From Branchiostoma floridae (lineage: Eukaryota > Chordata > Leptocardii > Amphioxiformes > Branchiostomatidae), in contig NC_049995.1 in the NCBI RefSeq assembly GCF_000003815.2, forward strand, positions 2,082,296-2,146,295: 64,000 nucleotides of DNA, in the 5' to 3' direction. The notes under the pieces are model-generated. The model searched no databases. It was not told the DNA's origin and saw nothing but the letters and a program-made list of their open reading frames with translations. This document shows positions 1 to 64,000 of the stretch, piece after piece. Position numbers and translations under genes: made by a program. Position 1 is the first letter of the stretch; each line of letters opens with the position of its first letter.

Positions 1-24
1 CAAAGTAGTTCATTGGCCACCACA

Positions 25-102
25 AGATCTGCTTGGAGATTAGGCTACACCACTTTGCCAGCTTTTGATACTATATTCTGCTACCGTAGGATCTGCTGGA
101 AA
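25..102. mobile_element. Inverted-repeat element C, fragment at the left edge
   Basis: AGATCTGCTTGGAGATTAGG and TTTTGATACTATATTCTGC, CCGTAGGATCTGCTGG match the ends and inner part of the copies at 27451 and 47670. Confidence 0.7.
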
Positions 103-335
103 TCAACTTACCGGCTGGCCGGTGCCTGAAAACGTGATGTTTGCTACTATCAAGAAAGTGTTTCAACCGACTTAGTATCACTGATGTACATGTTTCTTAT
201 TTATTTCAAGTGCCCGTATTCGTTTTGATTCCGCAATGATCAAGTTGCATTGAAGGCTGTTGTTAAACTTACCACCATCCAAAAGCAAAACGAAAATATC
301 ATTTTGGAAAATCGCCACAATATTTTCCTACTTAC

Positions 336-597
336 ATGCATGAGACCGTGTCGGTTGCATTTGTAGACAAATAGCAATCGGTCCTGTTCTCTACGGTGAC
401 ATTGCACTCCGGGAAAATGATCGTCGAAACGAATTTCCGTAACTCCGGGTGGTAGTTTCCGGAGCTGCTGTACGAACTGTTGAGCAGCTCCACCACAGAG
501 GAATTCTGGACCTCCTCAAACGTCGTCTGGCCCAGCTGATTCGGCAGCATCGTAAGTCTGATGGCGATTTGAAAATCTCCAGGTATTGGCTTGCACA
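336..597 (-). CDS. Mosaic gene exon 25: divergent frizzled-like (Fz) domain
   Basis: A 262-nt exon, phase 1 to 2, about 86 residues: [40 protein letters not shown], then [10 protein letters not shown]. Cys-x-Pro-Ile near the start, Met/Leu-Pro-Asn-x-x-Gly-x-Thr-x-x-Glu and the Pro-x-Cys strand match the frizzled cysteine-rich domain. The second and third family cysteines are missing here, and several N-glycosylation sites (Asn-x-Ser/Thr) replace them. The domain may continue in the next exon off the left edge. LDLa beside Fz recalls corin. The identification is moderate. Confidence 0.6.
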
Positions 598-3500
598 CTA
601 AAAAGTTGACAAAGAAATGGATTGTGCAATTTCTCTGGTTTTGATATTAATTAAAGAAGGTAGGGATTCTAAATCGTAGGTAGCTACAACATAGTTAAGT
701 TAAGAAAGATATTGGTTGATATCGGCCTGTTTTGTTTGTGAAGACCATACACATCGTGCACCATTGGACTGGTGCAATGACTGATTAGGAGTGTTCGTCT
801 TGCATTCAACCGAGCCATACTTAAGTCTTAAAAGATGGCACATGCTGCTTTCTCTGCTTATTAGCACTTGGGACTAATGAGGAAGAGTATGGGAGTTAAT
901 CACACATCACTACCAGCGGACTAGCCCCCTGCGCATGCTGCAGTGGCTTGCACAAATGTATTGCCATAGGGGCTATAGAAATGGAGATGGGCACAACCTT
1001 AAGCATCTGTTACAGATGCACTTGCAACTTAAACTTAAAACGTGGTCACCCCCTGACAGTGACTTACCACAGCCCGTCTCGTCACTCCCGTCCGTACAGT
1101 CAGAGATCCCGTCACACCGCTTCCATGACAGGATACACGCACGGCCGTGGCCACAGCGGAAGTATCCCATGGAGCAGGTTATTGCTGTGCATGGACACAG
1201 TTCACAGACGAGTTATTATCTCAATGAAAATGGAGATACTGTTTTGGGCGTGTCTGTCCGTGTGTTTCATATTGTGTACAAGGCAAAAGACACATGTGGA
1301 ATAGTAACTTTAGAGATTCTGAAGCAGCTGAACCAACACTAACTTCTGCCTAAGCCAATTCTATGAATGAATGAATGATTTTATTTGTAAAACCTTGCAG
1401 CTGAGTTAGCTGAATTGAGAATTACTTACAGACAAGAGTCAATCATATATCCACACATAAACTAAAATCATGGACATCGGGAGTAAAATAACTTTGCTGT
1501 TGAAGTTAAAAACAGCATAAATCTACAAGGCAAGGCAATTTACACGAGGACAATGTTTAAAAAAATGCGCGGCTAATACAAAGATGAAGGTCATGAGCCA
1601 GCAGAACAAGATCGTCGGTGTAAAGTGACTTCCAAATACACATTCAGAGTACTAAAAGATTCTACTATAGTGCTAATAGTCTCTTATGTACACTTTCAGA
1701 TAACTAGTCGTCACTTGCACACAACAGACTTAAGGCACGTGGGATGAAGGACATAGCAAGTCTTTTAGTTTTGCTGACCATTGTTGCACGATATCGTCTT
1801 CTGCTGCGTAGACCGTAGTGAGTGTATAAACTGTTGTGTGGAATACCTTCTTTCAGTTGGCAGATGAACTTGTAAGCAGAGGAGCACGTTGCGTCTTTCC
1901 ATCCGGAACCACCGTAGTTCGCACAGTCTTCTACTCCCTGGTTATCGTTAGGTTCCCCCAGCTGCCAGTTGCTCCAGTCAGCGATGGTGTCGTGTGGAGT
2001 CCCGTCTTCCCACATCCACTCACCCTCGTCCATCTGATCGCTCAAGCCGATCCAGAAACGTGAGATTTCACTGACGGCATTCTTTAGATCTCTTAAGAAG
2101 TTGTTCACGTGTTTGTCTTTCGGCAAGGCCAGCATCCCGACAACCCCTTTCGGTGCGGCAGCTTCACACACCTGCCTGGCCTGGTCGTAGGTTTTCTCTT
2201 GGTTGTAGGCCTTAAAGCATGCACCAGCGTATGTGGTGTAACCAGAAAGACAACCTATGACAACAAAGATACGTTTTACCTAAATGGAATTTGAGTTGGG
2301 TACTATCCGCCATGTATACTATATAATCCACGCTATATAATAGCTTTCTAACAAACTTTACTAGTGGATTTCTACTTATTAGCTAGTCTTATTTTGCCAT
2401 TCATAAAGTACCGTTGTTTGAACAGTATGCCAACAGAGCTACGTTAAAATACAACTTTGCTATTTTGGGGGCATGGCTGGGACCCTGGCTTTTTACCTCG
2501 TAATTAAAAATCATCCCCGCACCCGGCAACAAAAAGACACCGTGATCTAATCGTGAAAATACAGAGAGGTACGTATACCCCGCGGCATTTCACTGGGACA
2601 AATTTGTGGCTTTAGAGCCCTACGGGCACCGGTGCAAATGGGATCGTGTGTGGCATATCTGGTAGAGCATTTGGCTCGGAATCCAAAGGTCCCAAGTTCG
2701 ATTTCCGCCGTGCGCTCGACGTTGTGCCCTTGAAAGAGGCACTTTACGATGGGCAAAGATGGGTACTTGACTTCGGTCGGGGAGGTAAAAGAAAAAGACT
2801 ACCTTTACCTGTTTTTTGGTAATGTGTATGTGGCACTGTTAATATAAGTTACAAACTTGAGTGCAGTGCCACATTGTCCTCGTCTGTCCAAAAGCAAAAT
2901 AGAAAAAATGGCATCATATCATCATCCGACCGCTGATACCAGAGACAAGATACTCACATGTCACTCCATCTTTCTGCAGTTCCCAGTTGTTTCGACAGGC
3001 GCACTTGATTCCCTCTGGATGCGAAAGGCACAACTCCTGACACCCTCCATTGAACGAAGAACACCCTAACGTAAAAGAAGTATAAAAGACATATTTAGTA
3101 GCCAAATGACAAGAGCCCGTTGTTGAAAATGGACATCTCAATAAACAAACAAACAAAGCGCACAGACGCAGGTATTTACCATGATTGGTTACATTAATGG
3201 GCGATGCTGTGGTCACGTAGATGTCTGCTGGATATGAAACTTCATCGGCCATAATAGTAGTAACAGTCTGATTGGTGCTGTACTTGGATAGCCTGGAGAT
3301 GTGGTAACGTTAGTTCACCTTTATCCGAGGGGTACCCAAAATCCGTTGTTTTTAAAAACAGGGTGCTTATGGATGTCAAGTTGATGGACGGTGGTTTTAA
3401 ACTGCAAAATTTTCAAAATGCAAATGCATTGCTGTTTTCAACCACTGTCCGTCGACTTATAGTATTCCTATGGACCCTTTTTTACGAAGAAATGGATAAA

Positions 3501-6500
3501 GGTTACCGCGTTCGGATAAAGGTGAAATAGTGTTGTATATTAGCACATATTATTAAGTCAGCATGTTAGCAACATTGGTGATGGGACAAAAAGACAACGT
3601 GCATAACGGCTACTTTCTCCTTATATCGGGCTAAATGATTTCCATTTGGTGATTAACGATAGTTAACCTTTATTCGCTGGGTAACCTATATCCGTTGTTT
3701 TTAAAATCACGACATTTAGCGATATCAGGTAGACGGACGATGATTTCAAATTGCAGTAGTTTCAAAGTTTTGCTGTTTGAAACCATCGTCCGTTGACTTG
3801 ATATCCCCAAGCCCTTGATTTTTTTTGTATACAATGGATATAGGTTACCCCGCGGATAAAGGTTTACAGATGTACAGATGAAGACGAGTTCCTTACATTC
3901 TAATACCACGTTCCGTTCCAACTGACCCCCAGTAAACGTAGTTATCATCCACTGCAATTCCGACTTTATAAGTCGTATCGTAGAAGAACAGTGTGTTATT
4001 GCCCAGCAGATCTGAGCTGTAGATGGTATAACGATCGCAGAAGTACAGACGATCCTCTGAAAGAGATGAATACAATACATTTTTCTAGCCTCCACAGCAG
4101 GCTTTCTCTTTTTTTTTGCCCCCTTTCCCCCCTCTTTTTTCGCTCATAATACACTTTTGCTGGCCATTTCTTTTTTTACTGGGTCGCTTGTATGGGCCGG
4201 CAAAACAAACGACCTAGTACAAAAGAAATGGCCAGCAAAAGTGTATCATGAGCCACAAAAAGACGAAAAAAGGCTTAAAGAGTTTGCAATGAAGGTTAAC
4301 ATTTTTCAAAGACATACACAGGTACAGCAAGATTATTCACATTTTGGTTATGTTGGCAAAATGAAGTACGCTGAACTGCAGACTATTATTATATCATGTA
4401 ATAATACAAAGCTTGTTTATAAAGAAAAGCTATTGTGCGCTAAAAACACCCTAGTGGGGGTTGCTTAATTTTGAAATCTACTTTTTGTGTGAAAGTTGTA
4501 ATTCTCCATAGACTAAAATTAAGTTTGACTTTTTCTATGGAATTTCTTTGAAATCAAACTGTTCGCGGCGATGTATGATTTAGTTATAGCTCCAAGTCGT
4601 TTCTCATTTGTCCAAACGAAATGAATGGCCCTGCATGCTGTTGTGAATCATAGCTGAACAATCATTATGTCTATGCTGTTACCCATAATTGCAAAGTGTA
4701 TTTTTCACTAATGTCTGTTTTCTGACCTTTATAGTCTATTGTAATGGCCCTGGGGTTATTCAAGTTTCTGATGAGTGTAGTGTGGTTGCTACCATCCATA
4801 GCAGCACAGTCAACTCTGGGGTCACTACCAACGCTCGTCCAGTACATCAGTCTATGAAAATACACAAGTAATAAACGTCAGGGAACAGAAAATATTCTTA
4901 TCTAAGAAGTAAATGAACAACAGATAAGGAGTCCGTTTTAATTCTATGGTTTATAGCATAGATTTCTTTTAGAACAATTCCAGGGTTTCAGGTTAACGTT
5001 GCAGTATTCCTTTTTAGTAACAAATGGCCTCTCTTCTATGGAGAATACTGCACCAGTGATTGACAAACAAATCTTGCTTTTGATTGAAAAATGAGCTTGT
5101 TCTGAAACCAATGTCTTTACCTTATGACTTCCCCTCGTATACATTTGGTGTTTACAAACTAACTGCCCTCATTTACAAGATCGTTTGTTTACGGTGGAAT
5201 TACCCGTTTCTGGGGTCCAAAGCCACACCGCTAGGCCATTCGACAGTAAGAAGTGTCCTGACGAATGATCCATCCTTCCTGGCTACAGAGATGGTTCCTC
5301 TACTACCATAGATCATCCAATACACATTCCCCCCAGCGTGGTCCAACCTCAAACCATAAGCTGAAAAAATACACCGTACGTAAGTTCCAGTAAGCAACTG
5401 AGAAGAGAAATTCAAGGAAAGACACTTTTTTTTTCAAAATAACGTTCAGATAATGCTTTCATACGTAACTTAACTGACTTGTCAGTTGTCATTGATAGCT
5501 TGATTTATTATGCCAGATTGACCATAGAAACAGGGAGCTGTATGTAGCATTGAAGTTTCGCAGCAATTTTACAATACGTGCACCTTACAATATGTCAATG
5601 AATATCTATTTCTTTAGTATTGGCCAAGGAGGTTATATCACATATTTTGGCGCCAAGCCCTGAACCAAGGAGGATGTGATATAACCTCCTTGCCTGAACC
5701 AAACATACTGGTCAAAGGGTCGCCGCCGGAGGGCGGAAACAAAAGACCTCGCTGGTCTAAACAATAGCGCGCAGCGGGGTATTAAGCCCGTCCAATCTCC
5801 TCTTGATACAACCTCCTTGGTATTGGCACATATATTTGAAATATTTCATAAGATATACTGTAAACGCCTGTTCACCTTTATCCGCGGGGTAACCTATATC
5901 CGTTGTTTTTTTAGACAGGCCAGGTATTTAGGGATATCAAGTCAACGGACGGTGGTTTAAAACTGCAATGTTTTGAATACATTGTAGTTTTATATAACAA
6001 AGGATACAGGTTTCTCCAATATTCAATAAAAAAATATTGCAGTTAAATATACTTGTAACAACGGATATAGGTTACTTCGCGGATAAAGGTGAACTAACGT
6101 TACACTGACATAACAAAGAACGAAAAGGAGAGCGGAAAGGCACCCACAGCTGTATCTGGTGTTTAGAATGGTCTCCATCCTTCGTCCATCGCGACCGATC
6201 TTCCTGATGCCGCCGGTCGATATAAAGCACACAAGTTCAGTTACAGGGTCGTAGTCCAGGGAGTCGATTCGGGGCAGTTTTGAAGCCGTAACCGTGACCT
6301 CTGACCCGTCGTATTCGAGAATACTCGTTATGAGGGCAACCAGCAGGAAAGATTTCCCTAATTGATAAAGGGAGGTGTTTATTAAAACACTTTTCTTCAA
6401 ACATCTGGCGTTTCAATGAAGTATTTTTTGACTGACTTTTTGTTCTGTCACAAGGTTACGGACATGGTTGACAATTAGCACCTCTCTAATTAGTTCCAAA

Positions 6501-9500
6501 TTATAGAAATTAATCGCAACTAGAAACTAGAGTTCGGCGACCTCATACTTCCATGAAATATCTAGAGCTTTTGCAATTTTTTTTACAAGTGACTTATATA
6601 TTTACATAATTCATACATGGTGATGTTCGTCATTGAAAAACTTGCATATGTCACAATTATTAAGTTCCTATCATTTTTCATTAATCTGTTTTGCCATTTT
6701 TGCTTAGATTATGCATATGAGTTCTTCCTTTGCATATTTGGTGTCTGTTTATGTTCCTCCTATCATAAATTACATGTACTACATTTATTGAAGTCCAGTT
6801 CTGGAAAACAACATAATTTCCTAATTAAACATGTAAATTGTATGTATGTCATTATAAACATGTTTGAAGACGAACATACCTGTACAAACCACACCTGCAT
6901 CTTGGGTAGGATCACAGTCATGGATCCCCCACCCTGGGTACGAGCACTCAAACAGACTACTCTCGTTCCCACTACATCGTAGTTCATCCATGAAGATCTC
7001 TCCTTGTCCTTTTAGAAGTATGGATAGAAAAATACGAAAACATGAGAAGAGATCATGATGGAATTCACATAGTTATTAACATTATGATTGAAAAGTGGCA
7101 TTTACCCAAAACAATAAACGTCCGGCATGACCGGCAATATTAATGGTGGTTTTTAGCACTTGATGCTTTGACAAAGATTATAAGACGTATTGGGGCAACC
7201 ATTACTAGACGTACTTGTATGACATACATGGCATGGGACATGGTTGCTTAAATGGCACATAGAATAAGATCAGTATGGAGAGCTCACTCCACACAAAAAT
7301 AGAGAAAAATGCATATCTTATTAAGGGTTTGCACTTGACTTTTTCTGTAGAGACAGTGGCTAATGACATGCATATGTCCAATATTTTCAATGCTTAGTGG
7401 GATCTGTGATACTAGTAGAAGTCTAGTTTTTGGAGCTCTTCCAGCTGGCCAAAGCTCGGTAATATAATTATTACCTCCATGAAATGTCATGGAGGTTATA
7501 TTTTACCCAGCGTTTGTGTGTGTGTGTGTGTGTGTCTGTCTGTCTGTCAACAAGATAACTCAAGAACGGCTGGATGTATTAGTTTCATACTTGGTGTGTT
7601 GGTGGGGTGCGATGAAAGCTAGAAGTGATTAGATTTTGGGCCCCCTAGCGGCTTTCCTTGGTACTACAGCGCAACTTCCGGTTTTGCTATCTCGTGTTCT
7701 GAACACGCTATGGTCACGATTTTTAAGTGTTAGATAGCTCTTGTGCTCAGGAATAAGTGACATAAGTTTTGGCCCCCTACCGACTAGGTTTGGGATAGCA
7801 GGGGCATTTTTGTCAAAAACTTCTGAAGAGGATAACTCAAGAAGGGAACAATGGATTTTCATGATTTTTGGTATGTAGGTACCTTAGACAATGTTGTACA
7901 AGATAAGATACCAATTATGCAAAATAGGAGTAAATTTGCATAATTAATGAGAATATTCTATCATGGTAGTTTTTTCAATGTATCTCTTGTCCCGGACATG
8001 ATATAGTCTTGACATTTGGGTGGTAGATATCTTGCATTGACATGACAAAGTGGGGCAGATTTCAGCCCCCTAACATGTAATTTCGGAACTGCAGGGGCGT
8101 TTTTGTCAAGACATTCCAAAGTGGATAACTGCAGAAAGGATTGACTGATTGGCACCATTTTAGGGGTGCAGGTAGCTTAGGCAAAGGTGTTCATAATGAT
8201 ATACATGTTATGCAAATGAGGACCTTATTTGCATAATTAATGAGGAAATTGTATAATACCATTATTACTAATAACTGGGCTTCAATAAATGTAACGCTTA
8301 TTAATCATGATAGATGGAATATAAGCAGATACCAAATATGGTAATGAGGAACTTATTTACATAATTTATGTAAAAATTTCAAAGCCGCTTTAAGTCTAAT
8401 GATTGGAATTTTATACTTGTGACATGTGTACGTTAGTCAATGATGAACAACAACACGCATAAATTATGTTAATGTCTTAGTCAATTGCATGAAATTTACA
8501 AAAGCTCTAAATTTTCATGGAGGTATGAGGTCGCCGAACTCTAGTTCTAATTGTTTCGACAAGCTTATTTCCTTCATCATCACAATGAGGGCAGTTACAA
8601 GTACAATTTATCTTCCACTGCACCCGTTTCACAATATTCGCAGTCTCTCTCTTGAACTGGCAGCTTTTTGTAAAGAACATGTTTCATATATCATATCAAA
8701 TAAGAAAATTACAGAAAACAACACAAGGGTACCGGTAAATATTACCTTGGCCGAAATAGGCATCATTACGAACTGCCTGAGCACTTGGGTAGCCCAGCAT
8801 TCTGCAGACAACGTCTGCATCCTTCAAGTCAAACTGGTCGTGACAAACCGTCCCCCAGGTCACACCGCCATCTTGCCTGACCTCCACACGTCCTTCGTCT
8901 GGCCCGGAACCTCCGACAAGGCGGATTCTGCTGGGATCTAAACATGTAACGCTATTTCACCTTAGTACGCAGGATAACCTTTATCCGTTGTGTGTTGAGA
9001 ACAGTGTACTTACGTAGGGATATCAAGTCCACGAACAGTGCATGGTTTCAAATTGTAATATATTTTGAAAATAGCAGTTTGAAACCTCTGTCCGTCGACT
9101 TGGTATTCCTAACTACAACGTTTTTGAAAACAACGGATATAGGTTACCGCGCGGATAAAGGTGAACTAGCATGTATTTTTGTTCGGCCATATTGATTTGA
9201 TTATACGGATGTGAGCGCATCAATTTAGGCCGTTTACCCAAAAAATTGTCAACCATACTGCAAGCCCCACAAAGCAGCTGTAAAATGGGAAAATATATGC
9301 CGTAGGTAATGGCATTACCTGATAATTTAGTTAGAGTAAACAGGTGAATTGTAAAGATTGCAACTACCTTCCACAGCAACCTTTTTTCCACGGCAAACTC
9401 ATTTTCCCGGCATAGGAGAACCCAGCCAACGTTATAACCCCCCCCCCCCCCTCAACAAAAAAACAACCCCGTTCGAAGACTAGACCCAGGCCCACAGATC

Positions 9501-12500
9501 CATGGAATTGTATCTAGATGGCCAAGCAGCGGGATTGCTTAACCACTCGGCCACAGAGACATGCCAGGATATGACAACAACAAGCGGAACATGTATCTTT
9601 ACCGCAGACAACTCCGACATATCGTCTACAGTCACGAATCCACCACCCTCCGTGCGAGCAGTTAAACAGGCTGTTCTCGGTCCCATCGCAGCCAAGCTCA
9701 TTCATGTAAATTGGCGCTGCTCCGAAATCTAAAAGGAAACAATGTTTTAGTTGATAAAACGGATGTAGTAACTTCAATAAAAAACCTGAAAAATGCGATT
9801 GGTTTGTTTCCAATCATCATATCACCTTCCTCTACGTTTTCCGATGCTGTTTTTACATACATTTGCTTATTTTACTGCTTCTTTATACGATGTACTATAT
9901 GGTCGAAAACGTTTCTCTTTTCTGTAACAAATGAAAATTGATGCGCATGCGGACGTCATCTATGTATAACTGTTTAGTTGTACTGTAAGTAAGTTGTTAT
10001 ACATGTAGTCCTTACGAAAGTCGCTGTACTTTTGTCGTGTCAATTTTGTATAATCAAATCAACATGATCTTACTTGTAGACGTAAATCTTACCATTGCCA
10101 AAATATTTATCAGCATGGCGGACTTGTTGGGAACTTGGGTAGCCCAACATTCTACAAACAACGTCTGCATCCTCTGGGTCGAATTTGTCAAGGCATATTC
10201 TCCCCCATCTGAAGCTGTCAGACGGCCGGACCTCCACACGCCCTTCGTGCGGCCCGGAACCTCCGACAAGACGGACTCTACTGGAATCTAGAAAACAAAC
10301 GTACCTTTTGATGATAAAGTATAATTCACTATACGTTTGTGAAGATTATTCACCATACGTTTTTTTTAAAGATTATTCACAATTGCAATCTGTACTTATG
10401 TCTAGTAGAATCGCCGATTGTCCTAGGACAGATCGTAATAAGTTAGTAGGCTTGCCCTAGGGCAGATTGTCTAGGACTGATAAAAACAGTGGATGCTGTT
10501 TTTATAATGACTTACCAATGGACCGATCCTGTCGAACGCCATATCGAACAGATAGAATCCCCTATTCTATTTCGAACACCTCCGTCAAAAACTGCCACAG
10601 TCGGGACAGAAATAGCTATTTTTGACAGAGGTGTTCGAAATAGAACCATGATCGAACAGGGGGCGGGGTTTTGGGATCGGTCCATTGTTTACAAGGACCA
10701 TATGTGAATATTAAACAGAATATATCCTCATCCATGTTTATGTATCAAGTTATTCTAACGTACTTGTAAGACAGACCACGGCTACATCTTGGGCATGGAC
10801 ACAATTGTGAATCGTCCATCCTGGGTACGAGCAGTCAAACAGGCTACTCTCGTTCCCAGCACACTGTAGGTCATCCATGTATATGGGTCCTGTTCCTGTT
10901 TTAGAACAGTACGAATCAGTAATTAACTAAATATTGATCAAGACATAATATATGATTATTTGAACTGACATATGGCTAACCGTCTGTCACCCTTCTAGAT
11001 TCTCAGGACAATACTGACTGGTTCACGTTACACTGGAGCTGTGAGTTTACTGCTTAAGGATGTGGTTATAGAAATGATTAACATGTATACCACACTGATT
11101 GTTTTATACGATGTTTACAATGCGGTTCCAAACGTACTAAAGCAGCGTAATATAACGTTACACATAAACAGTGGTATACATTATCTTACCCTGACTGAAG
11201 TTGGCATCAGTGCGAACCTGGTCAGCCTCGGGATAGCCCAGCATTCTGCAGACCACGTCTGCGTCCCTCATGTCAAACTGGTCCTGGCAAACCGTGCCCC
11301 AGGTGAAACTGTTGTCCGGCTGGACCTCCACACGGCCTTCGTTTTCACTGGAACCTCCGATGAGACGGATTCTGCTGGGATCTAAGCATACAGTAGAAGC
11401 CAGTTAATTGCACAACGGATAATCGCACACTTCTGTTAATTGCACAAAACTCCCAAATCCCACGTGGTTGGGCGGTCCAGCTTAATACTAACGTAACTTG
11501 ACTTTGTTGCACCATTCGGATAACTGCACCAAATTCACTGGCAAATGGGGTGTGCAATTAAGCGGCTTCTACTGTATTATCTTGACAAAACCAGAAAAAA
11601 TGGCATAATAAAGAACAAATTGCCTTGGTCCAAATATCAACAAATAAAAATAAAAGTTTTTTGTCGTCAATTACAGGTCATTTTTCAAAATGGAAGATTT
11701 CTCAAAATCTTTGAAAGCCTTAGTCTTTTCCAATTTGGACAATCTTTGGTCTACAGCAACTTACAGGTATTTCTCATTGTTTCTAACTCTTCTTATCTGA
11801 GTCTAACAACAAAAATGGTAGAATGTGTTGATCAAAATGCCTTTAATATTAGATTGCTTGATTTTGGTCTAGTTTTAACCTTCGTAATGTGTTATAAATC
11901 ATCCTTTTACAGTTAAGCAGATGTTAAAGAATTAACAAAATGTTAACATACCACAGACAACTCCGACATCTTGGTAATGACGACAGCCGTGGATCTCCCA
12001 TCCTGGGTACGAGCAGTTAAACAGGCTACTCTCGTTCCCAGCACATCCTAGGTCATCCATGAAGATCGGCCCTTTTCCTTGATGTTCTTCAACGTTGGAA
12101 GATTATAAAAGTATAGTCATACATTCGAATATAATTTCAGGTTGGTTGGACATAAGATATTGGAGTCTTCCTTTACACAACGAGTAACGTCTATCACGTG
12201 CTTACGTTTTAACAAGCCTATAAAGTGGATCAAAGAGGCCGCCTAGATAAGAAAGTCACCCCCAGTGATGAACCGGGACGAGGGGGGATACAAATTTAGC
12301 CATGTTTGGGATTGTGTTCACGCTGCAAGATCGCCAGCTACATCGGCTACATAAAGCGGTGAGGACCAGAACTCTAGTTAGAAGCTCTGAGGAAGATGTC
12401 TGATAGACACCGAAACTTGAGCAAGTTAGAGACAGAACTGGCAGTGTAGAATAAACTCCAATATCATGTACTCGTTAGATAAAAACAAGCCCCCTTCATG

Positions 12501-15500
12501 TTTCACAATACCAATATGAAAAGAAGTCGTCACACGAGGTAACAGAGGGTAAAATTTTACCTATAGCTAGTTCATTGATTCGGTTGGCTCTGAGATACCC
12601 CAACATCCTGCAAACAATGTCAGCATCTCTGAAGTCAAAACCGTTGCCGCAGACCGTGCCCCAGTTCAAACCGTCTTCTGACTGGACCTCCACACGTCCT
12701 TCGTTCGGAACGGAACCTCCGACAAGACGAACTCTTCTCAGAGCTGTTATGTAATGAAAATAATAATAGTTTATTGCAAATTCTTGCCCGAGGGCTAATT
12801 GCAGGTAACATGAAAGGGAACAAACACATATAATTTTAGAAAGTATAGAATATTTCTAGTCTAAAAGCTAACTCTAAACTATAATTTTTTGCGAATTGGG
12901 TTCGACTTCTTTTCCCGAGACAGTGGAAGACGAAGGATCCCAACTTTTCTTTAATGTGTGGGTTCTGTGATGTTAGGGTAGCCCCGAAACGTGTGAATTT
13001 CTGATCATATAATCTGTTTATTTTCTAATAGGTCCAACATCCGGTCCAACGAATTTTTTGTCAGGTCTGGTTTTTCCGGACCAGTCCAATAAGAAAAAAC
13101 GGTACCCACCCCTAAAGCAGACTACGAATAACCTTCTTGTCTGCCCCCTCCTGCCCGAACCATGCATCAAGGAAGCAGGAAAGTGTAGTGATGACACGAG
13201 AAGAAGTATTACTTTTACAAGTCGGTGTAGCATCGCTCCATGTCCCGTTCGTCCGGCAGGTGATGTTGGCAGCTCCCCACACCTGGTACCCGGCCATACA
13301 GCTGTACCTGATTGTCTGTCCTGATGTGAAGTTACTATTGTCATCCCTGTAACCATTGGCAGGCATACCAGGATCCCAGCAATGGCCTGGGGTGCTGCCT
13401 GAAACAAAAACAAATGAAAAGCTCTTTGTGAGATTACGTGGCGCAACGGCAGCGTGTTTGGCTCGGGACAGAAAGGTCTCGAGTTCGAATCCTGCCGTGT
13501 CACCTGTCTTGTGTCTCTGGGAAAAGCACTTAACACGGCTTTCCTCACTTGACTCAGGTTAAAATGAGTACCTAGCTTCACCTAGGGCCATCCCTCGGAT
13601 AGGACGTTCGAATCTCCTTCCTCGCAGTGACTGGATCTTTATTTCTTATCAAGCAGTTGAAAAGGGAAACTGAAAGCAAATTTATAATGAACAGCACATC
13701 AAAGGATATCATTACGTCGATGACGGCTAGACATCCGAGTAATAGGATACGCCAAATAACACTTACTCAAGCAACTGGTTTCAGTTATCATCCAGTACTT
13801 TTCTGTGACACTGAGCAGATCTTTTGCAGTGCACATTTATACCCTAGTGATGCATTGATATGCAAAGGAGGTGAGGACAAGATAAATAGTACAATAGTAA
13901 ACATAAGGAAGGCAAGGTTGATGCAAACCTGTTGTTAGAGCACATAGTTACTGTGACAACATTATTACTGCAAAAAGTGAAAGACCTTACTTATGTAGGA
14001 GAACTGGAACCCCTGAGCTGTGTGCTGCCTGTCAGATGTGAACTTCAGAAACATCATGTTAGATGTACTGGTGATGGGGCTGACGGGCAGTAGGCCTGTT
14101 AACCTGGCCAGCGAGGAAAAATAGTCAGGATTGCACATACCAATTAATAGAATATGCTAACTTGAAATTTTATATGTGTTGGTAGACGTCATTATTGAAC
14201 TAGTTTAACTGTCATATCCAACACAAAAATTGGACTCACCCAAATTTTTGACTGCACAGCACCAGACTTTGTTAAGGAATGAACAATTCATTGACAAAGA
14301 CTGGTGCTGCTCAGTTGAAAATCTGGGTGAGTCCAATTTTTGTGTTGGATATGACAGTTAAACTATTTCAAAAATATTGTATCGTATCTAGAATAATTTG
14401 AAGCTTTGAGATAGGAGATTTCGATGTCCAATACTAATTAGGAGCTATAGAAATGTATTGTTTGTGTATTTACTACCTTACCTTTGTAACTGCGGAGCAC
14501 TATCATCGGCTCCATCGTAGATGGTCAGAATGTCATAAGGGTATTGAGTGTTGAAACTGTCAAACGTGAGACGAATGATGCTTCCTTCCGGTACCGTGAT
14601 CCTCCACTCGCAGTTCTCATAGAGGCCATAATCATTTGGAAAGTTCGGTGACGTCACAGGGCCTCCAGAGGGGGCAAACATGTTTTCTCCACAGTCGGGT
14701 GTACTAGGCTCTAAAGAATGAGATATACGTACATAAACAATACGTACATAGACCGGGCTTTTTTGTCATTACATGACGTCATTCATATTTAAAAGCTACC
14801 CGCTGCGATCCGACATCTTGAATCCACCATCTTGAATTTTCAAAAATTCATTTTTTTCACACTTCCTTTATCATGCACATATTCGGCATAATTGAGGGGC
14901 GATATTCACACCAAGAAGGCCAATTGTTCACAAAATATCAAAGAACGCCTAGCAAGATGAATTTTGAACATCACCCCTAAAAATGGTTTCAGTACACTAA
15001 ACTTTTGTTAGGCCTTGTCAGAGACATTGTGTTCAGCCATAGGCTGACATTACTTAATTTGATCTAATTAAAAGGCTAATTGGGGAGTATAGTAGAATAC
15101 TGAGTGCTTTTTGATGCACGTTCGACTCGTTAGTACTTTATCGTAATGTGAAGTAGTATGCATTTTTAGTTCCTAAAATAAATATCTATTGGAAAAGAAC
15201 ACTCTCCTCTGGAGTTTAGGGCTCCTCTCTTAGGACTCTTACTACATTTGCTACTTACGGTCATAATAGTCGTAGTTGTTGCTGTAGAAATTGTAGTAAC
15301 TGGAATCGAGTGACTCGGAATCGATGACAGTTGCTGAAACGGGAACGAAAAAATACGATATTCCATCCCAACAAGTGCTTGAAGTTTTAAATCATAAATA
15401 AGGCTAATCAAAAAACAAATACATGAAACGATTGAGTGTGGTCTAAATACAGGTATATAATCTAAACACTAACATACAAATATTAAGTGATTGATTGTAC

Positions 15501-18500
15501 ATACGGTACAAAATACACTTAATCTACATATAATCAAATTAACGTGACCTATTGCTCATTTCATGAAGCTAAGGATAAGTTAATTTGCAACTATCTGGTT
15601 AAGTCTTTCCCCGGAAAGACTTTCTGTTTTTGTAGCCGTGTTCCACTTACTGCATTTTGGCGAAAAGTTGGCCTTTCTAGTTTCTTAGAATATTTGCTAC
15701 TCACGTTCGTCTGGACTTGAATGATCGCTTGAGTCATCACTGTAGTCACTGAGGGAACTGGAGTCATCGCCGGAATCACTGAGGGAACTGGAGTCATCGC
15801 CGGAATCACTGAGGGAACTGGAGTCATTGCCGGAGTCACTGAGGGAACTGGAGTCATTGCCGGAGTCACTGAGGGAACTGGAGTCATCGCCGGAATCACT
15901 GAGGGAACTGGAGTCATCGCCGGAGTCACTGAGGGAACTGGAGTCATCGCCGGAATCACTGAGGGAACTGGAGTCATCGCCGGAGTCACTGAGGGAACTG
16001 GAGTCATCGCCGGAATCACTGAGGGAACTGGAGTCATTGCCGGAGTCACTGAGGGAACTGGAGTCATCGCCGGAGTCACTGAGGGAACTGGAGTCATTGC
16101 CGGAGTCACTGAGGGAACTGGAGTCATTGCCGGAGTCACTGAGGGAACTGGAGTCATCGCCGGAGTCACTGAGGGAACTGGAGTCATCGCCGGAATCACT
16201 GAGGGAACTGGAGTCATCGCCGGAGTCACTGAGGGAACTGGAGTCATCGCTGGAGTCACTGAGGGAACTGGAGTCGCTGGACTGGGCGTCCGTGACGGGG
16301 GCTGAAACGGAAAAGAAAAGAAAGGAGCGGGGGGAGGGGGCAGATGATCCACGCAAGCCTGACCTAGTCTCGATTGATGAAAATTGTTGTAACTGTTTGC
16401 ATATGTGACTGATGAACCTCTTCAACGAAAAGAAAAGAAAGAGTTAAAGCTTTTAGTCATGGTTATAAAGCTATTCAATACGCCTACATTTTGATTTGTT
16501 TCAACTTGAACAAGTTCAAGATATTCACAGAAACACGGGAAAGAAAAGAAGAAAAAATACCAATTTCGTTTGAGACTATGTGACTGGTGCACCCCATACA
16601 AGTACGGGTTTCAGTTACAAGTGGTTAACGGTGGTCACCGTAATGTAGTTAGAAGTGAGCTATGAGACGTCCCCTGTCTCCTGAGAGAGACCGGTAAATA
16701 CAAGTGGCTCAGAGAGAGTCTCCGTCCAGTGCAACCGTATATACTGTACAGTATACTGTAAATGCAGAAATATTCGCGGTGGATTAATGTTCGCGGTTTT
16801 CGTGGTGACTACTTCACCGCGAACTTAAAACCACCGCGAAAAAATTTCTATTATGGTATTGGACTGCAGTCTATGGTGTTACCGCGAACTTATATCCACC
16901 GCGAAAAGTCCCTTTTCCCGCTACCGCGAAATTAAATCCCCGCGAACTTAATGCATTTACAGTATACCACCGGCTTGATAAGTGAATAAGTGAGACCTCT
17001 TGGATAGTTAATCAGTGTAACATTAAAGTGGAGAACTTAGCGATCACTGAGCGACCGTTGGGTGACCACTGAGCGCCGACTGCAAAAGCGCTAATTGACA
17101 GGCAAACGTGAAGAACATTTTAAAAAGGATTTGGCTACCGCTGTGCTTATCTAATTCAACTCAATGTTACCCTTTAGCAACCATTTACTTTGAACCTTCC
17201 TTGCATCCATGTTTCTATAGTTTATAAAACAAAACGATTTTTCGTTTACCTCCGTAGAAGTCCAGCTCTGTGAGCCATGGCTGCCAGCCGGAGTGGGTCT
17301 TGGTAAATAGGAACCTCCAATACTGAGCTGTTCCCTGGAACCCGCCGAACTCCTGCCGCTCGTACGTCCCTCCCTGCACGTTAGTAACGGTCACTACATC
17401 CTCCCAGTTGTACGGACTCCCAACCTGCGACTTTTGCAGCGTGAAGGCTGCAGTGTCATGGATTGTGTCTCCAATGTTGTTAACAGCGACGCGAGTGATA
17501 TTATGTGGCGTTGTGAGGTCCAGTACAATGTACCAGCTGTTGTAGTATCTGTCCGTGCCCTGGGGGTTCCAATAGGTACCAGTGTCTCCATCCAAGGCCT
17601 TTGCGGCATCATACGTCACTCCATTGAAGACCCACGGTGTGCCGGCGGAGTTCACAACCCATGACGGATCCCGTTCCAGCCACACACCTGGAGAAGTATA
17701 ATGTATGTTATCATTTCTCTGTCAATATTTCGTATGAAAAAAGGTACCTTAACTAAACGTAGTTCTGTTGATAGAAATCTTGGACAAGTAGTAGATGTTT
17801 GTTTGGATGAAATTCCCTTTTCTTATCTTATCTCGCCGCATTGGAGCAAGTCGTGTAAAGTAAGAAAAAGTACATGTTTGCAAGTGATGACTGTATTGTG
17901 AACTTGTAATCTAATTTTCAGTACATGAAATAATTTCTCATACTCGAATGATCGCTAGAGCCATCGCCGTAGTCACTGAGAGAACTGGAGTCACTGGACT
18001 GGGCATCATTGACTGGGGCTGAAACGGGAAAGAAATGAAGAAAAAAGTTGCCAAATTCCATTTTGATTTGTTTGAATTTGAACAGATTTCAAGATGATAT
18101 TCACAGAAACAAAAATGTTCATACCATAGAACCAATAATGTAAATGACAAGCTAATGACCCTATATGTTGATTTATTCATACCTGTAGATATCCATATAT
18201 GTGTGTTTAGTTGTACTGTAAGTAGCTGTTATACATGTAGACCTTTCAAAAGTCGCTGTACTTTTGTCGTGTCTCAATAAAGATCACTGATTTACTATAG
18301 CTTCAACGATAACTATAACTTCAACACTCCCGACTTTAAAACCACCGCGAACATTTTCCATGACAGTAAGAGTCTACAGTGCATGGTGCTACCGCGAACT
18401 TAAAACCACCGCGTAAAGTCCTTTTTCCCGTTTCCTCGAAATTAAATCCCCGCTAACTTAAATACATTTACAGTATTCTCTTTTCACAACCAGGAGCTGA

Positions 18501-19506
18501 AGTGCGAGGTTTGAACCTGGGCTCTAGGTCGACCATCCTGCCGTTTCAAACTTCTTTGAAAAAAAGGCGCTTCGAGCGCCTGTGACTTAGTGCTGCCAAT
18601 CGCAACATGCCTATCTTTGAACATGTTTGGCCATTTGAACTTATTTGAATCAGGACATCTTTAGCCTGATTGATGGCGCTTATGAATGCTCGTATACTGT
18701 AAATGCATTTAAGTTCGCGCGGTAGCGGGTAAAAGGACTTTTCGCGATGGATTTAAGTTCGCGGTAACTGCAGTCTAATACCATAATAGAAAAATGTTCG
18801 CGGTGGTTTAAGCTCGCGGTGAAGTGGTCACCGCGAAAACCGCGAACATTAGTCCACCGCGAACATTTCTGCATTTACAGTACTAGTAATAATACAAAAG
18901 AGAAAGCGTGCCATAGCGATGTAAAGTGCACTATGCCTAGCCTCCGTGTAGGGGGCCATTAACCCCAGCCAGAGACACATTTCCACTAGAAATTTTTGTT
19001 GAATAATGATGCTAGATTAGTACACTTGTGTATACGTAGAAATACGTAAGTAGTTGTTAGTTATACGCGATATTTGCCATACATATATATGGTACCTGGT
19101 ACAATCGTTGTTCAATTAAATTTACTTAAGTACTAGTATAATAAACCACCAACATCCAGGTGGCCCCTTGGGAGAGGGGGGAGCAGTACGAGCCTATTGT
19201 CCAAGCAGAGGTTAGGTTCCGGCTGTTTTTTTAATGTTTTGTAGGCGTTTGTATCGGGCTTTATATTTTCTATTGATATCTCACGGCCGAAAATGTAACG
19301 CGTAAAAACGTAAAAAAACAGCCAGAGCCTAAGCGCTTGAAGAGTAGTTAAAGCCCTGGGCAGCGGAGTTTGCGTTGAACAGACTAGAACCTCTCTTCCT
19401 CTTTATATATCTTGATCCGTCTGTTTAGGAACGGTACATTACAGCCCCTACCTGTGACACACATCAGCCAGTAGATGAGTCCAGCCGTGAAAAGTTGTGC
19501 CGCCAT
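336..19506 (-). CDS. Large secreted or membrane mosaic receptor-like gene (5' complete, 3' end off the left edge)
   Basis: Twenty-five minus-strand exons can be chained with GT donors, AG acceptors and matching phases: 19506-19452, 18018-17944, 17687-17250, 16301-15705, 15333-15259, 14710-14482, 14103-13991, 13398-13213, 12743-12561, 12077-11952, 11381-11190, 10895-10764, 10287-10093, 9728-9603, 8937-8746, 7008-6880, 6357-6148, 5360-5204, 4851-4727, 4056-3897, 3292-3180, 3065-2958, 2254-1847, 1184-1068 and 597-336. They sum to 4,703 nt, about 1,567 residues, ending in phase 2. Domain order is signal peptide, F5/8C-like, Ser-Asp repeat, CUB, sushi, SRCR x4, YWTD propeller, EGF, C-type lectin, LDLa, frizzled-like. 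Such proteins bind glycans, lipoproteins, microbes or extracellular ligands; the actual ligand is unknown. No transmembrane segment or protease domain is visible, so the left-edge continuation decides whether it is a receptor, a corin-like protease or a secreted scavenger. The alternative is two adjacent genes, but I see no internal start, stop or polyadenylation site. Confidence 0.82.
1068..1184 (-). CDS. Mosaic gene exon 24: LDLa repeat
   Basis: A 117-nt phase 1-1 exon with [36 protein letters not shown]. All six cysteines and the calcium-cage acids (Asp...Asp...Asp-Gly-Ser-Asp-Glu) are present. The donor is GTAAGT. The acceptor (CATGCACAG) has a poor pyrimidine tract. Confidence 0.9.
1847..2254 (-). 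CDS. Mosaic gene exon 23: C-type lectin domain
   Basis: One 408-nt phase 1-1 exon, 136 residues, long form with an extra N-terminal Cys pair ([16 protein letters not shown]). Motifs: [35 protein letters not shown] and [19 protein letters not shown] and the acidic/amide residues around WKD are the calcium and mannose-type sugar ligands of the family, so carbohydrate binding is plausible. Confidence 0.9.
2640..2800 (+). mobile_element. tRNA-derived SINE copy
   Basis: TGGCATATCTGGTAGAGCAT and GGTCCCAAGTTCGATTTCC boxes followed by TGTGCCCTTGAAAGAGGCAC. Diverged member of the same type, in the intron between the EGF and lectin exons. Confidence 0.7.
2958..3065 (-). CDS. Mosaic gene exon 22: EGF-like domain
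   Basis: A 108-nt phase 1-1 exon encoding [18 protein letters not shown], then [12 protein letters not shown], with the last Cys codon split over the donor GTGAGT. The pattern (Asn-Gly-Gly-Cys, six cysteines, no calcium-binding Asp-x-Asp start) is the LDLR/LRP type that packs against the propeller. Confidence 0.87.
3180..6357 (-). CDS. Mosaic gene exons 17-21: YWTD six-bladed beta-propeller (LDLR class B)
   Basis: Exons 6357-6148, 5360-5204, 4851-4727, 4056-3897 and 3292-3180 give about 255 residues, the size of one propeller. It starts with [15 protein letters not shown]. Blade motifs are [61 protein letters not shown] and [12 protein letters not shown]. The Asp of the YWTD motif is often replaced (YWMI, YWTS, YWGS), so the propeller is divergent. 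An EGF exon follows directly, as in LDLR and LRP proteins where this pair binds or releases ligands. Donor choice at 6148 (GTGGGT) is set by phase and is the least certain border. Confidence 0.83.
3314..3526. mobile_element. Inverted-repeat element A, copy 1
   Basis: Ends TTCACCTTTATCCGAGG / CGGATAAAGGTGAA, with inner CCGTTGTTTTT and GACGGTGGTTT blocks, about 213 bp. Four copies lie in introns of the mosaic gene. Confidence 0.88.
3663..3866. mobile_element. Inverted-repeat element A, copy 2
   Basis: TAACCTTTATTCGCTGGGTA to CCGCGGATAAAGGTTTA with the same GACGGACGATG centre. Only about 137 bp separate it from copy 1. It ends 30 bp from the propeller exon at 3897. Confidence 0.85.
4143..4252. 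repeat. 110-bp fold-back
   Basis: CTCATAATACACTTTTGCTG, GCCATTTCTTTT pairs with AAAAGAAATGGC, CAGCAAAAGTGTATCATGAG. Loop about 40 bp. Confidence 0.85.
5628..5825. mobile_element. Short interspersed element with repeated AACCTCCTTGG ends
   Basis: CCAAGGAGGTTATATCACA at the left, GATGTGATATAACCTCCTTG in the middle and TTGATACAACCTCCTTGG at the right form inverted repeats; the centre has GCCGCCGGAGGGCGG. The family is not recognised. Confidence 0.65.
5871..6093. mobile_element. Inverted-repeat element A, copy 3
   Basis: TTCACCTTTATCCGCGGGG to TTCGCGGATAAAGGTGAA, about 223 bp, in a propeller intron. Confidence 0.88.
6880..8937 (-). CDS. Mosaic gene exons 15-16: SRCR domain 4
   Basis: Exons 8937-8746 and 7008-6880, phase 1-1. 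Features: [38 protein letters not shown], then [20 protein letters not shown] and DAGVVC. The 1.7-kb intron between the halves holds a 1,077-bp repeat element (7470-8546), which explains its length compared with the other SRCR introns. Confidence 0.87.
7470..8546. mobile_element. 1,077-bp interspersed element, copy 1
   Basis: It begins TTACCTCCATGAAATGTCAT with a short palindrome, has a TG/TCTG microsatellite, internal AATTATGCAAAATAGG and ATTTGCATAATTAATGAG blocks, and ends CATGGAGGTATGAGGTCGCC then GAACTCTAGTT. A full second copy is at 48291-49365. No coding capacity is recognised. It sits in the SRCR4 intron. Confidence 0.9.
8955..9165. mobile_element. Inverted-repeat element A, copy 4
   Basis: TTCACCTTAGTACGCAGG to CGCGGATAAAGGTGAA, about 211 bp, between SRCR 3 and 4. 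Confidence 0.85.
9470..9572 (-). mobile_element. tRNA-Ser/Leu-like sequence (SINE head or tRNA pseudogene)
   Basis: Read on the minus strand: TGTGGCCGAGTGGTTAAGC is a good A box with a D-loop, and CTTCGAACGGGG resembles a weak B box. No matching acceptor stem is evident, so it is not called a functional tRNA. Confidence 0.55.
9603..10287 (-). CDS. Mosaic gene exons 13-14: SRCR domain 3
   Basis: Exons 10287-10093 and 9728-9603, phase 1-1. Features: [36 protein letters not shown], then [20 protein letters not shown] and YVGVVCG. This is the most divergent of the four: Thr-Val before the first Cys is replaced by Arg-Ile, and the Ser-Tyr-Pro motif by Ser-His-Gly. All six group-A cysteines remain. 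Confidence 0.87.
10516..10687. repeat. 172-bp fold-back
   Basis: CAATGGACCGATCCTGTCGA and TCTATTTCGAACACCTCCGT pair with the mirrored ACAGAGGTGTTCGAAATAGA and GGATCGGTCCATTG. Confidence 0.88.
10764..11381 (-). CDS. Mosaic gene exons 11-12: SRCR domain 2
   Basis: Exons 11381-11190 and 10895-10764, phase 1-1. Features: [38 protein letters not shown], then [20 protein letters not shown] and DVAVVC. The usual Cys-Gly at the end reads Cys-Leu-Thr because the donor (GTACGT) lies 6 nt further along than in the sister exons. The fold should be intact. Confidence 0.87.
11391..11574. mobile_element. Tc1/mariner (pogo/Tigger-type) MITE
   Basis: Ends CAGTAGAAGCCAGTTAATTG and (reverse complement) CAGTAGAAGCCGCTTAATTG, flanked by TA on both sides, 184 bp. 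CAGTAGAA ends and TA duplication are typical of pogo/Tigger relatives. It lies between SRCR 1 and 2. Confidence 0.85.
11952..12743 (-). CDS. Mosaic gene exons 9-10: SRCR domain 1 (group A)
   Basis: Exons 12743-12561 and 12077-11952, both phase 1-1. Features: [37 protein letters not shown], then [20 protein letters not shown] and VGVVCG. Six cysteines (Cys2, 3, 5, 6, 7 and 8 of the SRCR scheme) and the two-exon structure mark group A. The second exon's acceptor is AAG, weaker than its neighbours. A short intron of about 480 bp carries no recognisable coding sequence. Confidence 0.88.
13018..13106. mobile_element. Solo end fragment of the hAT-like family
   Basis: ATAATCTGTTTATTTTCTAA, CAGGTCTGGTTTTTCCGGAC and the terminus CGGTACCCACCCCTA match the right end of the 7.4-kb element (45750-45878). 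No partner end is found nearby. It lies close to the sushi exon of the mosaic gene. Confidence 0.75.
13213..13398 (-). CDS. Mosaic gene exon 8: sushi (CCP) domain
   Basis: A single 186-nt phase 1-1 exon. The domain runs from [14 protein letters not shown] through [17 protein letters not shown] to [16 protein letters not shown]. It holds the four sushi cysteines and the conserved Trp before the last Cys. Sushi modules are found in complement regulators and adhesion proteins. Donor is GTAATA. Confidence 0.9.
13435..13630 (+). mobile_element. tRNA-derived SINE in the intron after the sushi exon region
   Basis: GTGGCGCAACGGCAGCG and GGTCTCGAGTTCGAATCC boxes, then GGGAAAAGCACTTAACACGG and CCCTCGGATAGGACGTTC. 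Same family as 38325. It lies between the CUB and sushi exons of the mosaic gene, antisense to it. Confidence 0.85.
13991..14710 (-). CDS. Mosaic gene exons 6-7: CUB domain
   Basis: Exons 14710-14482 (phase 1 to 2) and 14103-13991 (phase 2 to 1) together encode one CUB domain. It opens with [20 protein letters not shown] and has [32 protein letters not shown] and LTIYDGADD, then a second half with [19 protein letters not shown]. The paired Cys around the N-terminal strands and the Asp residues of the usual calcium site are present. It is complete at about 113 residues. CUB domains mediate protein-protein contacts in secreted proteins. Confidence 0.88.
14201..14364. repeat. 164-bp fold-back in the CUB intron
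   Basis: TAGTTTAACTGTCATATCCA to TGGATATGACAGTTAAACTA, arms about 60 bp. Related fragments lie at about 55095-55160 and 62660-62725 (ACAAAGACTGG core). Confidence 0.9.
15259..15333 (-). CDS. Mosaic gene exon 5: Tyr/Asn-rich spacer
   Basis: A 75-nt phase 1-1 exon encoding 25 residues ending in [14 protein letters not shown], with a CAG acceptor and a GTAAGT donor. The right-arm paralogue has a clear counterpart at 63070-63147 ([14 protein letters not shown]). Clustered Tyr beside Asp/Glu suggests tyrosine sulfation, but this is inference. Confidence 0.75.
15705..16301 (-). CDS. Mosaic gene exon 4: expanded Ser-Asp repeat
   Basis: A 597-nt phase 1-1 exon of 199 codons. Most of it is about 18 tandem copies of a 10-residue unit, [10 protein letters not shown] (Asn replaces an Asp in some units), encoded by a 30-bp DNA repeat. 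The flanks are Ala-Gln-Ser-Ser-Asp at the start and Asp-His-Ser-Ser-Pro-Asp-Glu at the end. The unit is rich in Ser followed by acids (acidophilic kinase sites) and in Ser-Gly flanked by acids (the pattern used for glycosaminoglycan attachment). A highly extended, negatively charged stalk is likely. Copy number probably varies between alleles. Confidence 0.82.
15749..16276. repeat. 30-bp coding minisatellite, about 18 units
   Basis: Units are 30 bp long and differ at a few positions (gccggaatc or gccggagtc, catcgc or cattgc). Because the period is a multiple of three, every frame on both strands stays open, which creates long false reading frames over the true Ser-Asp frame. Two-base variants alternate in adjacent units, suggesting growth by duplication of blocks larger than one unit. 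Confidence 0.95.
16754..16964. mobile_element. Inverted-repeat element B, copy 1
   Basis: TACTGTAAATGCAGAAATAT to TTAATGCATTTACAGTA, with repeated CACCGCGAAC and TTCGCGGTGG motifs, about 211 bp. This is the most common element of the window. Confidence 0.9.
17250..17687 (-). CDS. Mosaic gene exon 3: F5/8 type C (discoidin)-like domain
   Basis: One 438-nt phase 1-1 exon encodes a complete 146-residue domain. Landmarks are [12 protein letters not shown] near the N-terminus, WYIVLDL in the middle, then YWRFLFTKT and [10 protein letters not shown] at the end. These fit the discoidin/F5-8C jelly-roll pattern (conserved ALDGD..T.W and a C-terminal aromatic-rich strand). There are no cysteines, so the usual terminal disulfide is absent. 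Family members bind phospholipids, glycans or collagen; the ligand here is unknown. Confidence 0.8.
17944..18018 (-). CDS. Mosaic gene exon 2: short acidic Ser/Asp spacer
   Basis: A 75-nt phase 1-1 exon encoding about 25 residues, including [13 protein letters not shown]. It has a GTATGA donor and a CAG acceptor after a pyrimidine-rich tract. The start of the large Ser-Asp exon (16301-15705) repeats the same opening (Pro-Val-x-Asp-Ala-Gln-Ser-Ser-Asp), so the two are duplicates and only the second has expanded its internal repeat. The role is probably a flexible, highly charged linker in front of the F5/8C-like domain. Confidence 0.7.
18338..18475. mobile_element. Inverted-repeat element B, partial
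   Basis: AAACCACCGCGAACATTTTC to CATTTACAGTA; the left end is missing. Confidence 0.8.
18695..18882. mobile_element. Inverted-repeat element B, copy 3
   Basis: TACTGTAAATGCATTTAAGT to TTTCTGCATTTACAGTA, opposite orientation to 16754. Confidence 0.88.
19198..19343. mobile_element. Hairpin element D, copy 1
   Basis: CCAAGCAGAGGTTAGGTTCC to GCCAGAGCCTAAGCGCTTG, with ACGTAAAAAAACAGCC arm; imperfect. Confidence 0.75.
19452..19506 (-). CDS. Exon 1 of the mosaic gene: signal peptide
   Basis: The exon starts at ATG 19506 and encodes [19 protein letters not shown], a short hydrophobic secretion signal. It ends in phase 1 at a GTAGGG donor. The start is supported by the paralogous exon at 61569, which begins with the same Met-Ala-Ala and ends with the same Trp-Leu-Met...Thr-Gly and GTAGG donor. 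No TATA box is seen upstream. Confidence 0.85.
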
Positions 19507-19744
19507 CTCACCCCACCCGCGCCCAGCTGGGCGGACGGATTGTCGGTTCCCGCTGATAGTACTAAGACGACGTTACCTTGACTTGTTTAAAAAAACACAA
19601 CTGGATATTCTACACAGACCTACTGTACGTGACTATTCTTCTCTTAGGTTCTGCCCACTGGGTTCTGTCAAACGAATATCAACCAGCCCAGTTGAATGCT
19701 TAGTGACAAAGACTACGGAGAACAGGTAACTACCCGACTTTTCA

Positions 19745-20062
19745 AGCTCAACTCGTACATGTGGCATATGTACGTTCTGCATGTGCTGAGATACCATAAC
19801 AACGCATGCACGGATAGAGCATCACATTTCAGAACTCGGGTTATTGAACTTTATCTCTGATGTCATTGTTACTTTTCTTGGAGAGACCAATCTAAATATA
19901 TGCAATAGAAAAATGAATAATTTATCAGTGTATTGTCGTTCTGCATGTGCAGAGCATCAAATTTGAAAACTCGCGGGTTATTGAACTTTACCTCTAATGT
20001 GATTGCTATTTTTCTTGGAATATACCCATCTAGATATATGCAATAGAAAAAATTAATAATTA
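19745..20062. repeat. Tandem duplication upstream of the mosaic gene
   Basis: Two diverged copies of about 150 bp: 19771-19925 and 19938-20062. Both contain GTTCTGCATGTGC, AGAGCATCA, GGGTTATTGAACTTTA, TTTTCTTGGA and ATATATGCAATAGAAAAA. The right arm carries related AAGAAAA/CCAAGAA motifs near 61210-61250. It could be a duplicated enhancer. Confidence 0.7.
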
Positions 20063-20278
20063 ATGCTGTTAGCTACAGCCCACTGGCTCGTACGAGCATT
20101 CCTGGATTGGGTCAACGACCTCAGAAAGACCAAACAACACACGGATTCCAATGTAAGCTGTTATACTTATTCTCGTGATACAAATGACAGCTATTTTATC
20201 AGGAGTTTCTTTGAATTGAGTCATTGACGTGTAGATGTCGATGAGCATCATTTTCTCGTTTGAGAACATTGTCACCTA

Positions 20279-20451
20279 CTCTCCAAGCAGAGGTTAGGCT
20301 CCGGCTGTTTTTATAACCGTTACGTTTTTTGTCGTTTTTATCGGGCTTTCTATTTTGTATTGTATGTTGTATTGACAAAATAGAAAGCCCGATAAAAACG
20401 ACTAAAAAACGTAAAAAAAAAACAGCCGGGGCCTAACCTCTGCTTGGATAG
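20279..20451. mobile_element. Hairpin element D, copy 2
   Basis: CCAAGCAGAGGTTAGGCTCC to GGGGCCTAACCTCTGCTTGG; the inner arms CTTTCTATTTTGT / ACAAAATAGAAAG make almost the whole 173 bp one fold-back. Confidence 0.88.
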
Positions 20452-21479
20452 TAATTGTCACCGCGGTCCGGCTTCGTTTTCCCGGGAATGTAAGATGTAA
20501 CGTTTAATACCTTCACTGGGTTAGACAAGGTAATACACTTTCTGGTGATCTTGGAAAAAAGCTGTTATGACAAGAAGAAATGACTTATACATTTTTCTCG
20601 GTTACACCTTCTTATAGCCTGACTAGAATAGCATCGGGGAGGGGGTCATTAACCCCAGCCAGCGAGAGATTGTGTAAACACAGGCTAAGCCTTCTTAGTA
20701 GTGTAATTATCCTGGGCGGAGTGCGGCACGCCTCACGACATGTTTCACGCCTGGCGGGACCTATGTGCGACACACCCAATATCTTCATGTAGCAAAAACA
20801 AAAATATCTGTATTTGCATGTATCGATATAGCCGATATAATCACCCTCCGGCGTAACACACCAACTTCTATATTTGTATCTGTATAGCCGGTATAACCGC
20901 TCGTATTACACCTGGTCAAGCTTCGCAGGCGTGAGCGCTATATTTAGAAGCAAATGCTGTATCATTATATAAAAAATTTGCGTAAAGTACATGTATTTCG
21001 AGCGTCTTCTTGCAATGAGCCACATTCAGGCGTCTGTTTGGGTTTTAAAGGCGCTCCCTAGCAGTCGGCGAAAGTACTGCTATATACCTCTGTACACTAA
21101 ACCTGTATATAAGTCAAATGTGGTACTAGTACTAGTCCTACTGGTAGTATGCCTACATTCATGCCTAAATCTATGAGTACAACTATTCGTCTTTTCTTTC
21201 AATGACCCACACATGGGATAAAAAGTTTGATAAAAAGTACAATTACAAACGGGACAAAATATTAATGGAGGTATGAGGTCAACGAACTCTTGTTTACTTC
21301 AGTCCTTTGACCGAAGCCGTGACTTTGATTCCGGCTTTGTAGCTCACCCGACATGCACGCTACAAGAAAGGGTTGCAGTCCCAATTCGTATTTTTCTAGA
21401 ATTATCGTAGAGTGGAACATGTTATCACCAAGCACAGTTTTAAAGAACACTTGCAGACAGATGTGCAAAAGTTATAGGT

Positions 21480-21610
21480 GTGACGGGTCGTTCGGTGTAG
21501 TATAACCAGCTGCTGCGACACCGCGTGCCTGCGAAGCTGGTGTGTTATGCCGCGAAGGGCGGTTATACCGGCTATATAGATACAGATACAGATACAGATA
21601 CACCTTAGTG
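21480..21610. mobile_element. Copy of the GGTTATACCGGCTATAT repeat
   Basis: GTGTGTTATGCCGCGAAGGG, CGGTTATACCGGCTATATAG then GATACAGATA repeats. Related copies occur at 20820-20930 and 59938-60000, in part matching the inverted arms. Confidence 0.75.
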
Positions 21611-22060
21611 GTCCACTGTTCATTGTGGTTGTCAAAAAGAGCTAGGGGAATTTTCCCGGTACAATGAACCTGTAAATACTGTACATAGCGTCTGTCCTCT
21701 CTGTCAAGACAAGTGGAAGATCATCAGCGAGTTAAAACTGGATCGAGATCACTTTCCTTTTTCCTGCTTTCTTATCAATCACAAGGGGTCTCTTAATCAT
21801 TTAATCAACGTAGTAGTATTACAAACGTTTGCCCACGGCTATGTATGAGCAATAAATCAATGATTTATAAGCAATCAATAAACATTATTACAACAAGAGG
21901 TCACCCGACCTGACGCCCCCCGCACTGTATCAACCCAACACGGCCTGGCGCGTTTGGTTTTTCCGGTGTAAATATGACAGCGGAACCGTTCGGAAGTAGT
22001 TGAAATGACACATGTTGACAGGCGCATGTGTGGCCAACAAATGTAGAGGGTCGAGTAATA

Positions 22061-22295
22061 GCCTCTACCAGGCTTGGCGGATCGGTGCAGAAATAGGACG
22101 AATATATAATAGAGTCAAAAGTACGCTAGGGGAGTCAGTCGGGCAGAGGAGTATTTTCCTCACCGACGGAGTGACTTGCCTGGCCGGCTGACTCCCCTAG
22201 CGTATACTACTATTGACTCTGTTATAATGTGTCCAATATGATTAATTTCTATACAATTATACCTCCGATCCACGGAGCCTGACCTTGGTAGAGGC
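22061..22295. repeat. Nested fold-back, 235 bp
   Basis: Outer arms GCCTCTACCAGGCTTGG / CCTTGGTAGAGGC; inner element 22111-22221 with arms AGAGTCAAAAGTACGCTAGG and CCTAGCGTATACTAC. Confidence 0.8.
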
Positions 22296-22630
22296 TAGTC
22301 GAGTGGTGTTGGGCCCAAACAGTGGAAAGCAAGCACAGTCTGTCTATCATATTATTTAAATTTCAAGAACGTTTTTCAGTCGATAAAATCAACCGTAATG
22401 AATTGCAATACGTGTTACAACGGTTCTCACAATTGTATCACATTTTTCGCCATTTTATTCCCTTACTTGTGAATTAATGAGATGGAACCACTCTATCTTA
22501 TTTTGTCACTAGAAAACAGGGGTAAAATTTCTTTTACTAGTGAATTAATGAGATTAAAACCCCTCTATCTTATTTTACATCAGAAGAAACATTTCAGTCT
22601 GGGAGACACGAATGACTTATGTTTAGGTTA

Positions 22631-22832
22631 GGTCACATAGCTCGCGCGATGGTCGTGCGATCGATAGCGCTAACTTCGGACATTTTGGAGGACAGAAATG
22701 TACGTCTCGTGCAAAGTTCAACTGTCTTGGTACACAAATTGCTGCTTTGAATCCATGTCGCTGGTTGTTTCTGTCAATCCTGCTTGAAAATCCTATGGCA
22801 TAAAAATCGTACGACGATCGCACGACCTATGT
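22631..22832. mobile_element. Inverted-repeat element F, copy 1
   Basis: GGTCACATAGCTCGCGCGAT to CGATCGCACGACCTATGT, about 200 bp; the second copy is at 34031. Confidence 0.85.
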
Positions 22833-23945
22833 ATTTTTGTCTACACGCCATATTTTCCCAATTCCCTCTTTTCTGTGGGTGTGTTATTACTAGCTATATA
22901 CAATTCTTGCCAAGCGTAGAGATAATTATGATAAGCATTTGTCCATTAAATTTCTTCACTACACTGGATTTCCCTGTTGCTATTCTACCCTGTTTAAACA
23001 AAAACGCTGACCTATCATGTTCATGAAAGCTTATCATTTTGCAATACCCGCCACCTTATGCAATAAGCAAACACAATATCGTCAGTGCCCCCCCGTGCAA
23101 AGTTGATTGTCAACAGGCACTTCTCTTGTTCAAATGTCAGCCGAACTTGTAATGAACTTTGCAGATAACACCGCAAACAATCTTATTATTTCGCAATACT
23201 CATTTAAAAAATCTAATAAAAACGCGATAAGAAACATATGAACATCTGCTGGCTACTCACAGTGTACGATAGATAGCCATAAACACTTCAAAAGTCGGGT
23301 AGGGGCAACTAAAATTAATAAACGGAGTCTGCCCCTATCTCTTAAGAATTACCATAGAAACTAACACGACCCCCCCCCCCCCCCCCCATGTCCCTTTAGT
23401 TTGCTACAGTTTGTAAAAGAAGACTATAATCCCTCTTGTTAACCTCAAAACACAATCACAACTAAAAATCGTTGTATCACTTTGCCGGGATTATTTCGCC
23501 CCCTTTTCAGTTTATTTACAATTATGTACAAAAACAAGTAGCTTTGCTTGTCCACACCAAAACATCCGTTCTATGAACATCTCTCTCTCTCTCTCTCTCT
23601 ATGGCAAAAATAAGCAACGCCTTTCCAGGGAGACAAAAAAGGCCTATGTTTTCCAAGAATACCGAAAGTACCAAGCATCTATGGGACTACATTAGCTACT
23701 GCCAAAAAGCAGACAAGCAACTGGATATGATTTTGAAACGGCCAGACGTTTCAGATAGTACCCACTATCTTTCGTCAGTGACACTGTGGTGATCTGAAAG
23801 AAGCTGGTCTTTTATACTCTAACTATGAATAAAGACAAATTTAGATGTCCCATAGGAAACGTGGTAAGACAAAGTCAAACTGAAGACATTCATGGTTCTG
23901 GCATATCTTATTAACTTGATGTCTAATCTTCATCGACGCACATGA

Positions 23946-24260
23946 GCTACTATACGTACATGTCCAGCTTTTTGTACAAATCGTTCTGTAATTATCGGAA
24001 TTTATGGCTGGGAAAGTTTGCAAAACGTTCTAGCTAATATCTTTGTATGACGACATGTCACAAGGCCTACGTATACAAAGAATACAGAAAATATAAAGCA
24101 TATATAACTGCATTATCTACTATACGTAGATGCTCAATTTCTCGCATTTTTTTTGTACACGTATGCGAATAGTTCTGTAATTATCGCAATTTATGGCTGG
24201 GAAAGTTTGCAAAACGTTTAGGTATTACATTTTGATGACGACATACGTCACGACAGCTGC
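23946..24260. repeat. About 171-bp tandem duplication upstream of K1
   Basis: CTACTATACGTACATG (23946) and CTACTATACGTAGATG (24117) begin two copies sharing GTTCTGTAATTATCG, ATTTATGGCTGGGAAAGTTT and GCAAAACGTT. A weaker third trace lies near 23640-23700 (CCAAGAATACCGAAAGTACC). It lies directly upstream of the K1 TATA box and could carry regulatory sites. Confidence 0.75.
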
Positions 24261-24450
24261 AAAACGCAAAGTCAAGGGATTGTTGCGTTCCTCATATATC
24301 ACCTCATGCCCCGCCAAATGGCAGTTCAAATAGATTCATCAAAATGTTATTCAGATTTTCAATAACCTTCAATCGGTTGGCAAATAGACGGGCTATCCCG
24401 GCCGGATGAGGTCAGTATGTTTACCGATGGTTCGGAGTGATAGCGATAGG

Positions 24451-24457
24451 TATAAAA
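24451..24457 (+). promoter_or_regulatory. TATA box of K1
   Basis: TATAAAA lies 110 bp before the K1 start codon in an otherwise mixed context; transcription would start near 24480. Confidence 0.75.
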
Positions 24458-24560
24458 TGCCACCGCTCACCAAAACGCGAACCATTGGGTAACACAGAAC
24501 TTCTTGAGACATTTGTCTTGCGACTCATCTCGAGGTTGAAACATCTCCAACACCTGAAGA

Positions 24561-27500
24561 ATGGCTTTCCTTCAGTACCTGATCGCGGCTGTCCTGGTGG
24601 CCGGTAAGATCTAGTTTTGTTAAAATGTGTGTATTGCTTAAATGATTTTTTGCATTAACGATTTCCGACGTGTTTTAGACTCTTGGTCGGCCGAGCTATG
24701 CTATGCTGTGCTGTGTTGAAATTGACAAAAAAACATGTCAAAAAGATATCTGTATATTTCATCCGTATCAAAGCAGAGTGTTCAGAGAGTATCGAGTTTG
24801 TCCACAAAAGAATGTTTTAGCTTCATCGACAAATGTATTTAGTATGTTTAACGGTTTCTAAGATTGTATACATTTATTCAGAAGCAACCCATTCTCTGAT
24901 TGGCAATAAAAGTGAACTAAGATAAGAAATTTCAGCCAACATCTATAAAAAAGCTGTTAGCCAAATTATAACCTCTCTGCTCCGAAATCCAGTCTCGATT
25001 GCCATGCACTGGTCGTCCGTCCTTGCTTCACTTAAACAAATCGGAAATTTACATACTATAACATACATATGCATGTACGTCTCATAACTAGGCTGCAGAA
25101 TTCAAATACGTCAAACCCTAACACTCAAGGTGGTACGATTCTCACGGAGAAGCGTCGATGCAAAGTACTCATCCGTTGTTTTGTTTATATGCTGCAAACA
25201 AATGAGTCACGAAAAGGAGAATAATTTTTATCTATTCAATGCTTCTATGTACAAAGTGCTATATGACCTACACTGTAAATATAATACAGAAAAGTATTTG
25301 TTTCGCCGCGTTATATTAGCTTTGAAGGTAGTACATTGATTTGAAAAAAAAAACTGCTATGAATATGCGCTGTGACGAACTACAGCCAATCTTCAAATCG
25401 TGAGATGATGGCATGTGTGCAGTGTAACTGGCAGAGTTTAGGGCTCGGAACTTAGAGGCCTCGAGTTTGAATACCCTCTGTGTATGTGCTTTGTAGTGAC
25501 CCTAATGGCATAGTATTGAATGCGGGTAGCTTGACAGAAAGCCAGGGGGAAAACATTCTGCATCTTGGCAAAAATGTTGCCTTTCTATTTTCTTCTGTAT
25601 TGTTTTAATTCCAATAAAAAGGAAAAAAATATAACCAGACATTAACCTCGCTCCAGGCTCCCAGGCGAACTCTCTGGTTGACCGGCAGACCGGTTGCCAG
25701 ACCTTCTGCCCGTTCATGTTTATGCCTGTGTGCGGGTCTGACGGACAGACTTACAGCAACGACTGTCATCTGAACGTGCATGCCTGCGAGCTCGCCGCGC
25801 AGTGAGTACAAAACATATTCATTGATATCTAAAAAAGGTGTATGCAAAAAATTGAATAATCTTCTTTTATGTCATACCTGTGACGTGAAAACGTTCGATA
25901 CGGGTGTTCCGGACCGTGTGATAACTTTCCGTATCACACGGGTTCTAAGTTGTATCACACAGGCTTCCTTAGAGTAAATCGAACTATTTCGAACGGGCCG
26001 AATACGACACGGTTGAAAATTCGAATACCGGATTCGGACGTTAGAATTGCTGTTGTTACAATCTTTTGTTCGAAGACACAACATTTTCTCAACTTCTGGT
26101 GCATTCACATCGAAATGTGTGTTTTTAGTTGGGCATGACACAAGTAAAATACAACACGGTGTATTCCGCATCACCCTCGGTCCCAGCCCTCCCGCGGGTC
26201 GGATCACACTCCGGCCTTAGGGCGATCCTTCCCGCGGTCGGGCTGGTACCTCGGGTGATACGGAACACACCGTGTTGTAGTCTACAGTCACATAATAGTT
26301 ATGGATGATTTAGTGTGAAATGAACAGGCTGCGGTGCAAATAAAGAGGAACTGACAGACAGCATGGTATTTGGTAGGTCGGTAGGGGTCAGATAAAACGA
26401 AGGTCAAGTTCGATATTGAGCTTTCTAGTGACTTCCTATGGTACTGCAGTGGAACACGAAAGCAGCCATTGTAAGGCATAGGTCCCAATTCCCAACCCGG
26501 GGCCGGCCCCGTCGGGTAGCTTTCGGAAATGGAAAATATGATATGAAAGGCAAAATAAAACAGACAGAACTTTAAAAAAGTTAGGAGCACAATTCGTGCA
26601 TAATCATTGGTTAACAGTCATTTTTTGTTTCCGAAAACATCCCGGCCGGCCCCGTTTCGGAAATACATGTTTCTCTTTTCTCCGTTCGCCAGTGGCACAT
26701 ATCTACACAATAATGACTCCATGCATCGTATATGTGTTGAATTAACTTTTATTTCGGTTTGAAAAGAATAAATGGTCTGTTATCAATTGAGTCTTGTCAT
26801 TGGTATAAGTTGCTATCATAGTACACACGTAGTTGAGACTGGATTTTTGGACGGAGGGTGTGGGGAGGGGGACGATGTTGAACACGCATGTTCGCGAGTA
26901 GATGACTTCGCGAAGAGAAGGGCTCAGCGAAATACGCGAACTTAAAAATCTCGCGAACATAACTGAACTTACAGTAGAGCCCAAGCCTGAGTAAGACCAT
27001 GGCTGGTTCCACCTCTAACTCCTAATGCTCGCAGGTTCTCCAACGAGGCGGACTACCAGCTGCTGGCGCTCGCCAATCATTATATTTACACTCTCGTTGA
27101 ATGCGCAAAATCAACTCAAATGGTTAACGTATACTTCAAATGAAACAACAAGATTAAGCCTAAAGACAAATCTTCTGTTTTATCCTCACAGGCTCTCCAA
27201 CGAGGCGGACTACCAGCCCCTGACTCTGGCCCACCAGGGCATGTGCAGCAAGAAGCGGCAGGTCGGCGGCTGCCAGACCTTCTGCCCGTTCAACTTCATG
27301 CCCGTGTGTGGGTCTAACGGACAGACCTTCAGCAACGAGTGTCACCTGAACGTGCAGGCATGTCTGCAGGCCGAGCAGTGAGTACTGTGATACAAAAAAT
27401 ATCATTGAACTTGCTTGGATCATGTTTCCTCTAGCCTCTAGTCTTAATCTAATCTCTAAGCAGATCCTATGGTAGCATAAGATAGTATCTAAAGCTGCCT

Positions 27501-28640
27501 GAGGAGTGAAGCCGGCCCGGGAGTGTGTTTGGCTAGCGGAGCAAATGCATACCTCTTGGCTGACTACACTCATCGCCAGTTTAGTACTATCTTATGCCAT
27601 TGTAGGATCTGCTTGGAGATTACTGTATATGCAGAAACTTTCGCGGTGGTTTAATGTTCGCGGTTTTCGCGGTGGCCGAACTTAACACCACCGCGAACAT
27701 TTTTGCATGGCAGTAAGAGACTACAGTGCGTGGTGCTACGCCGAAACCACCGCGAAAAGTCCTTTTTCCCACTACCACGAAATTAAATCCCCGAGAGCTT
27801 AACTGCATTTACAGTAGTCTTAACCTTTCTTATCTTATGCTCACAGGTTCTCCAACGAGGCCGACTACCAGCCCCTGACTCTGGCCCACCAGGGCATGTG
27901 CAGCAAGAAGCGACAGTCGGGCTGGTGCCAGACTTTCTGCCCGTTCGTCTTCATACCTGTGTGTACCCCTAACTCCTTGTTTTATCCTCACAGGTTCTCC
28001 AACGAGGCCGACTATCAGCCCCTGACTCTGGCCCACCAGGGCATGTGCAGCAAGAAGCGCCAGGTCGGAGAGAACAACGGCGCCCACAACTGCCCCACTT
28101 TCTGCACCTTCCAGTTCGACCCGGTCTGCGGCAGCGACGGACAGACCTACAGCAACTCCTGCCACCTCAGCAGCGCCGCTTGCCTGTCTTCGTAAGTACC
28201 GCAAATGTTTCCAATGACTTTTGTTTTTGGCGACACCTCAGATAAGGAGCCTTTTTGGAATGAAAATCTAGTTAAATGTACTGCAAGTTCCATACATGCA
28301 TTTCAATTCTCTTCCAACAGATTGGTTATCCGTATTGATCCTGAAGAAGCAAATAGTGATCGCTGAAAATTTGACCCTTGTAAACCTTTGTGCAGAAAGA
28401 AAGTTTAATATTGTAGTTATATTACTACTGCATTTCAGTTTATGTTGTTTTTGCGGAGGCCGAAATATTTGATCTCCAAGCGGGCACTTTCGGGCAAAAG
28501 AAACCCCACAACCAAGACTTTACAAACAGATCTAGTGACAACGTTTTGCAAACGGTTGTATGACCTATACTTTTTTTTCTAGGTACAGCAACCCCGACGC
28601 CAAGCCCATCACCCTCGTTTCCCACGGCATGTGCTCCTAG
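24561..28640 (+). CDS. Kazal gene K1: multi-domain secreted serine protease inhibitor
   Basis: Exons 24561-24603 (signal peptide [15 protein letters not shown]), 25657-25801, 27192-27377, 27847-28191 (or 27994-28191) and 28583-28640 (stop TAG). Three complete Kazal domains are encoded; each has five Cys in one exon and the sixth in the next (HQGMC). The predicted reactive-site P1 residue, two after Cys2, is Phe in all, pointing to chymotrypsin-like targets. Before each domain there is Arg-Gln (LVDRQ, SKKRQ). The fourth exon holds a fused broken copy (see separate entry). Phases are 1, 2, 2, 2. TATA box at 24451 and AATAAA at 28774 frame the gene. It is the first of seven tandem paralogues. 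Confidence 0.85.
25415..25485 (+). mobile_element. SINE head relic
   Basis: GTAACTGGCAGAGTTTAGGG and GAGGCCTCGAGTTTGAATAC retain A- and B-box spacing in K1 intron 1. No tail is recognisable. Confidence 0.5.
26151..26279. repeat. 129-bp GC-rich fold-back in K1 intron 2
   Basis: ACAACACGGTGTATTCCGCA to TGATACGGAACACACCGTGT. A related GTGTGATAACTTTCCGTATC unit lies at about 25890-25970. Confidence 0.85.
26876..26976. mobile_element. Inverted-repeat element B, fragment
   Basis: TTCGCGAGTAGATGACTTCG to CTTACAGTA in K1 intron 2; strongly diverged. Confidence 0.6.
27035..27078 (+). pseudogene. Relic of a Kazal exon start in K1 intron 2
   Basis: An AG acceptor at 27034 is followed by about 45 nt nearly identical to the exon starts at 27192 and 27847 ([13 protein letters not shown] in frame), then homology ends with no donor. 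It is a third partial copy of the same exon left in the intron. Confidence 0.8.
27451..27621. mobile_element. Inverted-repeat element C in K1 intron
   Basis: AATCTCTAAGCAGATCCTAT to GTAGGATCTGCTTGGAGATT, with inner ATAAGATAGTA / TACTATCTTAT arms. Confidence 0.9.
27621..27816. mobile_element. Inverted-repeat element B, copy 5
   Basis: TACTGTATATGCAGAAACTT to AACTGCATTTACAGTA. It abuts the end of element C at 27621. Confidence 0.88.
27847..27993 (+). pseudogene. Truncated Kazal half-exon fused in frame to an intron tail inside K1
   Basis: From 27847 the copy reads [32 protein letters not shown] and PVC, then stops resembling a Kazal domain. The next 28 nt (27966-27993) look like the 3' end of the upstream intron, ending TTTTATCCTCACAG, and run straight into the next Kazal exon at 27994. 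The whole 27847-28191 stretch is 345 nt and stays in frame, so it could be translated with a Kazal lacking Cys4 and Cys5. Alternatively the retained acceptor at 27993 is used and the broken half is skipped; both joins keep phase 2. Confidence 0.8.
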
Positions 28641-28773
28641 AGGGACGAATCCCAACGGTGTCATACCAGCCAGACCCGCAAGATGGCGTCGCTGACACGT
28701 CTCCTATTACTCAAGACACCAATGCTTATTGATTAAAGCCTTCTTGATTTCTTCTCAAAGTAAAGAAATGTGC

Positions 28774-28779
28774 AATAAA
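28774..28779 (+). terminator. Polyadenylation signal of K1
   Basis: AATAAA 134 bp after the stop. A near-identical second copy of the surrounding 70 bp, with its own AATAAA, lies at about 28912-28980. Confidence 0.8.
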
Positions 28780-28911
28780 AGTCAACAATGAGTTCTCTGA
28801 GTCTTTGTCTTTTTGAATGATGAATTAATCAAAGTATGAAAAAAGAACACATGAATGAATGAAGGAATGAAGGAACGAAGAAAGGAAGGAAAGAAGGAAG
28901 GTTACGGAATA

Positions 28912-28985
28912 TTGGATTTCTTCTTGAAGTAAAGAAATGTGCAATAAAAGTCAACAATGAGTTCTCTGAGTCTTTGTCATTTTGA
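28912..28985 (+). repeat. Duplicate of the K1 3' end
   Basis: TAAAGAAATGTGCAATAAAA followed by GTCAACAATGAGTTCTCTGA repeats 28760-28805 almost exactly. A GAAG/GAAT-rich stretch (28853-28905) separates the copies. Confidence 0.9.
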
Positions 28986-29373
28986 ATAACGAATAAAAGC
29001 ATGAAAAAAATGAATGAACGAACGAACTAACGAATGGATGAATAGTTTTGGAATATAGGATCTGTAATTCCTGGTCCAGGTGAATTAGCGCTTCTCCCAG
29101 AAAATAAACTCCGCCGCCCCAGAAGTCTGCGTAGGAGGCTAACCATACCAAGGGCATTGATACCCTGACGTGTTAGAAATTGGGAAGGCTGCTCCGAGTT
29201 CATTGATATCCGACAGTGTTAGCTATAGAACTTAGCAACAAAAACTGTCACAGGAAAATATCACTCAAAGCTTGTTATGATTATACAAGTTGACCTGGAG
29301 TGCACGAGCGGAACAAATAGGTATTAACGTTGTTGCGGTCGGATGTGACGACACATCCGGTATACGAATGGAG

Positions 29374-29380
29374 TATAAAA
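29374..29380 (+). promoter_or_regulatory. TATA box of K2
   Basis: TATAAAA lies 54 bp before the upstream ATG (29428) and 120 bp before the preferred ATG (29494). The expected transcript start near 29405 includes both. Confidence 0.75.
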
Positions 29381-29493
29381 GTAAACCATGGTCAATATAA
29401 CCATCTCACACACTCCATTGACCGTCAATGTCGTTGTCGAAGAAGACCAAGTTCACTTATCAGTCTCCACTGTCTGCTGTAGAGCCCATCGCC

Positions 29494-31636
29494 ATGTTTA
29501 TCCTGTGTTTCGTCGCCTCTCTCCTGATAGCAGGTAGAGTAATATATTCTCCTACATTTTCTTTTCGTTCTTTTCAAAAATATACTCCTGTATTAATGCA
29601 CTGTTCAGTTAATTCTGACACAACTATATGCCATATCGATATCCGCAGGCGTAATTCTGCATATGGATCAACTTCCGTGGATTTGTGGTTTAAGGTTGAT
29701 CTCCTGGCTGATCAACTTTCTCCAAAGCCTTTTACTTTCTTTTTCTCTTGAGCCGCACCTGTGTCCCAAGTGCAGTGAGATACGTATACCACCTATGCGA
29801 AATGACATTTTCGCACCATATGATATGGTACATAGCACGACTATATAGTACGCCATGGTGAAAGCAGCTGGGGAGATTCTCATGCTCGCACGGGCGCGGG
29901 TCTGGGGTGTAGATGGCCCCGATAGTGGAAGCAATAAAAACCAAGGCATCGTATTCAATTACGTGATCCTAATTTGCATACTAATTTGCATAGAACAGTG
30001 TTCACTCTTACACCGTCTGTAGCTATACAAAGCACCAGTCATGGGAAACACGTTGTAGGACGTGGGTTCGTCTGTCATCATGTAACAAATTGTTTGCCGT
30101 GACCATAAGTACGTACACACAAAATGTATGGAACTACAGACTATTTTTACGTTTAATAAAGGTTAGACATCCAGGTAAATAATAGATCAGGTAAACCATA
30201 GACTGAATACCGGGTTTACAATAAAAACAAACAAGAAAACAAACAAACAAACAAATCTACACTATCCATAACCTCGTTGCAGGCTCTCATGCGAAGTCAC
30301 TGGGAAGAAGGCAGTACCCCGTTAACAGCTGCACTGGCTTGCCTAATTGCGCATCGGTCTTCCTCGGTCCTGTGTGCGGATCGGACGGACACTACTACAT
30401 TAGCCATTGTGACATCCACTATCATGCCTGTCTGCTTGCCGAACAGTGAGTACAACAACGTCCAATTTGTTTGTTACCGCCATGAAAGGTTATATTCTTA
30501 GAAGCGTTAGTGACGAAAACAGAAATGATTCGATTCGGGCCCTCCTAGCAGCTTCCATTGATACTGCAGCGGAACGTCAATTTTGTATCCTGTGTTGCGA
30601 AAAAGCGACGGTCAGAATTTTTCGTTGGATGTCTCTTGCGTGGTTTAGAGTGATAGGTGGAGAGTGAGAGGGGGGGATATGTAGATCGATCGATAGATAG
30701 ATAATTTGATAGGTTGATAGATAGGCGGATTGCGAAACAGAGAGAGATAGGTAGAGAGAGAGAAAGAGAGAGGGAGAGAGGGGCAAGACAGATGTATAGA
30801 TGCATAGATAGATAGATAGATAGATAGATAGATGTCAGTAGATAGAAGACTGGGAGAAAGAGGGAGAGAGAGAGAGAGAGACCTCGATTTTCCTTTTCAT
30901 ATCCTTCCAAGGTTCTCCCATGAGCCCGACTTCAAGCCCCTGACGATAGTCGCGTGCGATGGCAGGGAGACTGAGAAGCGGCAGTTCACGGACTCGGGCT
31001 GCCCGATGTTCTGTAACTTGATGTACGCTCCGGTCTGCGGCAGTAACGGACAGACCTACAGCAACTCATGCTTCCTCAACAGCGCCTCCTGTCAGGCTAC
31101 GTGAGTATTGTACTGGTGTTCTATCTAAAGTGACCCCTGAACCGCCCATGATTTTTGCTGACTATGAGTTGTTTTCTGTTTGCTATCTCACACGCGTGAC
31201 ATCTGTCATCACAACACAGTAAACGCAGTGTCCAATCACTGTTTTTCACGGGGACACAAACAATGCTAATTTAGAAAATATCATGTTTGATATATAGCTG
31301 TGCGATTTTGTGCTTTGTTCCAACACAAAAGGAACACTCAACATGAATTTTCAGAATCATCAGAGGTCTGATTCACTGCGCTGACTTTACCGGAAGCGTG
31401 ATGACGTCAAGAGTGAATCAAAGGAAGACGGAATCTATCACCATTGCGGTTCAGAGAGGGTAGATGGACCCTGTTTGTTGATGTGCAATACATTTTGTTT
31501 CAAATGACGTTTTGTTATTTTCAATTGTAGCTTCAATAACCCCGACGACGAGCCGATCACCCTGGCACATCAAGGAGGCTGTAACGGGGAGGGGCTCATC
31601 TCCCTCCCGGACATCGGGCCTGTCATGGTGTCATAA
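29494..31636 (+). CDS. Kazal gene K2: two-domain inhibitor
   Basis: Exons 29494-29533 (MFILCFVASLLIAG), 30283-30445, 30912-31100 and 31531-31636 (stop TAA). An upstream in-frame ATG at 29428 would add 22 residues; I prefer 29494 because it gives a normal signal peptide matching the sisters, but the TATA box at 29374 leaves room for both. Domain 1 (CTGLPNCASVFLGPVCGSDG) has eight instead of seven residues between Cys2 and Cys3 and unusual HYYISHC. Domain 2 (CPMFCNLMYAPVCGSNG) has Leu at P1. Arg-Arg-Gln and Lys-Arg-Gln precede the domains. AATAAA is at 31738. Confidence 0.83.
30677..30880. repeat. GATA/GAGA-rich simple repeat in K2 intron 2
   Basis: Runs of GATAGATAGATAGATA and GAGAGAGAGA; ends about 30 bp before the exon-3 acceptor. 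Confidence 0.95.
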
Positions 31637-31737
31637 ACACTCAACCCGCGCGGTGGCGCTGCTGTCAGCCAGAAGCCTGGGTGACGTGGCTGCCAGGGCC
31701 GGGCAGGGAAACGCCAGCGGAAATTCACACTCTACTG

Positions 31738-31743
31738 AATAAA
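31738..31743 (+). terminator. Polyadenylation signal of K2
   Basis: AATAAA about 100 bp after the K2 stop codon. Confidence 0.8.
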
Positions 31744-32547
31744 CTGCATTCGAGGAAACATGTCTTTTTGTATTGAATAGTTATGATGTCGTATGACCAA
31801 TGGATTGCTAGTCATAATGAATAGTCAAATTGAAATAGATTTGTCCAATACAATATTGTTCTTCATGAAACGTTCATAATTCTATAGGATAAATTCCCGT
31901 GCCAGGCTTTGTTTTCAAATAAGTTTGAAAGTCGAATCAAATAAAGATAGAATGATCAAATAAGTGTGTACCATGCAACAAAAACTGACAAGACGTTGTA
32001 ACTATCAAAGAACGTCCTCTTTCGACAAAGGTCTGATGTTACGACAACGCATTATTTGCACCAATTTTACGACTTGTGTCTTACATAGAGTGGATCATAT
32101 ATGTCGTCATCTCAGAAGACTTAAATTATCATTGTCGCTTACCAATAAATGGGTTTGTTTGTTTATATAGACAAACATAAGATAGGACTGGGTTTTCATG
32201 CTCTTTTTTTACATTTTTTTTGCATCTTGATATCATAAGATCTTTTTTTTTACATTTTACGTTTTCATGATCTTTTTTTTACATTTCATTTTTTGAGGAC
32301 ATTGAGGGAAAAGTGACTAATTGATGTGCCTAGCGATTTCCTGAACTACAGACGACGGCCCTATCTTAAATGCCATCCATGTTCTGAGTAAATAACTTCC
32401 TGACGTCATTGGCACGACTTACGTCACTTCCTGTAAGGGTTGTCGTCATAACGTGGGGTTCGGTACGTTCACACACTCAATCGTTTGAAACACACGTCAA
32501 CGAGTCAACGACGGTGCGGCATATAGTCACCGAAGTTAAAGTTCGCC
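31744..32547. other. K2-K3 intergenic region
   Basis: Mostly AT-rich. A triplicated poly-T/ACATTTT motif (TCTTTTTTTTACATTTT) occurs at 32200-32290. TGACGTCA at 32402 and TACGTCAC at 32420 are cAMP-response-like sites about 140 bp before K3. Confidence 0.55.
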
Positions 32548-35005
32548 ATGGCCATCCTACGGTGTCTGTTGGTTGCAGCCTTGCTGGCCGGTAAAGTAGT
32601 ATATCATTTGCATCTTAATCTTAATACCTTTTCCAAATTAAGCTAGAAACGTAAAAACAAATAACCATAGTGAAAAGGTTTGAAAAGGGAAGTTTTTTGC
32701 TAATTTTGTAGAGAAGAATTGGGTTTTCTTACAGGCATTGCTGTAGTTCTTTTTTTTGCACTAATTTCTGATGGGCTAAGAACTTTACTAGTACACATAA
32801 CTATTTAGAGAATCAGTATATCACAGTCATAATGTGCAGCCATATGGCACATTAAGACTGTCGCTATGCGAAAAGTCGACAGAAAAGCAGATGGTAGAAC
32901 TCTCACGCACACGTCAAGCCTTGCGTTGTGATATCACTTCCTTAGCATCAACCTTCAAATATGTAAAATCATATTAGAAGACATTCGGCAACGGAAAATT
33001 TTTCGACAAGAAGCCACAATTAGTGTACTAATAAAGCTGCATGTTATCAAATTAGTGACTGCGTAGAGACAGCCAAATCTTGTTCTGGTTTACCCCTAAT
33101 CTCCAAGCAGATCGCGCGTGGCCAATTTACTCCTCTGCCGACTAAACTCATTCCCCAGCTTATGTTACTGTCTTATGCCACGTAGGATCTGCTTGGAGAT
33201 AGTTTACCCGTCATTGGGTGCCAGCGTATTGTTACCTCAAAAATGGAGGTATAGTTTTGTTTGTCTCCGTACATGTGTCTGTCTATGTTTCTGGATATTT
33301 GTGGTTAGCATTACTTAAGAACCTCTGGATGCTTCGTGATGATATTTGGTATGCATGTGGGGAGGTTTGAAAAGACAAAGGTCAAGGTCAATTTTGGGTC
33401 CCCAGTTGTGTAACCTTTGCGCTGAATCAGAACTTCCATTTTTTATTTTATCTTATCCTAGACGTGCTATAGTCTTGACTTTTTAGTGGTAGATAGATCT
33501 TGTTTACTGCCTTTTTTCAGTCGGCTCGCAGGCTAAGTCCGTCCGTCAGTTTGACCTATGGAACCCGTCGGGCTGCCCGATGATCTGTCCCGCCCACTAC
33601 TCGCCCATCTGCGGCAGTGACGGTATAACCTACAGCAACAGCTGTCACCTCAACAGCGCCGCCTGTATTGCTGAGTAAGTTAAACCTAAAGGTGGTATCT
33701 CACTGCACTTGCGTCAAGCTTTGTCTCTGCGGGGTGCGTTCACTGCGTCACTGTTTTGTTATTTTCTCCGATTTTTCTATAATTCAGATATTGCGTAATA
33801 CGTAAAAGCATGTCTTAGAAGACGACAAAAAACACAAAAAGTAAGAAAATTCGCTCTTTATCTCTGAAACTCGTTGAGTATCTTTCGAACCCCGCAGTGA
33901 CGCAAGCGTGACGCATGTGCAGTAAGATACCACCTTAACATGCACAGGTAGATATAGGGACAGTTGGTGAAAGCTTATCTCTGCTTAAATGGACCACTGT
34001 TTATCGCAGTAAGTTAAACCTAAGGGGATTGTCACATAGGTCGTGCGATCGTCGTACGATTTTGATGCCGTAGTAATAGCAGACCGTGACAGAACCAACC
34101 ACTTACATGGATCCAAAACAGCATTTTGTGTACCGACTACCAAGACGGTTGAACTTTGCAGGAGACGTACATTTTTGTCCTACAAAATGCCCGAAGTTAG
34201 CGATCGTATGATGATCGTACGACCTATCTGACCGCGCCCTAACATATACAGCTAGCTGCTGGAACTTTTTTGCCAACGCCTCAGGGGTGGGGCTTCTTGT
34301 AAATAAACTGCGGATCCCAGCCATTTATGCGTCTACTTTGCACACTTTAGGGACATTGAGTTTTGAGTTTTCAAGAATTCAAGTGCGCAGCGAATATAAA
34401 AATGGCTTATCCTGTTCCAGTCACGTGATATATAAACTCGGCACAAAAAGTTTGGACTATCAACTTTGGCTGATCATATTTCCGTTGTTTCTGCATCAAT
34501 TTTAATGTGTTATATATCAATAAAAAGTGTGTGTGATTTCCATTCATATGGTATCGAACTCTTATGATTATAAATTCTCGGAACGAGCATCAGGGCTCGA
34601 AAAAAAAGTGCCCAAATTTCAATTTTTGTGTTCAATTTCTTTTTTTTATCCTGCTGGTATGGGGGCGGTGTCAAGGATTCAATCTATCCTTTTTCACGTA
34701 ATCTTTGGTATACAGAACATACAAGTTTATCTTTAAAATTTGAGAAGAGTATATGTGCCCTTTTGGCTGTTGGATGACCGATGTTTAGATGCCGTTTGGG
34801 ACAGTGTGTTGTAGATATTCTTAGATAAGATTACTCTTTTTCTTTTTGCTTCACAACCATGAAGAACATGTTTAATGATACTAACGTCTTGTTTGTTTGG
34901 TTTTGATCCAGGTTCAACAACCCTGACGCTGAGCCAATCACCGTGGCGCACCAGGGCGGGTGTAACGGCGAGAGTCCGTTCACGTTTGGAGGCGAGGGCC
35001 GTTAA
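32548..35005 (+). CDS. Kazal gene K3: single-domain inhibitor
   Basis: Exons 32548-32590 ([15 protein letters not shown]), 33521-33674 and 34912-35005 (stop TAA). The single domain reads [35 protein letters not shown], with Cys6 in the last exon (HQGGC) and Ala at P1, suggesting elastase-like targets. SVRQ precedes it. The last exon and the start of its 3' UTR are almost identical to those of K5. AATAAA at 35153. No clear TATA box; TGACGT motifs lie near 32402 and 32423. Confidence 0.85.
33098..33200. mobile_element. Inverted-repeat element C in K3 intron 1
   Basis: AATCTCCAAGCAGAT to GTAGGATCTGCTTGGAGAT, shortened centre. Confidence 0.85.
33236..33510. mobile_element. Fragment related to the 1.08-kb element
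   Basis: AAAATGGAGGTATAGTTTTG, TTAAGAACCTCTGGATGCTT and GACGTGCTATAGTCTTGACT resemble parts of 7470-8100. It ends just before the acceptor of K3 exon 2. Confidence 0.6.
34031..34233. mobile_element. Inverted-repeat element F, copy 2, in K3 intron 2
   Basis: GTCACATAGGTCGTGCGATC to GATCGTACGACCTATCTGAC, with the same GTTGAACTTTGCA centre as 22631 but opposite. Confidence 0.85.
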
Positions 35006-35152
35006 CGCCGCGGCAAGATGGCGGCTGCAATGGCGGCGGTTTCGAGCCTATATTTTCCCCTAAATTCCAACCCTCTAGATGGCGTTCCTGTCAGGGCTAT
35101 AGTTTCCTGCATAACATTGTTCTTTGAAAAAAAAATGAGTTGTCATTCTATG

Positions 35153-35158
35153 AATAAA
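35153..35158 (+). terminator. Polyadenylation signal of K3
   Basis: AATAAA about 150 bp after the K3 stop codon. Confidence 0.8.
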
Positions 35159-35329
35159 CGCGACTGATGAAATCTCCATGTCAATACGTTTAATTGTCTC
35201 AGTGTCTTACATGTAGGATACATGAGTGCATTTCAAAAGCTGACGAAAATTTAAAAGGAAAAGAACTGCTGAAGATCCACTAAGGTCCAAAAATAGTACT
35301 TTGTGCTGCATTACTACCTACACCACTAA

Positions 35330-35600
35330 CTCCCTGCCTCAAAAGCTATCTACCACTAAAAAAAACCATGACCACAGCATATTGAAAACTCCAGATATCA
35401 AAACTGGAAGTTACGGTACTGGAGCGTAACTTAGTTCGCTAGGACGTCCAAAAATCTAATCGTTTCAAGGTCTCATTAAGACCTACTTACATACTAAATA
35501 TCTGTATCATCGGTACTAACTGCAGTGTAAAAATATGTACCAAAATTCAAATTATTGTGATCATTACTTTGCAAGCGACACCCATTAATGTTAGGTAAGG
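35330..35600. mobile_element. Inverted, diverged fragment related to the 1.08-kb element
   Basis: AACCATGACCACAGCATATT and CAAAACTGGAAGTTACGGTA read as the reverse complement of 7660-7730. It lies in the K3-K4 intergenic region. Confidence 0.55.
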
Positions 35601-36460
35601 GAGAAGGGGAAAACGTGGACAATTGACCTGACCTGAGGTGTGCGGGTCAAATTGCGCTTTTGGAAGTCAGACACCCAATTCTTTTTGCTTGAAATAGAAA
35701 GAAAATCATTATCAAACATTTTGAGAATGTCTTTTGTTAATTTACGGCATGGGGAACCCGACCCACACATGTCTGATCACAATACACACCACTTTTTTCG
35801 CGCCACTTACCTTCTGATTTGCAAGAAACGAATGCCGGGAAAGTAATGACTCCAATGATTTGTAATTTGGAGGATATTGATAAACGGCTTCACACTATGA
35901 AGTTGTGCCTCAAAATCTGAGTTGTGCTTGTTATTTCTGGGTCAGGCCGAGAACTTAATGATCACCCCTTGTACACACACATATACGTATACATAACAAA
36001 CACACACACACATATATATGTACATACATACAAACGCTACCGAAAGCATCATGAACCTTCTTGCCGAAGATGATAATTAGGCATCCTTCAAGTTGTTCCT
36101 TAGTGGTACGGCAATTGTTCTAATTGTGCGATTCACTATGGAAACTGCCAGGCTGTCATATTACCATCATACGATGGCTCATCCGTAAGAACATGCAAAA
36201 AGTTTGAATTGTTGACTTTTGGCACAGGCCAAATACGTGGTGTAAATCGCTTTAACTTGTGTTACGAATGAATAATTAATATGGTCTATTTTTGAAAGTG
36301 AAAGTAGATTCTGCTGCGTTCACAAAAGACTATCAAAGGACCAGGTGTTAGCTTTCCGGGGGATGTTGATAATTTCTTAATATATGAAACGGATGCGGCG
36401 AATTAAAATCCTGTCGATGTTAAAGTGTCGTTGACGTTGCAAGATCATATCCTGTTTTGA
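35600..36460. other. K3-K4 intergenic region
   Basis: Contains a CA/TA-rich microsatellite at 35970-36030. I see no gene or known element in the rest. Confidence 0.6.
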
Positions 36461-36466
36461 CTGGCT

Positions 36467-36473
36467 TATAAAT
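36467..36473 (+). promoter_or_regulatory. TATA box of K4
   Basis: TATAAAT lies 96 bp before the K4 start codon, the same spacing as in K1 and K2. Confidence 0.65.
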
Positions 36474-36562
36474 TTTGGTGACGGGGTACGCGCACTTCGT
36501 TCAGGGGAACAAAGGCTACCAGTGTGATCTTCATCCGTCCAAGACACAACCGAGACCTCCAT

Positions 36563-38151
36563 ATGGCCGCCCTGCACTTGTTGGTCGTCATCATCCTAGC
36601 AGCCGGTATATGACTATACTGTTCTCCCATTTAAGTCGCTTGCTAGATTTTTTTCTTCTTCATAAGTGTTACAATAAGCTTAAGGACACATGGGATATGA
36701 GAAAACGAATATAGACATGGGGACGAGACGTGCTACTCGGAGGGACTACATGTTTTACACGGAATCGCCATTGCCGCGTTTGAAGTAATAGGAGCCAAAA
36801 AAACCTTCAATTTAGGCATATTGAGGACGTTTAAAACTCTCTCACGTTGCTATGACTTTTTCTTACCATTTCCTTCAACATTTGACAGGTTCCCAGGCTG
36901 TGTCAATCAACTGTGCGAGGAACTGTACATCCATCGTCCGACCAGTTTGTGGGTCAGACCGGGAAACCTATAACAACCAGTGTCTGCTGGAGGTGGCCGG
37001 CTGTCAACTGGCAGAACAGTAAGAATTAATTAAGGATAAATGGCCCACTTGCCTTCCGTGTATACGGTGATACGGTGCCACAACTCATGTTCGGTTCCTA
37101 TCACCACGGAATGAACGACCGATCATATCTTATTACCGTACATACGTTTTCATATTCTGTAGATATGTCGCAGTTTTTGGTCGTCCGGCCTTTTTTTCAT
37201 GACAGGGCCAGACTGTTGCTCTCCCTGCCTTCCAAACCTGCAGGGCTAAACAATCAAATCTCAGCAACACTTCCTGCGCCAGTCATGACGCCACTGTTTG
37301 TGATCGAATCCTACAAGTCCGACGCGTTTGAACAGTGGCACCAATTTGCATCTCGACCCTCTTTCTGATTGGATACGGTGATTTAATTCTATTTGACAAC
37401 TAGACACCCGGTTGAAAGAGGAGGATTGTTAGATTTTTTTCATTATATAAGCTTTTATCTACTTTGTCAGCGTCAATCATAATGCCAATCATAACTAAAG
37501 CTATCAAACGAAAAAAACAAAAACACTAAAAAAATGGAACCGTAAACATAACATTCTTGTCGAAGGTGACCAGTAAAAGAAATCATGCACCCTTACCATA
37601 CAAATAATACTGAATACATGACTTGAGATACTGATAGTTTTGAAAACTCATAGTTAATACGTACTATGGAAAATTTAATAAAATGACGTCTTCGTCTTTT
37701 CTTTAAGGAGCGCTGGCAGCCCCGGCGATCATCCTATTGTTGCCCTCGGAGATGGGTCATGTTTAGGCCTCTGCCACGAGTGGTATCACTGCACTGACGA
37801 GTACGACCCTGTGTGTGCTAACAATGGACTGACTTACTACAACCAGTGCTACATGGAAGCAGCTGACTGCACTCTTGGGTAAGTTTGATAGATAGAGCTA
37901 GAGCTAGAGTTCAACCAGCTAGAGCAGCTGCATGTTACTATAATTCAGGTCTCGAATGATTTACGCAAAATGATTTCTTGTTTGCGAGGCAAGGGAGTGG
38001 GGTTTGTCCATTTTGCATAACGTTCAGATTAAACTCGACACGTCATTTTGTATCTGTACTTTAACTTTACATTTTTTCTTTCCCCAGACTTATGAACCCA
38101 TTCGCGCCCTACATCCTTCTGGCGCACACCGGCAGCTGCACCTCCCAACCA
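36563..38151 (+). CDS. Kazal gene K4: divergent two-domain inhibitor, 3' end uncertain
   Basis: Exons 36563-36605 (MAALHLLVVIILAAG), 36889-37018, 37708-37878 and 38094-38151. Domain 1 is CARNCTSIVRPVCGSDRET with Ser at P1. Domain 2 is CHEWYHCTDEYDPVCANNG with Asp at P1. There is no Arg-Gln before either domain, unlike the sisters. After ...SCTSQP the sequence offers a good donor (CAG|GTAACT). Without splicing, a stop follows eight codons later at about 38178. With splicing, candidate acceptors at 46712 and 46754 lie beyond a SINE and a 7.4-kb transposon and give a stop within two to nine codons. TATAAAT at 36467. Confidence 0.78.
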
Positions 38152-38324
38152 GGTAACTACTGTCTATGTGCTTTTTAAGGGACCAATTTGGTACTATGAT
38201 GAAAACTTTCACATCTTTAATTCATTTTCGCAACGTCATGCATTTTAGCTTCAACATATGTAGGCCATCTACAACCCGTCTGGATCCATTCTAGTTCATG
38301 GATAAATTTATGTGGGGCCGCGTA

Positions 38325-38519
38325 GCACAGTGGTAGTGTATTCGGCCCGTGACCGAGAGGTCGCCGGTTCGAATCCGCCTGCCGTGTTGCCGGTCTTGTG
38401 CCCTTGGGAAAGGCACTTTACACGACTTTCCTCACTTTACTCAAGTGAAAAATGAGTCGTCCCTCGGATAGGACGTTAAATGGAGGTCCCGTGTATGGGG
38501 AGAGCCATACCCTATGCAC
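38325..38519 (+). mobile_element. tRNA-derived SINE, 5' part (split by the hAT-like element)
   Basis: GTAGCACAGTGGTAGTG (A-box region) and GGTCGCCGGTTCGAATCC (B box) are followed by the shared tail CTTGTGCCCTTGGGAAAGGC and CCCTCGGATAGGACGTTAAA. It breaks at CTATGCAC. Confidence 0.9.
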
Positions 38520-38630
38520 TAGGGGTGGGTACCGGTACAGAAAATTCAGGTCCAGGTCCGGTTCAGGTCCAAAGGATTAGGTCCAGGTCCGGACCTGAAC
38601 CTGGACCTGATGCAGTATGACTCATACCAA

Positions 38631-38735
38631 TATCTTTCCTGCGCTGTGATTGGCGATGCCTATATTAGGCGAAGACCCAATCCCATATAAAGGCAGGATA
38701 GACTATTCACATGCAGTTTGACGGACTCCTCCCCA
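38631..38735 (+). repeat. Promoter-like direct repeat, copy 1, inside the transposon
   Basis: TATCTTTCCTGCGCTGTGAT, TGGCGATGCCTATATTAGGC, CCCAATCCCATATAAAGGCA then AGTTTGACGGACTC. It includes TATAAA (38686) and CCAAT-type elements. It is almost identical to 45234-45338. Confidence 0.9.
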
Positions 38736-40379
38736 CAGCCGGTTCGTCGACGCCATGGCTACGGAAACACAGAAGATCCACAGAAAGACCGCCAGCAGGT
38801 TTTTCGGGGTGTAGAAGAGAGACCGAGTATTTACCTCGTTTGCGTTTACAGGGAGTATAGAATTCGAAGATTGCCCTTTTAGTGTCATGAAGATTTCGTA
38901 TTTTATTTTGCTTTGTGAAACTGCGAGAAGTTGTTGCTGCGTAGGGACGAATGTGAGTTGTCTGCGTTTTGCACGTGTATCGCTCTTTGTCATGCTGAGG
39001 TCCGTTCTTCTCGCAGACACTGGCGTGCCGGGCATTGTGTATGGGTTATGGAAGAAAGCATGCCTCACTGAGAGAATAGACGCTTATTTTGGGCGTTTGT
39101 TAGACATCACAGGTATATGCAGTACTGTCTGGCAGAACGTCGACGGAGAAGGCAAGTCACACCGCCGGCACGGCCGACCCCAGCATGACCCCAGCAGCAG
39201 CCTTGTGAATGAGCCGGACGTTCCATAGCAGAGCACCAGTAACACTGTTTTTGACAGTGAGACTCACCAGGACAAGTCTGCGATATCTACGACCTTCTGG
39301 GAACGGGTAGGGAACTTGCCGACAACAGAGAAGATAGAGTAGTTTCCTACGGGCGTAGGATTTACAAGCCAAGCAGGTACGCAAGGTTTTGAGCTCGCCG
39401 CCATTTTTGGCGTCTTGTGGAATTTTCCATTTTGATTTGTCTTCCTACGTTGGCTGTTTTTCTAGTGGATCCCTCGGCTGTTTTCTTTCTTGTTCCTTCA
39501 TGATTTTATTTTCCTGTTTTCCCCTTTTGTATGATTATGGTGTGTTTTGTTGGTCAGCAACTATTCTGTCGTTCATTTCGTTTAGCGACTCGTAATTTGC
39601 ATATGTTTGCGCATCGCACATGTTTCGCGTGCGCAGGTGTGAGTGATTCTATTTGGTAAAATAGGCTTGGTATAATTAATTTTTGTGTTGTCTCATTTGA
39701 GTTAGGTATGTTGATACAGCTGAGCCACCGCTAGGGCTGCCGTTTACCCCGTCTTTTCGCCATAGGAGCCTTTGTGAAGCGGTACAACGTTGTTCCAGTT
39801 TCCGCACGCTCGGAGCAGAGCCCGACCTTTTTTATCAAGAAAGAGTCGGAGGCTTCAACTTATCACTGGTAGCTCTATGGGTGAGTTACGTTCTTTGAAA
39901 GGCTTTAGACAGTATTTGGTATAGTTTTTTTGTCTGCCTATCACGTTTGTTGTTGTTGTTGTGGAAGGAGTCGAACGTATTGCCTTATTTTACGTATTTT
40001 CCTTTTGTTTTTTTTTCTGTATATTTGCTTTGTTTAATTTTGAAGTTAGGTTCGGCGATTCTGGGCATTGCATTTTGTGGACCAGCCAGCATTCAGCAAC
40101 TCGAAAAGCTGAGGGACCAGGCCTCAAGACGCTCGGACAGCTGTCAACCACTGCGGCAGTTTTCCTAAGGTGTGTCCTATATCTCAGCTAGAGGTTGTTA
40201 TCTTGTTGCTCGTCAGGTCGGCAGACAACCTCGAGTTTGTAGCGAGATTTCAGGTGATTTGATTTTTGTTTTTTTTATGAGCCGATCTGCTTTTTGTTGG
40301 GTTTCTCGCTTGACAGGTTCTTGGACAACCCTAGGTAGAAAAAAAAAAAGTGTTTTGCAGTTTTTTTGTCTGGTTGGTG

Positions 40380-42500
40380 TCATGCAATAGTTTGTTGGAC
40401 AATTGAACTGTTGGACAGTTTTTGTTTGCTGTTGTCGTACGACATGCTGTAAACAACCCCAGAGACATAACAAGACTGCTGGAAAGTTTTGTTGTTGTTG
40501 TCATGCGACAGGTTGTTGGACAACCCCAGGTAAGTAACAAGACTGTTGGACAGTTTTGTTTGTAGTTGTCATGCGACAGGTTGTTGGACAACCCCAGGTA
40601 AGTAACAAGACTGTTGGACAGTTTTGTTCGTAGTTGTCATGCGACAGGTTGTTGGACAACCCCAGGTAAGTAACAAGACTATTGGATAGTTTTGTTTGTG
40701 GATGGACGACGGGTTGTGGGATAGCACCAGGCAGGTAACAGGACTGTTGGACAGTTTTGTTTGTTGATGTACGACAGGTTGTGGGACAACACCAGGCAAG
40801 TAACAAGACTGTTGGACAGTTTGATTTGTTGATGTACGACAGGCTGTGGGACGGTACCAGGCAAGTAACAGGACTGTTGGACAGTTTGGTTTGTTGATGT
40901 ATACGATAGGCTGTGGGACAGCACCAGGAAAGTAACAGGACCGTCGTGTTGGGCAGTTTTGTTTGTTGATGTACGACAGGCTGTGGGACAGCACCAGGCA
41001 GGTAACAAGACTGTCGGACAGTTTGTTTGTTGATGTACGACAGGTTGTGGGACAACACCAGGCAAGTAACAGGACTGTTGGGCAGTTTGGTTCGTTGATG
41101 TACGACAAGCTGTGGGACAGCACCAGGCAAGTAACAGGACTGTTGGACAGTTTGGTTCGTTGATGTACGATAGGCTGTGGGACAGCACCAGGCAAGTAAC
41201 AGGACTGTTGGACAGTTTGGTTCGTTGATGTACGATAGGCTGTGGGACAGCACCAGGCAAGTAACAAGACTGTTGGACAGTTTTGTTTGTTGATGTACGA
41301 CGGGTTGTGGGACAGCACCAGCCAGGTAACAGGACTGTTGGACAGTTTGGTTGGTTGATGTACGACAGGCTGTGGGACAGCACCAGGCAGGTAACAAGAC
41401 TGTTGGACAGTTTGGTTTGTTGATGTACGACGGGTTGTGGGACAGCACCAGCCAGGTAACAGGACTGTTGGACAGTTTGGTTGGTTGATGTACGACAGGC
41501 TGTGGGACAGCACCAGGCAGGTAACAAGACTGTTGGACAGTTTGGTTGGTTGATGTACGACAGGCTGTGGGACAGCACCAGGCAAGTAACAAGACTGTTG
41601 GACAGTTTTGTTTGTTGTCGTGCGACAGGCTGTGGGACAGCACCAGGCAGGTAACAGGACTGTTGGACAGTTTGGTTTGTGGTCGTCCGACAGGCAGTGA
41701 GACAACGCCAGGTAGAGTAACAACAGTGTACGACAGTTTTTTTGTTTGCTGTTGTCGTATGACAGGTTGTTGGACAACCCCGGGTAGGTAACAAGACTGT
41801 TGGACAGTTTTGTTTGTTGTTGTCGTGCGACAGGTTGGTTAGACAACCCCAGAGAAGTAAAAAGGCTGCTCGACAGTTTTGTGACGCTGTGCTGTAGTAC
41901 GACAGATTGTTTAGCAACTCCAGGAAGCCAACAAGACTGTTGGACATTTTTTGTTTGTTGTTGTCGTGCGACAGGTTGTTAGACAACCCCAGAGAAGTAA
42001 AAAGGCTGTTAGACAGTTTTGTGGGTTGTCGTACGATAGATTGTTTAGCAACCCCAGGTAAGCAGCAAAACTGTTGGACATTTTTGTTTGTTGTTGTCGT
42101 GTGACAGGTTGTTAGACAACCTCAGAGAATTAAAAGGCTGTTAGATAGTTTTGTGTGTTGTTGTACGACAGATTGTTGAGTAACCCCAGGTAAGCAGCAA
42201 GACTGTTGGAAAGTTTTTGGACTAGAGAAGTAAAGAGACTGTTATACAGTTTTCTGTTATCGCACGATACGTTGTTACAAATTTGTTACCCAGGTGTTAG
42301 TGGTTGGTCGCACGACAGGTTGTTTAGACAAGCCTAGGTAGGTAACATGGCTGGCGGACAGTTTTTTATTTTGTTTGTTATGCGACAAGTTGTGGGACAA
42401 CCACAGGTGGAGTTTAAGACTGAAGGACAATTTTTGTGTGATATGGAGCCGTACTATTAGTTATTGGACAGCTTCAGGCTGATAACAGGACTTGGTTTTC
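40380..42500. repeat. 65-bp minisatellite, about 26-32 units
   Basis: The core (40490-42190) has a strict 65-bp period, with units such as GACAGGTTGTGGGACAGCAC, CAGGCAAGTAACAAGACTGT and TGGACAGTTTGGTTTGTTGA. Both edges decay gradually, as in classical minisatellites. The first units carry CAG|GTAAGT and the central ones CAG|GCAAGT or CAGGCAGGTAAC. As 65 is not a multiple of three, the frames rotate, yet all three minus-strand frames stay open for 380-435 codons. I regard those as repeat artefacts. Confidence 0.95.
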
Positions 42501-43452
42501 GTTCGGTTTGTTACTTGACAAGTCGAGGGACAACTCTAGGCTGATATAGTTGGTCGTGCGGCAGGGTAGCCACATGTAGGAAATGAGAATAGTACAGTTT
42601 GGCTGGCTGACTACGACAGGTTTTTGGTTAACTTCGTGATGGTACATACCGAGACTGTCCGATACTTTGGTGAGATTTGTGGCATTGCAGATTGTTGATG
42701 GACCCCGTGTAGATAACGAGAACGGCAAGCAGTTTTTAACGCGATTGAGAAAATATCTACAGAAGCACTGAAGTCGAGGCTGACAATTGTGAAGATTACG
42801 GTGTGCAATGTAGAGAATAGTACGTCGTGGATAGTTTTAGGACGGACAGCACAAGATTAAAAGTTGGCACTTATATACGTATAACTGCAAGGAGTTTGAA
42901 CTAATTACGAGTATCATTCGTTCGTTTTTCAACACGCTATTGTATCGCTATGATTCTTGGTACACGTACGTTTTCTTTGAAGTACAAGACACAGAGCAAC
43001 ATTGTCGTAGAACATTCGTAACGAACGACGTATTCGTTAGCTGGTACAGGTTTTCAAGAGAAAGGATAGCTTCATCCCGAAGGACATGCAATATGATAAA
43101 TATGTTACAGGAAGCATTCAGTACAACGTGCGTGGGTGTGATGCGAGGACGTCTGAAAATACCACCTCAAGTTCAGCAACTTAGACCCACCAGCCAGCTG
43201 AAAAGTACATGCAGCAAACCATATGGGAGGACGGCGTGCAGGCAGGGATGGTGGCCAAGCAAAGGGATCAAGAAGTTTAAAACTACACTTAAAATTCAGA
43301 AACAGAGAGACAACAGCCCCAGAATTTTTTGCTCTCTCGTACGTTCGAATTGTGACCTGAACTTCCATTTTGCCTTAAAGTAACAGAATATGTTAGAGGA
43401 CGTCTGTTAAACGCTTTCTTCGTAAAAAAAAAAAGAACATCTATACTGATCT

Positions 43453-43551
43453 AGTGAGATCGCCTGGCGCAGTGGCAGGATTTGTGCCTCGTGACCGAGA
43501 GGTTGCGGGTTCAATCCGGCTGCGTGTCACCGATCTTGTGTTGTAATGTTG
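43453..43551 (+). mobile_element. tRNA-derived SINE, cut by the assembly gap
   Basis: CCTGGCGCAGTGGCAGGAT and GGTTGCGGGTTCAATCC boxes, then CGATCTTGTGTTG up to the run of Ns. It is nested in the 7.4-kb element. Confidence 0.8.
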
Positions 43552-43747
43552 NNNNNNNNNNNNNNNNNNNNNNNNNNNNNNNNNNNNNNNNNNNNNNNNN
43601 NNNNNNNNNNNNNNNNNNNNNNNNNNNNNNNNNNNNNNNNNNNNNNNNNNNNNNNNNNNNNNNNNNNNNNNNNNNNNNNNNNNNNNNNNNNNNNNNNNNN
43701 NNNNNNNNNNNNNNNNNNNNNNNNNNNNNNNNNNNNNNNNNNNNNNN
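43552..43747. other. Assembly gap (196 N)
   Basis: Unknown bases inside the 7.4-kb element; true length uncertain. Confidence 1.
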
Positions 43748-45233
43748 AGGCAGCAGTTATTTTGTCGTTTTATCGAAACATTTAGGCCAAAAGTCTAATT
43801 ATGCTTCGTAGGTAGATCTGACATGTTTAGCTGTAATGAGTCCAAAGATGACGCTATAAAAGTTTCAGGTTAATATAGCCAGTATTAAAAGGTCACTGCT
43901 TACTTTTTCTAACTGTCAGCCTTTATTGGCACACACAGGGTTAAGGCTTATTTATAGAAGACATTAAGGTTTTTGCTGCACATAAAATAAAATGTCTTGA
44001 ATTTATCACATATGCTTTCCAAGCTAGACCTAGTAATATAGGGTTGGCTACCCAGCGCAAAACGGCATTGGCCAAAACTGGTTTCGTCAAGTATGTATTA
44101 ATTCAAGGGTTAGTGGATTTTCCAGAGAGGTTGTTATCAGTGAAAAGCTAGAACAGTAGTGAGGAGGACTCTAACACTTCAATACAGATTTTTTGTTTAG
44201 ATACAATTATCCCAATGTATGTGACGTAGCTTGGTTTGCTAAACGGCAGTTGAAACAAATATTTGAAACAGAATGTCGACATTTTTGTTTTGTTTATACC
44301 CGAGTTCTGATAGGGAGAAATGGGATTATATTGGGTATTTATTCTTGCAATATGTGTGGGCCATTTGTGTACATCGAATTTGGAGAGATCCGTTATACGA
44401 AAGTTACATCTGCTGCGATAATAGACCATTGTTACGTACCGTGTCTATTCTATTTATGGGGTTGGAAGTATGTTTGGAGTTTGCAACATCTGACAGAGGA
44501 CACTTCTAGTAGTTTTTAGAAGAGGACCGCCGGCGATGCAAGAAATAAAAAGTATTAGACTGCACATTAGTTTTATTGTAGTTGATTCACTTCCGATAAG
44601 CAGGACACGAATAAAAGAATAATGAATGGAGGTTGGGGTAGAAAGGAATAGAGAATGATGGTGTGAAGAACTTGGCGGATGAGAGTGGGAGAAGTAAGGA
44701 TGAGAGTGGGAGAGAACGATAGAGTCAAGGAAGGTTAAGATGAGATTGGGGATAGTAGGAGGTATGGATATTTAAGAACAATGGAGTGAAGGAAAGTTAG
44801 GATGAGATTAGGAATAGTAGGAGGTATGCATATGTAAGAAGGAAGAATAGTAGCGCCAATATTGTATAGTGATTGTTATGGTAGGTCTGGACCACCACCC
44901 ATATAAGTGGTAGAGTCCGCTAGTGGTTACGTCACGCACTGTGTGGTGCTGGTTGTTCACCATCATGGAACGGTTCCATAAGAAGTTGTCAATAGACTAT
45001 GTTGAGTATGTTCCTTGACTATGCGTCCACTGTCGTCCTTGAGTATACACCGCACGCGTTCCCTTTTAGCGTGGAGTCAGCGGTTGGTCTCCTAGAACCC
45101 ACACACGCACCAAGAAGCTTGGATGCCATGCAACTCAGGTAATGATACTAAAGAGAAGAAGAGGCGCGACGGAAGGCACCACCCCATAGCTTCATATGGA
45201 TGAGTCAATCACTGCGCAGAAAGAATAGGTAAC

Positions 45234-45338
45234 TATCTTTCCTGCGCTGTGATTGGCGATGCCTATATTAGGCGAAGACCCAATCCCATATAAAGGCAGG
45301 ATAGACTATTCACATGCAGTTTGACGGACTCATCCGCA
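45234..45338 (+). repeat. Promoter-like direct repeat, copy 2
   Basis: Same sequence as 38631-38735, TATAAA at 45289. It is itself inside a local duplication: the 60 bp at 45173-45235 (CATAGCTTCATATGGATGAG) recur at 45496-45558. Confidence 0.9.
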
Positions 45339-45878
45339 CAGCCTGGAATCCGTCGAAGACGTGAACATGGGATAGAAGGAGTGGGACAAGGGAAAAGAGG
45401 TAGGCACGATGGAGCGCAGTTTTCTTTTTCGCCCGCCCACCCACCCTCCCACTCAGTCTGGGGAATGTTATATGTATCACATCTTCGCGCGACTCCAGGC
45501 ACCACCCCATAGCTTCATATGGATGAGTCAATCACTGCGCAGAAAGAATAGGTAACTAGTCCATTTTACTACAAAGAAATCTGTTTGGTGGATTATTAGA
45601 CTCACACTGGCGCTTTAAAATTATACAACGCTAACTGCACCGGTACAATTGGCTGTAAAACTTGGTAGAAATTACTATAAACTCTACTCTCCTTCATTCT
45701 TGTTATTTTCTTCCATCTACAAGCGCTAAAACGTGTGGATGCCTGATAAAATAATCTGTTAATTTTGTAATCGGTCCAACATTCGGTCCACCTAATTTTT
45801 TCAGGTCCGGTTTTTCTGGACCGGTCCAATACGAAAAACCGGTTTTGTACCGGTACGCTGTACCGATACCCAGCCCTA

Positions 45879-46040
45879 CTATGCACGTTAAAGAACCCGC
45901 CACATGTGCGAACATCCACCCGAGCGGATCAAACCATTCCGGCCAAAATAGGGGTAGGGAATCTCCCGAGCAGCCCTCGTAACCCCTGCTTCGCCTATTG
46001 GGTCAGTTAGTCCTCACTCATAGTGAGCAATTGGGCTGGT
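45879..46040 (+). mobile_element. tRNA-derived SINE, 3' part
   Basis: The sequence restarts at CTATGCACGTTAAAGAACCC and continues through GCCACATGTGCGAACATC to the GGGCTGGTCTCAATC end. It completes the element begun at 38325. Confidence 0.85.
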
Positions 46041-46360
46041 CTCAATCATGATGTTTCTGACCTAGGGTGAAGAGTTGCTGTTTCAGTTCCAATCATGTAA
46101 CCCGTAACCTTGAGTGGCCTTGTTACGTGGTGACCATTGAGTAAAAAAAAAAAAAAAAAATCCAGACCGGTTACGAGTGGCCAACCTAAAATGACACGTA
46201 GATGTGGGCATGCTATTATATCGCATATCTATTGGCATGTCGACACTCAGTTATAGGCATGTCTCATTATTGTTTGTCATTTTTTTTAAACAGTTTCTCA
46301 GCATGCTACATTTCCAGAACGAGTGATACCGCATCATTGTGTGACTCTACTATATATCTT

Positions 46361-46490
46361 ATTTTCAAAGCATGCCTCCCTGCAACCGTTAACGATGTCA
46401 ATGGCTTTGGGGAGTGCTACACTGTGGGATGAACGAGAAGCAGAACGAGACTCTGCCCTGCTGTCCTGAACAGTAACCCATCATGGCGAT
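46361..46490 (+). pseudogene. Decayed Kazal exon between K4 and K5
   Basis: About 130 nt align by eye with K6 exon 3 (55359 on): CCGTTAACGATG matches CCCCTGACGATG, and the later TGCCCTGCTGTCCTGAACAG matches the segment coding CPMYCPEYY. The frame is lost. It could be a dead exon of K4 or the remains of a lost eighth gene. The alignment was made by eye only. Confidence 0.5.
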
Positions 46491-46712
46491 GGCGTTCAAC
46501 AAGGCGCTACCAACGTTGACAATCTACTGTCTGGTATATCCTATAGCTAAATCATTCAATATACCTGATCGATTAAAAGTTAATTCCTAACATTACACTA
46601 TAGTACTGGTGTTATTTTTTTATGTAACTACTCAGTTGCGTTATGCGTTATATCGTGTTATATGGGACTGTACAACTAAACTGCAAGTCTGCCTGACCGT
46701 CTGCCTCCGCAG

Positions 46713-46830
46713 GATAATTAGACACAGAGTACATATCTTACTCCTTTTTCTAAGCCTCTAAAGGTGTCTTAAACTTTTAACCCGCAAGGTGGCGTTGCTG
46801 CTATCGTTAGAGCGCTATTTGAACCGAAGT
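46713..46830 (+). other. Possible displaced last exon and 3' UTR of K4
   Basis: GGTGTCTTAAACTTTTAACC followed by CGCAAGGTGGCGTTGCTGCT resembles the 3' end and UTR of K2 (GTGTCATAAACACTCAACCC, GCGCGGTGGCGCTGCTGTC at 31628-31670). Two acceptors precede it: CTGCCTCCGCAG at 46712 (gives an immediate stop in phase 1) and TTTTTCTAAG at 46754 (gives ASKGVLNF then stop). Without the SINE-embedded transposon, the intron from 38152 would be only about 1.2 kb. Confidence 0.5.
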
Positions 46831-47191
46831 CTGACGTACCCATTTTACACCTAGGTGAAGTGAAGAAAATCACCATCTCTTGATAAGCTAGCCATTCGAC
46901 TTCATCCAGCTGAATCTGTTAATGAATAATCAAGGAACAAATATATCAACTTCCCGAGGTCATATTGAACCATATATCGATGTGTGTAAACTGGTACAAA
47001 CGACAACGGATGTCAGGTATCTTAGTAGTGTAAACGAGGTCACTTCTGGGTCACATCCTGTTTCCACTGTCCAAAACTCATCGGTAGAACTTCATTGAAG
47101 TTTGGGACTTTAACAAGAAAAGACGAAGACAAAGGCAACGGCTACTGGCTTTAAAGTTTTTAGTCAGTTCAAGACGACGAGCAAAAACGCC

Positions 47192-50100
47192 ATGGCCATT
47201 CTGCAGCTGTTGGTTGTCACGATCCTGGTGGCTGGTACGGAAATCATTATGTTTCGTATGGTAACATCTGTAAGCCTTTCTGTAGAGTTTTACCTAGATA
47301 AAGCATTCTCACTCTTGGACTTGCCTTCTTTTAGAACAACTGGGGAGAACACGGGATAATGTAGCCAGACGCGTCAGTGGATGAAACGTCTGGGGTTAAT
47401 TTCCAAAATCTTATCCGGACTTGAGTATCTACATTGGCTTATCTCTTGCCTAATACCTGGATGTCTAACCTTCATTGACGTTTGAAAACACCAGTCCTAT
47501 AATTTTTCTGACCCAGGTCCCCAATTGCAAAGCCAAGTCGCTGGGTTTTCAGAACAGCAAGCATACAAAGTCTTACAAAAATGAGAAAAACCTCAATCTC
47601 TCAGCCTCCTTGGTGGCAGACATCTACAAGCTCTGGCTTTTTTGTGGGAGTGCTGTTCTGCGATTTTCTAATCTCCAAGCAGACCCTACGATGGCCTAAG
47701 ATAGTACCGGAAGATACACTCCTTTACTCCTCTCTCAGCTTTGATACTATCTTAGGCTACCTTTAATAGGCTACCGTAGGATCCGCTTTGAGATTAAGAT
47801 TTTCAACATTCTCTACGGTTCGAATGCCGGGAGGCTGAGGCCCCGCGAAGAAGGCCACCAATATGTATTTTTTTTCTGTCCCAGGCTCCCAGGCCAAGTC
47901 TCTGGTGGCCCGGCAGGGTTTAGGGAACAGCTGCCCGCAGGCGTGTCTCTTCATCTTCGCTCCTGTCTGCGGCTCGGACGGGATCACCTACGGGAACCAG
48001 TGCGAACTGGAGGTGGCAATGTGCGAGCAGGAAACGCTGTAAGTAGGGTAGCACAGAAAATTCAGGTCCAAGTCCGGTTCAGGCCCAGAAGATCAGGTCC
48101 GGGTCCGGATCCGGACCTAATCCTGGACCTTATTGTCTGTGAAAACTTGTGAGTACGCGATTCACAAAACAATGGTGCATTGATGGTCCAGTGCGAACTG
48201 GAGGTGGCAATCTGTAAAACACTGTAAGTCAGCCGGCGAGCATCGGTTTAACACAACTCGAATTATTCTTTAAAAACATAGATGTAGTTCATTACCTCCA
48301 TGAAATGTCATGGAGGTTATATTTTACCCCGCGTTTGTCTGTCTGTCTGTGTGTGTGTGTGTGTGTAAACAAAATAACTCATGAACGGTTGGGTGGATTG
48401 GTTTCATACTTTGTGTGTTGGTAGTGTCTGATAAAAGCTGGAAATGATTAGATTTTGGACCCCCTAGCGACTCCCCTTGGTACTGCAGCGCAACTTCCGG
48501 TTTTACTATCTCGGTGTTCTGAATATGCTATGGTCACGATTTTTTAGTATTAGACAGCTCTTGTGCTCAGGAAGAAATGACATAAGTTTGGGCCCCCTAG
48601 CGTCTAGTTTTGAGATAGCAGGGGCATTTTTGTCAAAAACTTCTGACGAGGATAACTCAAGAAGGGAACAACGGATTTTCATGATTTTTGGTATGTAGAT
48701 ACCTTAGACAATGTTGTACAAGATAAAATACTAATTATGCAAAATAGGCGTACATTTGCATAATTAATGAGAATATTCTATCATAGCAGTTTTTTCAATG
48801 TATCTCTTGTCCCGGACGTGATATGGTCGTGACATTTAAGTGGTAGATAGCTTTTAGCGTCATGACAAAGTGGGGCAAGTTTCAGTCTCCTAACATTTAA
48901 TTGTGGAACTGCAGGGGCGTTTTTGTCAAGACACTCCAAAGAGGATAACTGCAGAAAGGAACGACGGATTGCCTGCATTTTAGGTATGCAGGTAGCTTGG
49001 GCAAAGATGTTCAAAATGATAGGCATTTTATGCAAATGAGGACTTAATTTGCATAATTGATGAGGACATTGCATAATTGCATTGTTTGTAATAACTGGAC
49101 TTCGATAAATGTTAATTATAATCAGTGGAACATATGCAGATATCAAATATGCAAATGAGGAATTTATTTGCATAATTTATGCAAAAATTGCAAAACAACT
49201 TGATATTAATGATCTGAATTGGGAATTTTACTTGTGACATGTGTACTGTAGGTTTTTCAATGATGAACAACACCATGCATAATTCATGTTAATGTTAAGT
49301 CATTTGCATGAAATTAACAAAAGCTCTAAATATTCATGGAGGTATGAGGTCGCCGAACTCTAGTTTTAATATCCGTTAATACGTGTCACTTTTTTCTGAA
49401 CGAAAAGAACAGAATCTTAAAATTTCCTTAATCAAAAGCAATATCATTTCTATATCTTATCCCCCTAAACTTCATTTTATCAATGATGTTTTTGGCTACG
49501 CCTCTGGGGCGAAGCGTCTTTTTGGATCAGCCTCCAGGGCGAAATGCCTGTTGACCCCGACGACTCACGATTTTCAGATATAAAAATTCATTACATTACG
49601 TTTCTTGGAAATTAATGTGTGATCGTGTTTGAACTTAATACTTTTGATGTTTTGTATCAAATCTGTTCTTTGTTTTTTTCGCGGTGGCCACTTCACCGCG
49701 AACTTAAAACCACCGCGAACATTTTTCCAGTATAGTAATACAATGTGACTACAGTGAATGGCGCTACAACAAACACTCTATGTTTCCACTACCGCGAAAG
49801 TAAATCCCCGCGAACTTCAATACATTAACAGCTTTACTTCCGTGCCAGGTTCTCCCACCAGCCGAACTACAAGCCCCTGACGCTGGCTCACGACCATCCC
49901 TGTGGAACTGTCAACAAGAAGCGACAGTTCAACTCCGAATGCCCCATGTTCTGTCCGGAATACTACTCCCCAGTTTGCGGCAGTAACGGACAGACCTACG
50001 ACAACATCTGCTTCCTGGAGAGCTTTGCCTGCCTTACTGCGTAAGTTGGGCTTCTTTAAAGCAATTTCTTTCTCAATATACCTTCAGTTTATTTCACGTG

Positions 50101-51588
50101 CGATGGTGCGGTGTGCGATGGAGCAAACCATTCTGTCTGGAGTTGGTGATTCACTACAAATCACCCGGGATGAGGCCTGGCGAACCTCTGTCTCGTATCA
50201 GTCATACGGTGATTTACATCATTCACCATGCCCCGGGGAGGAGACTAAAATGCCTATTGAAACAGCATAACATGTTGTGCTACCACTACGGCTGATTAAT
50301 CAGCGTACGACTGTTTAAAAATCTATGGGACTTATTTCAAATAGGGACAATTTGAATAGCATTTTCAATGTTGTATTGCTCATTTAATGTACTAACCTCC
50401 GGGATCCAATCTACGGAAGAGACGAGCAGACTTACAGCAACATTTGTTTCTTTGACCTTGTAAAAAGTTGTAATGTTCTATGGCAGTAGTGTACTTTTCT
50501 GATATCTATTTTTGAAATCTACGGCATATATTTGTTCATTTTGAAGCTGCTTTAGAGTATGGTTGAAAAAGTTTTTGTTTTTTTACCTTGCCGGGCCTTA
50601 GCCCGGCAAGGTAATGAGGCCCGATCTTTACATGGTTCAATCAATGGTTCAATGTTAACCCAGCCCTTCCAAAGGCCCTTCAAAAGGCCCTTTTCTCTTT
50701 GCCCAATTTTATGGCTTAGTTAGACAAGGGTACATTGCAGGCCAGTATTGAAACTGTATTTTAGACGTATGTGGTCCAGCGTAAATAAATCTACGCTTTA
50801 ACCCATGTTTATCATAAAGATATATCAAAAATTGCATCAGAAGGAATTTATTTTGTAATAAAGAATAATGCATACTCATTGTGGGTCAAAAAGTTTTACA
50901 ATACCGGTTTATTGTGCCAATAATTTATCTGACATAGATTATGTTAATGAGGTAAATTTCCCTACACTTGGGGATTTTTGCTGCATTTCATACTGAAGTT
51001 CCTAGGTGTCGCTCTTTGTACATTGCAACAACATGAAACAAAAAAATAGCCGCAAACTTCGGGACTAGTAGCCAGGTAAGTACATTTTAAAGACATTTGT
51101 GACTATGAATGTCCTTGATAGAGTTTGTATTGTGTGAAAAATAGATTTGAGACTGGATTGGCAGCTGGAGAAGTCACTAAAGCTTTCCCGTACAAGAATT
51201 GGGGTGGGAGGGGGGCGACATGTGGAACTCTGTGGTTGTCTCTGATTATTTTGATGTGATCCTCATGTTAACTGATGAACACTGGTGAAGCGCTGAGGTA
51301 GCTTTTCCTGACGAAATCCCTACTACCCGGCAAGGTACAGCTTTTTTTAAAGCACTTGAACTTTTGAAACGGACGAAATTAATGCCATCCACATCATCAA
51401 ATTGACATGGCCTAACACACACGAAAAGCTAGATTGATGATGATAACTACCATTCATGTCTTTGTTTGTTTGTTTGTTTGTTTGTTTGCTTCAGTGTGAA
51501 CCGTCCCAACGCGAACCCAATCACCTTGGCGCACCAGGGCGGGTGTAACGGCGAGAGTCCGTTTACGTTTGGAGGCGAGGGCCGTTAA
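47192..51588 (+). CDS. Kazal gene K5: two-domain inhibitor
   Basis: Exons 47192-47234 ([15 protein letters not shown]), 47885-48038, 49849-50040 and 51495-51588 (stop TAA). Domain 1: [19 protein letters not shown] with Phe at P1 after LVARQ. Domain 2: [19 protein letters not shown] with Glu at P1 after KKRQ; acidic P1 is rare and would suit a Glu-specific protease. Introns hold a duplicated exon end (48188), a 1,075-bp repeat and a decayed exon (50397). AATAAA at 51744. Confidence 0.85.
47670..47795. mobile_element. Inverted-repeat element C in K5 intron 1
   Basis: AATCTCCAAGCAGACCCTAC to CCGTAGGATCCGCTTTGAGA, about 126 bp. Confidence 0.88.
48050..48150. mobile_element. Left-end fragment of the hAT-like family next to K5 exon 2
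   Basis: CACAGAAAATTCAGGTCCA and repeated GGTCCGG motifs match 38540-38615. The fragment begins 12 bp past the K5 exon-2 donor and is followed by the duplicated exon end at 48188. Confidence 0.75.
48188..48229 (+). pseudogene. Duplicated end of K5 exon 2 with its donor
   Basis: CCAGTGCGAACTGGAGGTGG and a CTGTAAGT donor repeat the end of the real exon (47997-48043) about 190 bp downstream, with the middle changed. The copy has no acceptor, so it offers only a decoy donor. Confidence 0.85.
48291..49365. mobile_element. 1,075-bp interspersed element, copy 2, in K5 intron 2
   Basis: End-to-end match to 7470-8546 with the same ends and the same internal microsatellite position. Truncated relatives occur at 6526-6610 (inverted), 21263-21296, 33236-33510 and 35330-35600 (inverted). 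Confidence 0.9.
49679..49834. mobile_element. Inverted-repeat element B, partial, before K5 exon 3
   Basis: GCGGTGGCCACTTCACCGCG to AATACATTAACAG; it ends 15 bp before the K5 exon-3 border and so may supply part of the acceptor tract. Confidence 0.8.
50397..50475 (+). pseudogene. Decayed 3' half of a Kazal exon in K5 intron 3
   Basis: GAGCAGACTTACAGCAACAT followed by TTGTTTCTTT matches the segment coding [10 protein letters not shown] of K6 exon 3 (55507-55530), but the flanks are degraded and the Cys-Gly-Ser-Asn stretch is lost. Confidence 0.75.
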
Positions 51589-51743
51589 CGCTGCGGCAAG
51601 ATGGCGGCAACAGAAAGGGGAGGACCTGAATGTAGTACTGTCCTACCTGTTCGATCCGCATGGTGGCGTTGATGCCATCTGTAGCATGTTGTCTACATCT
51701 ACATTGTCGTGCTATGTTAAGAGCGCCAATTCACATTTCGTTG

Positions 51744-51749
51744 AATAAA
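51744..51749 (+). terminator. Polyadenylation signal of K5
   Basis: AATAAA about 155 bp after the K5 stop codon. Confidence 0.8.
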
Positions 51750-51848
51750 CAACATTTATCAAATCATATTACGGTACTTGTGTTTCATTTCTGCATTGAA
51801 TCAATGATTGTTGCTATTCATGTATTTGGGTAAACTAGCTAAAGTATT

Positions 51849-51970
51849 AGCCTGGGTACCATCCTCCGTAGTGACCGCTGGTTCAATCTTTCGCTGGCCA
51901 TGACCTTTTAACGTGGTACGACGGCGAAAACTTTGATCCAGCAGTCACTACGGAGGATGGTATCCAGGCT
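51849..51970. repeat. 122-bp fold-back between K5 and K6
   Basis: AGCCTGGGTACCATCCTCCG to CGGAGGATGGTATCCAGGCT. Confidence 0.9.
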
Positions 51971-52106
51971 TACAAAGTATGCCAATTACACAAGACATTG
52001 TACTAATTGACAAAATGTAAACAACACGGCATGGCGTTACATTTGTTCCGATTCGACAGATATGATGATATACGTGATAACTGGCGGCTTCAGGTGAAAA
52101 TACAAC

Positions 52107-55100
52107 ATGGTGTTCTCACAGGTGATAGTTCTCACCTTTCTGGTGGCAGGTATGGCAAATATTCATGTATCTACGCCAAATGTGGTTTATAAATGTTGAT
52201 TTTTGAGAAAGATGATAATGTCGCGGTATTCTCTATATCATAATATAATCCAAAAGGATTGAAATGTTGATTTTGTGTGTTTGAATGTATTGTTCCGTGC
52301 TAGTAGTAACCATATGGAGGGACATGGCGTGGCCAGAAGTATAAGTATCAAACCATGCGCCAAAGTAGGTAAAGCTAAGTGCAAGCCTAATTAAATCGCG
52401 CTTATACCGGCCCGCCCAACGTCGCCAATCACTCTGTAGAAAGAGGCCTGCTAGTTACAGCGCAGTTTGCCTTCTAACGACTTACTACAAGAAATATCAA
52501 GTATCAGTTAACCATTAATCACCAAGCAGATGTTGGGAGTTAAGATCGTAACGTATCCGGACTAGGCTTTTCTGACAGCTGCGCATGCCCACCTTAGCTC
52601 TGAGGGTGCCGACTGTCCACAGATGACTCACTGGATCACTTCATTAATTGTAAGAGACGCTCAGCAGTCAGAAAAGGCTACGATCATACACCACAACATC
52701 TGCTTGGATATATACATACACATCTGCTTGGATGTCGATACATATAACCAAATAGGCTATAAGAAAAAAAGAAGAAGAAAAAAAGCTTGAGGAAACTCTT
52801 CTATACGATCGTATTATTATGATTGAATAAAACAGTGCACGTGTATTTGTTTAGCTGCGCTGCATTATGTAAACATCTATATATAAAGTGTCCATCAAAG
52901 AATTAGCATAGAAGATTTAAATCTATAGAATTACCACGACTATGACAGAACACGTATATATTTCCTGCCCATACAGCAGGCTTCCATGCCAAGTCTCTGG
53001 TTGCCCGGCAGGGATGACTGGATCCGTACGGCTGCCTGATGGCCTGTCCACAGACAACAAATCACATAATTGTCAATAATTGAAGATTTATCTTACGATG
53101 AATATGACAAAACACACGTATTTCGTTCCGAACAGGTTGCCAGACCAAGTATCTGGTTGCCCGGCAGGGATTGCTGGACCCGTATGGCTGCCTGATGGCC
53201 TGTCCACAGACAACAAATCACATAATTGTCAATAATTGAAGATTTATCTTACGATGAATATGACAAAACACACGTATTTCGTTCCGAACAGGTTGCCAGA
53301 CCAAGTCTCTGGTTGCCCCGCAGGGATTGCTGGACCCGTATGGCTGCCTGATGGCCTGTCCACAGACAACAAATCACATAATTGTCAATAATTGAAGATT
53401 TATCTTACGATGAATATGACAAAACACACGTATTTCGTTCCGAACAGGTTGCCAGACCAAGTCTCTGGTTGCCCGGCAGGGATTGCTGGACCGGTGACGA
53501 CTGCCTGATGGCCTGTCCACAGACAACAAATCACATAATTGTCAATAATTGAAGATTTATCTTACGATGAATATGACAAAACACACGTATTTCGTTCCGA
53601 ACAGGTTGCCAGACCAAGTCTCTGGTTGCCCGGCAGGGATTGCTGGACCCGTATGGCTGCCTGATGGCCTGTCCACAGACAACAAATCACATAATTGTCA
53701 ATAATTGAAGATTTATCTTACGATGAATATGACAAAACACACGTATTTCGTTCCGAACAGGTTGCCAGACCAAGTCTCTGGTTGCCCCGCAGGGACTGCT
53801 GGACCCGTACGGCTGTCTGATGGCCTGTCCACAGACAACAAATCACATAATTGTCAATAATTGAAGATTTATATTGAATATGACAAAACACACGTATTTC
53901 GTTCCGAACAGGTTGCCAGGCCAAGTCTCTGGTTGCCCGGCAGGGCTTGCTGGACCCGTATGGCTGCCTGATGGCCTGTCCGCTGCTGTTCGACCCTGTC
54001 TGCGGGTCTGACGGGATCACCTACAGCAGCCCCTGTCATCTGGACGAGGCCGCATGCCAACTGGCCGAACAGTGGGCTTTTTTCTTTTCATCTAACACTT
54101 TTCTTTGTTTGTTTGTTTGTTTATTTATTTATTTGTCTGTGAACGATAGACAAGCTAATGTCTAGTCTTTACGCACCCTCACAAGGTAAGTAAAGTAAGC
54201 AAATAGATAAACAAACAAATAACCAACCAGGCCAAACGAAGCAAAGAGCTACACATTATCAAATCGATAGTTATCTGCGCAGTGACACAATGCAAAACGC
54301 CGCGGCTCCAATTGAAACTTCAGTGGGGAGGGGGGCAATAGAGTGAAAAGAGAATCGCCGTGTAAAACTGCCTGAAGCTTAGCTCAAGTTTTATAAGCTC
54401 ATCCATAAGATTCATTCATGTATCATGGTCGATAAGAATTGACATTCACCCTGAAAGGTACAAGAAAAAAGATCTTACCTTTCAAAACATGTCGACCACG
54501 CGTTGACATGTCACAGTCGCGCGCGGTAAATTGATAAAGACCGGTCCCCAGTGACTGTCCATCACAATTAGGAGTTCAGCCAATAGGGTCGTGGCAATCA
54601 ATGATACAACCAATGAGAGAGTGGCTTTAAGTCCGTGAAATAGTTGTATTTTAATAGTTTTGTTTTACATTTCAAACTTTCGACAGAGATGAGCGGGGCT
54701 AGGGGATAGGTCCACCCGTACAGTAGCATGATGTAAAGGTCTCTCAACGTCCAATCAGCGCGATCGACACGATTTTGAATGGGTGCAGGTTCGCACTCTA
54801 GATGACCTCAATATTCGGGTTACCAGAACCTGATTACCCGGATGATAGCGATATCAAAGACGCGAAAAAGTAATCTTTTGTAACAGGATGAATCAATAAA
54901 GAACTCTGCAATGAAACGCAATTTAGGCAATGTCATTCACTTGCCAGTGAAACATTTGGCCAATTGCTTCCCTTCTACATTAGTTGACTTATCTCAAAGT
55001 ACTGTTACTGTAACACAAATTCTTAACTAAAGTTTTTATGACGAAAGCTTGCCTGCGTCAAGATCAAATTTGAACTCTAATTTACTACATGAAAAATGGA

Positions 55101-56140
55101 CTTACTCAAATTTTCTCCTCTCCAACCTTAGTCTTTGTCAAGAATGAGCAATCCCCTACCTCTTTATCGTATCGGCCTGCAGATAGAACACGTGACATGG
55201 TGAGCGCAGTGGATCATAAGTTGCAGAGTGTCTCCGTTGAGACGGGGGGAGGGGCTTAGACAGTTTTTTTTTTAATTGACCAGCACAGATGAACTTTTAA
55301 GTTAAGTTTGCTTTATGTAATACTTGTGTTGGGTGTTGTAACGTTACTGTTTTGCCAGCTTCGCCAACCGACCTGACTACAAGCCCCTGACGATGGCCAG
55401 CGAGGCCCCCTGTACCCGTGAGACCCAGGACCGTAAGCGGCAGTTCGACTCCGACTGTCCCATGTACTGTCCGGAGTACTACTCCCCGATCTGCGGCAGT
55501 AACGGGCAGACGTACAGCAACATCTGCTTCTTACAGATGGCTGCCTGCGTATCTGCGTAAGTCAAACTTGTTATCCTTATTGCTATTGGCTGGGCAATTG
55601 GATTCGCATGGGTCTGGAGTGGCTGCCATTCGACGCTAACTCAGATGACCTCAATACGACGGTAATTGCCCATAGTGCGGCCATAGGACTGTAGGTTTGA
55701 ACCACTCACACCGGGAAGGGCCCATTCACTTCAAACACGGGACCTCCTTAATGTACTATCCTAGTGACGGACTTCTGTAGAAGACCCCTTTTGTCCTGAA
55801 ATATCTTTCATATACTAGTGTTCACTATTATACTAGTACTATCCTATATGGAACAGCATTCTAAACGTTGAAATTATTAAGCCAAACTATTAGCAGGTAT
55901 GAAAATTACATGTATATACAATTATCTAAAATCAACATGAACATTTATAATCTCCAATAGACAAACGGCATATGAACTTTTTTATGTGTTCTCGGTTTAT
56001 TTTTTTTTATTTTTGTTTGTTTGTTTGTTTGTTTGCTTTATTTTAGTGCCAACGATGCCGACGCAAGGCCCATCGTCCTGTGGCACCCTGGCGGCTGTAA
56101 CGCTGACGGCAGCGTGATGGACCTCCCGCTGTTATCCTGA
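52107..56140 (+). CDS. Kazal gene K6: two-domain inhibitor
   Basis: Exons 52107-52149 (MVFSQVIVLTFLVAG), 53912-54071, 55359-55556 and 56047-56140 (stop TGA). Domain 1: [19 protein letters not shown] with Leu at P1 after LVARQ. Domain 2: CPMYCPEYYSPICGSNGQT with Glu at P1 after RKRQ. The exon-2 donor is GTGGGC, weaker than GTGAGT in K1 and K2. Six truncated copies of exon 2 lie just upstream (52980-53911). AATAAA at 56211. Confidence 0.85.
52517..52710. mobile_element. Inverted-repeat element C-like, K6 intron 1
   Basis: AATCACCAAGCAGATGTTGG to ACAACATCTGCTTGGATA; the inner part differs from other copies (CTTTTCTGAC arms). Confidence 0.75.
52980..53911 (+). repeat. Tandem array of six truncated K6 exon-2 copies with intron
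   Basis: Copies begin at 52980, 53136, 53292, 53448, 53605 and 53761, period 156-157 bp, and the intact exon at 53912 is the seventh. Each has the acceptor (TTCCGAACAG in copies 2-7) and about 80 nt coding Ala/Thr-Lys-Ser-Leu-Val-Ala-Arg-Gln...Gly-Cys-Leu-Met-Ala-Cys-Pro, then turns into intron sequence (ACAGACAACAAATCACATAA). No GTRAGT donor follows, so they cannot act as normal internal exons. Copies 2-6 are nearly identical, so the expansion is recent. Confidence 0.93.
55640..55785 (-). mobile_element. SINE 3' fragment in K6 intron 3
   Basis: On the minus strand CACTAGGATAGTACATTAAG then GAGGTCCCGTGTTT matches the SINE tail at 38463-38495. Confidence 0.6.
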
Positions 56141-56210
56141 GCAGAATCGGCAGGTAGCGCTGGTGACAATGGCAAGAGCAAATAGCGCTGTGTTATTCGC
56201 CTCACATTCG

Positions 56211-56216
56211 AATAAA
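56211..56216 (+). terminator. Polyadenylation signal of K6
   Basis: AATAAA about 70 bp after the K6 stop codon. Confidence 0.8.
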
Positions 56217-57155
56217 CCACATTGTCACTGAGGTGATGTAAACAAAAATGTCTGTCGAACTATATTCTCTGTTTTTATCCATAAAAGAATGCGTACAAAC
56301 AAACAAAGGGAAACAAAGGTATGGACTCTAAGGTACGTAGACAACTGATTAGTGTATGCAAAGAAGAAGACAAGTAAATTTAGTAAAATTAGTAATATCA
56401 AAATGTAAATATATAAAGGGGGGGGGGGGCACTCAATCTAGAAGGGTCCTATTTTTCTTAATTAAGGTAATGGAGCTTATCATACAATACTTTGTGAACT
56501 GTTTGACTTGGTGCGTCATTGAATAAACCCCCGTACAGCGATAGTCAATAGTAACAAATTTATAAATACACATGTCGAAAAACAAGCCCTGCTAAATTGA
56601 TATGGGACTTCCGGCAGCTGACATATCCGGAACAACTGGGCCAATCCCGTTATTATTTGATACTTTCAAGGACTGTTCAAAATATATTTTAGGTAGATAC
56701 AACTGGCATATTGATAGATAAAACACAATGCTCCTATACCTGAAAATTATGGACACGATTAAGAAAAAAAGTAAGCCCCTGCCGGATGACATATAATGTA
56801 AGCAAATTTTCCCCTCATTTTCTATCATACTTCTCTTAGAAATAATGATAAGATTTGGATAAATCAGTCAGTACGGAAACCGCTTTTCAAAGTAATTCTA
56901 TCCGACGGCCACATTTCCAAACCGGTGCCCAGTCGAGAACGGTCAGTTCGGAAATGTGACTGTAGCAATGATATTACCAAGGAACGGCTAGGTAAATATT
57001 TCGTTCTTTTTATCTAAGCAGCTGTAGTATCTATAGAATACAAACACCACCACCGGTGTGGTCCGGTCGTTTGTTCCGGGGTTTGGAATGCCACATTTTG
57101 ATGACGTGACCAGCGTGTGATTCCGACACATTTCGACAGTGAGAAACACCACAAT
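56217..57155. other. K6-K7 intergenic region
   Basis: A G run at 56418-56430 and AT-rich sequence; no coding or repeat structure recognised. No TATA box was found before K7. Confidence 0.6.
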
Positions 57156-58536
57156 ATGGCGGTCTCACTGGGCGTGCTTCTGATCTTTCTGGCAGCAGGT
57201 AGGGTTTTCAAGTTTGAATTTCAAACTGGCATCATCGTATGAGTGTTTTTGTCCTTTATGAAAGATGAGATGGTTGCTCTGTCTTTCTATTTGTCCGCAT
57301 TGCCTTGCTTTTTGCGCTCCAATATGGCTTCTTATACAATATGGTTACGGAATATCACATTACAACATAACCATACATGTATATGATCATACATTGCTTC
57401 ATCTTAGCCAGTCTTTTCTTGAATTTTTGTACTTTTGGTATTGGACATTAAAGGCTGTTCCATGTCTGAGGGTAAACTTACTTCAATATATTTTAGTTTA
57501 CTTCAATATTATTTACAGCGTACAGGTGCCAAAGTCTTTTCGTCTTAAGTATACCATGCCTAAGTATACTTAAATATACCGTAATTTTATCGAATACAAG
57601 CGCAATTTCATTTGCATGTTTAATAATCATCGGATTCGTTTTGAATATACAACAATGTCATCATTGTAAAGTATGTGGTAAATTGTTGCGTTGTATTCAA
57701 CAAAATGTCAAATACTGCACTGGCTCTGATAAATTGCAGTGTATAAAAATGTTGTCGGGAATATTGCTTGATATTCATTAATGAATATCCCATTTCAGGC
57801 TGCCAAGCCAAGTCCGTGGCCAAACCGAAGCGCCAGTCGCTGTCGGAGGAAGGCTGGTACCAGGCGGGATGTCTGAACCACATGGGCTGCGGCGTCTCCG
57901 TGGACGGGCCCTTCTGTGCCAGTAACGGACAAACCTACCACAACTACTGCGCCTTTCTCACTGCTGCATGCATCTGGCCGTAAGTTCACGTTATTCTCTT
58001 TTTGGTGAAGCCCCAGGGGCGGAATCAATAGTCATTCTTATTTTGGCGACGCCTAAGGTCCGGAACTCGAAAAGCATCTGTGTGATACTTCATTTTCAAG
58101 TTTTGATACAAAAAGTCGATAAAACTATATACTCAATAGATAGTATGTGAATAAGGGTGGGTGAGTGAGTGAGTGATTGAGTGAGTGAGTGAGTGAGTGA
58201 GTGACTGAGTGAGTGTGAGAGAGATATCATGAAAAGAGAGATATATCAGCATCTAATCTTTCTTTCTTTCCTTTCCGTAATCTCGGTGTCAGATTCGAGT
58301 ATCCGGATGACCCACCTGTTGTGTATGAGCACGATGGAAGATGCAGTAAGTAGTACCCAGATGTTACTATGATAGTTGCATTTTAGTACTTTGCCCCCTG
58401 TGTGTAACTGTTTGTAGTGGTGTAACGAGAATTCGTTCTCGTTTAGAGAATGTCAGCTCTTGAAACGTGGCTTCTTTTTGGCATCTACCTGTCATTGTGA
58501 CTTTATGTCTAGATAAAAATCCCCCGCCCCGCCCCT

Positions 58537-58603
<67 letters not shown>

Positions 58604-59712
58604 CTCTGTTCTGAACCAAAATGTGTTCTCTTCTCAACCAGACTCGGCCCGGACTCACGCCTACCACCAGAAGCGCCAGGGGACCGCCCTGACAGACGAG
58701 CCTTGGTACCAGGCCGGTTGCCTTGACTACGTGTTCGAGTGTCACATGACCGGCACGGAGGGCCCGTTCTGCGCCAGCAACGGTGTGACGTACCACAACC
58801 CCTGTGCCTTCCAGAGCGCCGCCTGCATCTGGCCGTAAGTCGTGCTGTAGTTTCATGACAGTTTTGTTTATCTAGACGGAAGTGTCTGTTGACATAATGA
58901 CCCTTAGTCTCCAAGCAGACCCTACGGTGCCAAGCAGACCCTACGGAGTTAGTATCAAAGCTAGCAAAGGAGTATAGCCGGCCAAAGGACGTCAAACGGG
59001 CACCGGTGCCGCTATCTCTAAGGCACCGTAGGGTCTGCTTGGAGACTAGGTGACCCTGACACTCAAGAGAAATGTTTGCACTGCCAGTGGATAGGATCAT
59101 CCTGTCAATAGTCAGAAAGATCTTGGTTATACAATGTAGTGCTGTATTTTACATCATTGCTCTTGGTCGGAAGTCATGCTTTAGATTTACGACAGTTCCA
59201 TTTACGGAAGTGTCTATTGTCAGGATGACCTTGTCAATAGGAGGAAATCTTGCACTGTGGAGAGTATAATCCTGTCAATAGTGAGTAAGATTCTGTTTAT
59301 AGTGCTGTATTTTACATTATTGCTCCTGGCCGTAAGTCGTGTAGTAGTTTACGACAGCTTCATTTACGTGTCTATTGACAGAATGATCTTGTCAATAAGA
59401 GAAACTTTTGCACTATGATGAGTAATGAAGATCTTGTATGAAGTGTTGTATTTTACAACATTGCTCCGAGAGAATAAAGCAGCCGTTTTGCGTCAGGTGA
59501 AAAATAACAGCGATGAATTGTTTTAGAGAAACTTGTGTACTTGTGTATCCTGTAGGTCATGAAAACCTCATTCATTCTGCTAATCATTACTCAACGGATC
59601 GAGGTCTTAAAGACGTCTGTTATTTACATCTTCTTCTGTTTTTCTCTGTTGCAGATATGAGTACCCCAATGATCCACCAGTCACAGTTGTGCATAACGGC
59701 GCATGCGCCTAG
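57156..59712 (+). CDS. Kazal gene K7: divergent two-domain inhibitor
   Basis: Exons 57156-57198 (MAVSLGVLLIFLAAG), 57799-57979, 58293-58345, 58642-58834 and 59655-59712 (stop TAG). Domain 1: CLNHMGCGVSVDGPFCASNG, then TYHNYCAFLTAACIWP. Domain 2: CLDYVFECHMTGTEGPFCAS, then TYHNPCAFQSAACIWP. Cys2-Cys3 spacing is eight and nine residues, not seven, and Ala-Ser-Asn-Gly replaces Gly-Ser-Asp-Gly. P1 is Val and Met. KPKRQ and QKRQ precede the domains. It has an extra small exon (58293) holding Cys6 of domain 1, so each domain ends in its own exon. AATAAA at 59795. Confidence 0.85.
58158..58215. repeat. (GAGT)n microsatellite in K7 intron 2
   Basis: Repeated GTGAGTGAGT units; each contains a GTGAGT donor-like hexamer but lies 180 bp past the true donor. 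Confidence 0.9.
58541..58598. repeat. (CA)n microsatellite in K7 intron 3
   Basis: About 29 CA units, 44 bp before the exon-4 acceptor. Confidence 0.95.
58835..59470 (+). repeat. Tandem repeat with duplicated donor in K7 intron 4
   Basis: Three diverged copies of roughly 140-170 bp start at 58835, about 59168 and 59330. Each begins like the exon-4 donor (the third with GGCCGTAAGTCGTG) and continues with TTTACGACAG..., TTGTCAATA and GCTGTATTTTACA motifs. The first is split by an inverted-repeat element at 58906-59048. The third copy keeps a functional-looking GTAAGT donor. Confidence 0.75.
58906..59048. mobile_element. Inverted-repeat element C in K7 intron 4
   Basis: AGTCTCCAAGCAGACCCTAC (with the end repeated at 58929) to GTAGGGTCTGCTTGGAGACT; splits the first unit of the donor-bearing tandem repeat. 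Confidence 0.88.
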
Positions 59713-59794
59713 TAAGCGGTCCATACCCATGCTCTGCAGTAATAGAGTTGGCCGCAAGGAGGCGTTCTTAACGGCTGGTGCAACTGCTTGTGCT

Positions 59795-59800
59795 AATAAA
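59795..59800 (+). terminator. Polyadenylation signal of K7
   Basis: AATAAA about 83 bp after the K7 stop codon. Confidence 0.8.
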
Positions 59801-60098
59801 GTGTCAGAAATGAGTCTAGTGTTATGTTATTCTACCTCTTATTCAACAGATTCGTTACAGATCATGACACACACACATGGCTCGTTCTCATTGAAATGTA
59901 AATCGGCTTTGCAGATACAGATACAGATATAGAAGACAGTGTGTTACGCCGAAGGACGGTTATACCGGCTATATCGATACATGCAGATACAGATGTTTTG
60001 TTGTTGCTACAGGAAGATCTTGGGTGTGTCGCACATAGGTCCCGCCGGGTGTGAAACATGACGTGAGATGTGCCGCACTCCGCCCAAGATAATTAGAC

Positions 60099-60195
60099 TA
60101 CTGTAAATGCAGAAACTTTCGCGGCGGTTTTATGTTCGTGGCTTTCGCTGTAGCCGCTTCACCGCGAGCTCAAAACCACCGCGAACATTTTCCTA
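60099..60195. mobile_element. Inverted-repeat element B, left half
   Basis: TACTGTAAATGCAGAAACTT to CACCGCGAACATTTTCC. Confidence 0.75.
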
Positions 60196-60687
60196 CTGTC
60201 TTCGGCACGACCTTCCCCTTAAGCCCTACATGTGCCCACTGTACATTTCAAAGTATTATCATATAGCCAGGCGCCGCGGACCAATCGGAAGGCCCCGTTG
60301 GTTATGACACCGTAACACATAGATTCCGGCCAGGCTGGTGTGCATCGACCATTTTCAAATGGTCGATTCATTCTGACCAATCAGAAGCAGCGATACACAC
60401 AAGAAAGTAAGGGGTATGCAGGCGCCAGAGCAGAGGAAATGAGTACAGACTGCAAGGGGGGATGGCTCCTGACATTGATAATGAGTTTTGCTGTTCTAAA
60501 AAAAACAAATATTTCGAATATTTTCTGTGGAAATTTTGGTTTCAAAATGCAATCTGTAATCTCCTTACAAATGTATGTACCAAAGAACAAATGTGAATTT
60601 TTCAGAAATTCGACAAAGGAATTATCACACCTATTCATGCGTAATACAGGAGTTTGCAAGTTTCGGTAGACTATATGATAATAACGT

Positions 60688-60856
60688 TAATGACCCGCCT
60701 GTTCCTCGGTGTATATGGTGTCATAACGCCTGGTCCTTCGCTATAACCACCTCATAAAACCACCTCGTTCGCTTCGCTCACTCGGTGGTTTTATAAGGTG
60801 GTTATAGCCAAGGACCAGGAGTTATGACACCATATACACCTCGGGGCGGGTTATTA
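60688..60856. repeat. 169-bp fold-back after K7
   Basis: TAATGACCCGCCTGTTCCTC, GGTGTATATGGTGTCATAAC pair with GTTATGACACCATATACACC, TCGGGGCGGGTTATTA; centre ACCACCTCGTTCGCTTCGCT. Confidence 0.9.
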
Positions 60857-61039
60857 ACCCTTAATTATATGTTTGAGTGAATAGAGTTGGAAAAATAATA
60901 GTTGATCACGCCAGCACTTTCACATCCCATTCGAACTTTCCGTTTGTAGCACCCTTGCCGAGTAACCAGTACTGACTGACTGGTTTCTGACTGGCAGTTC
61001 ATAGAGACGCCGGGTTTTCTATTACACTATGTGAAAAGA

Positions 61040-61122
61040 ATACAGCACTGAAAATACATTTCAGTTCGCGGGATGGCAATACCGCGAAATTAAATCCCCG
61101 CGAACTTAAACGCATTTACAGT
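61040..61122. mobile_element. Inverted-repeat element B, right half
   Basis: TTTCAGTTCGCGGGATGGCA to AACGCATTTACAGTA. Confidence 0.75.
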
Positions 61123-61568
61123 ACTAAGAAGGTGTAACCGAGAAAAACATACACTACGCTAAGGGGCATAAATTATTCATTTTTTGATCGCACTCATTTA
61201 GATGGGTGTTTCCAAGAAAAGTGGTAATCACCTTGGTGTTTCCAAGAATGTAGCAATTACATTAAAGGTGAGATCAAATTTCATGATCCGCGCATGCGTT
61301 GTTATAGTATCTCGCCACGTATATACCATATGTACGTAGAGTCCTGTACGAGTTGAGAAAAGTCGGGTATACGTAGTTCTTTGTGCTCTTCGTAGTCACT
61401 CGGCTGTCCACAGTGCGGGTATATATTCGATTGACAGAACTTGCGAGAAGAATAATTGCGTACAGTAGGCCTCTGTAGAATTTTTGTAAGAACACAAGGT
61501 AACGTCGACTTGGCCGTATCAGTGGGAAACAACAAAGCGTTCGCCTAGTCGGGTGCGGGTGTGGTAAG

Positions 61569-64000
61569 ATGGCGGCACATTCACTTTCCTGGGCTACGGT
61601 CATCTGCTGGCTGATGTTTGCCACAGGTAGGTAATGACATCATGTGTTTCTTATTGCTCATGGTCAATTGATCAGCATTTTCTCTATAGTGACCACCGGT
61701 ATATAGTGGCCACATTTCTCCAGTCCCTTGTTTTATCCGGCATTCCATAATTTTTGCATTGCGTTCTATGTTGACTTAGGAGATCTATCAAGCTCCTTGC
61801 TTATACCCCTGTCACATTATTCACGATCTTCGGTACAAAGTATGACATCTACATACCACAGTTCTACAGCTGAACTTAAGGCTTATCTAACTAATACTGG
61901 AGTCGTAGTATTTTTTTTACAATGATTGGAGATATTTACAAGCAATGGAGGAATTTCTAACGTCTAAACATTCTTTAATATTTTTTCCCAAGTCTGCAAA
62001 GCAGGGGTTGTCACATGTCATTGTGTATTTTAATTTGCACTCCGGGTCTATTGAGATAAATCCTTGTGTATAAAATGACAGCCTTGTGCATAGAGAATTA
62101 CGCATATCAGAATATTTGGGACATACAATCATAAAGTGATATTCATGTTCAGTTAGCTCTGGACAGAATGGACAAACCCTCTGTTGGGTAGGATTTGTTT
62201 GGAATCTCCCGGTTTCTTAATTTGATTTGTAACAGCCAATTCTGAGCTGTGTGATTGCCCTACGAATGTCTAGGCTCTTTACGGATGAGGTGTAATTTTC
62301 TTGTTGGTAATGCTTATTCAAAGTAGAAAGAAACATGTTATATGGCAGAATTTAGTGGGCTGTACTAAGCGGCATAAATTATTCATACGTCGCTTTACCG
62401 TAGTTTGTAACAAAAAGTGTNNNNNNNNNNNNNNNNNNNNNNNNNNNNNNNNNNNNNNNNNNNNNNNNNNNNNNNNNNNNNNNNNNNNNNNNNNNNNNNN
62501 NNNNNNNNNNNNNNNNNNNNACCACAAACAACTGTTAGATGTTTCACAAGCTAAATGTTGATAAAACGATAATTAACACTGATTAACTGCGCTGTATAAA
62601 CAGTAACACATATTCCCAGTACATGCAAAACTTATCTGTATATACGTGACGTCAGAAAAGCAGTGGACAGTCCATTCCTTGACAAAGACTGGGGTTGGAT
62701 AGTTGAAAATTTGTGTAAGGCCACAGCAAGTACATTTTATGGATGGCATCCTCTGCACACTACAACAATGGTGAGATAGGGCAAAAAAACAAGATGTGCA
62801 AAGAAAACAAGATGGCTAAATTTTCAAAATAGACAACTGACTTGGAGATCAAAATCAATGATAATTCTGTAGAAAGGGTTAGTTTTTTAAATATCTGTGT
62901 TATTCTTAATTTCACCGATCACTTGGATGTAGTGTGCAAGATGTTGCAGCTTGGGTTTTGTTCTGTGAATATTATGTAAAATAAAGTTTAGACCCATTGA
63001 ATAGATCTATTAGTAAAAACTCCAAGCACTTGTTGGGATGGAATATCGTATTTTTCTTTCACGTTTCAGCCCCCGTCATCCAATCCCAGTTGTCGTATTC
63101 TGACAGTTACTACAACTTCTACAGCAATGACTACACTTATGAAGAAGGTGAGTAGCAAACCTAGTAAGAGTTAACTACTAGAAAGTCTAGATGGTTGCAC
63201 ATTAACTTATCACGAGTTTTATCTGATGAGTATTATTAGTCAGCAAACTGTGTACATGTACAGTTTTTTTTTCACATGAGTAACAAGAACCATGCTTTTG
63301 TGTTTTCAAGTATTTTCTTCGTTCGTCACAGCCAAGGGGGGGGGGGGGGTATTGATGTGGATTCATAACAGTCTTCAGGAAAAGATTTGGCCCTTTGCTC
63401 ATAGAGATGAAGTAACAATCCAGTCATTTCACCATTTGCTATTTCTATGAAATTTGATAAAGCGGCTGCGTCCATATACCTCCATCTTCATGGACCAACT
63501 GACCAAATTATTCTTATTACTGTCTTACTACAGTCTCCTTCCACACAAATGATTGTACTTTCCCTTGATAGATTGGCATATTTTCAAACTTTGCTGACTT
63601 CGATTTCAACAATGAGGTTTTATTGCTACTTCAAACCCATTTCTTTACATCAATTAGATCTTATATTATTCAATGCATTTCCATGATTCAATATTCATAA
63701 ATGATGCTGATCTGATGACGTCATTGGTCAAAATCCAAGATGGCGGACCATATGATCAGCTCAAGGATAACAAGGTCCCTTGAATTATCGTCAGTACCTT
63801 GTATTTTAGTCTATATCGATTGTTTTTTGGGGGTTCTTTGTGGAAAAAATATTTCCGAAAATTCAAGATGGTGGATCCAAACGTGGCGGATCGCAGTTGG
63901 TAGCTTAAATATGAATGACGTCATGTTATGACAGTTAAGCCCGGTCTATATAGGGTTATTGTACGTATCTCTCATTCTTTAGAGCCCAGTACTCCCGACT
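61569..64000 (+). CDS. 5' end of a paralogue of the left mosaic gene (partial, off right edge)
   Basis: Exons found: 61569-61626 (MAAHSLSWATVICWLMFATG), 63070-63147 (Ala-Pro-Val-Ile then [14 protein letters not shown]) and the first 18 nt of a CUB exon at 63983-64000 (EPSTPD). All borders are phase 1 and match left-gene exons 1, 5 and 6. Counterparts of left exons 2-4 (acidic spacer, F5/8C, Ser-Asp repeat) are not seen in the 1.4-kb intron, which contains a retroelement fragment and a 100-nt gap, so either they are absent or hidden by the gap. The domain content past the edge is unknown. Confidence 0.8.
61917..62310 (-). mobile_element. 3' end of a non-LTR retrotransposon (LINE) reverse transcriptase frame
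   Basis: The minus strand encodes RFQTNPTQQRVCPFCPELTE, HEYHFMIVCPKYSDMRNSL and further residues. The Cys-Pro-x-Cys...Glu-His-x-x-x-x-x-x-Cys motif is typical of the C-terminal tail of jockey/CR1-type LINE proteins. The rest of the element is absent (gap at 62421). It lies in intron 1 of the right paralogue. Confidence 0.65.
62421..62520. other. Assembly gap (100 N)
   Basis: Exactly 100 N, the usual placeholder for unknown size. It lies in intron 1 of the right paralogue, where the missing F5/8C and Ser-Asp exons would be expected. Confidence 1.

Follow-up and report, generated by a model that had tools for sequence, protein, structure and literature searches.

Kazal folds, inhibitor polyproteins such as LEKTI and infestin, and products with a basic propeptide and a pyroglutamate, such as oyster big defensin, are each known singly. 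Pro-parathyroid hormone and pro-albumin carry a basic propeptide of about six residues after the signal peptide that is removed by a convertase, and the seminal single-Kazal inhibitors BUSI-IIA and HUSI-II/SPINK2 have a mature N-terminal pyroglutamate derived from a Gln exposed by signal peptidase. Inhibitors of the infestin, dipetalogastin and rhodniin type have closely spaced Cys1 and Cys2. LEKTI (SPINK5) is described in the sampled sections of PMC10218509 as a multi-Kazal precursor cut by furin, including at its D6-D7 linker, and the sampled sections of PMC3886914 present triatomine Kazal precursors as multi-domain, one of them with a releasable domain according to a title cited there. In excerpts of PMC3182236, the oyster big defensin Cg-BigDef1 has a signal peptide and a 13-residue basic propeptide ending in RNKR, and conversion of the following Gln to pyroglutamate was inferred from mass. 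In amphioxus, the PQRFa precursor contains KVSR, RSGR and RFGR sites, and its peptides were detected by mass spectrometry (PMC4077772, in part). Among the open-access matches listed, most subscription journals being outside the scope, there was no report joining Kazal with pyroglutamate, a convertase, a dibasic propeptide or glutaminyl cyclase, and the matches listed for Kazal in amphioxus or Branchiostoma contained nothing on the cluster described here, which lies in a 64,000-nucleotide stretch (the window) of the Branchiostoma floridae genome.

Predicted gene models of an amphioxus Kazal cluster

Using splice rules and the DNA alone, we assembled signal exons, Kazal exons and terminal exons carrying Cys6 into a predicted cluster of at least seven Kazal inhibitor genes on the + strand at 24561-59712, where all features below lie; the outer limits proposed in an earlier note coincide with the ATG of the first signal exon and the final stop codon. 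Seven signal exons, one each for K1 to K7 and each with a start Met, a hydrophobic core and a phase-1 donor, were selected by visual inspection of the 19 rows that a crude scan gave, and predicted signal cleavage was assessed by the -3,-1 rule for signal-peptide cleavage.

K1 opens with a signal-peptide exon at 24561-24603 (phase-1 donor), followed by the K1a Kazal exon at 25657-25801 (propeptide NSLVDR/Q, the slash marking the proposed cut, then Cys1-Cys5; RQ codons 25683-25688) and the K1b exon at 27192-27377 (Cys6 of K1a, SKKR/Q, Cys1-Cys5; RQ codons 27256-27261). At 27847-28191, a truncated K1c Kazal domain with Cys1-Cys3 only (RQ codons 27911-27916) runs without a break into K1d (27994-28191; RQ codons 28058-28063), and the terminal Cys6 exon is at 28583-28640. 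The 5' parts of K1b, K1c and K1d are plainly the result of recent copying. K2 comprises a signal exon (29494-29533), Kazal exons K2a (30283-30445; KSLGRR/Q, RQ codons 30309-30314) and K2b (30912-31100; DGRETEKR/Q, RQ codons 30979-30984) and a Cys6 exon (31531-31636), and K3 has a sole Kazal exon at 33521-33674 (KSVR/Q, RQ codons 33544-33549) between its signal exon (32548-32590) and a Cys6 exon (34912-35005) whose product ends in FGGEGR. In K4, the signal exon (36563-36605) precedes two Kazal exons without RQ, K4a at 36889-37018 (GSQA/VSINC, the slash here marking the signal cleavage) and K4b at 37708-37878, separated by a three-residue linker (C6-LGL-C1); its Cys6 exon at 38088-38178 was read up to the first stop, and a further exon is possible. 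K5 has a signal exon (47192-47234), K5a (47885-48038; KSLVAR/Q, RQ codons 47911-47916), K5b (49849-50040; GTVNKKR/Q, RQ codons 49922-49927) and a Cys6 exon (51495-51588) again ending in FGGEGR, and K6 has a signal exon (52107-52149), K6a (53912-54071; KSLVAR/Q, RQ codons 53938-53943, weak donor GTGGGC), K6b (55359-55556; TRETQDRKR/Q, RQ codons 55438-55443) and a Cys6 exon (56047-56140).

The earlier note treated the remaining region as a single two-domain gene, K7, a model that did not survive: K7a (57799-57979; KSVAKPKR/Q, RQ codons 57831-57836) and K7b (58642-58834; RTHAYHQKR/Q, RQ codons 58674-58679) both have phase-1 acceptors, K7b provides no Cys6 for K7a, and K7a has its own terminal Cys6 exon at 58293-58353 (FEYPDDPPVVYEHDGRCSK, then the stop), separate from that of K7b at 59655-59712 (YEYPNDPPVTVVHNGACA, then the stop). 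On these models, 'K7' is two single-Kazal units, K7a and K8 (K7b), with a terminal exon each. A first scan, restricted to G/GT donors, found no signal exon in the interval from K7a to K8. A broader scan, covering 57200-58640 and admitting every phase-1 donor, gave 11 rows. A single start among them, at 58229 (MKREIYQHLIFLSFLSVISVS..), drew attention; it lies across part of the K7 terminal exon, and its donors, GTATCC among them, are poor. Candidates specific to K8 are weak ones only, and the simpler reading is that the K7 signal exon (57156-57198) would be common to K7 and K8, although K8 may alternatively have a separate one. This choice determines how K8 is modelled, N-terminal residues included, but has no bearing on its Arg-Gln.

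Membership of the Kazal fold was assessed by Pfam profile scan, with K1 entered without K1c: Kazal_2 (PF07648) scored above cut-off in all eight precursor models, K7 marginally (23.9 versus 22.8 bits), and Kazal_1 (PF00050) in seven of the eight. If cut at Arg-Gln, each of the 12 complete predicted RQ units contains exactly six Cys, and truncated K1c, if its exon is used, four. Cys1 and Cys2 are separated by three residues in 11 of 15 units, by five in K2a, K4b and K7a and by six in K8; a short spacing of about three residues characterizes the non-classical Kazal class. A PDB sequence search with K5, one of the eight precursors, returned rhodniin, infestin, dipetalin and 1bus (PROTEINASE INHIBITOR IIA) among its matches and, among the best, the elastase inhibitor 1y1b and 1y1c, which we take to be sea anemone AEI.

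The Arg-Gln motif ahead of Cys1

Arg-Gln lies ahead of Cys1 in all 13 units of the six genes concerned (K1a, K1b, truncated K1c, K1d, K2a, K2b, K3, K5a, K5b, K6a, K6b, K7a and K7b/K8). The motifs listed in the earlier note were all recovered in frame, its observation that Gln always follows Arg applies to all 13 sites, and K4 lacks the motif in both of its units, as it had stated. Its placement of every site in the stretch from one domain's Cys6 to the following Cys1 fits six of the 13 (K1b, K1c, K1d, K2b, K5b and K6b), whereas the other seven come after the signal peptide and ahead of the first Cys1, where a cut would release a propeptide of 4-9 residues. The position of the motif floats, with 3-8 residues ahead of Arg and 2-13 from Gln to Cys1, and given the proposed cut, Gln would occupy the new N-terminus at 13 of 13 sites.

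We considered whether the CAG of Arg-Gln might instead be a splice acceptor and rejected this artefact: in the seven first RQ exons the Arg codon is 23-32 bases downstream of the modelled acceptor, and a cut at the CAG would start an exon in phase 0, whereas the modelled starts are phase-1 (GC, GT, TC, AC), fitting the phase-1 signal exons. The codons between acceptor and Arg (QAKSLVAR and variants) are alike in frame across genes.

When each linker was shuffled with its composition kept, Arg-Gln arose with a probability of 0.07-0.40 per linker; multiplied together, these give about 10^-12.0 for 13 linkers and 10^-8.7 for the 10 less redundant ones, values that assume independent linkers, which paralogues are not. 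The motif is real and non-random. On protein and DNA trees of the 12 complete units (K1c and the two K4 units excluded), Gln underwent no amino-acid change and Arg none either, despite five or more synonymous changes; among 35 gap-free core columns, just 6 were equally unchanged, and core means were 2.2-2.3, 2.1-2.2 and 3.4-3.5 changes at the three codon positions. Arg is encoded by CGG at six of the 13 sites, by CGC at three, CGA at two, and AGG and CGT at one each. Gln is CAG at all 13, which is unsurprising because CAG dominates these exons (49 versus 4 CAA). Amino-acid identity between genes averages 45% (60 pairs among the 12 units), and 267 of 450 four-fold third bases compared differ; the identity of the motif is therefore not due to recency. 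No linker column other than Arg-Gln is invariant. That the site has been selected and strictly kept ahead of the inhibitors is supported by these sequence comparisons.

The same data bear on whether Arg-Gln could be functionless and inherited via exon duplication. All units are paralogue-like, and the 5' parts of K1b, K1c and K1d are recent copies, as inheritance would have it, but the synonymous changes at Arg without replacement, the four-fold differences and the restriction of linker invariance to Arg-Gln make this explanation extremely improbable. A role for Gln as a transglutaminase acyl donor, by which the inhibitor would be anchored in mucus or matrix in the manner of elafin-like proteins, would suit an invariant Gln within a segment of variable length, together with the Lys in the propeptides; it needs neither the preceding Arg nor a basic pair, and we regard it as very improbable.

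Predicted processing and competing readings

The best explanation, and probably the right one, is that the cluster encodes secreted Kazal preproproteins that are cut by a convertase between Arg and Gln and then capped by cyclization to pyroglutamate. Trimming of the precursors at Arg-Gln is a strong inference; the enzyme, the cut, C-terminal trimming, pyroglutamate and the role of the products we infer from the predicted proteins. Signal peptidase would cut after G(S/C)(Q/H)A, or after DSA in K8, and a putative convertase-type subtilase, nearer to PC1/3-PC2 (Lys-Arg, Arg-Arg) than to furin, would cut C-terminal to Arg. The first unit of every gene but K4 would thereby lose a propeptide of 4-9 residues (KSVR, KSLVAR, KSLGRR, KSVAKPKR and similar), and in K1, K2, K5 and K6 the Arg/Gln cut would also split domains apart. 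A carboxypeptidase would trim off the exposed KKR or KR, and the new N-terminal Gln would become pyroglutamate. The outcome would be 12 capped inhibitors, each a single domain of 58-74 residues with six Cys, whose reactive loops vary. The proposal that each gene encodes a polyprotein thus applies to the six sites in K1, K2, K5 and K6 that separate domains, but not to K3, which has a single domain, to the K7 region, which would give two single-domain products, or to the seven of 13 sites that would serve propeptide removal. The most likely targets of the products are proteases of chymotrypsin, elastase, subtilisin or Glu-specific type, which may be of microbial or digestive origin. P1 is Phe in K5a and Glu in K5b.

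Cleavage after basic pairs, as first proposed, fits nine of the 13 sites, which have K or R at P2 with Arg at P1, and does not fit K1a, K3, K5a and K6a. With P4, P6 and P8 also considered, 12 of 13 sites have a basic residue, the exception being K1a (NSLVDR/Q), where all four positions lack one. Furin, whose motif is R-X-X-R, was set aside as the cutting enzyme: none of the 13 sites has Arg at P4. An RXKR form of the furin motif is given in the excerpts of PMC3182236.

Single-Arg sites such as LVAR/Q and LVDR/Q raise the alternative that an extracellular trypsin-like protease (of mucus, gut or clotting type) cuts Arg-Gln, so that the inhibitors would be activated or separated only where it works, since trypsin-like enzymes cut at such sites. 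Of the 52 K and R, only 17 fall in the mature units, which number 14 with K4 taken as one and total 973 residues; this would leave the linkers as main targets, and K or R occupies the Kazal P1 position, the second residue after Cys2, in none of 15 units, so inhibition of a trypsin-like enzyme is not expected. Yet K or R stands at P2 in all six inter-domain sites and in three of the seven first sites, a feature dispensable for a trypsin-like enzyme, and we consider this reading rather unlikely. With neither K nor R at P1, the inhibitors are equally not expected to block a processing enzyme that cuts after Arg. Each of the 14 overlapping dibasic pairs found in the eight precursor models is at RQ, and none lies within a mature unit (shuffle expectation 0.22), which is no independent proof of processing because the low K and R content predicts it.

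Arg-Gln might also remain uncut, as part of a basic linker for binding (heparin, matrix) or domain spacing in intact tandem inhibitors. Basic stretches can bind glycans, and the best K5 sequence matches include agrin, follistatin and ovomucoid, for which we know of no cutting into single domains. A binding patch, however, leaves unexplained why Arg and Gln are invariant while their position shifts and their neighbours change, and an uncut linker does not account for the N-terminal site in single-domain K3, K7 and K8; we judge this reading improbable.

Beyond the convertase cut and pyroglutamate cap that we favour, the inhibitors might be stored in regulated granules and processed in neuropeptide style by PC1/3-PC2-like enzymes, one locus giving pyroglutamate-capped single inhibitors of differing specificity, some of which (K3 and K5b, ending in GGEGR) would also be trimmed of the C-terminal Arg and Gly-amidated and hence capped at both ends, with P1 diverged to avoid the processing enzyme; we hold this combination to be unlikely. 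If the favoured reading is true, prohormone-type maturation would be joined with Kazal inhibition, which would explain how many small protease-resistant inhibitors of differing specificity are released from one locus, and convertase-rich tissues would be the place to seek the proteins. The model supplies exact predicted masses and N-termini to seek, with K4 as a built-in contrast. For the pyroglutamate form with three disulfides, the calculated monoisotopic MH+ values are 6289.58 (K1a), 6406.67 (K1b), 6461.68 (K1d), 7231.20 (K2a), 7712.27 (K2b), 7636.23 (K3), 6873.04 (K5a), 7434.16 (K5b), 7352.23 (K6a), 7369.14 (K6b), 7497.14 (K7) and 7691.24 (K8), the inner units being taken without their exposed K/R and K3 and K5b as retaining the Arg at their C-terminus.

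Comparison with known systems

LEKTI, in the sections sampled, resembles the cluster in having Kazal domains within a secreted, cut precursor, the cut being predicted here. It has 15 domains and is cut by furin, whereas the amphioxus genes have one to three complete domains each, RXXR at none of 13 sites and an invariant Gln at P1'. Infestin, dipetalogastin and rhodniin are likewise drawn from multi-domain Kazal precursors in the text sampled; the triatomine inhibitors described there are anticoagulants of blood-feeding bugs, and that text holds no Arg-Gln rule. BUSI-IIA and HUSI-II/SPINK2 differ in that no Arg-Gln cut exposes the Gln, and pro-parathyroid hormone and pro-albumin in that P1' is not Gln and each yields one product, which is not an inhibitor. 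Cg-BigDef1, as described in the excerpts, shares a basic propeptide followed by Gln and a cysteine-rich immune product, but has a defensin fold and gives a single product per precursor.

Anatomy of the Kazal cluster

The plus strand at 24561-59712 carries 15 Kazal units (13 located by pattern, two by eye and then confirmed), together with seven signal-peptide exons, chosen by eye for position and similarity among the 19 rows of a crude scan, and eight terminal exons supplying the final Cys6 and the stop. Joining exons by GT-AG introns with consistent phases yielded eight gene models predicted from the DNA (K1 to K8, with units lettered a to d within a gene), all of which match Pfam Kazal_2 above cut-off, K7 barely. 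From its ATG, the signal exon supplies 40-43 coding bases, with a phase-1 donor end. In the first Kazal exon, which starts in phase 1 and finishes in phase 2, the signal peptide is completed (GSQA and variants) and followed by a short stretch, Arg-Gln (absent from K4) and Cys1-Cys5. The inner Kazal exon, phase 2 at both ends, encodes Cys6 of the preceding unit, a basic stretch, Arg-Gln and Cys1-Cys5 of the next; the K4 inner exon lacks both the basic stretch and Arg-Gln. Since duplication of a phase 2-2 exon leaves the reading frame intact, this organization agrees with the repeated units of K1.

K1 is predicted to encode 209 residues with three complete units, or 258 residues if a fused exon containing the truncated unit K1c is used; K2, K4, K5 and K6 have two units each (165, 144, 160 and 164 residues) and K3 has one (96 residues). 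The K6a donor is weak (GTGGGC). At 27847-28191, K1c ends early after Cys3, retaining Arg-Gln and lacking Cys4 and Cys5, and directly joins another stretch resembling an acceptor and then the K1d exon, a junction that looks as if a deletion had produced it. K3 and K5 resemble each other at the 3' end: terminal exon plus flank (34912-35036 and 51495-51619, respectively) are identical at 104 of 125 bases and share CGGCAAGATGGCGGC after the stop; both proteins terminate in FGGEGR, possibly a Gly-Arg amidation signal. A 156-bp tandem array (52989-53981; 6.4 copies, 96% matches) lies immediately 5' of the K6a exon and reaches into it, and the exon's SLVARQG stretch has exact DNA matches at 52994, 53462 and 53619, upstream of the real exon, which are partial copies of its first half.

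The two-domain gene that an earlier note had called K7 is better divided. K7 itself (one unit, 94 residues) has its own terminal exon at 58293-58353, and the second domain belongs to K8 (one unit, 97 residues as modelled), with a phase-1 acceptor and a separate terminal exon at 59655-59712. Near K8, the scans gave no convincing separate signal exon; the sole Met-led hydrophobic candidate of note there, at 58229, lies partly within the K7 terminal exon and is followed by poor donors, so the model joins K8 to the signal exon of K7. In 57156-59712, a single clear signal exon precedes two cassettes, K7 and K8, each made of a Kazal exon and a terminal exon. These entire two-exon cassettes may be alternatively spliced; the 58229 candidate would be a weak signal exon of K8's own.

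Elsewhere, a 65-bp tandem array (40407-42217, ~27 copies) occupies the long K4-K5 gap, with strong GC skew around it (0.241 for 40001-44000). Upstream of the cluster, on the minus strand at 1704-17721, eight of ten scanned open frames, picked by eye, match Pfam families (C-type lectin, FXa_inhibition (EGF-like), SRCR in three pieces with one slightly below cut-off, Sushi, CUB and F5/8 type C), predicting one or more mosaic scavenger-receptor-like genes. The SRCR, Sushi, CUB, F5/8 type C and C-type lectin exons among them would be in keeping with a lancelet genome. A 30-bp repeat at 15731-16275 (18.2 copies, 96% matches) keeps several frames open on both strands.

Constraint on the Arg-Gln motif

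Arg-Gln precedes 13 of 13 Kazal units in six genes (counting K7 and K8 together), where the earlier note had put it before almost every domain, and neither unit of K4. The accompanying idea that the sites separate domains applies to six, which lie between Cys6 and Cys1; the other seven lie between signal peptide and Cys1. Exon alignment of 12 complete units leaves Arg, Gln, Pro, Cys3, Ser, Gly, Cys4 and Cys5 as invariant columns, with the Cys1 and Cys2 columns displaced by the alignment in K2a only. Between-gene identity averages 45% (60 pairs), and four-fold third bases are different at 267 of the 450 sites compared. On unit trees covering 12 of the 13 motif units (truncated K1c and both motif-less K4 units were set aside), the Arg codon underwent at least four third-base changes and one first-base change, all synonymous, and the Gln codon none; just 6 of 35 gap-free core columns are equally constant. 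The Gln codon is CAG in 13 of 13 cases, which is little informative because CAG makes up 49 of the 53 Gln codons in these exons.

Gln lies 2-13 residues from Cys1, and 3-8 residues precede Arg. A two-residue motif that shifts along the linker yet keeps its identity suggests a site recognized by an enzyme rather than a position in a fold. The tree count is a safer argument for this constraint than the composition shuffle, whose product for 13 linkers (~10^-12.0) overstates the case because related linkers are treated as independent.

Predicted cleavage and inhibitory products

Lys or Arg occupies P2 at nine of 13 sites, giving Lys-Arg in eight and Arg-Arg in one; the six inter-domain sites are all among these. 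K3 (KSVR) has Lys at P4, and K5a and K6a (KSLVAR) have Lys at P6; K1a (NSLVDR), unlike these, has no additional basic residue, and Arg is at P4 in none of the 13. Under the site-preference rule separating PC1/3 and PC2 from furin, this pattern would be PC1/3-PC2-like rather than furin-like. With its single Arg and basic P4, the K3 site resembles those of an amphioxus RFamide precursor, whose peptides were detected by mass spectrometry and whose cut sites are given by the authors as KVSR, RSGR and RFGR (PMC4077772), so that sites of this kind seem to be used in amphioxus.

Cutting at every Arg|Gln, with Lys/Arg trimming of inner units, would release 12 complete units of 58-74 residues, all 12 with six cysteines; the K1c product, if its exon is used, would have four. 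The eight models contain 52 Lys and Arg among 1178 residues; mature sequence, counted as 14 units with K4 and K1c, accounts for 973 of the residues and 17 of the Lys and Arg. Every one of the 14 overlapping dibasic pairs falls at an Arg-Gln site; given how scarce basic residues are in the mature units, such pairs should be missing there anyway (0.22 expected by shuffle), and the telling point is therefore that the basic residues are located in removable pieces.

The Kazal reactive-site residue, P1, is the second after Cys2. It is Phe (K1a-K1d, K5a), Leu (K2b, K6a), Ala (K3), Glu (K5b, K6b), Ser (K2a, K4a), Asp (K4b), Val (K7) or Met (K8). The assignment is uncertain for K2a, K7 and K8, where Cys2 and Cys3 are eight or nine residues apart; none of the 15 units has Lys or Arg at this position. 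The most variable core column in the tree count is the loop position after P1, with nine changes. We infer that the products would form a set of inhibitors of chymotrypsin-, elastase-, subtilisin- and Glu-specific proteases and would not be directed at the enzymes expected to process them by cutting after Arg.

Comparison with known systems

Seminal plasma contains pyroglutamate (pyroGlu) Kazal inhibitors; a search of one open-access library gave no report of these, and among the matches listed there, no Kazal family was found in which Arg|Gln stands unchanged ahead of every unit. LEKTI is a Kazal polyprotein cut by furin (PMC10218509), triatomine Kazal precursors are cut polyproteins (PMC3886914), and oyster big defensin has a basic propeptide that is cut, after which Gln becomes pyroGlu, as inferred from mass (PMC3182236). 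Cut Kazal polyproteins and a basic propeptide leading to pyroGlu are thus known; what appears to be new here, going by the listed matches, is the invariant Arg|Gln before each Kazal unit.
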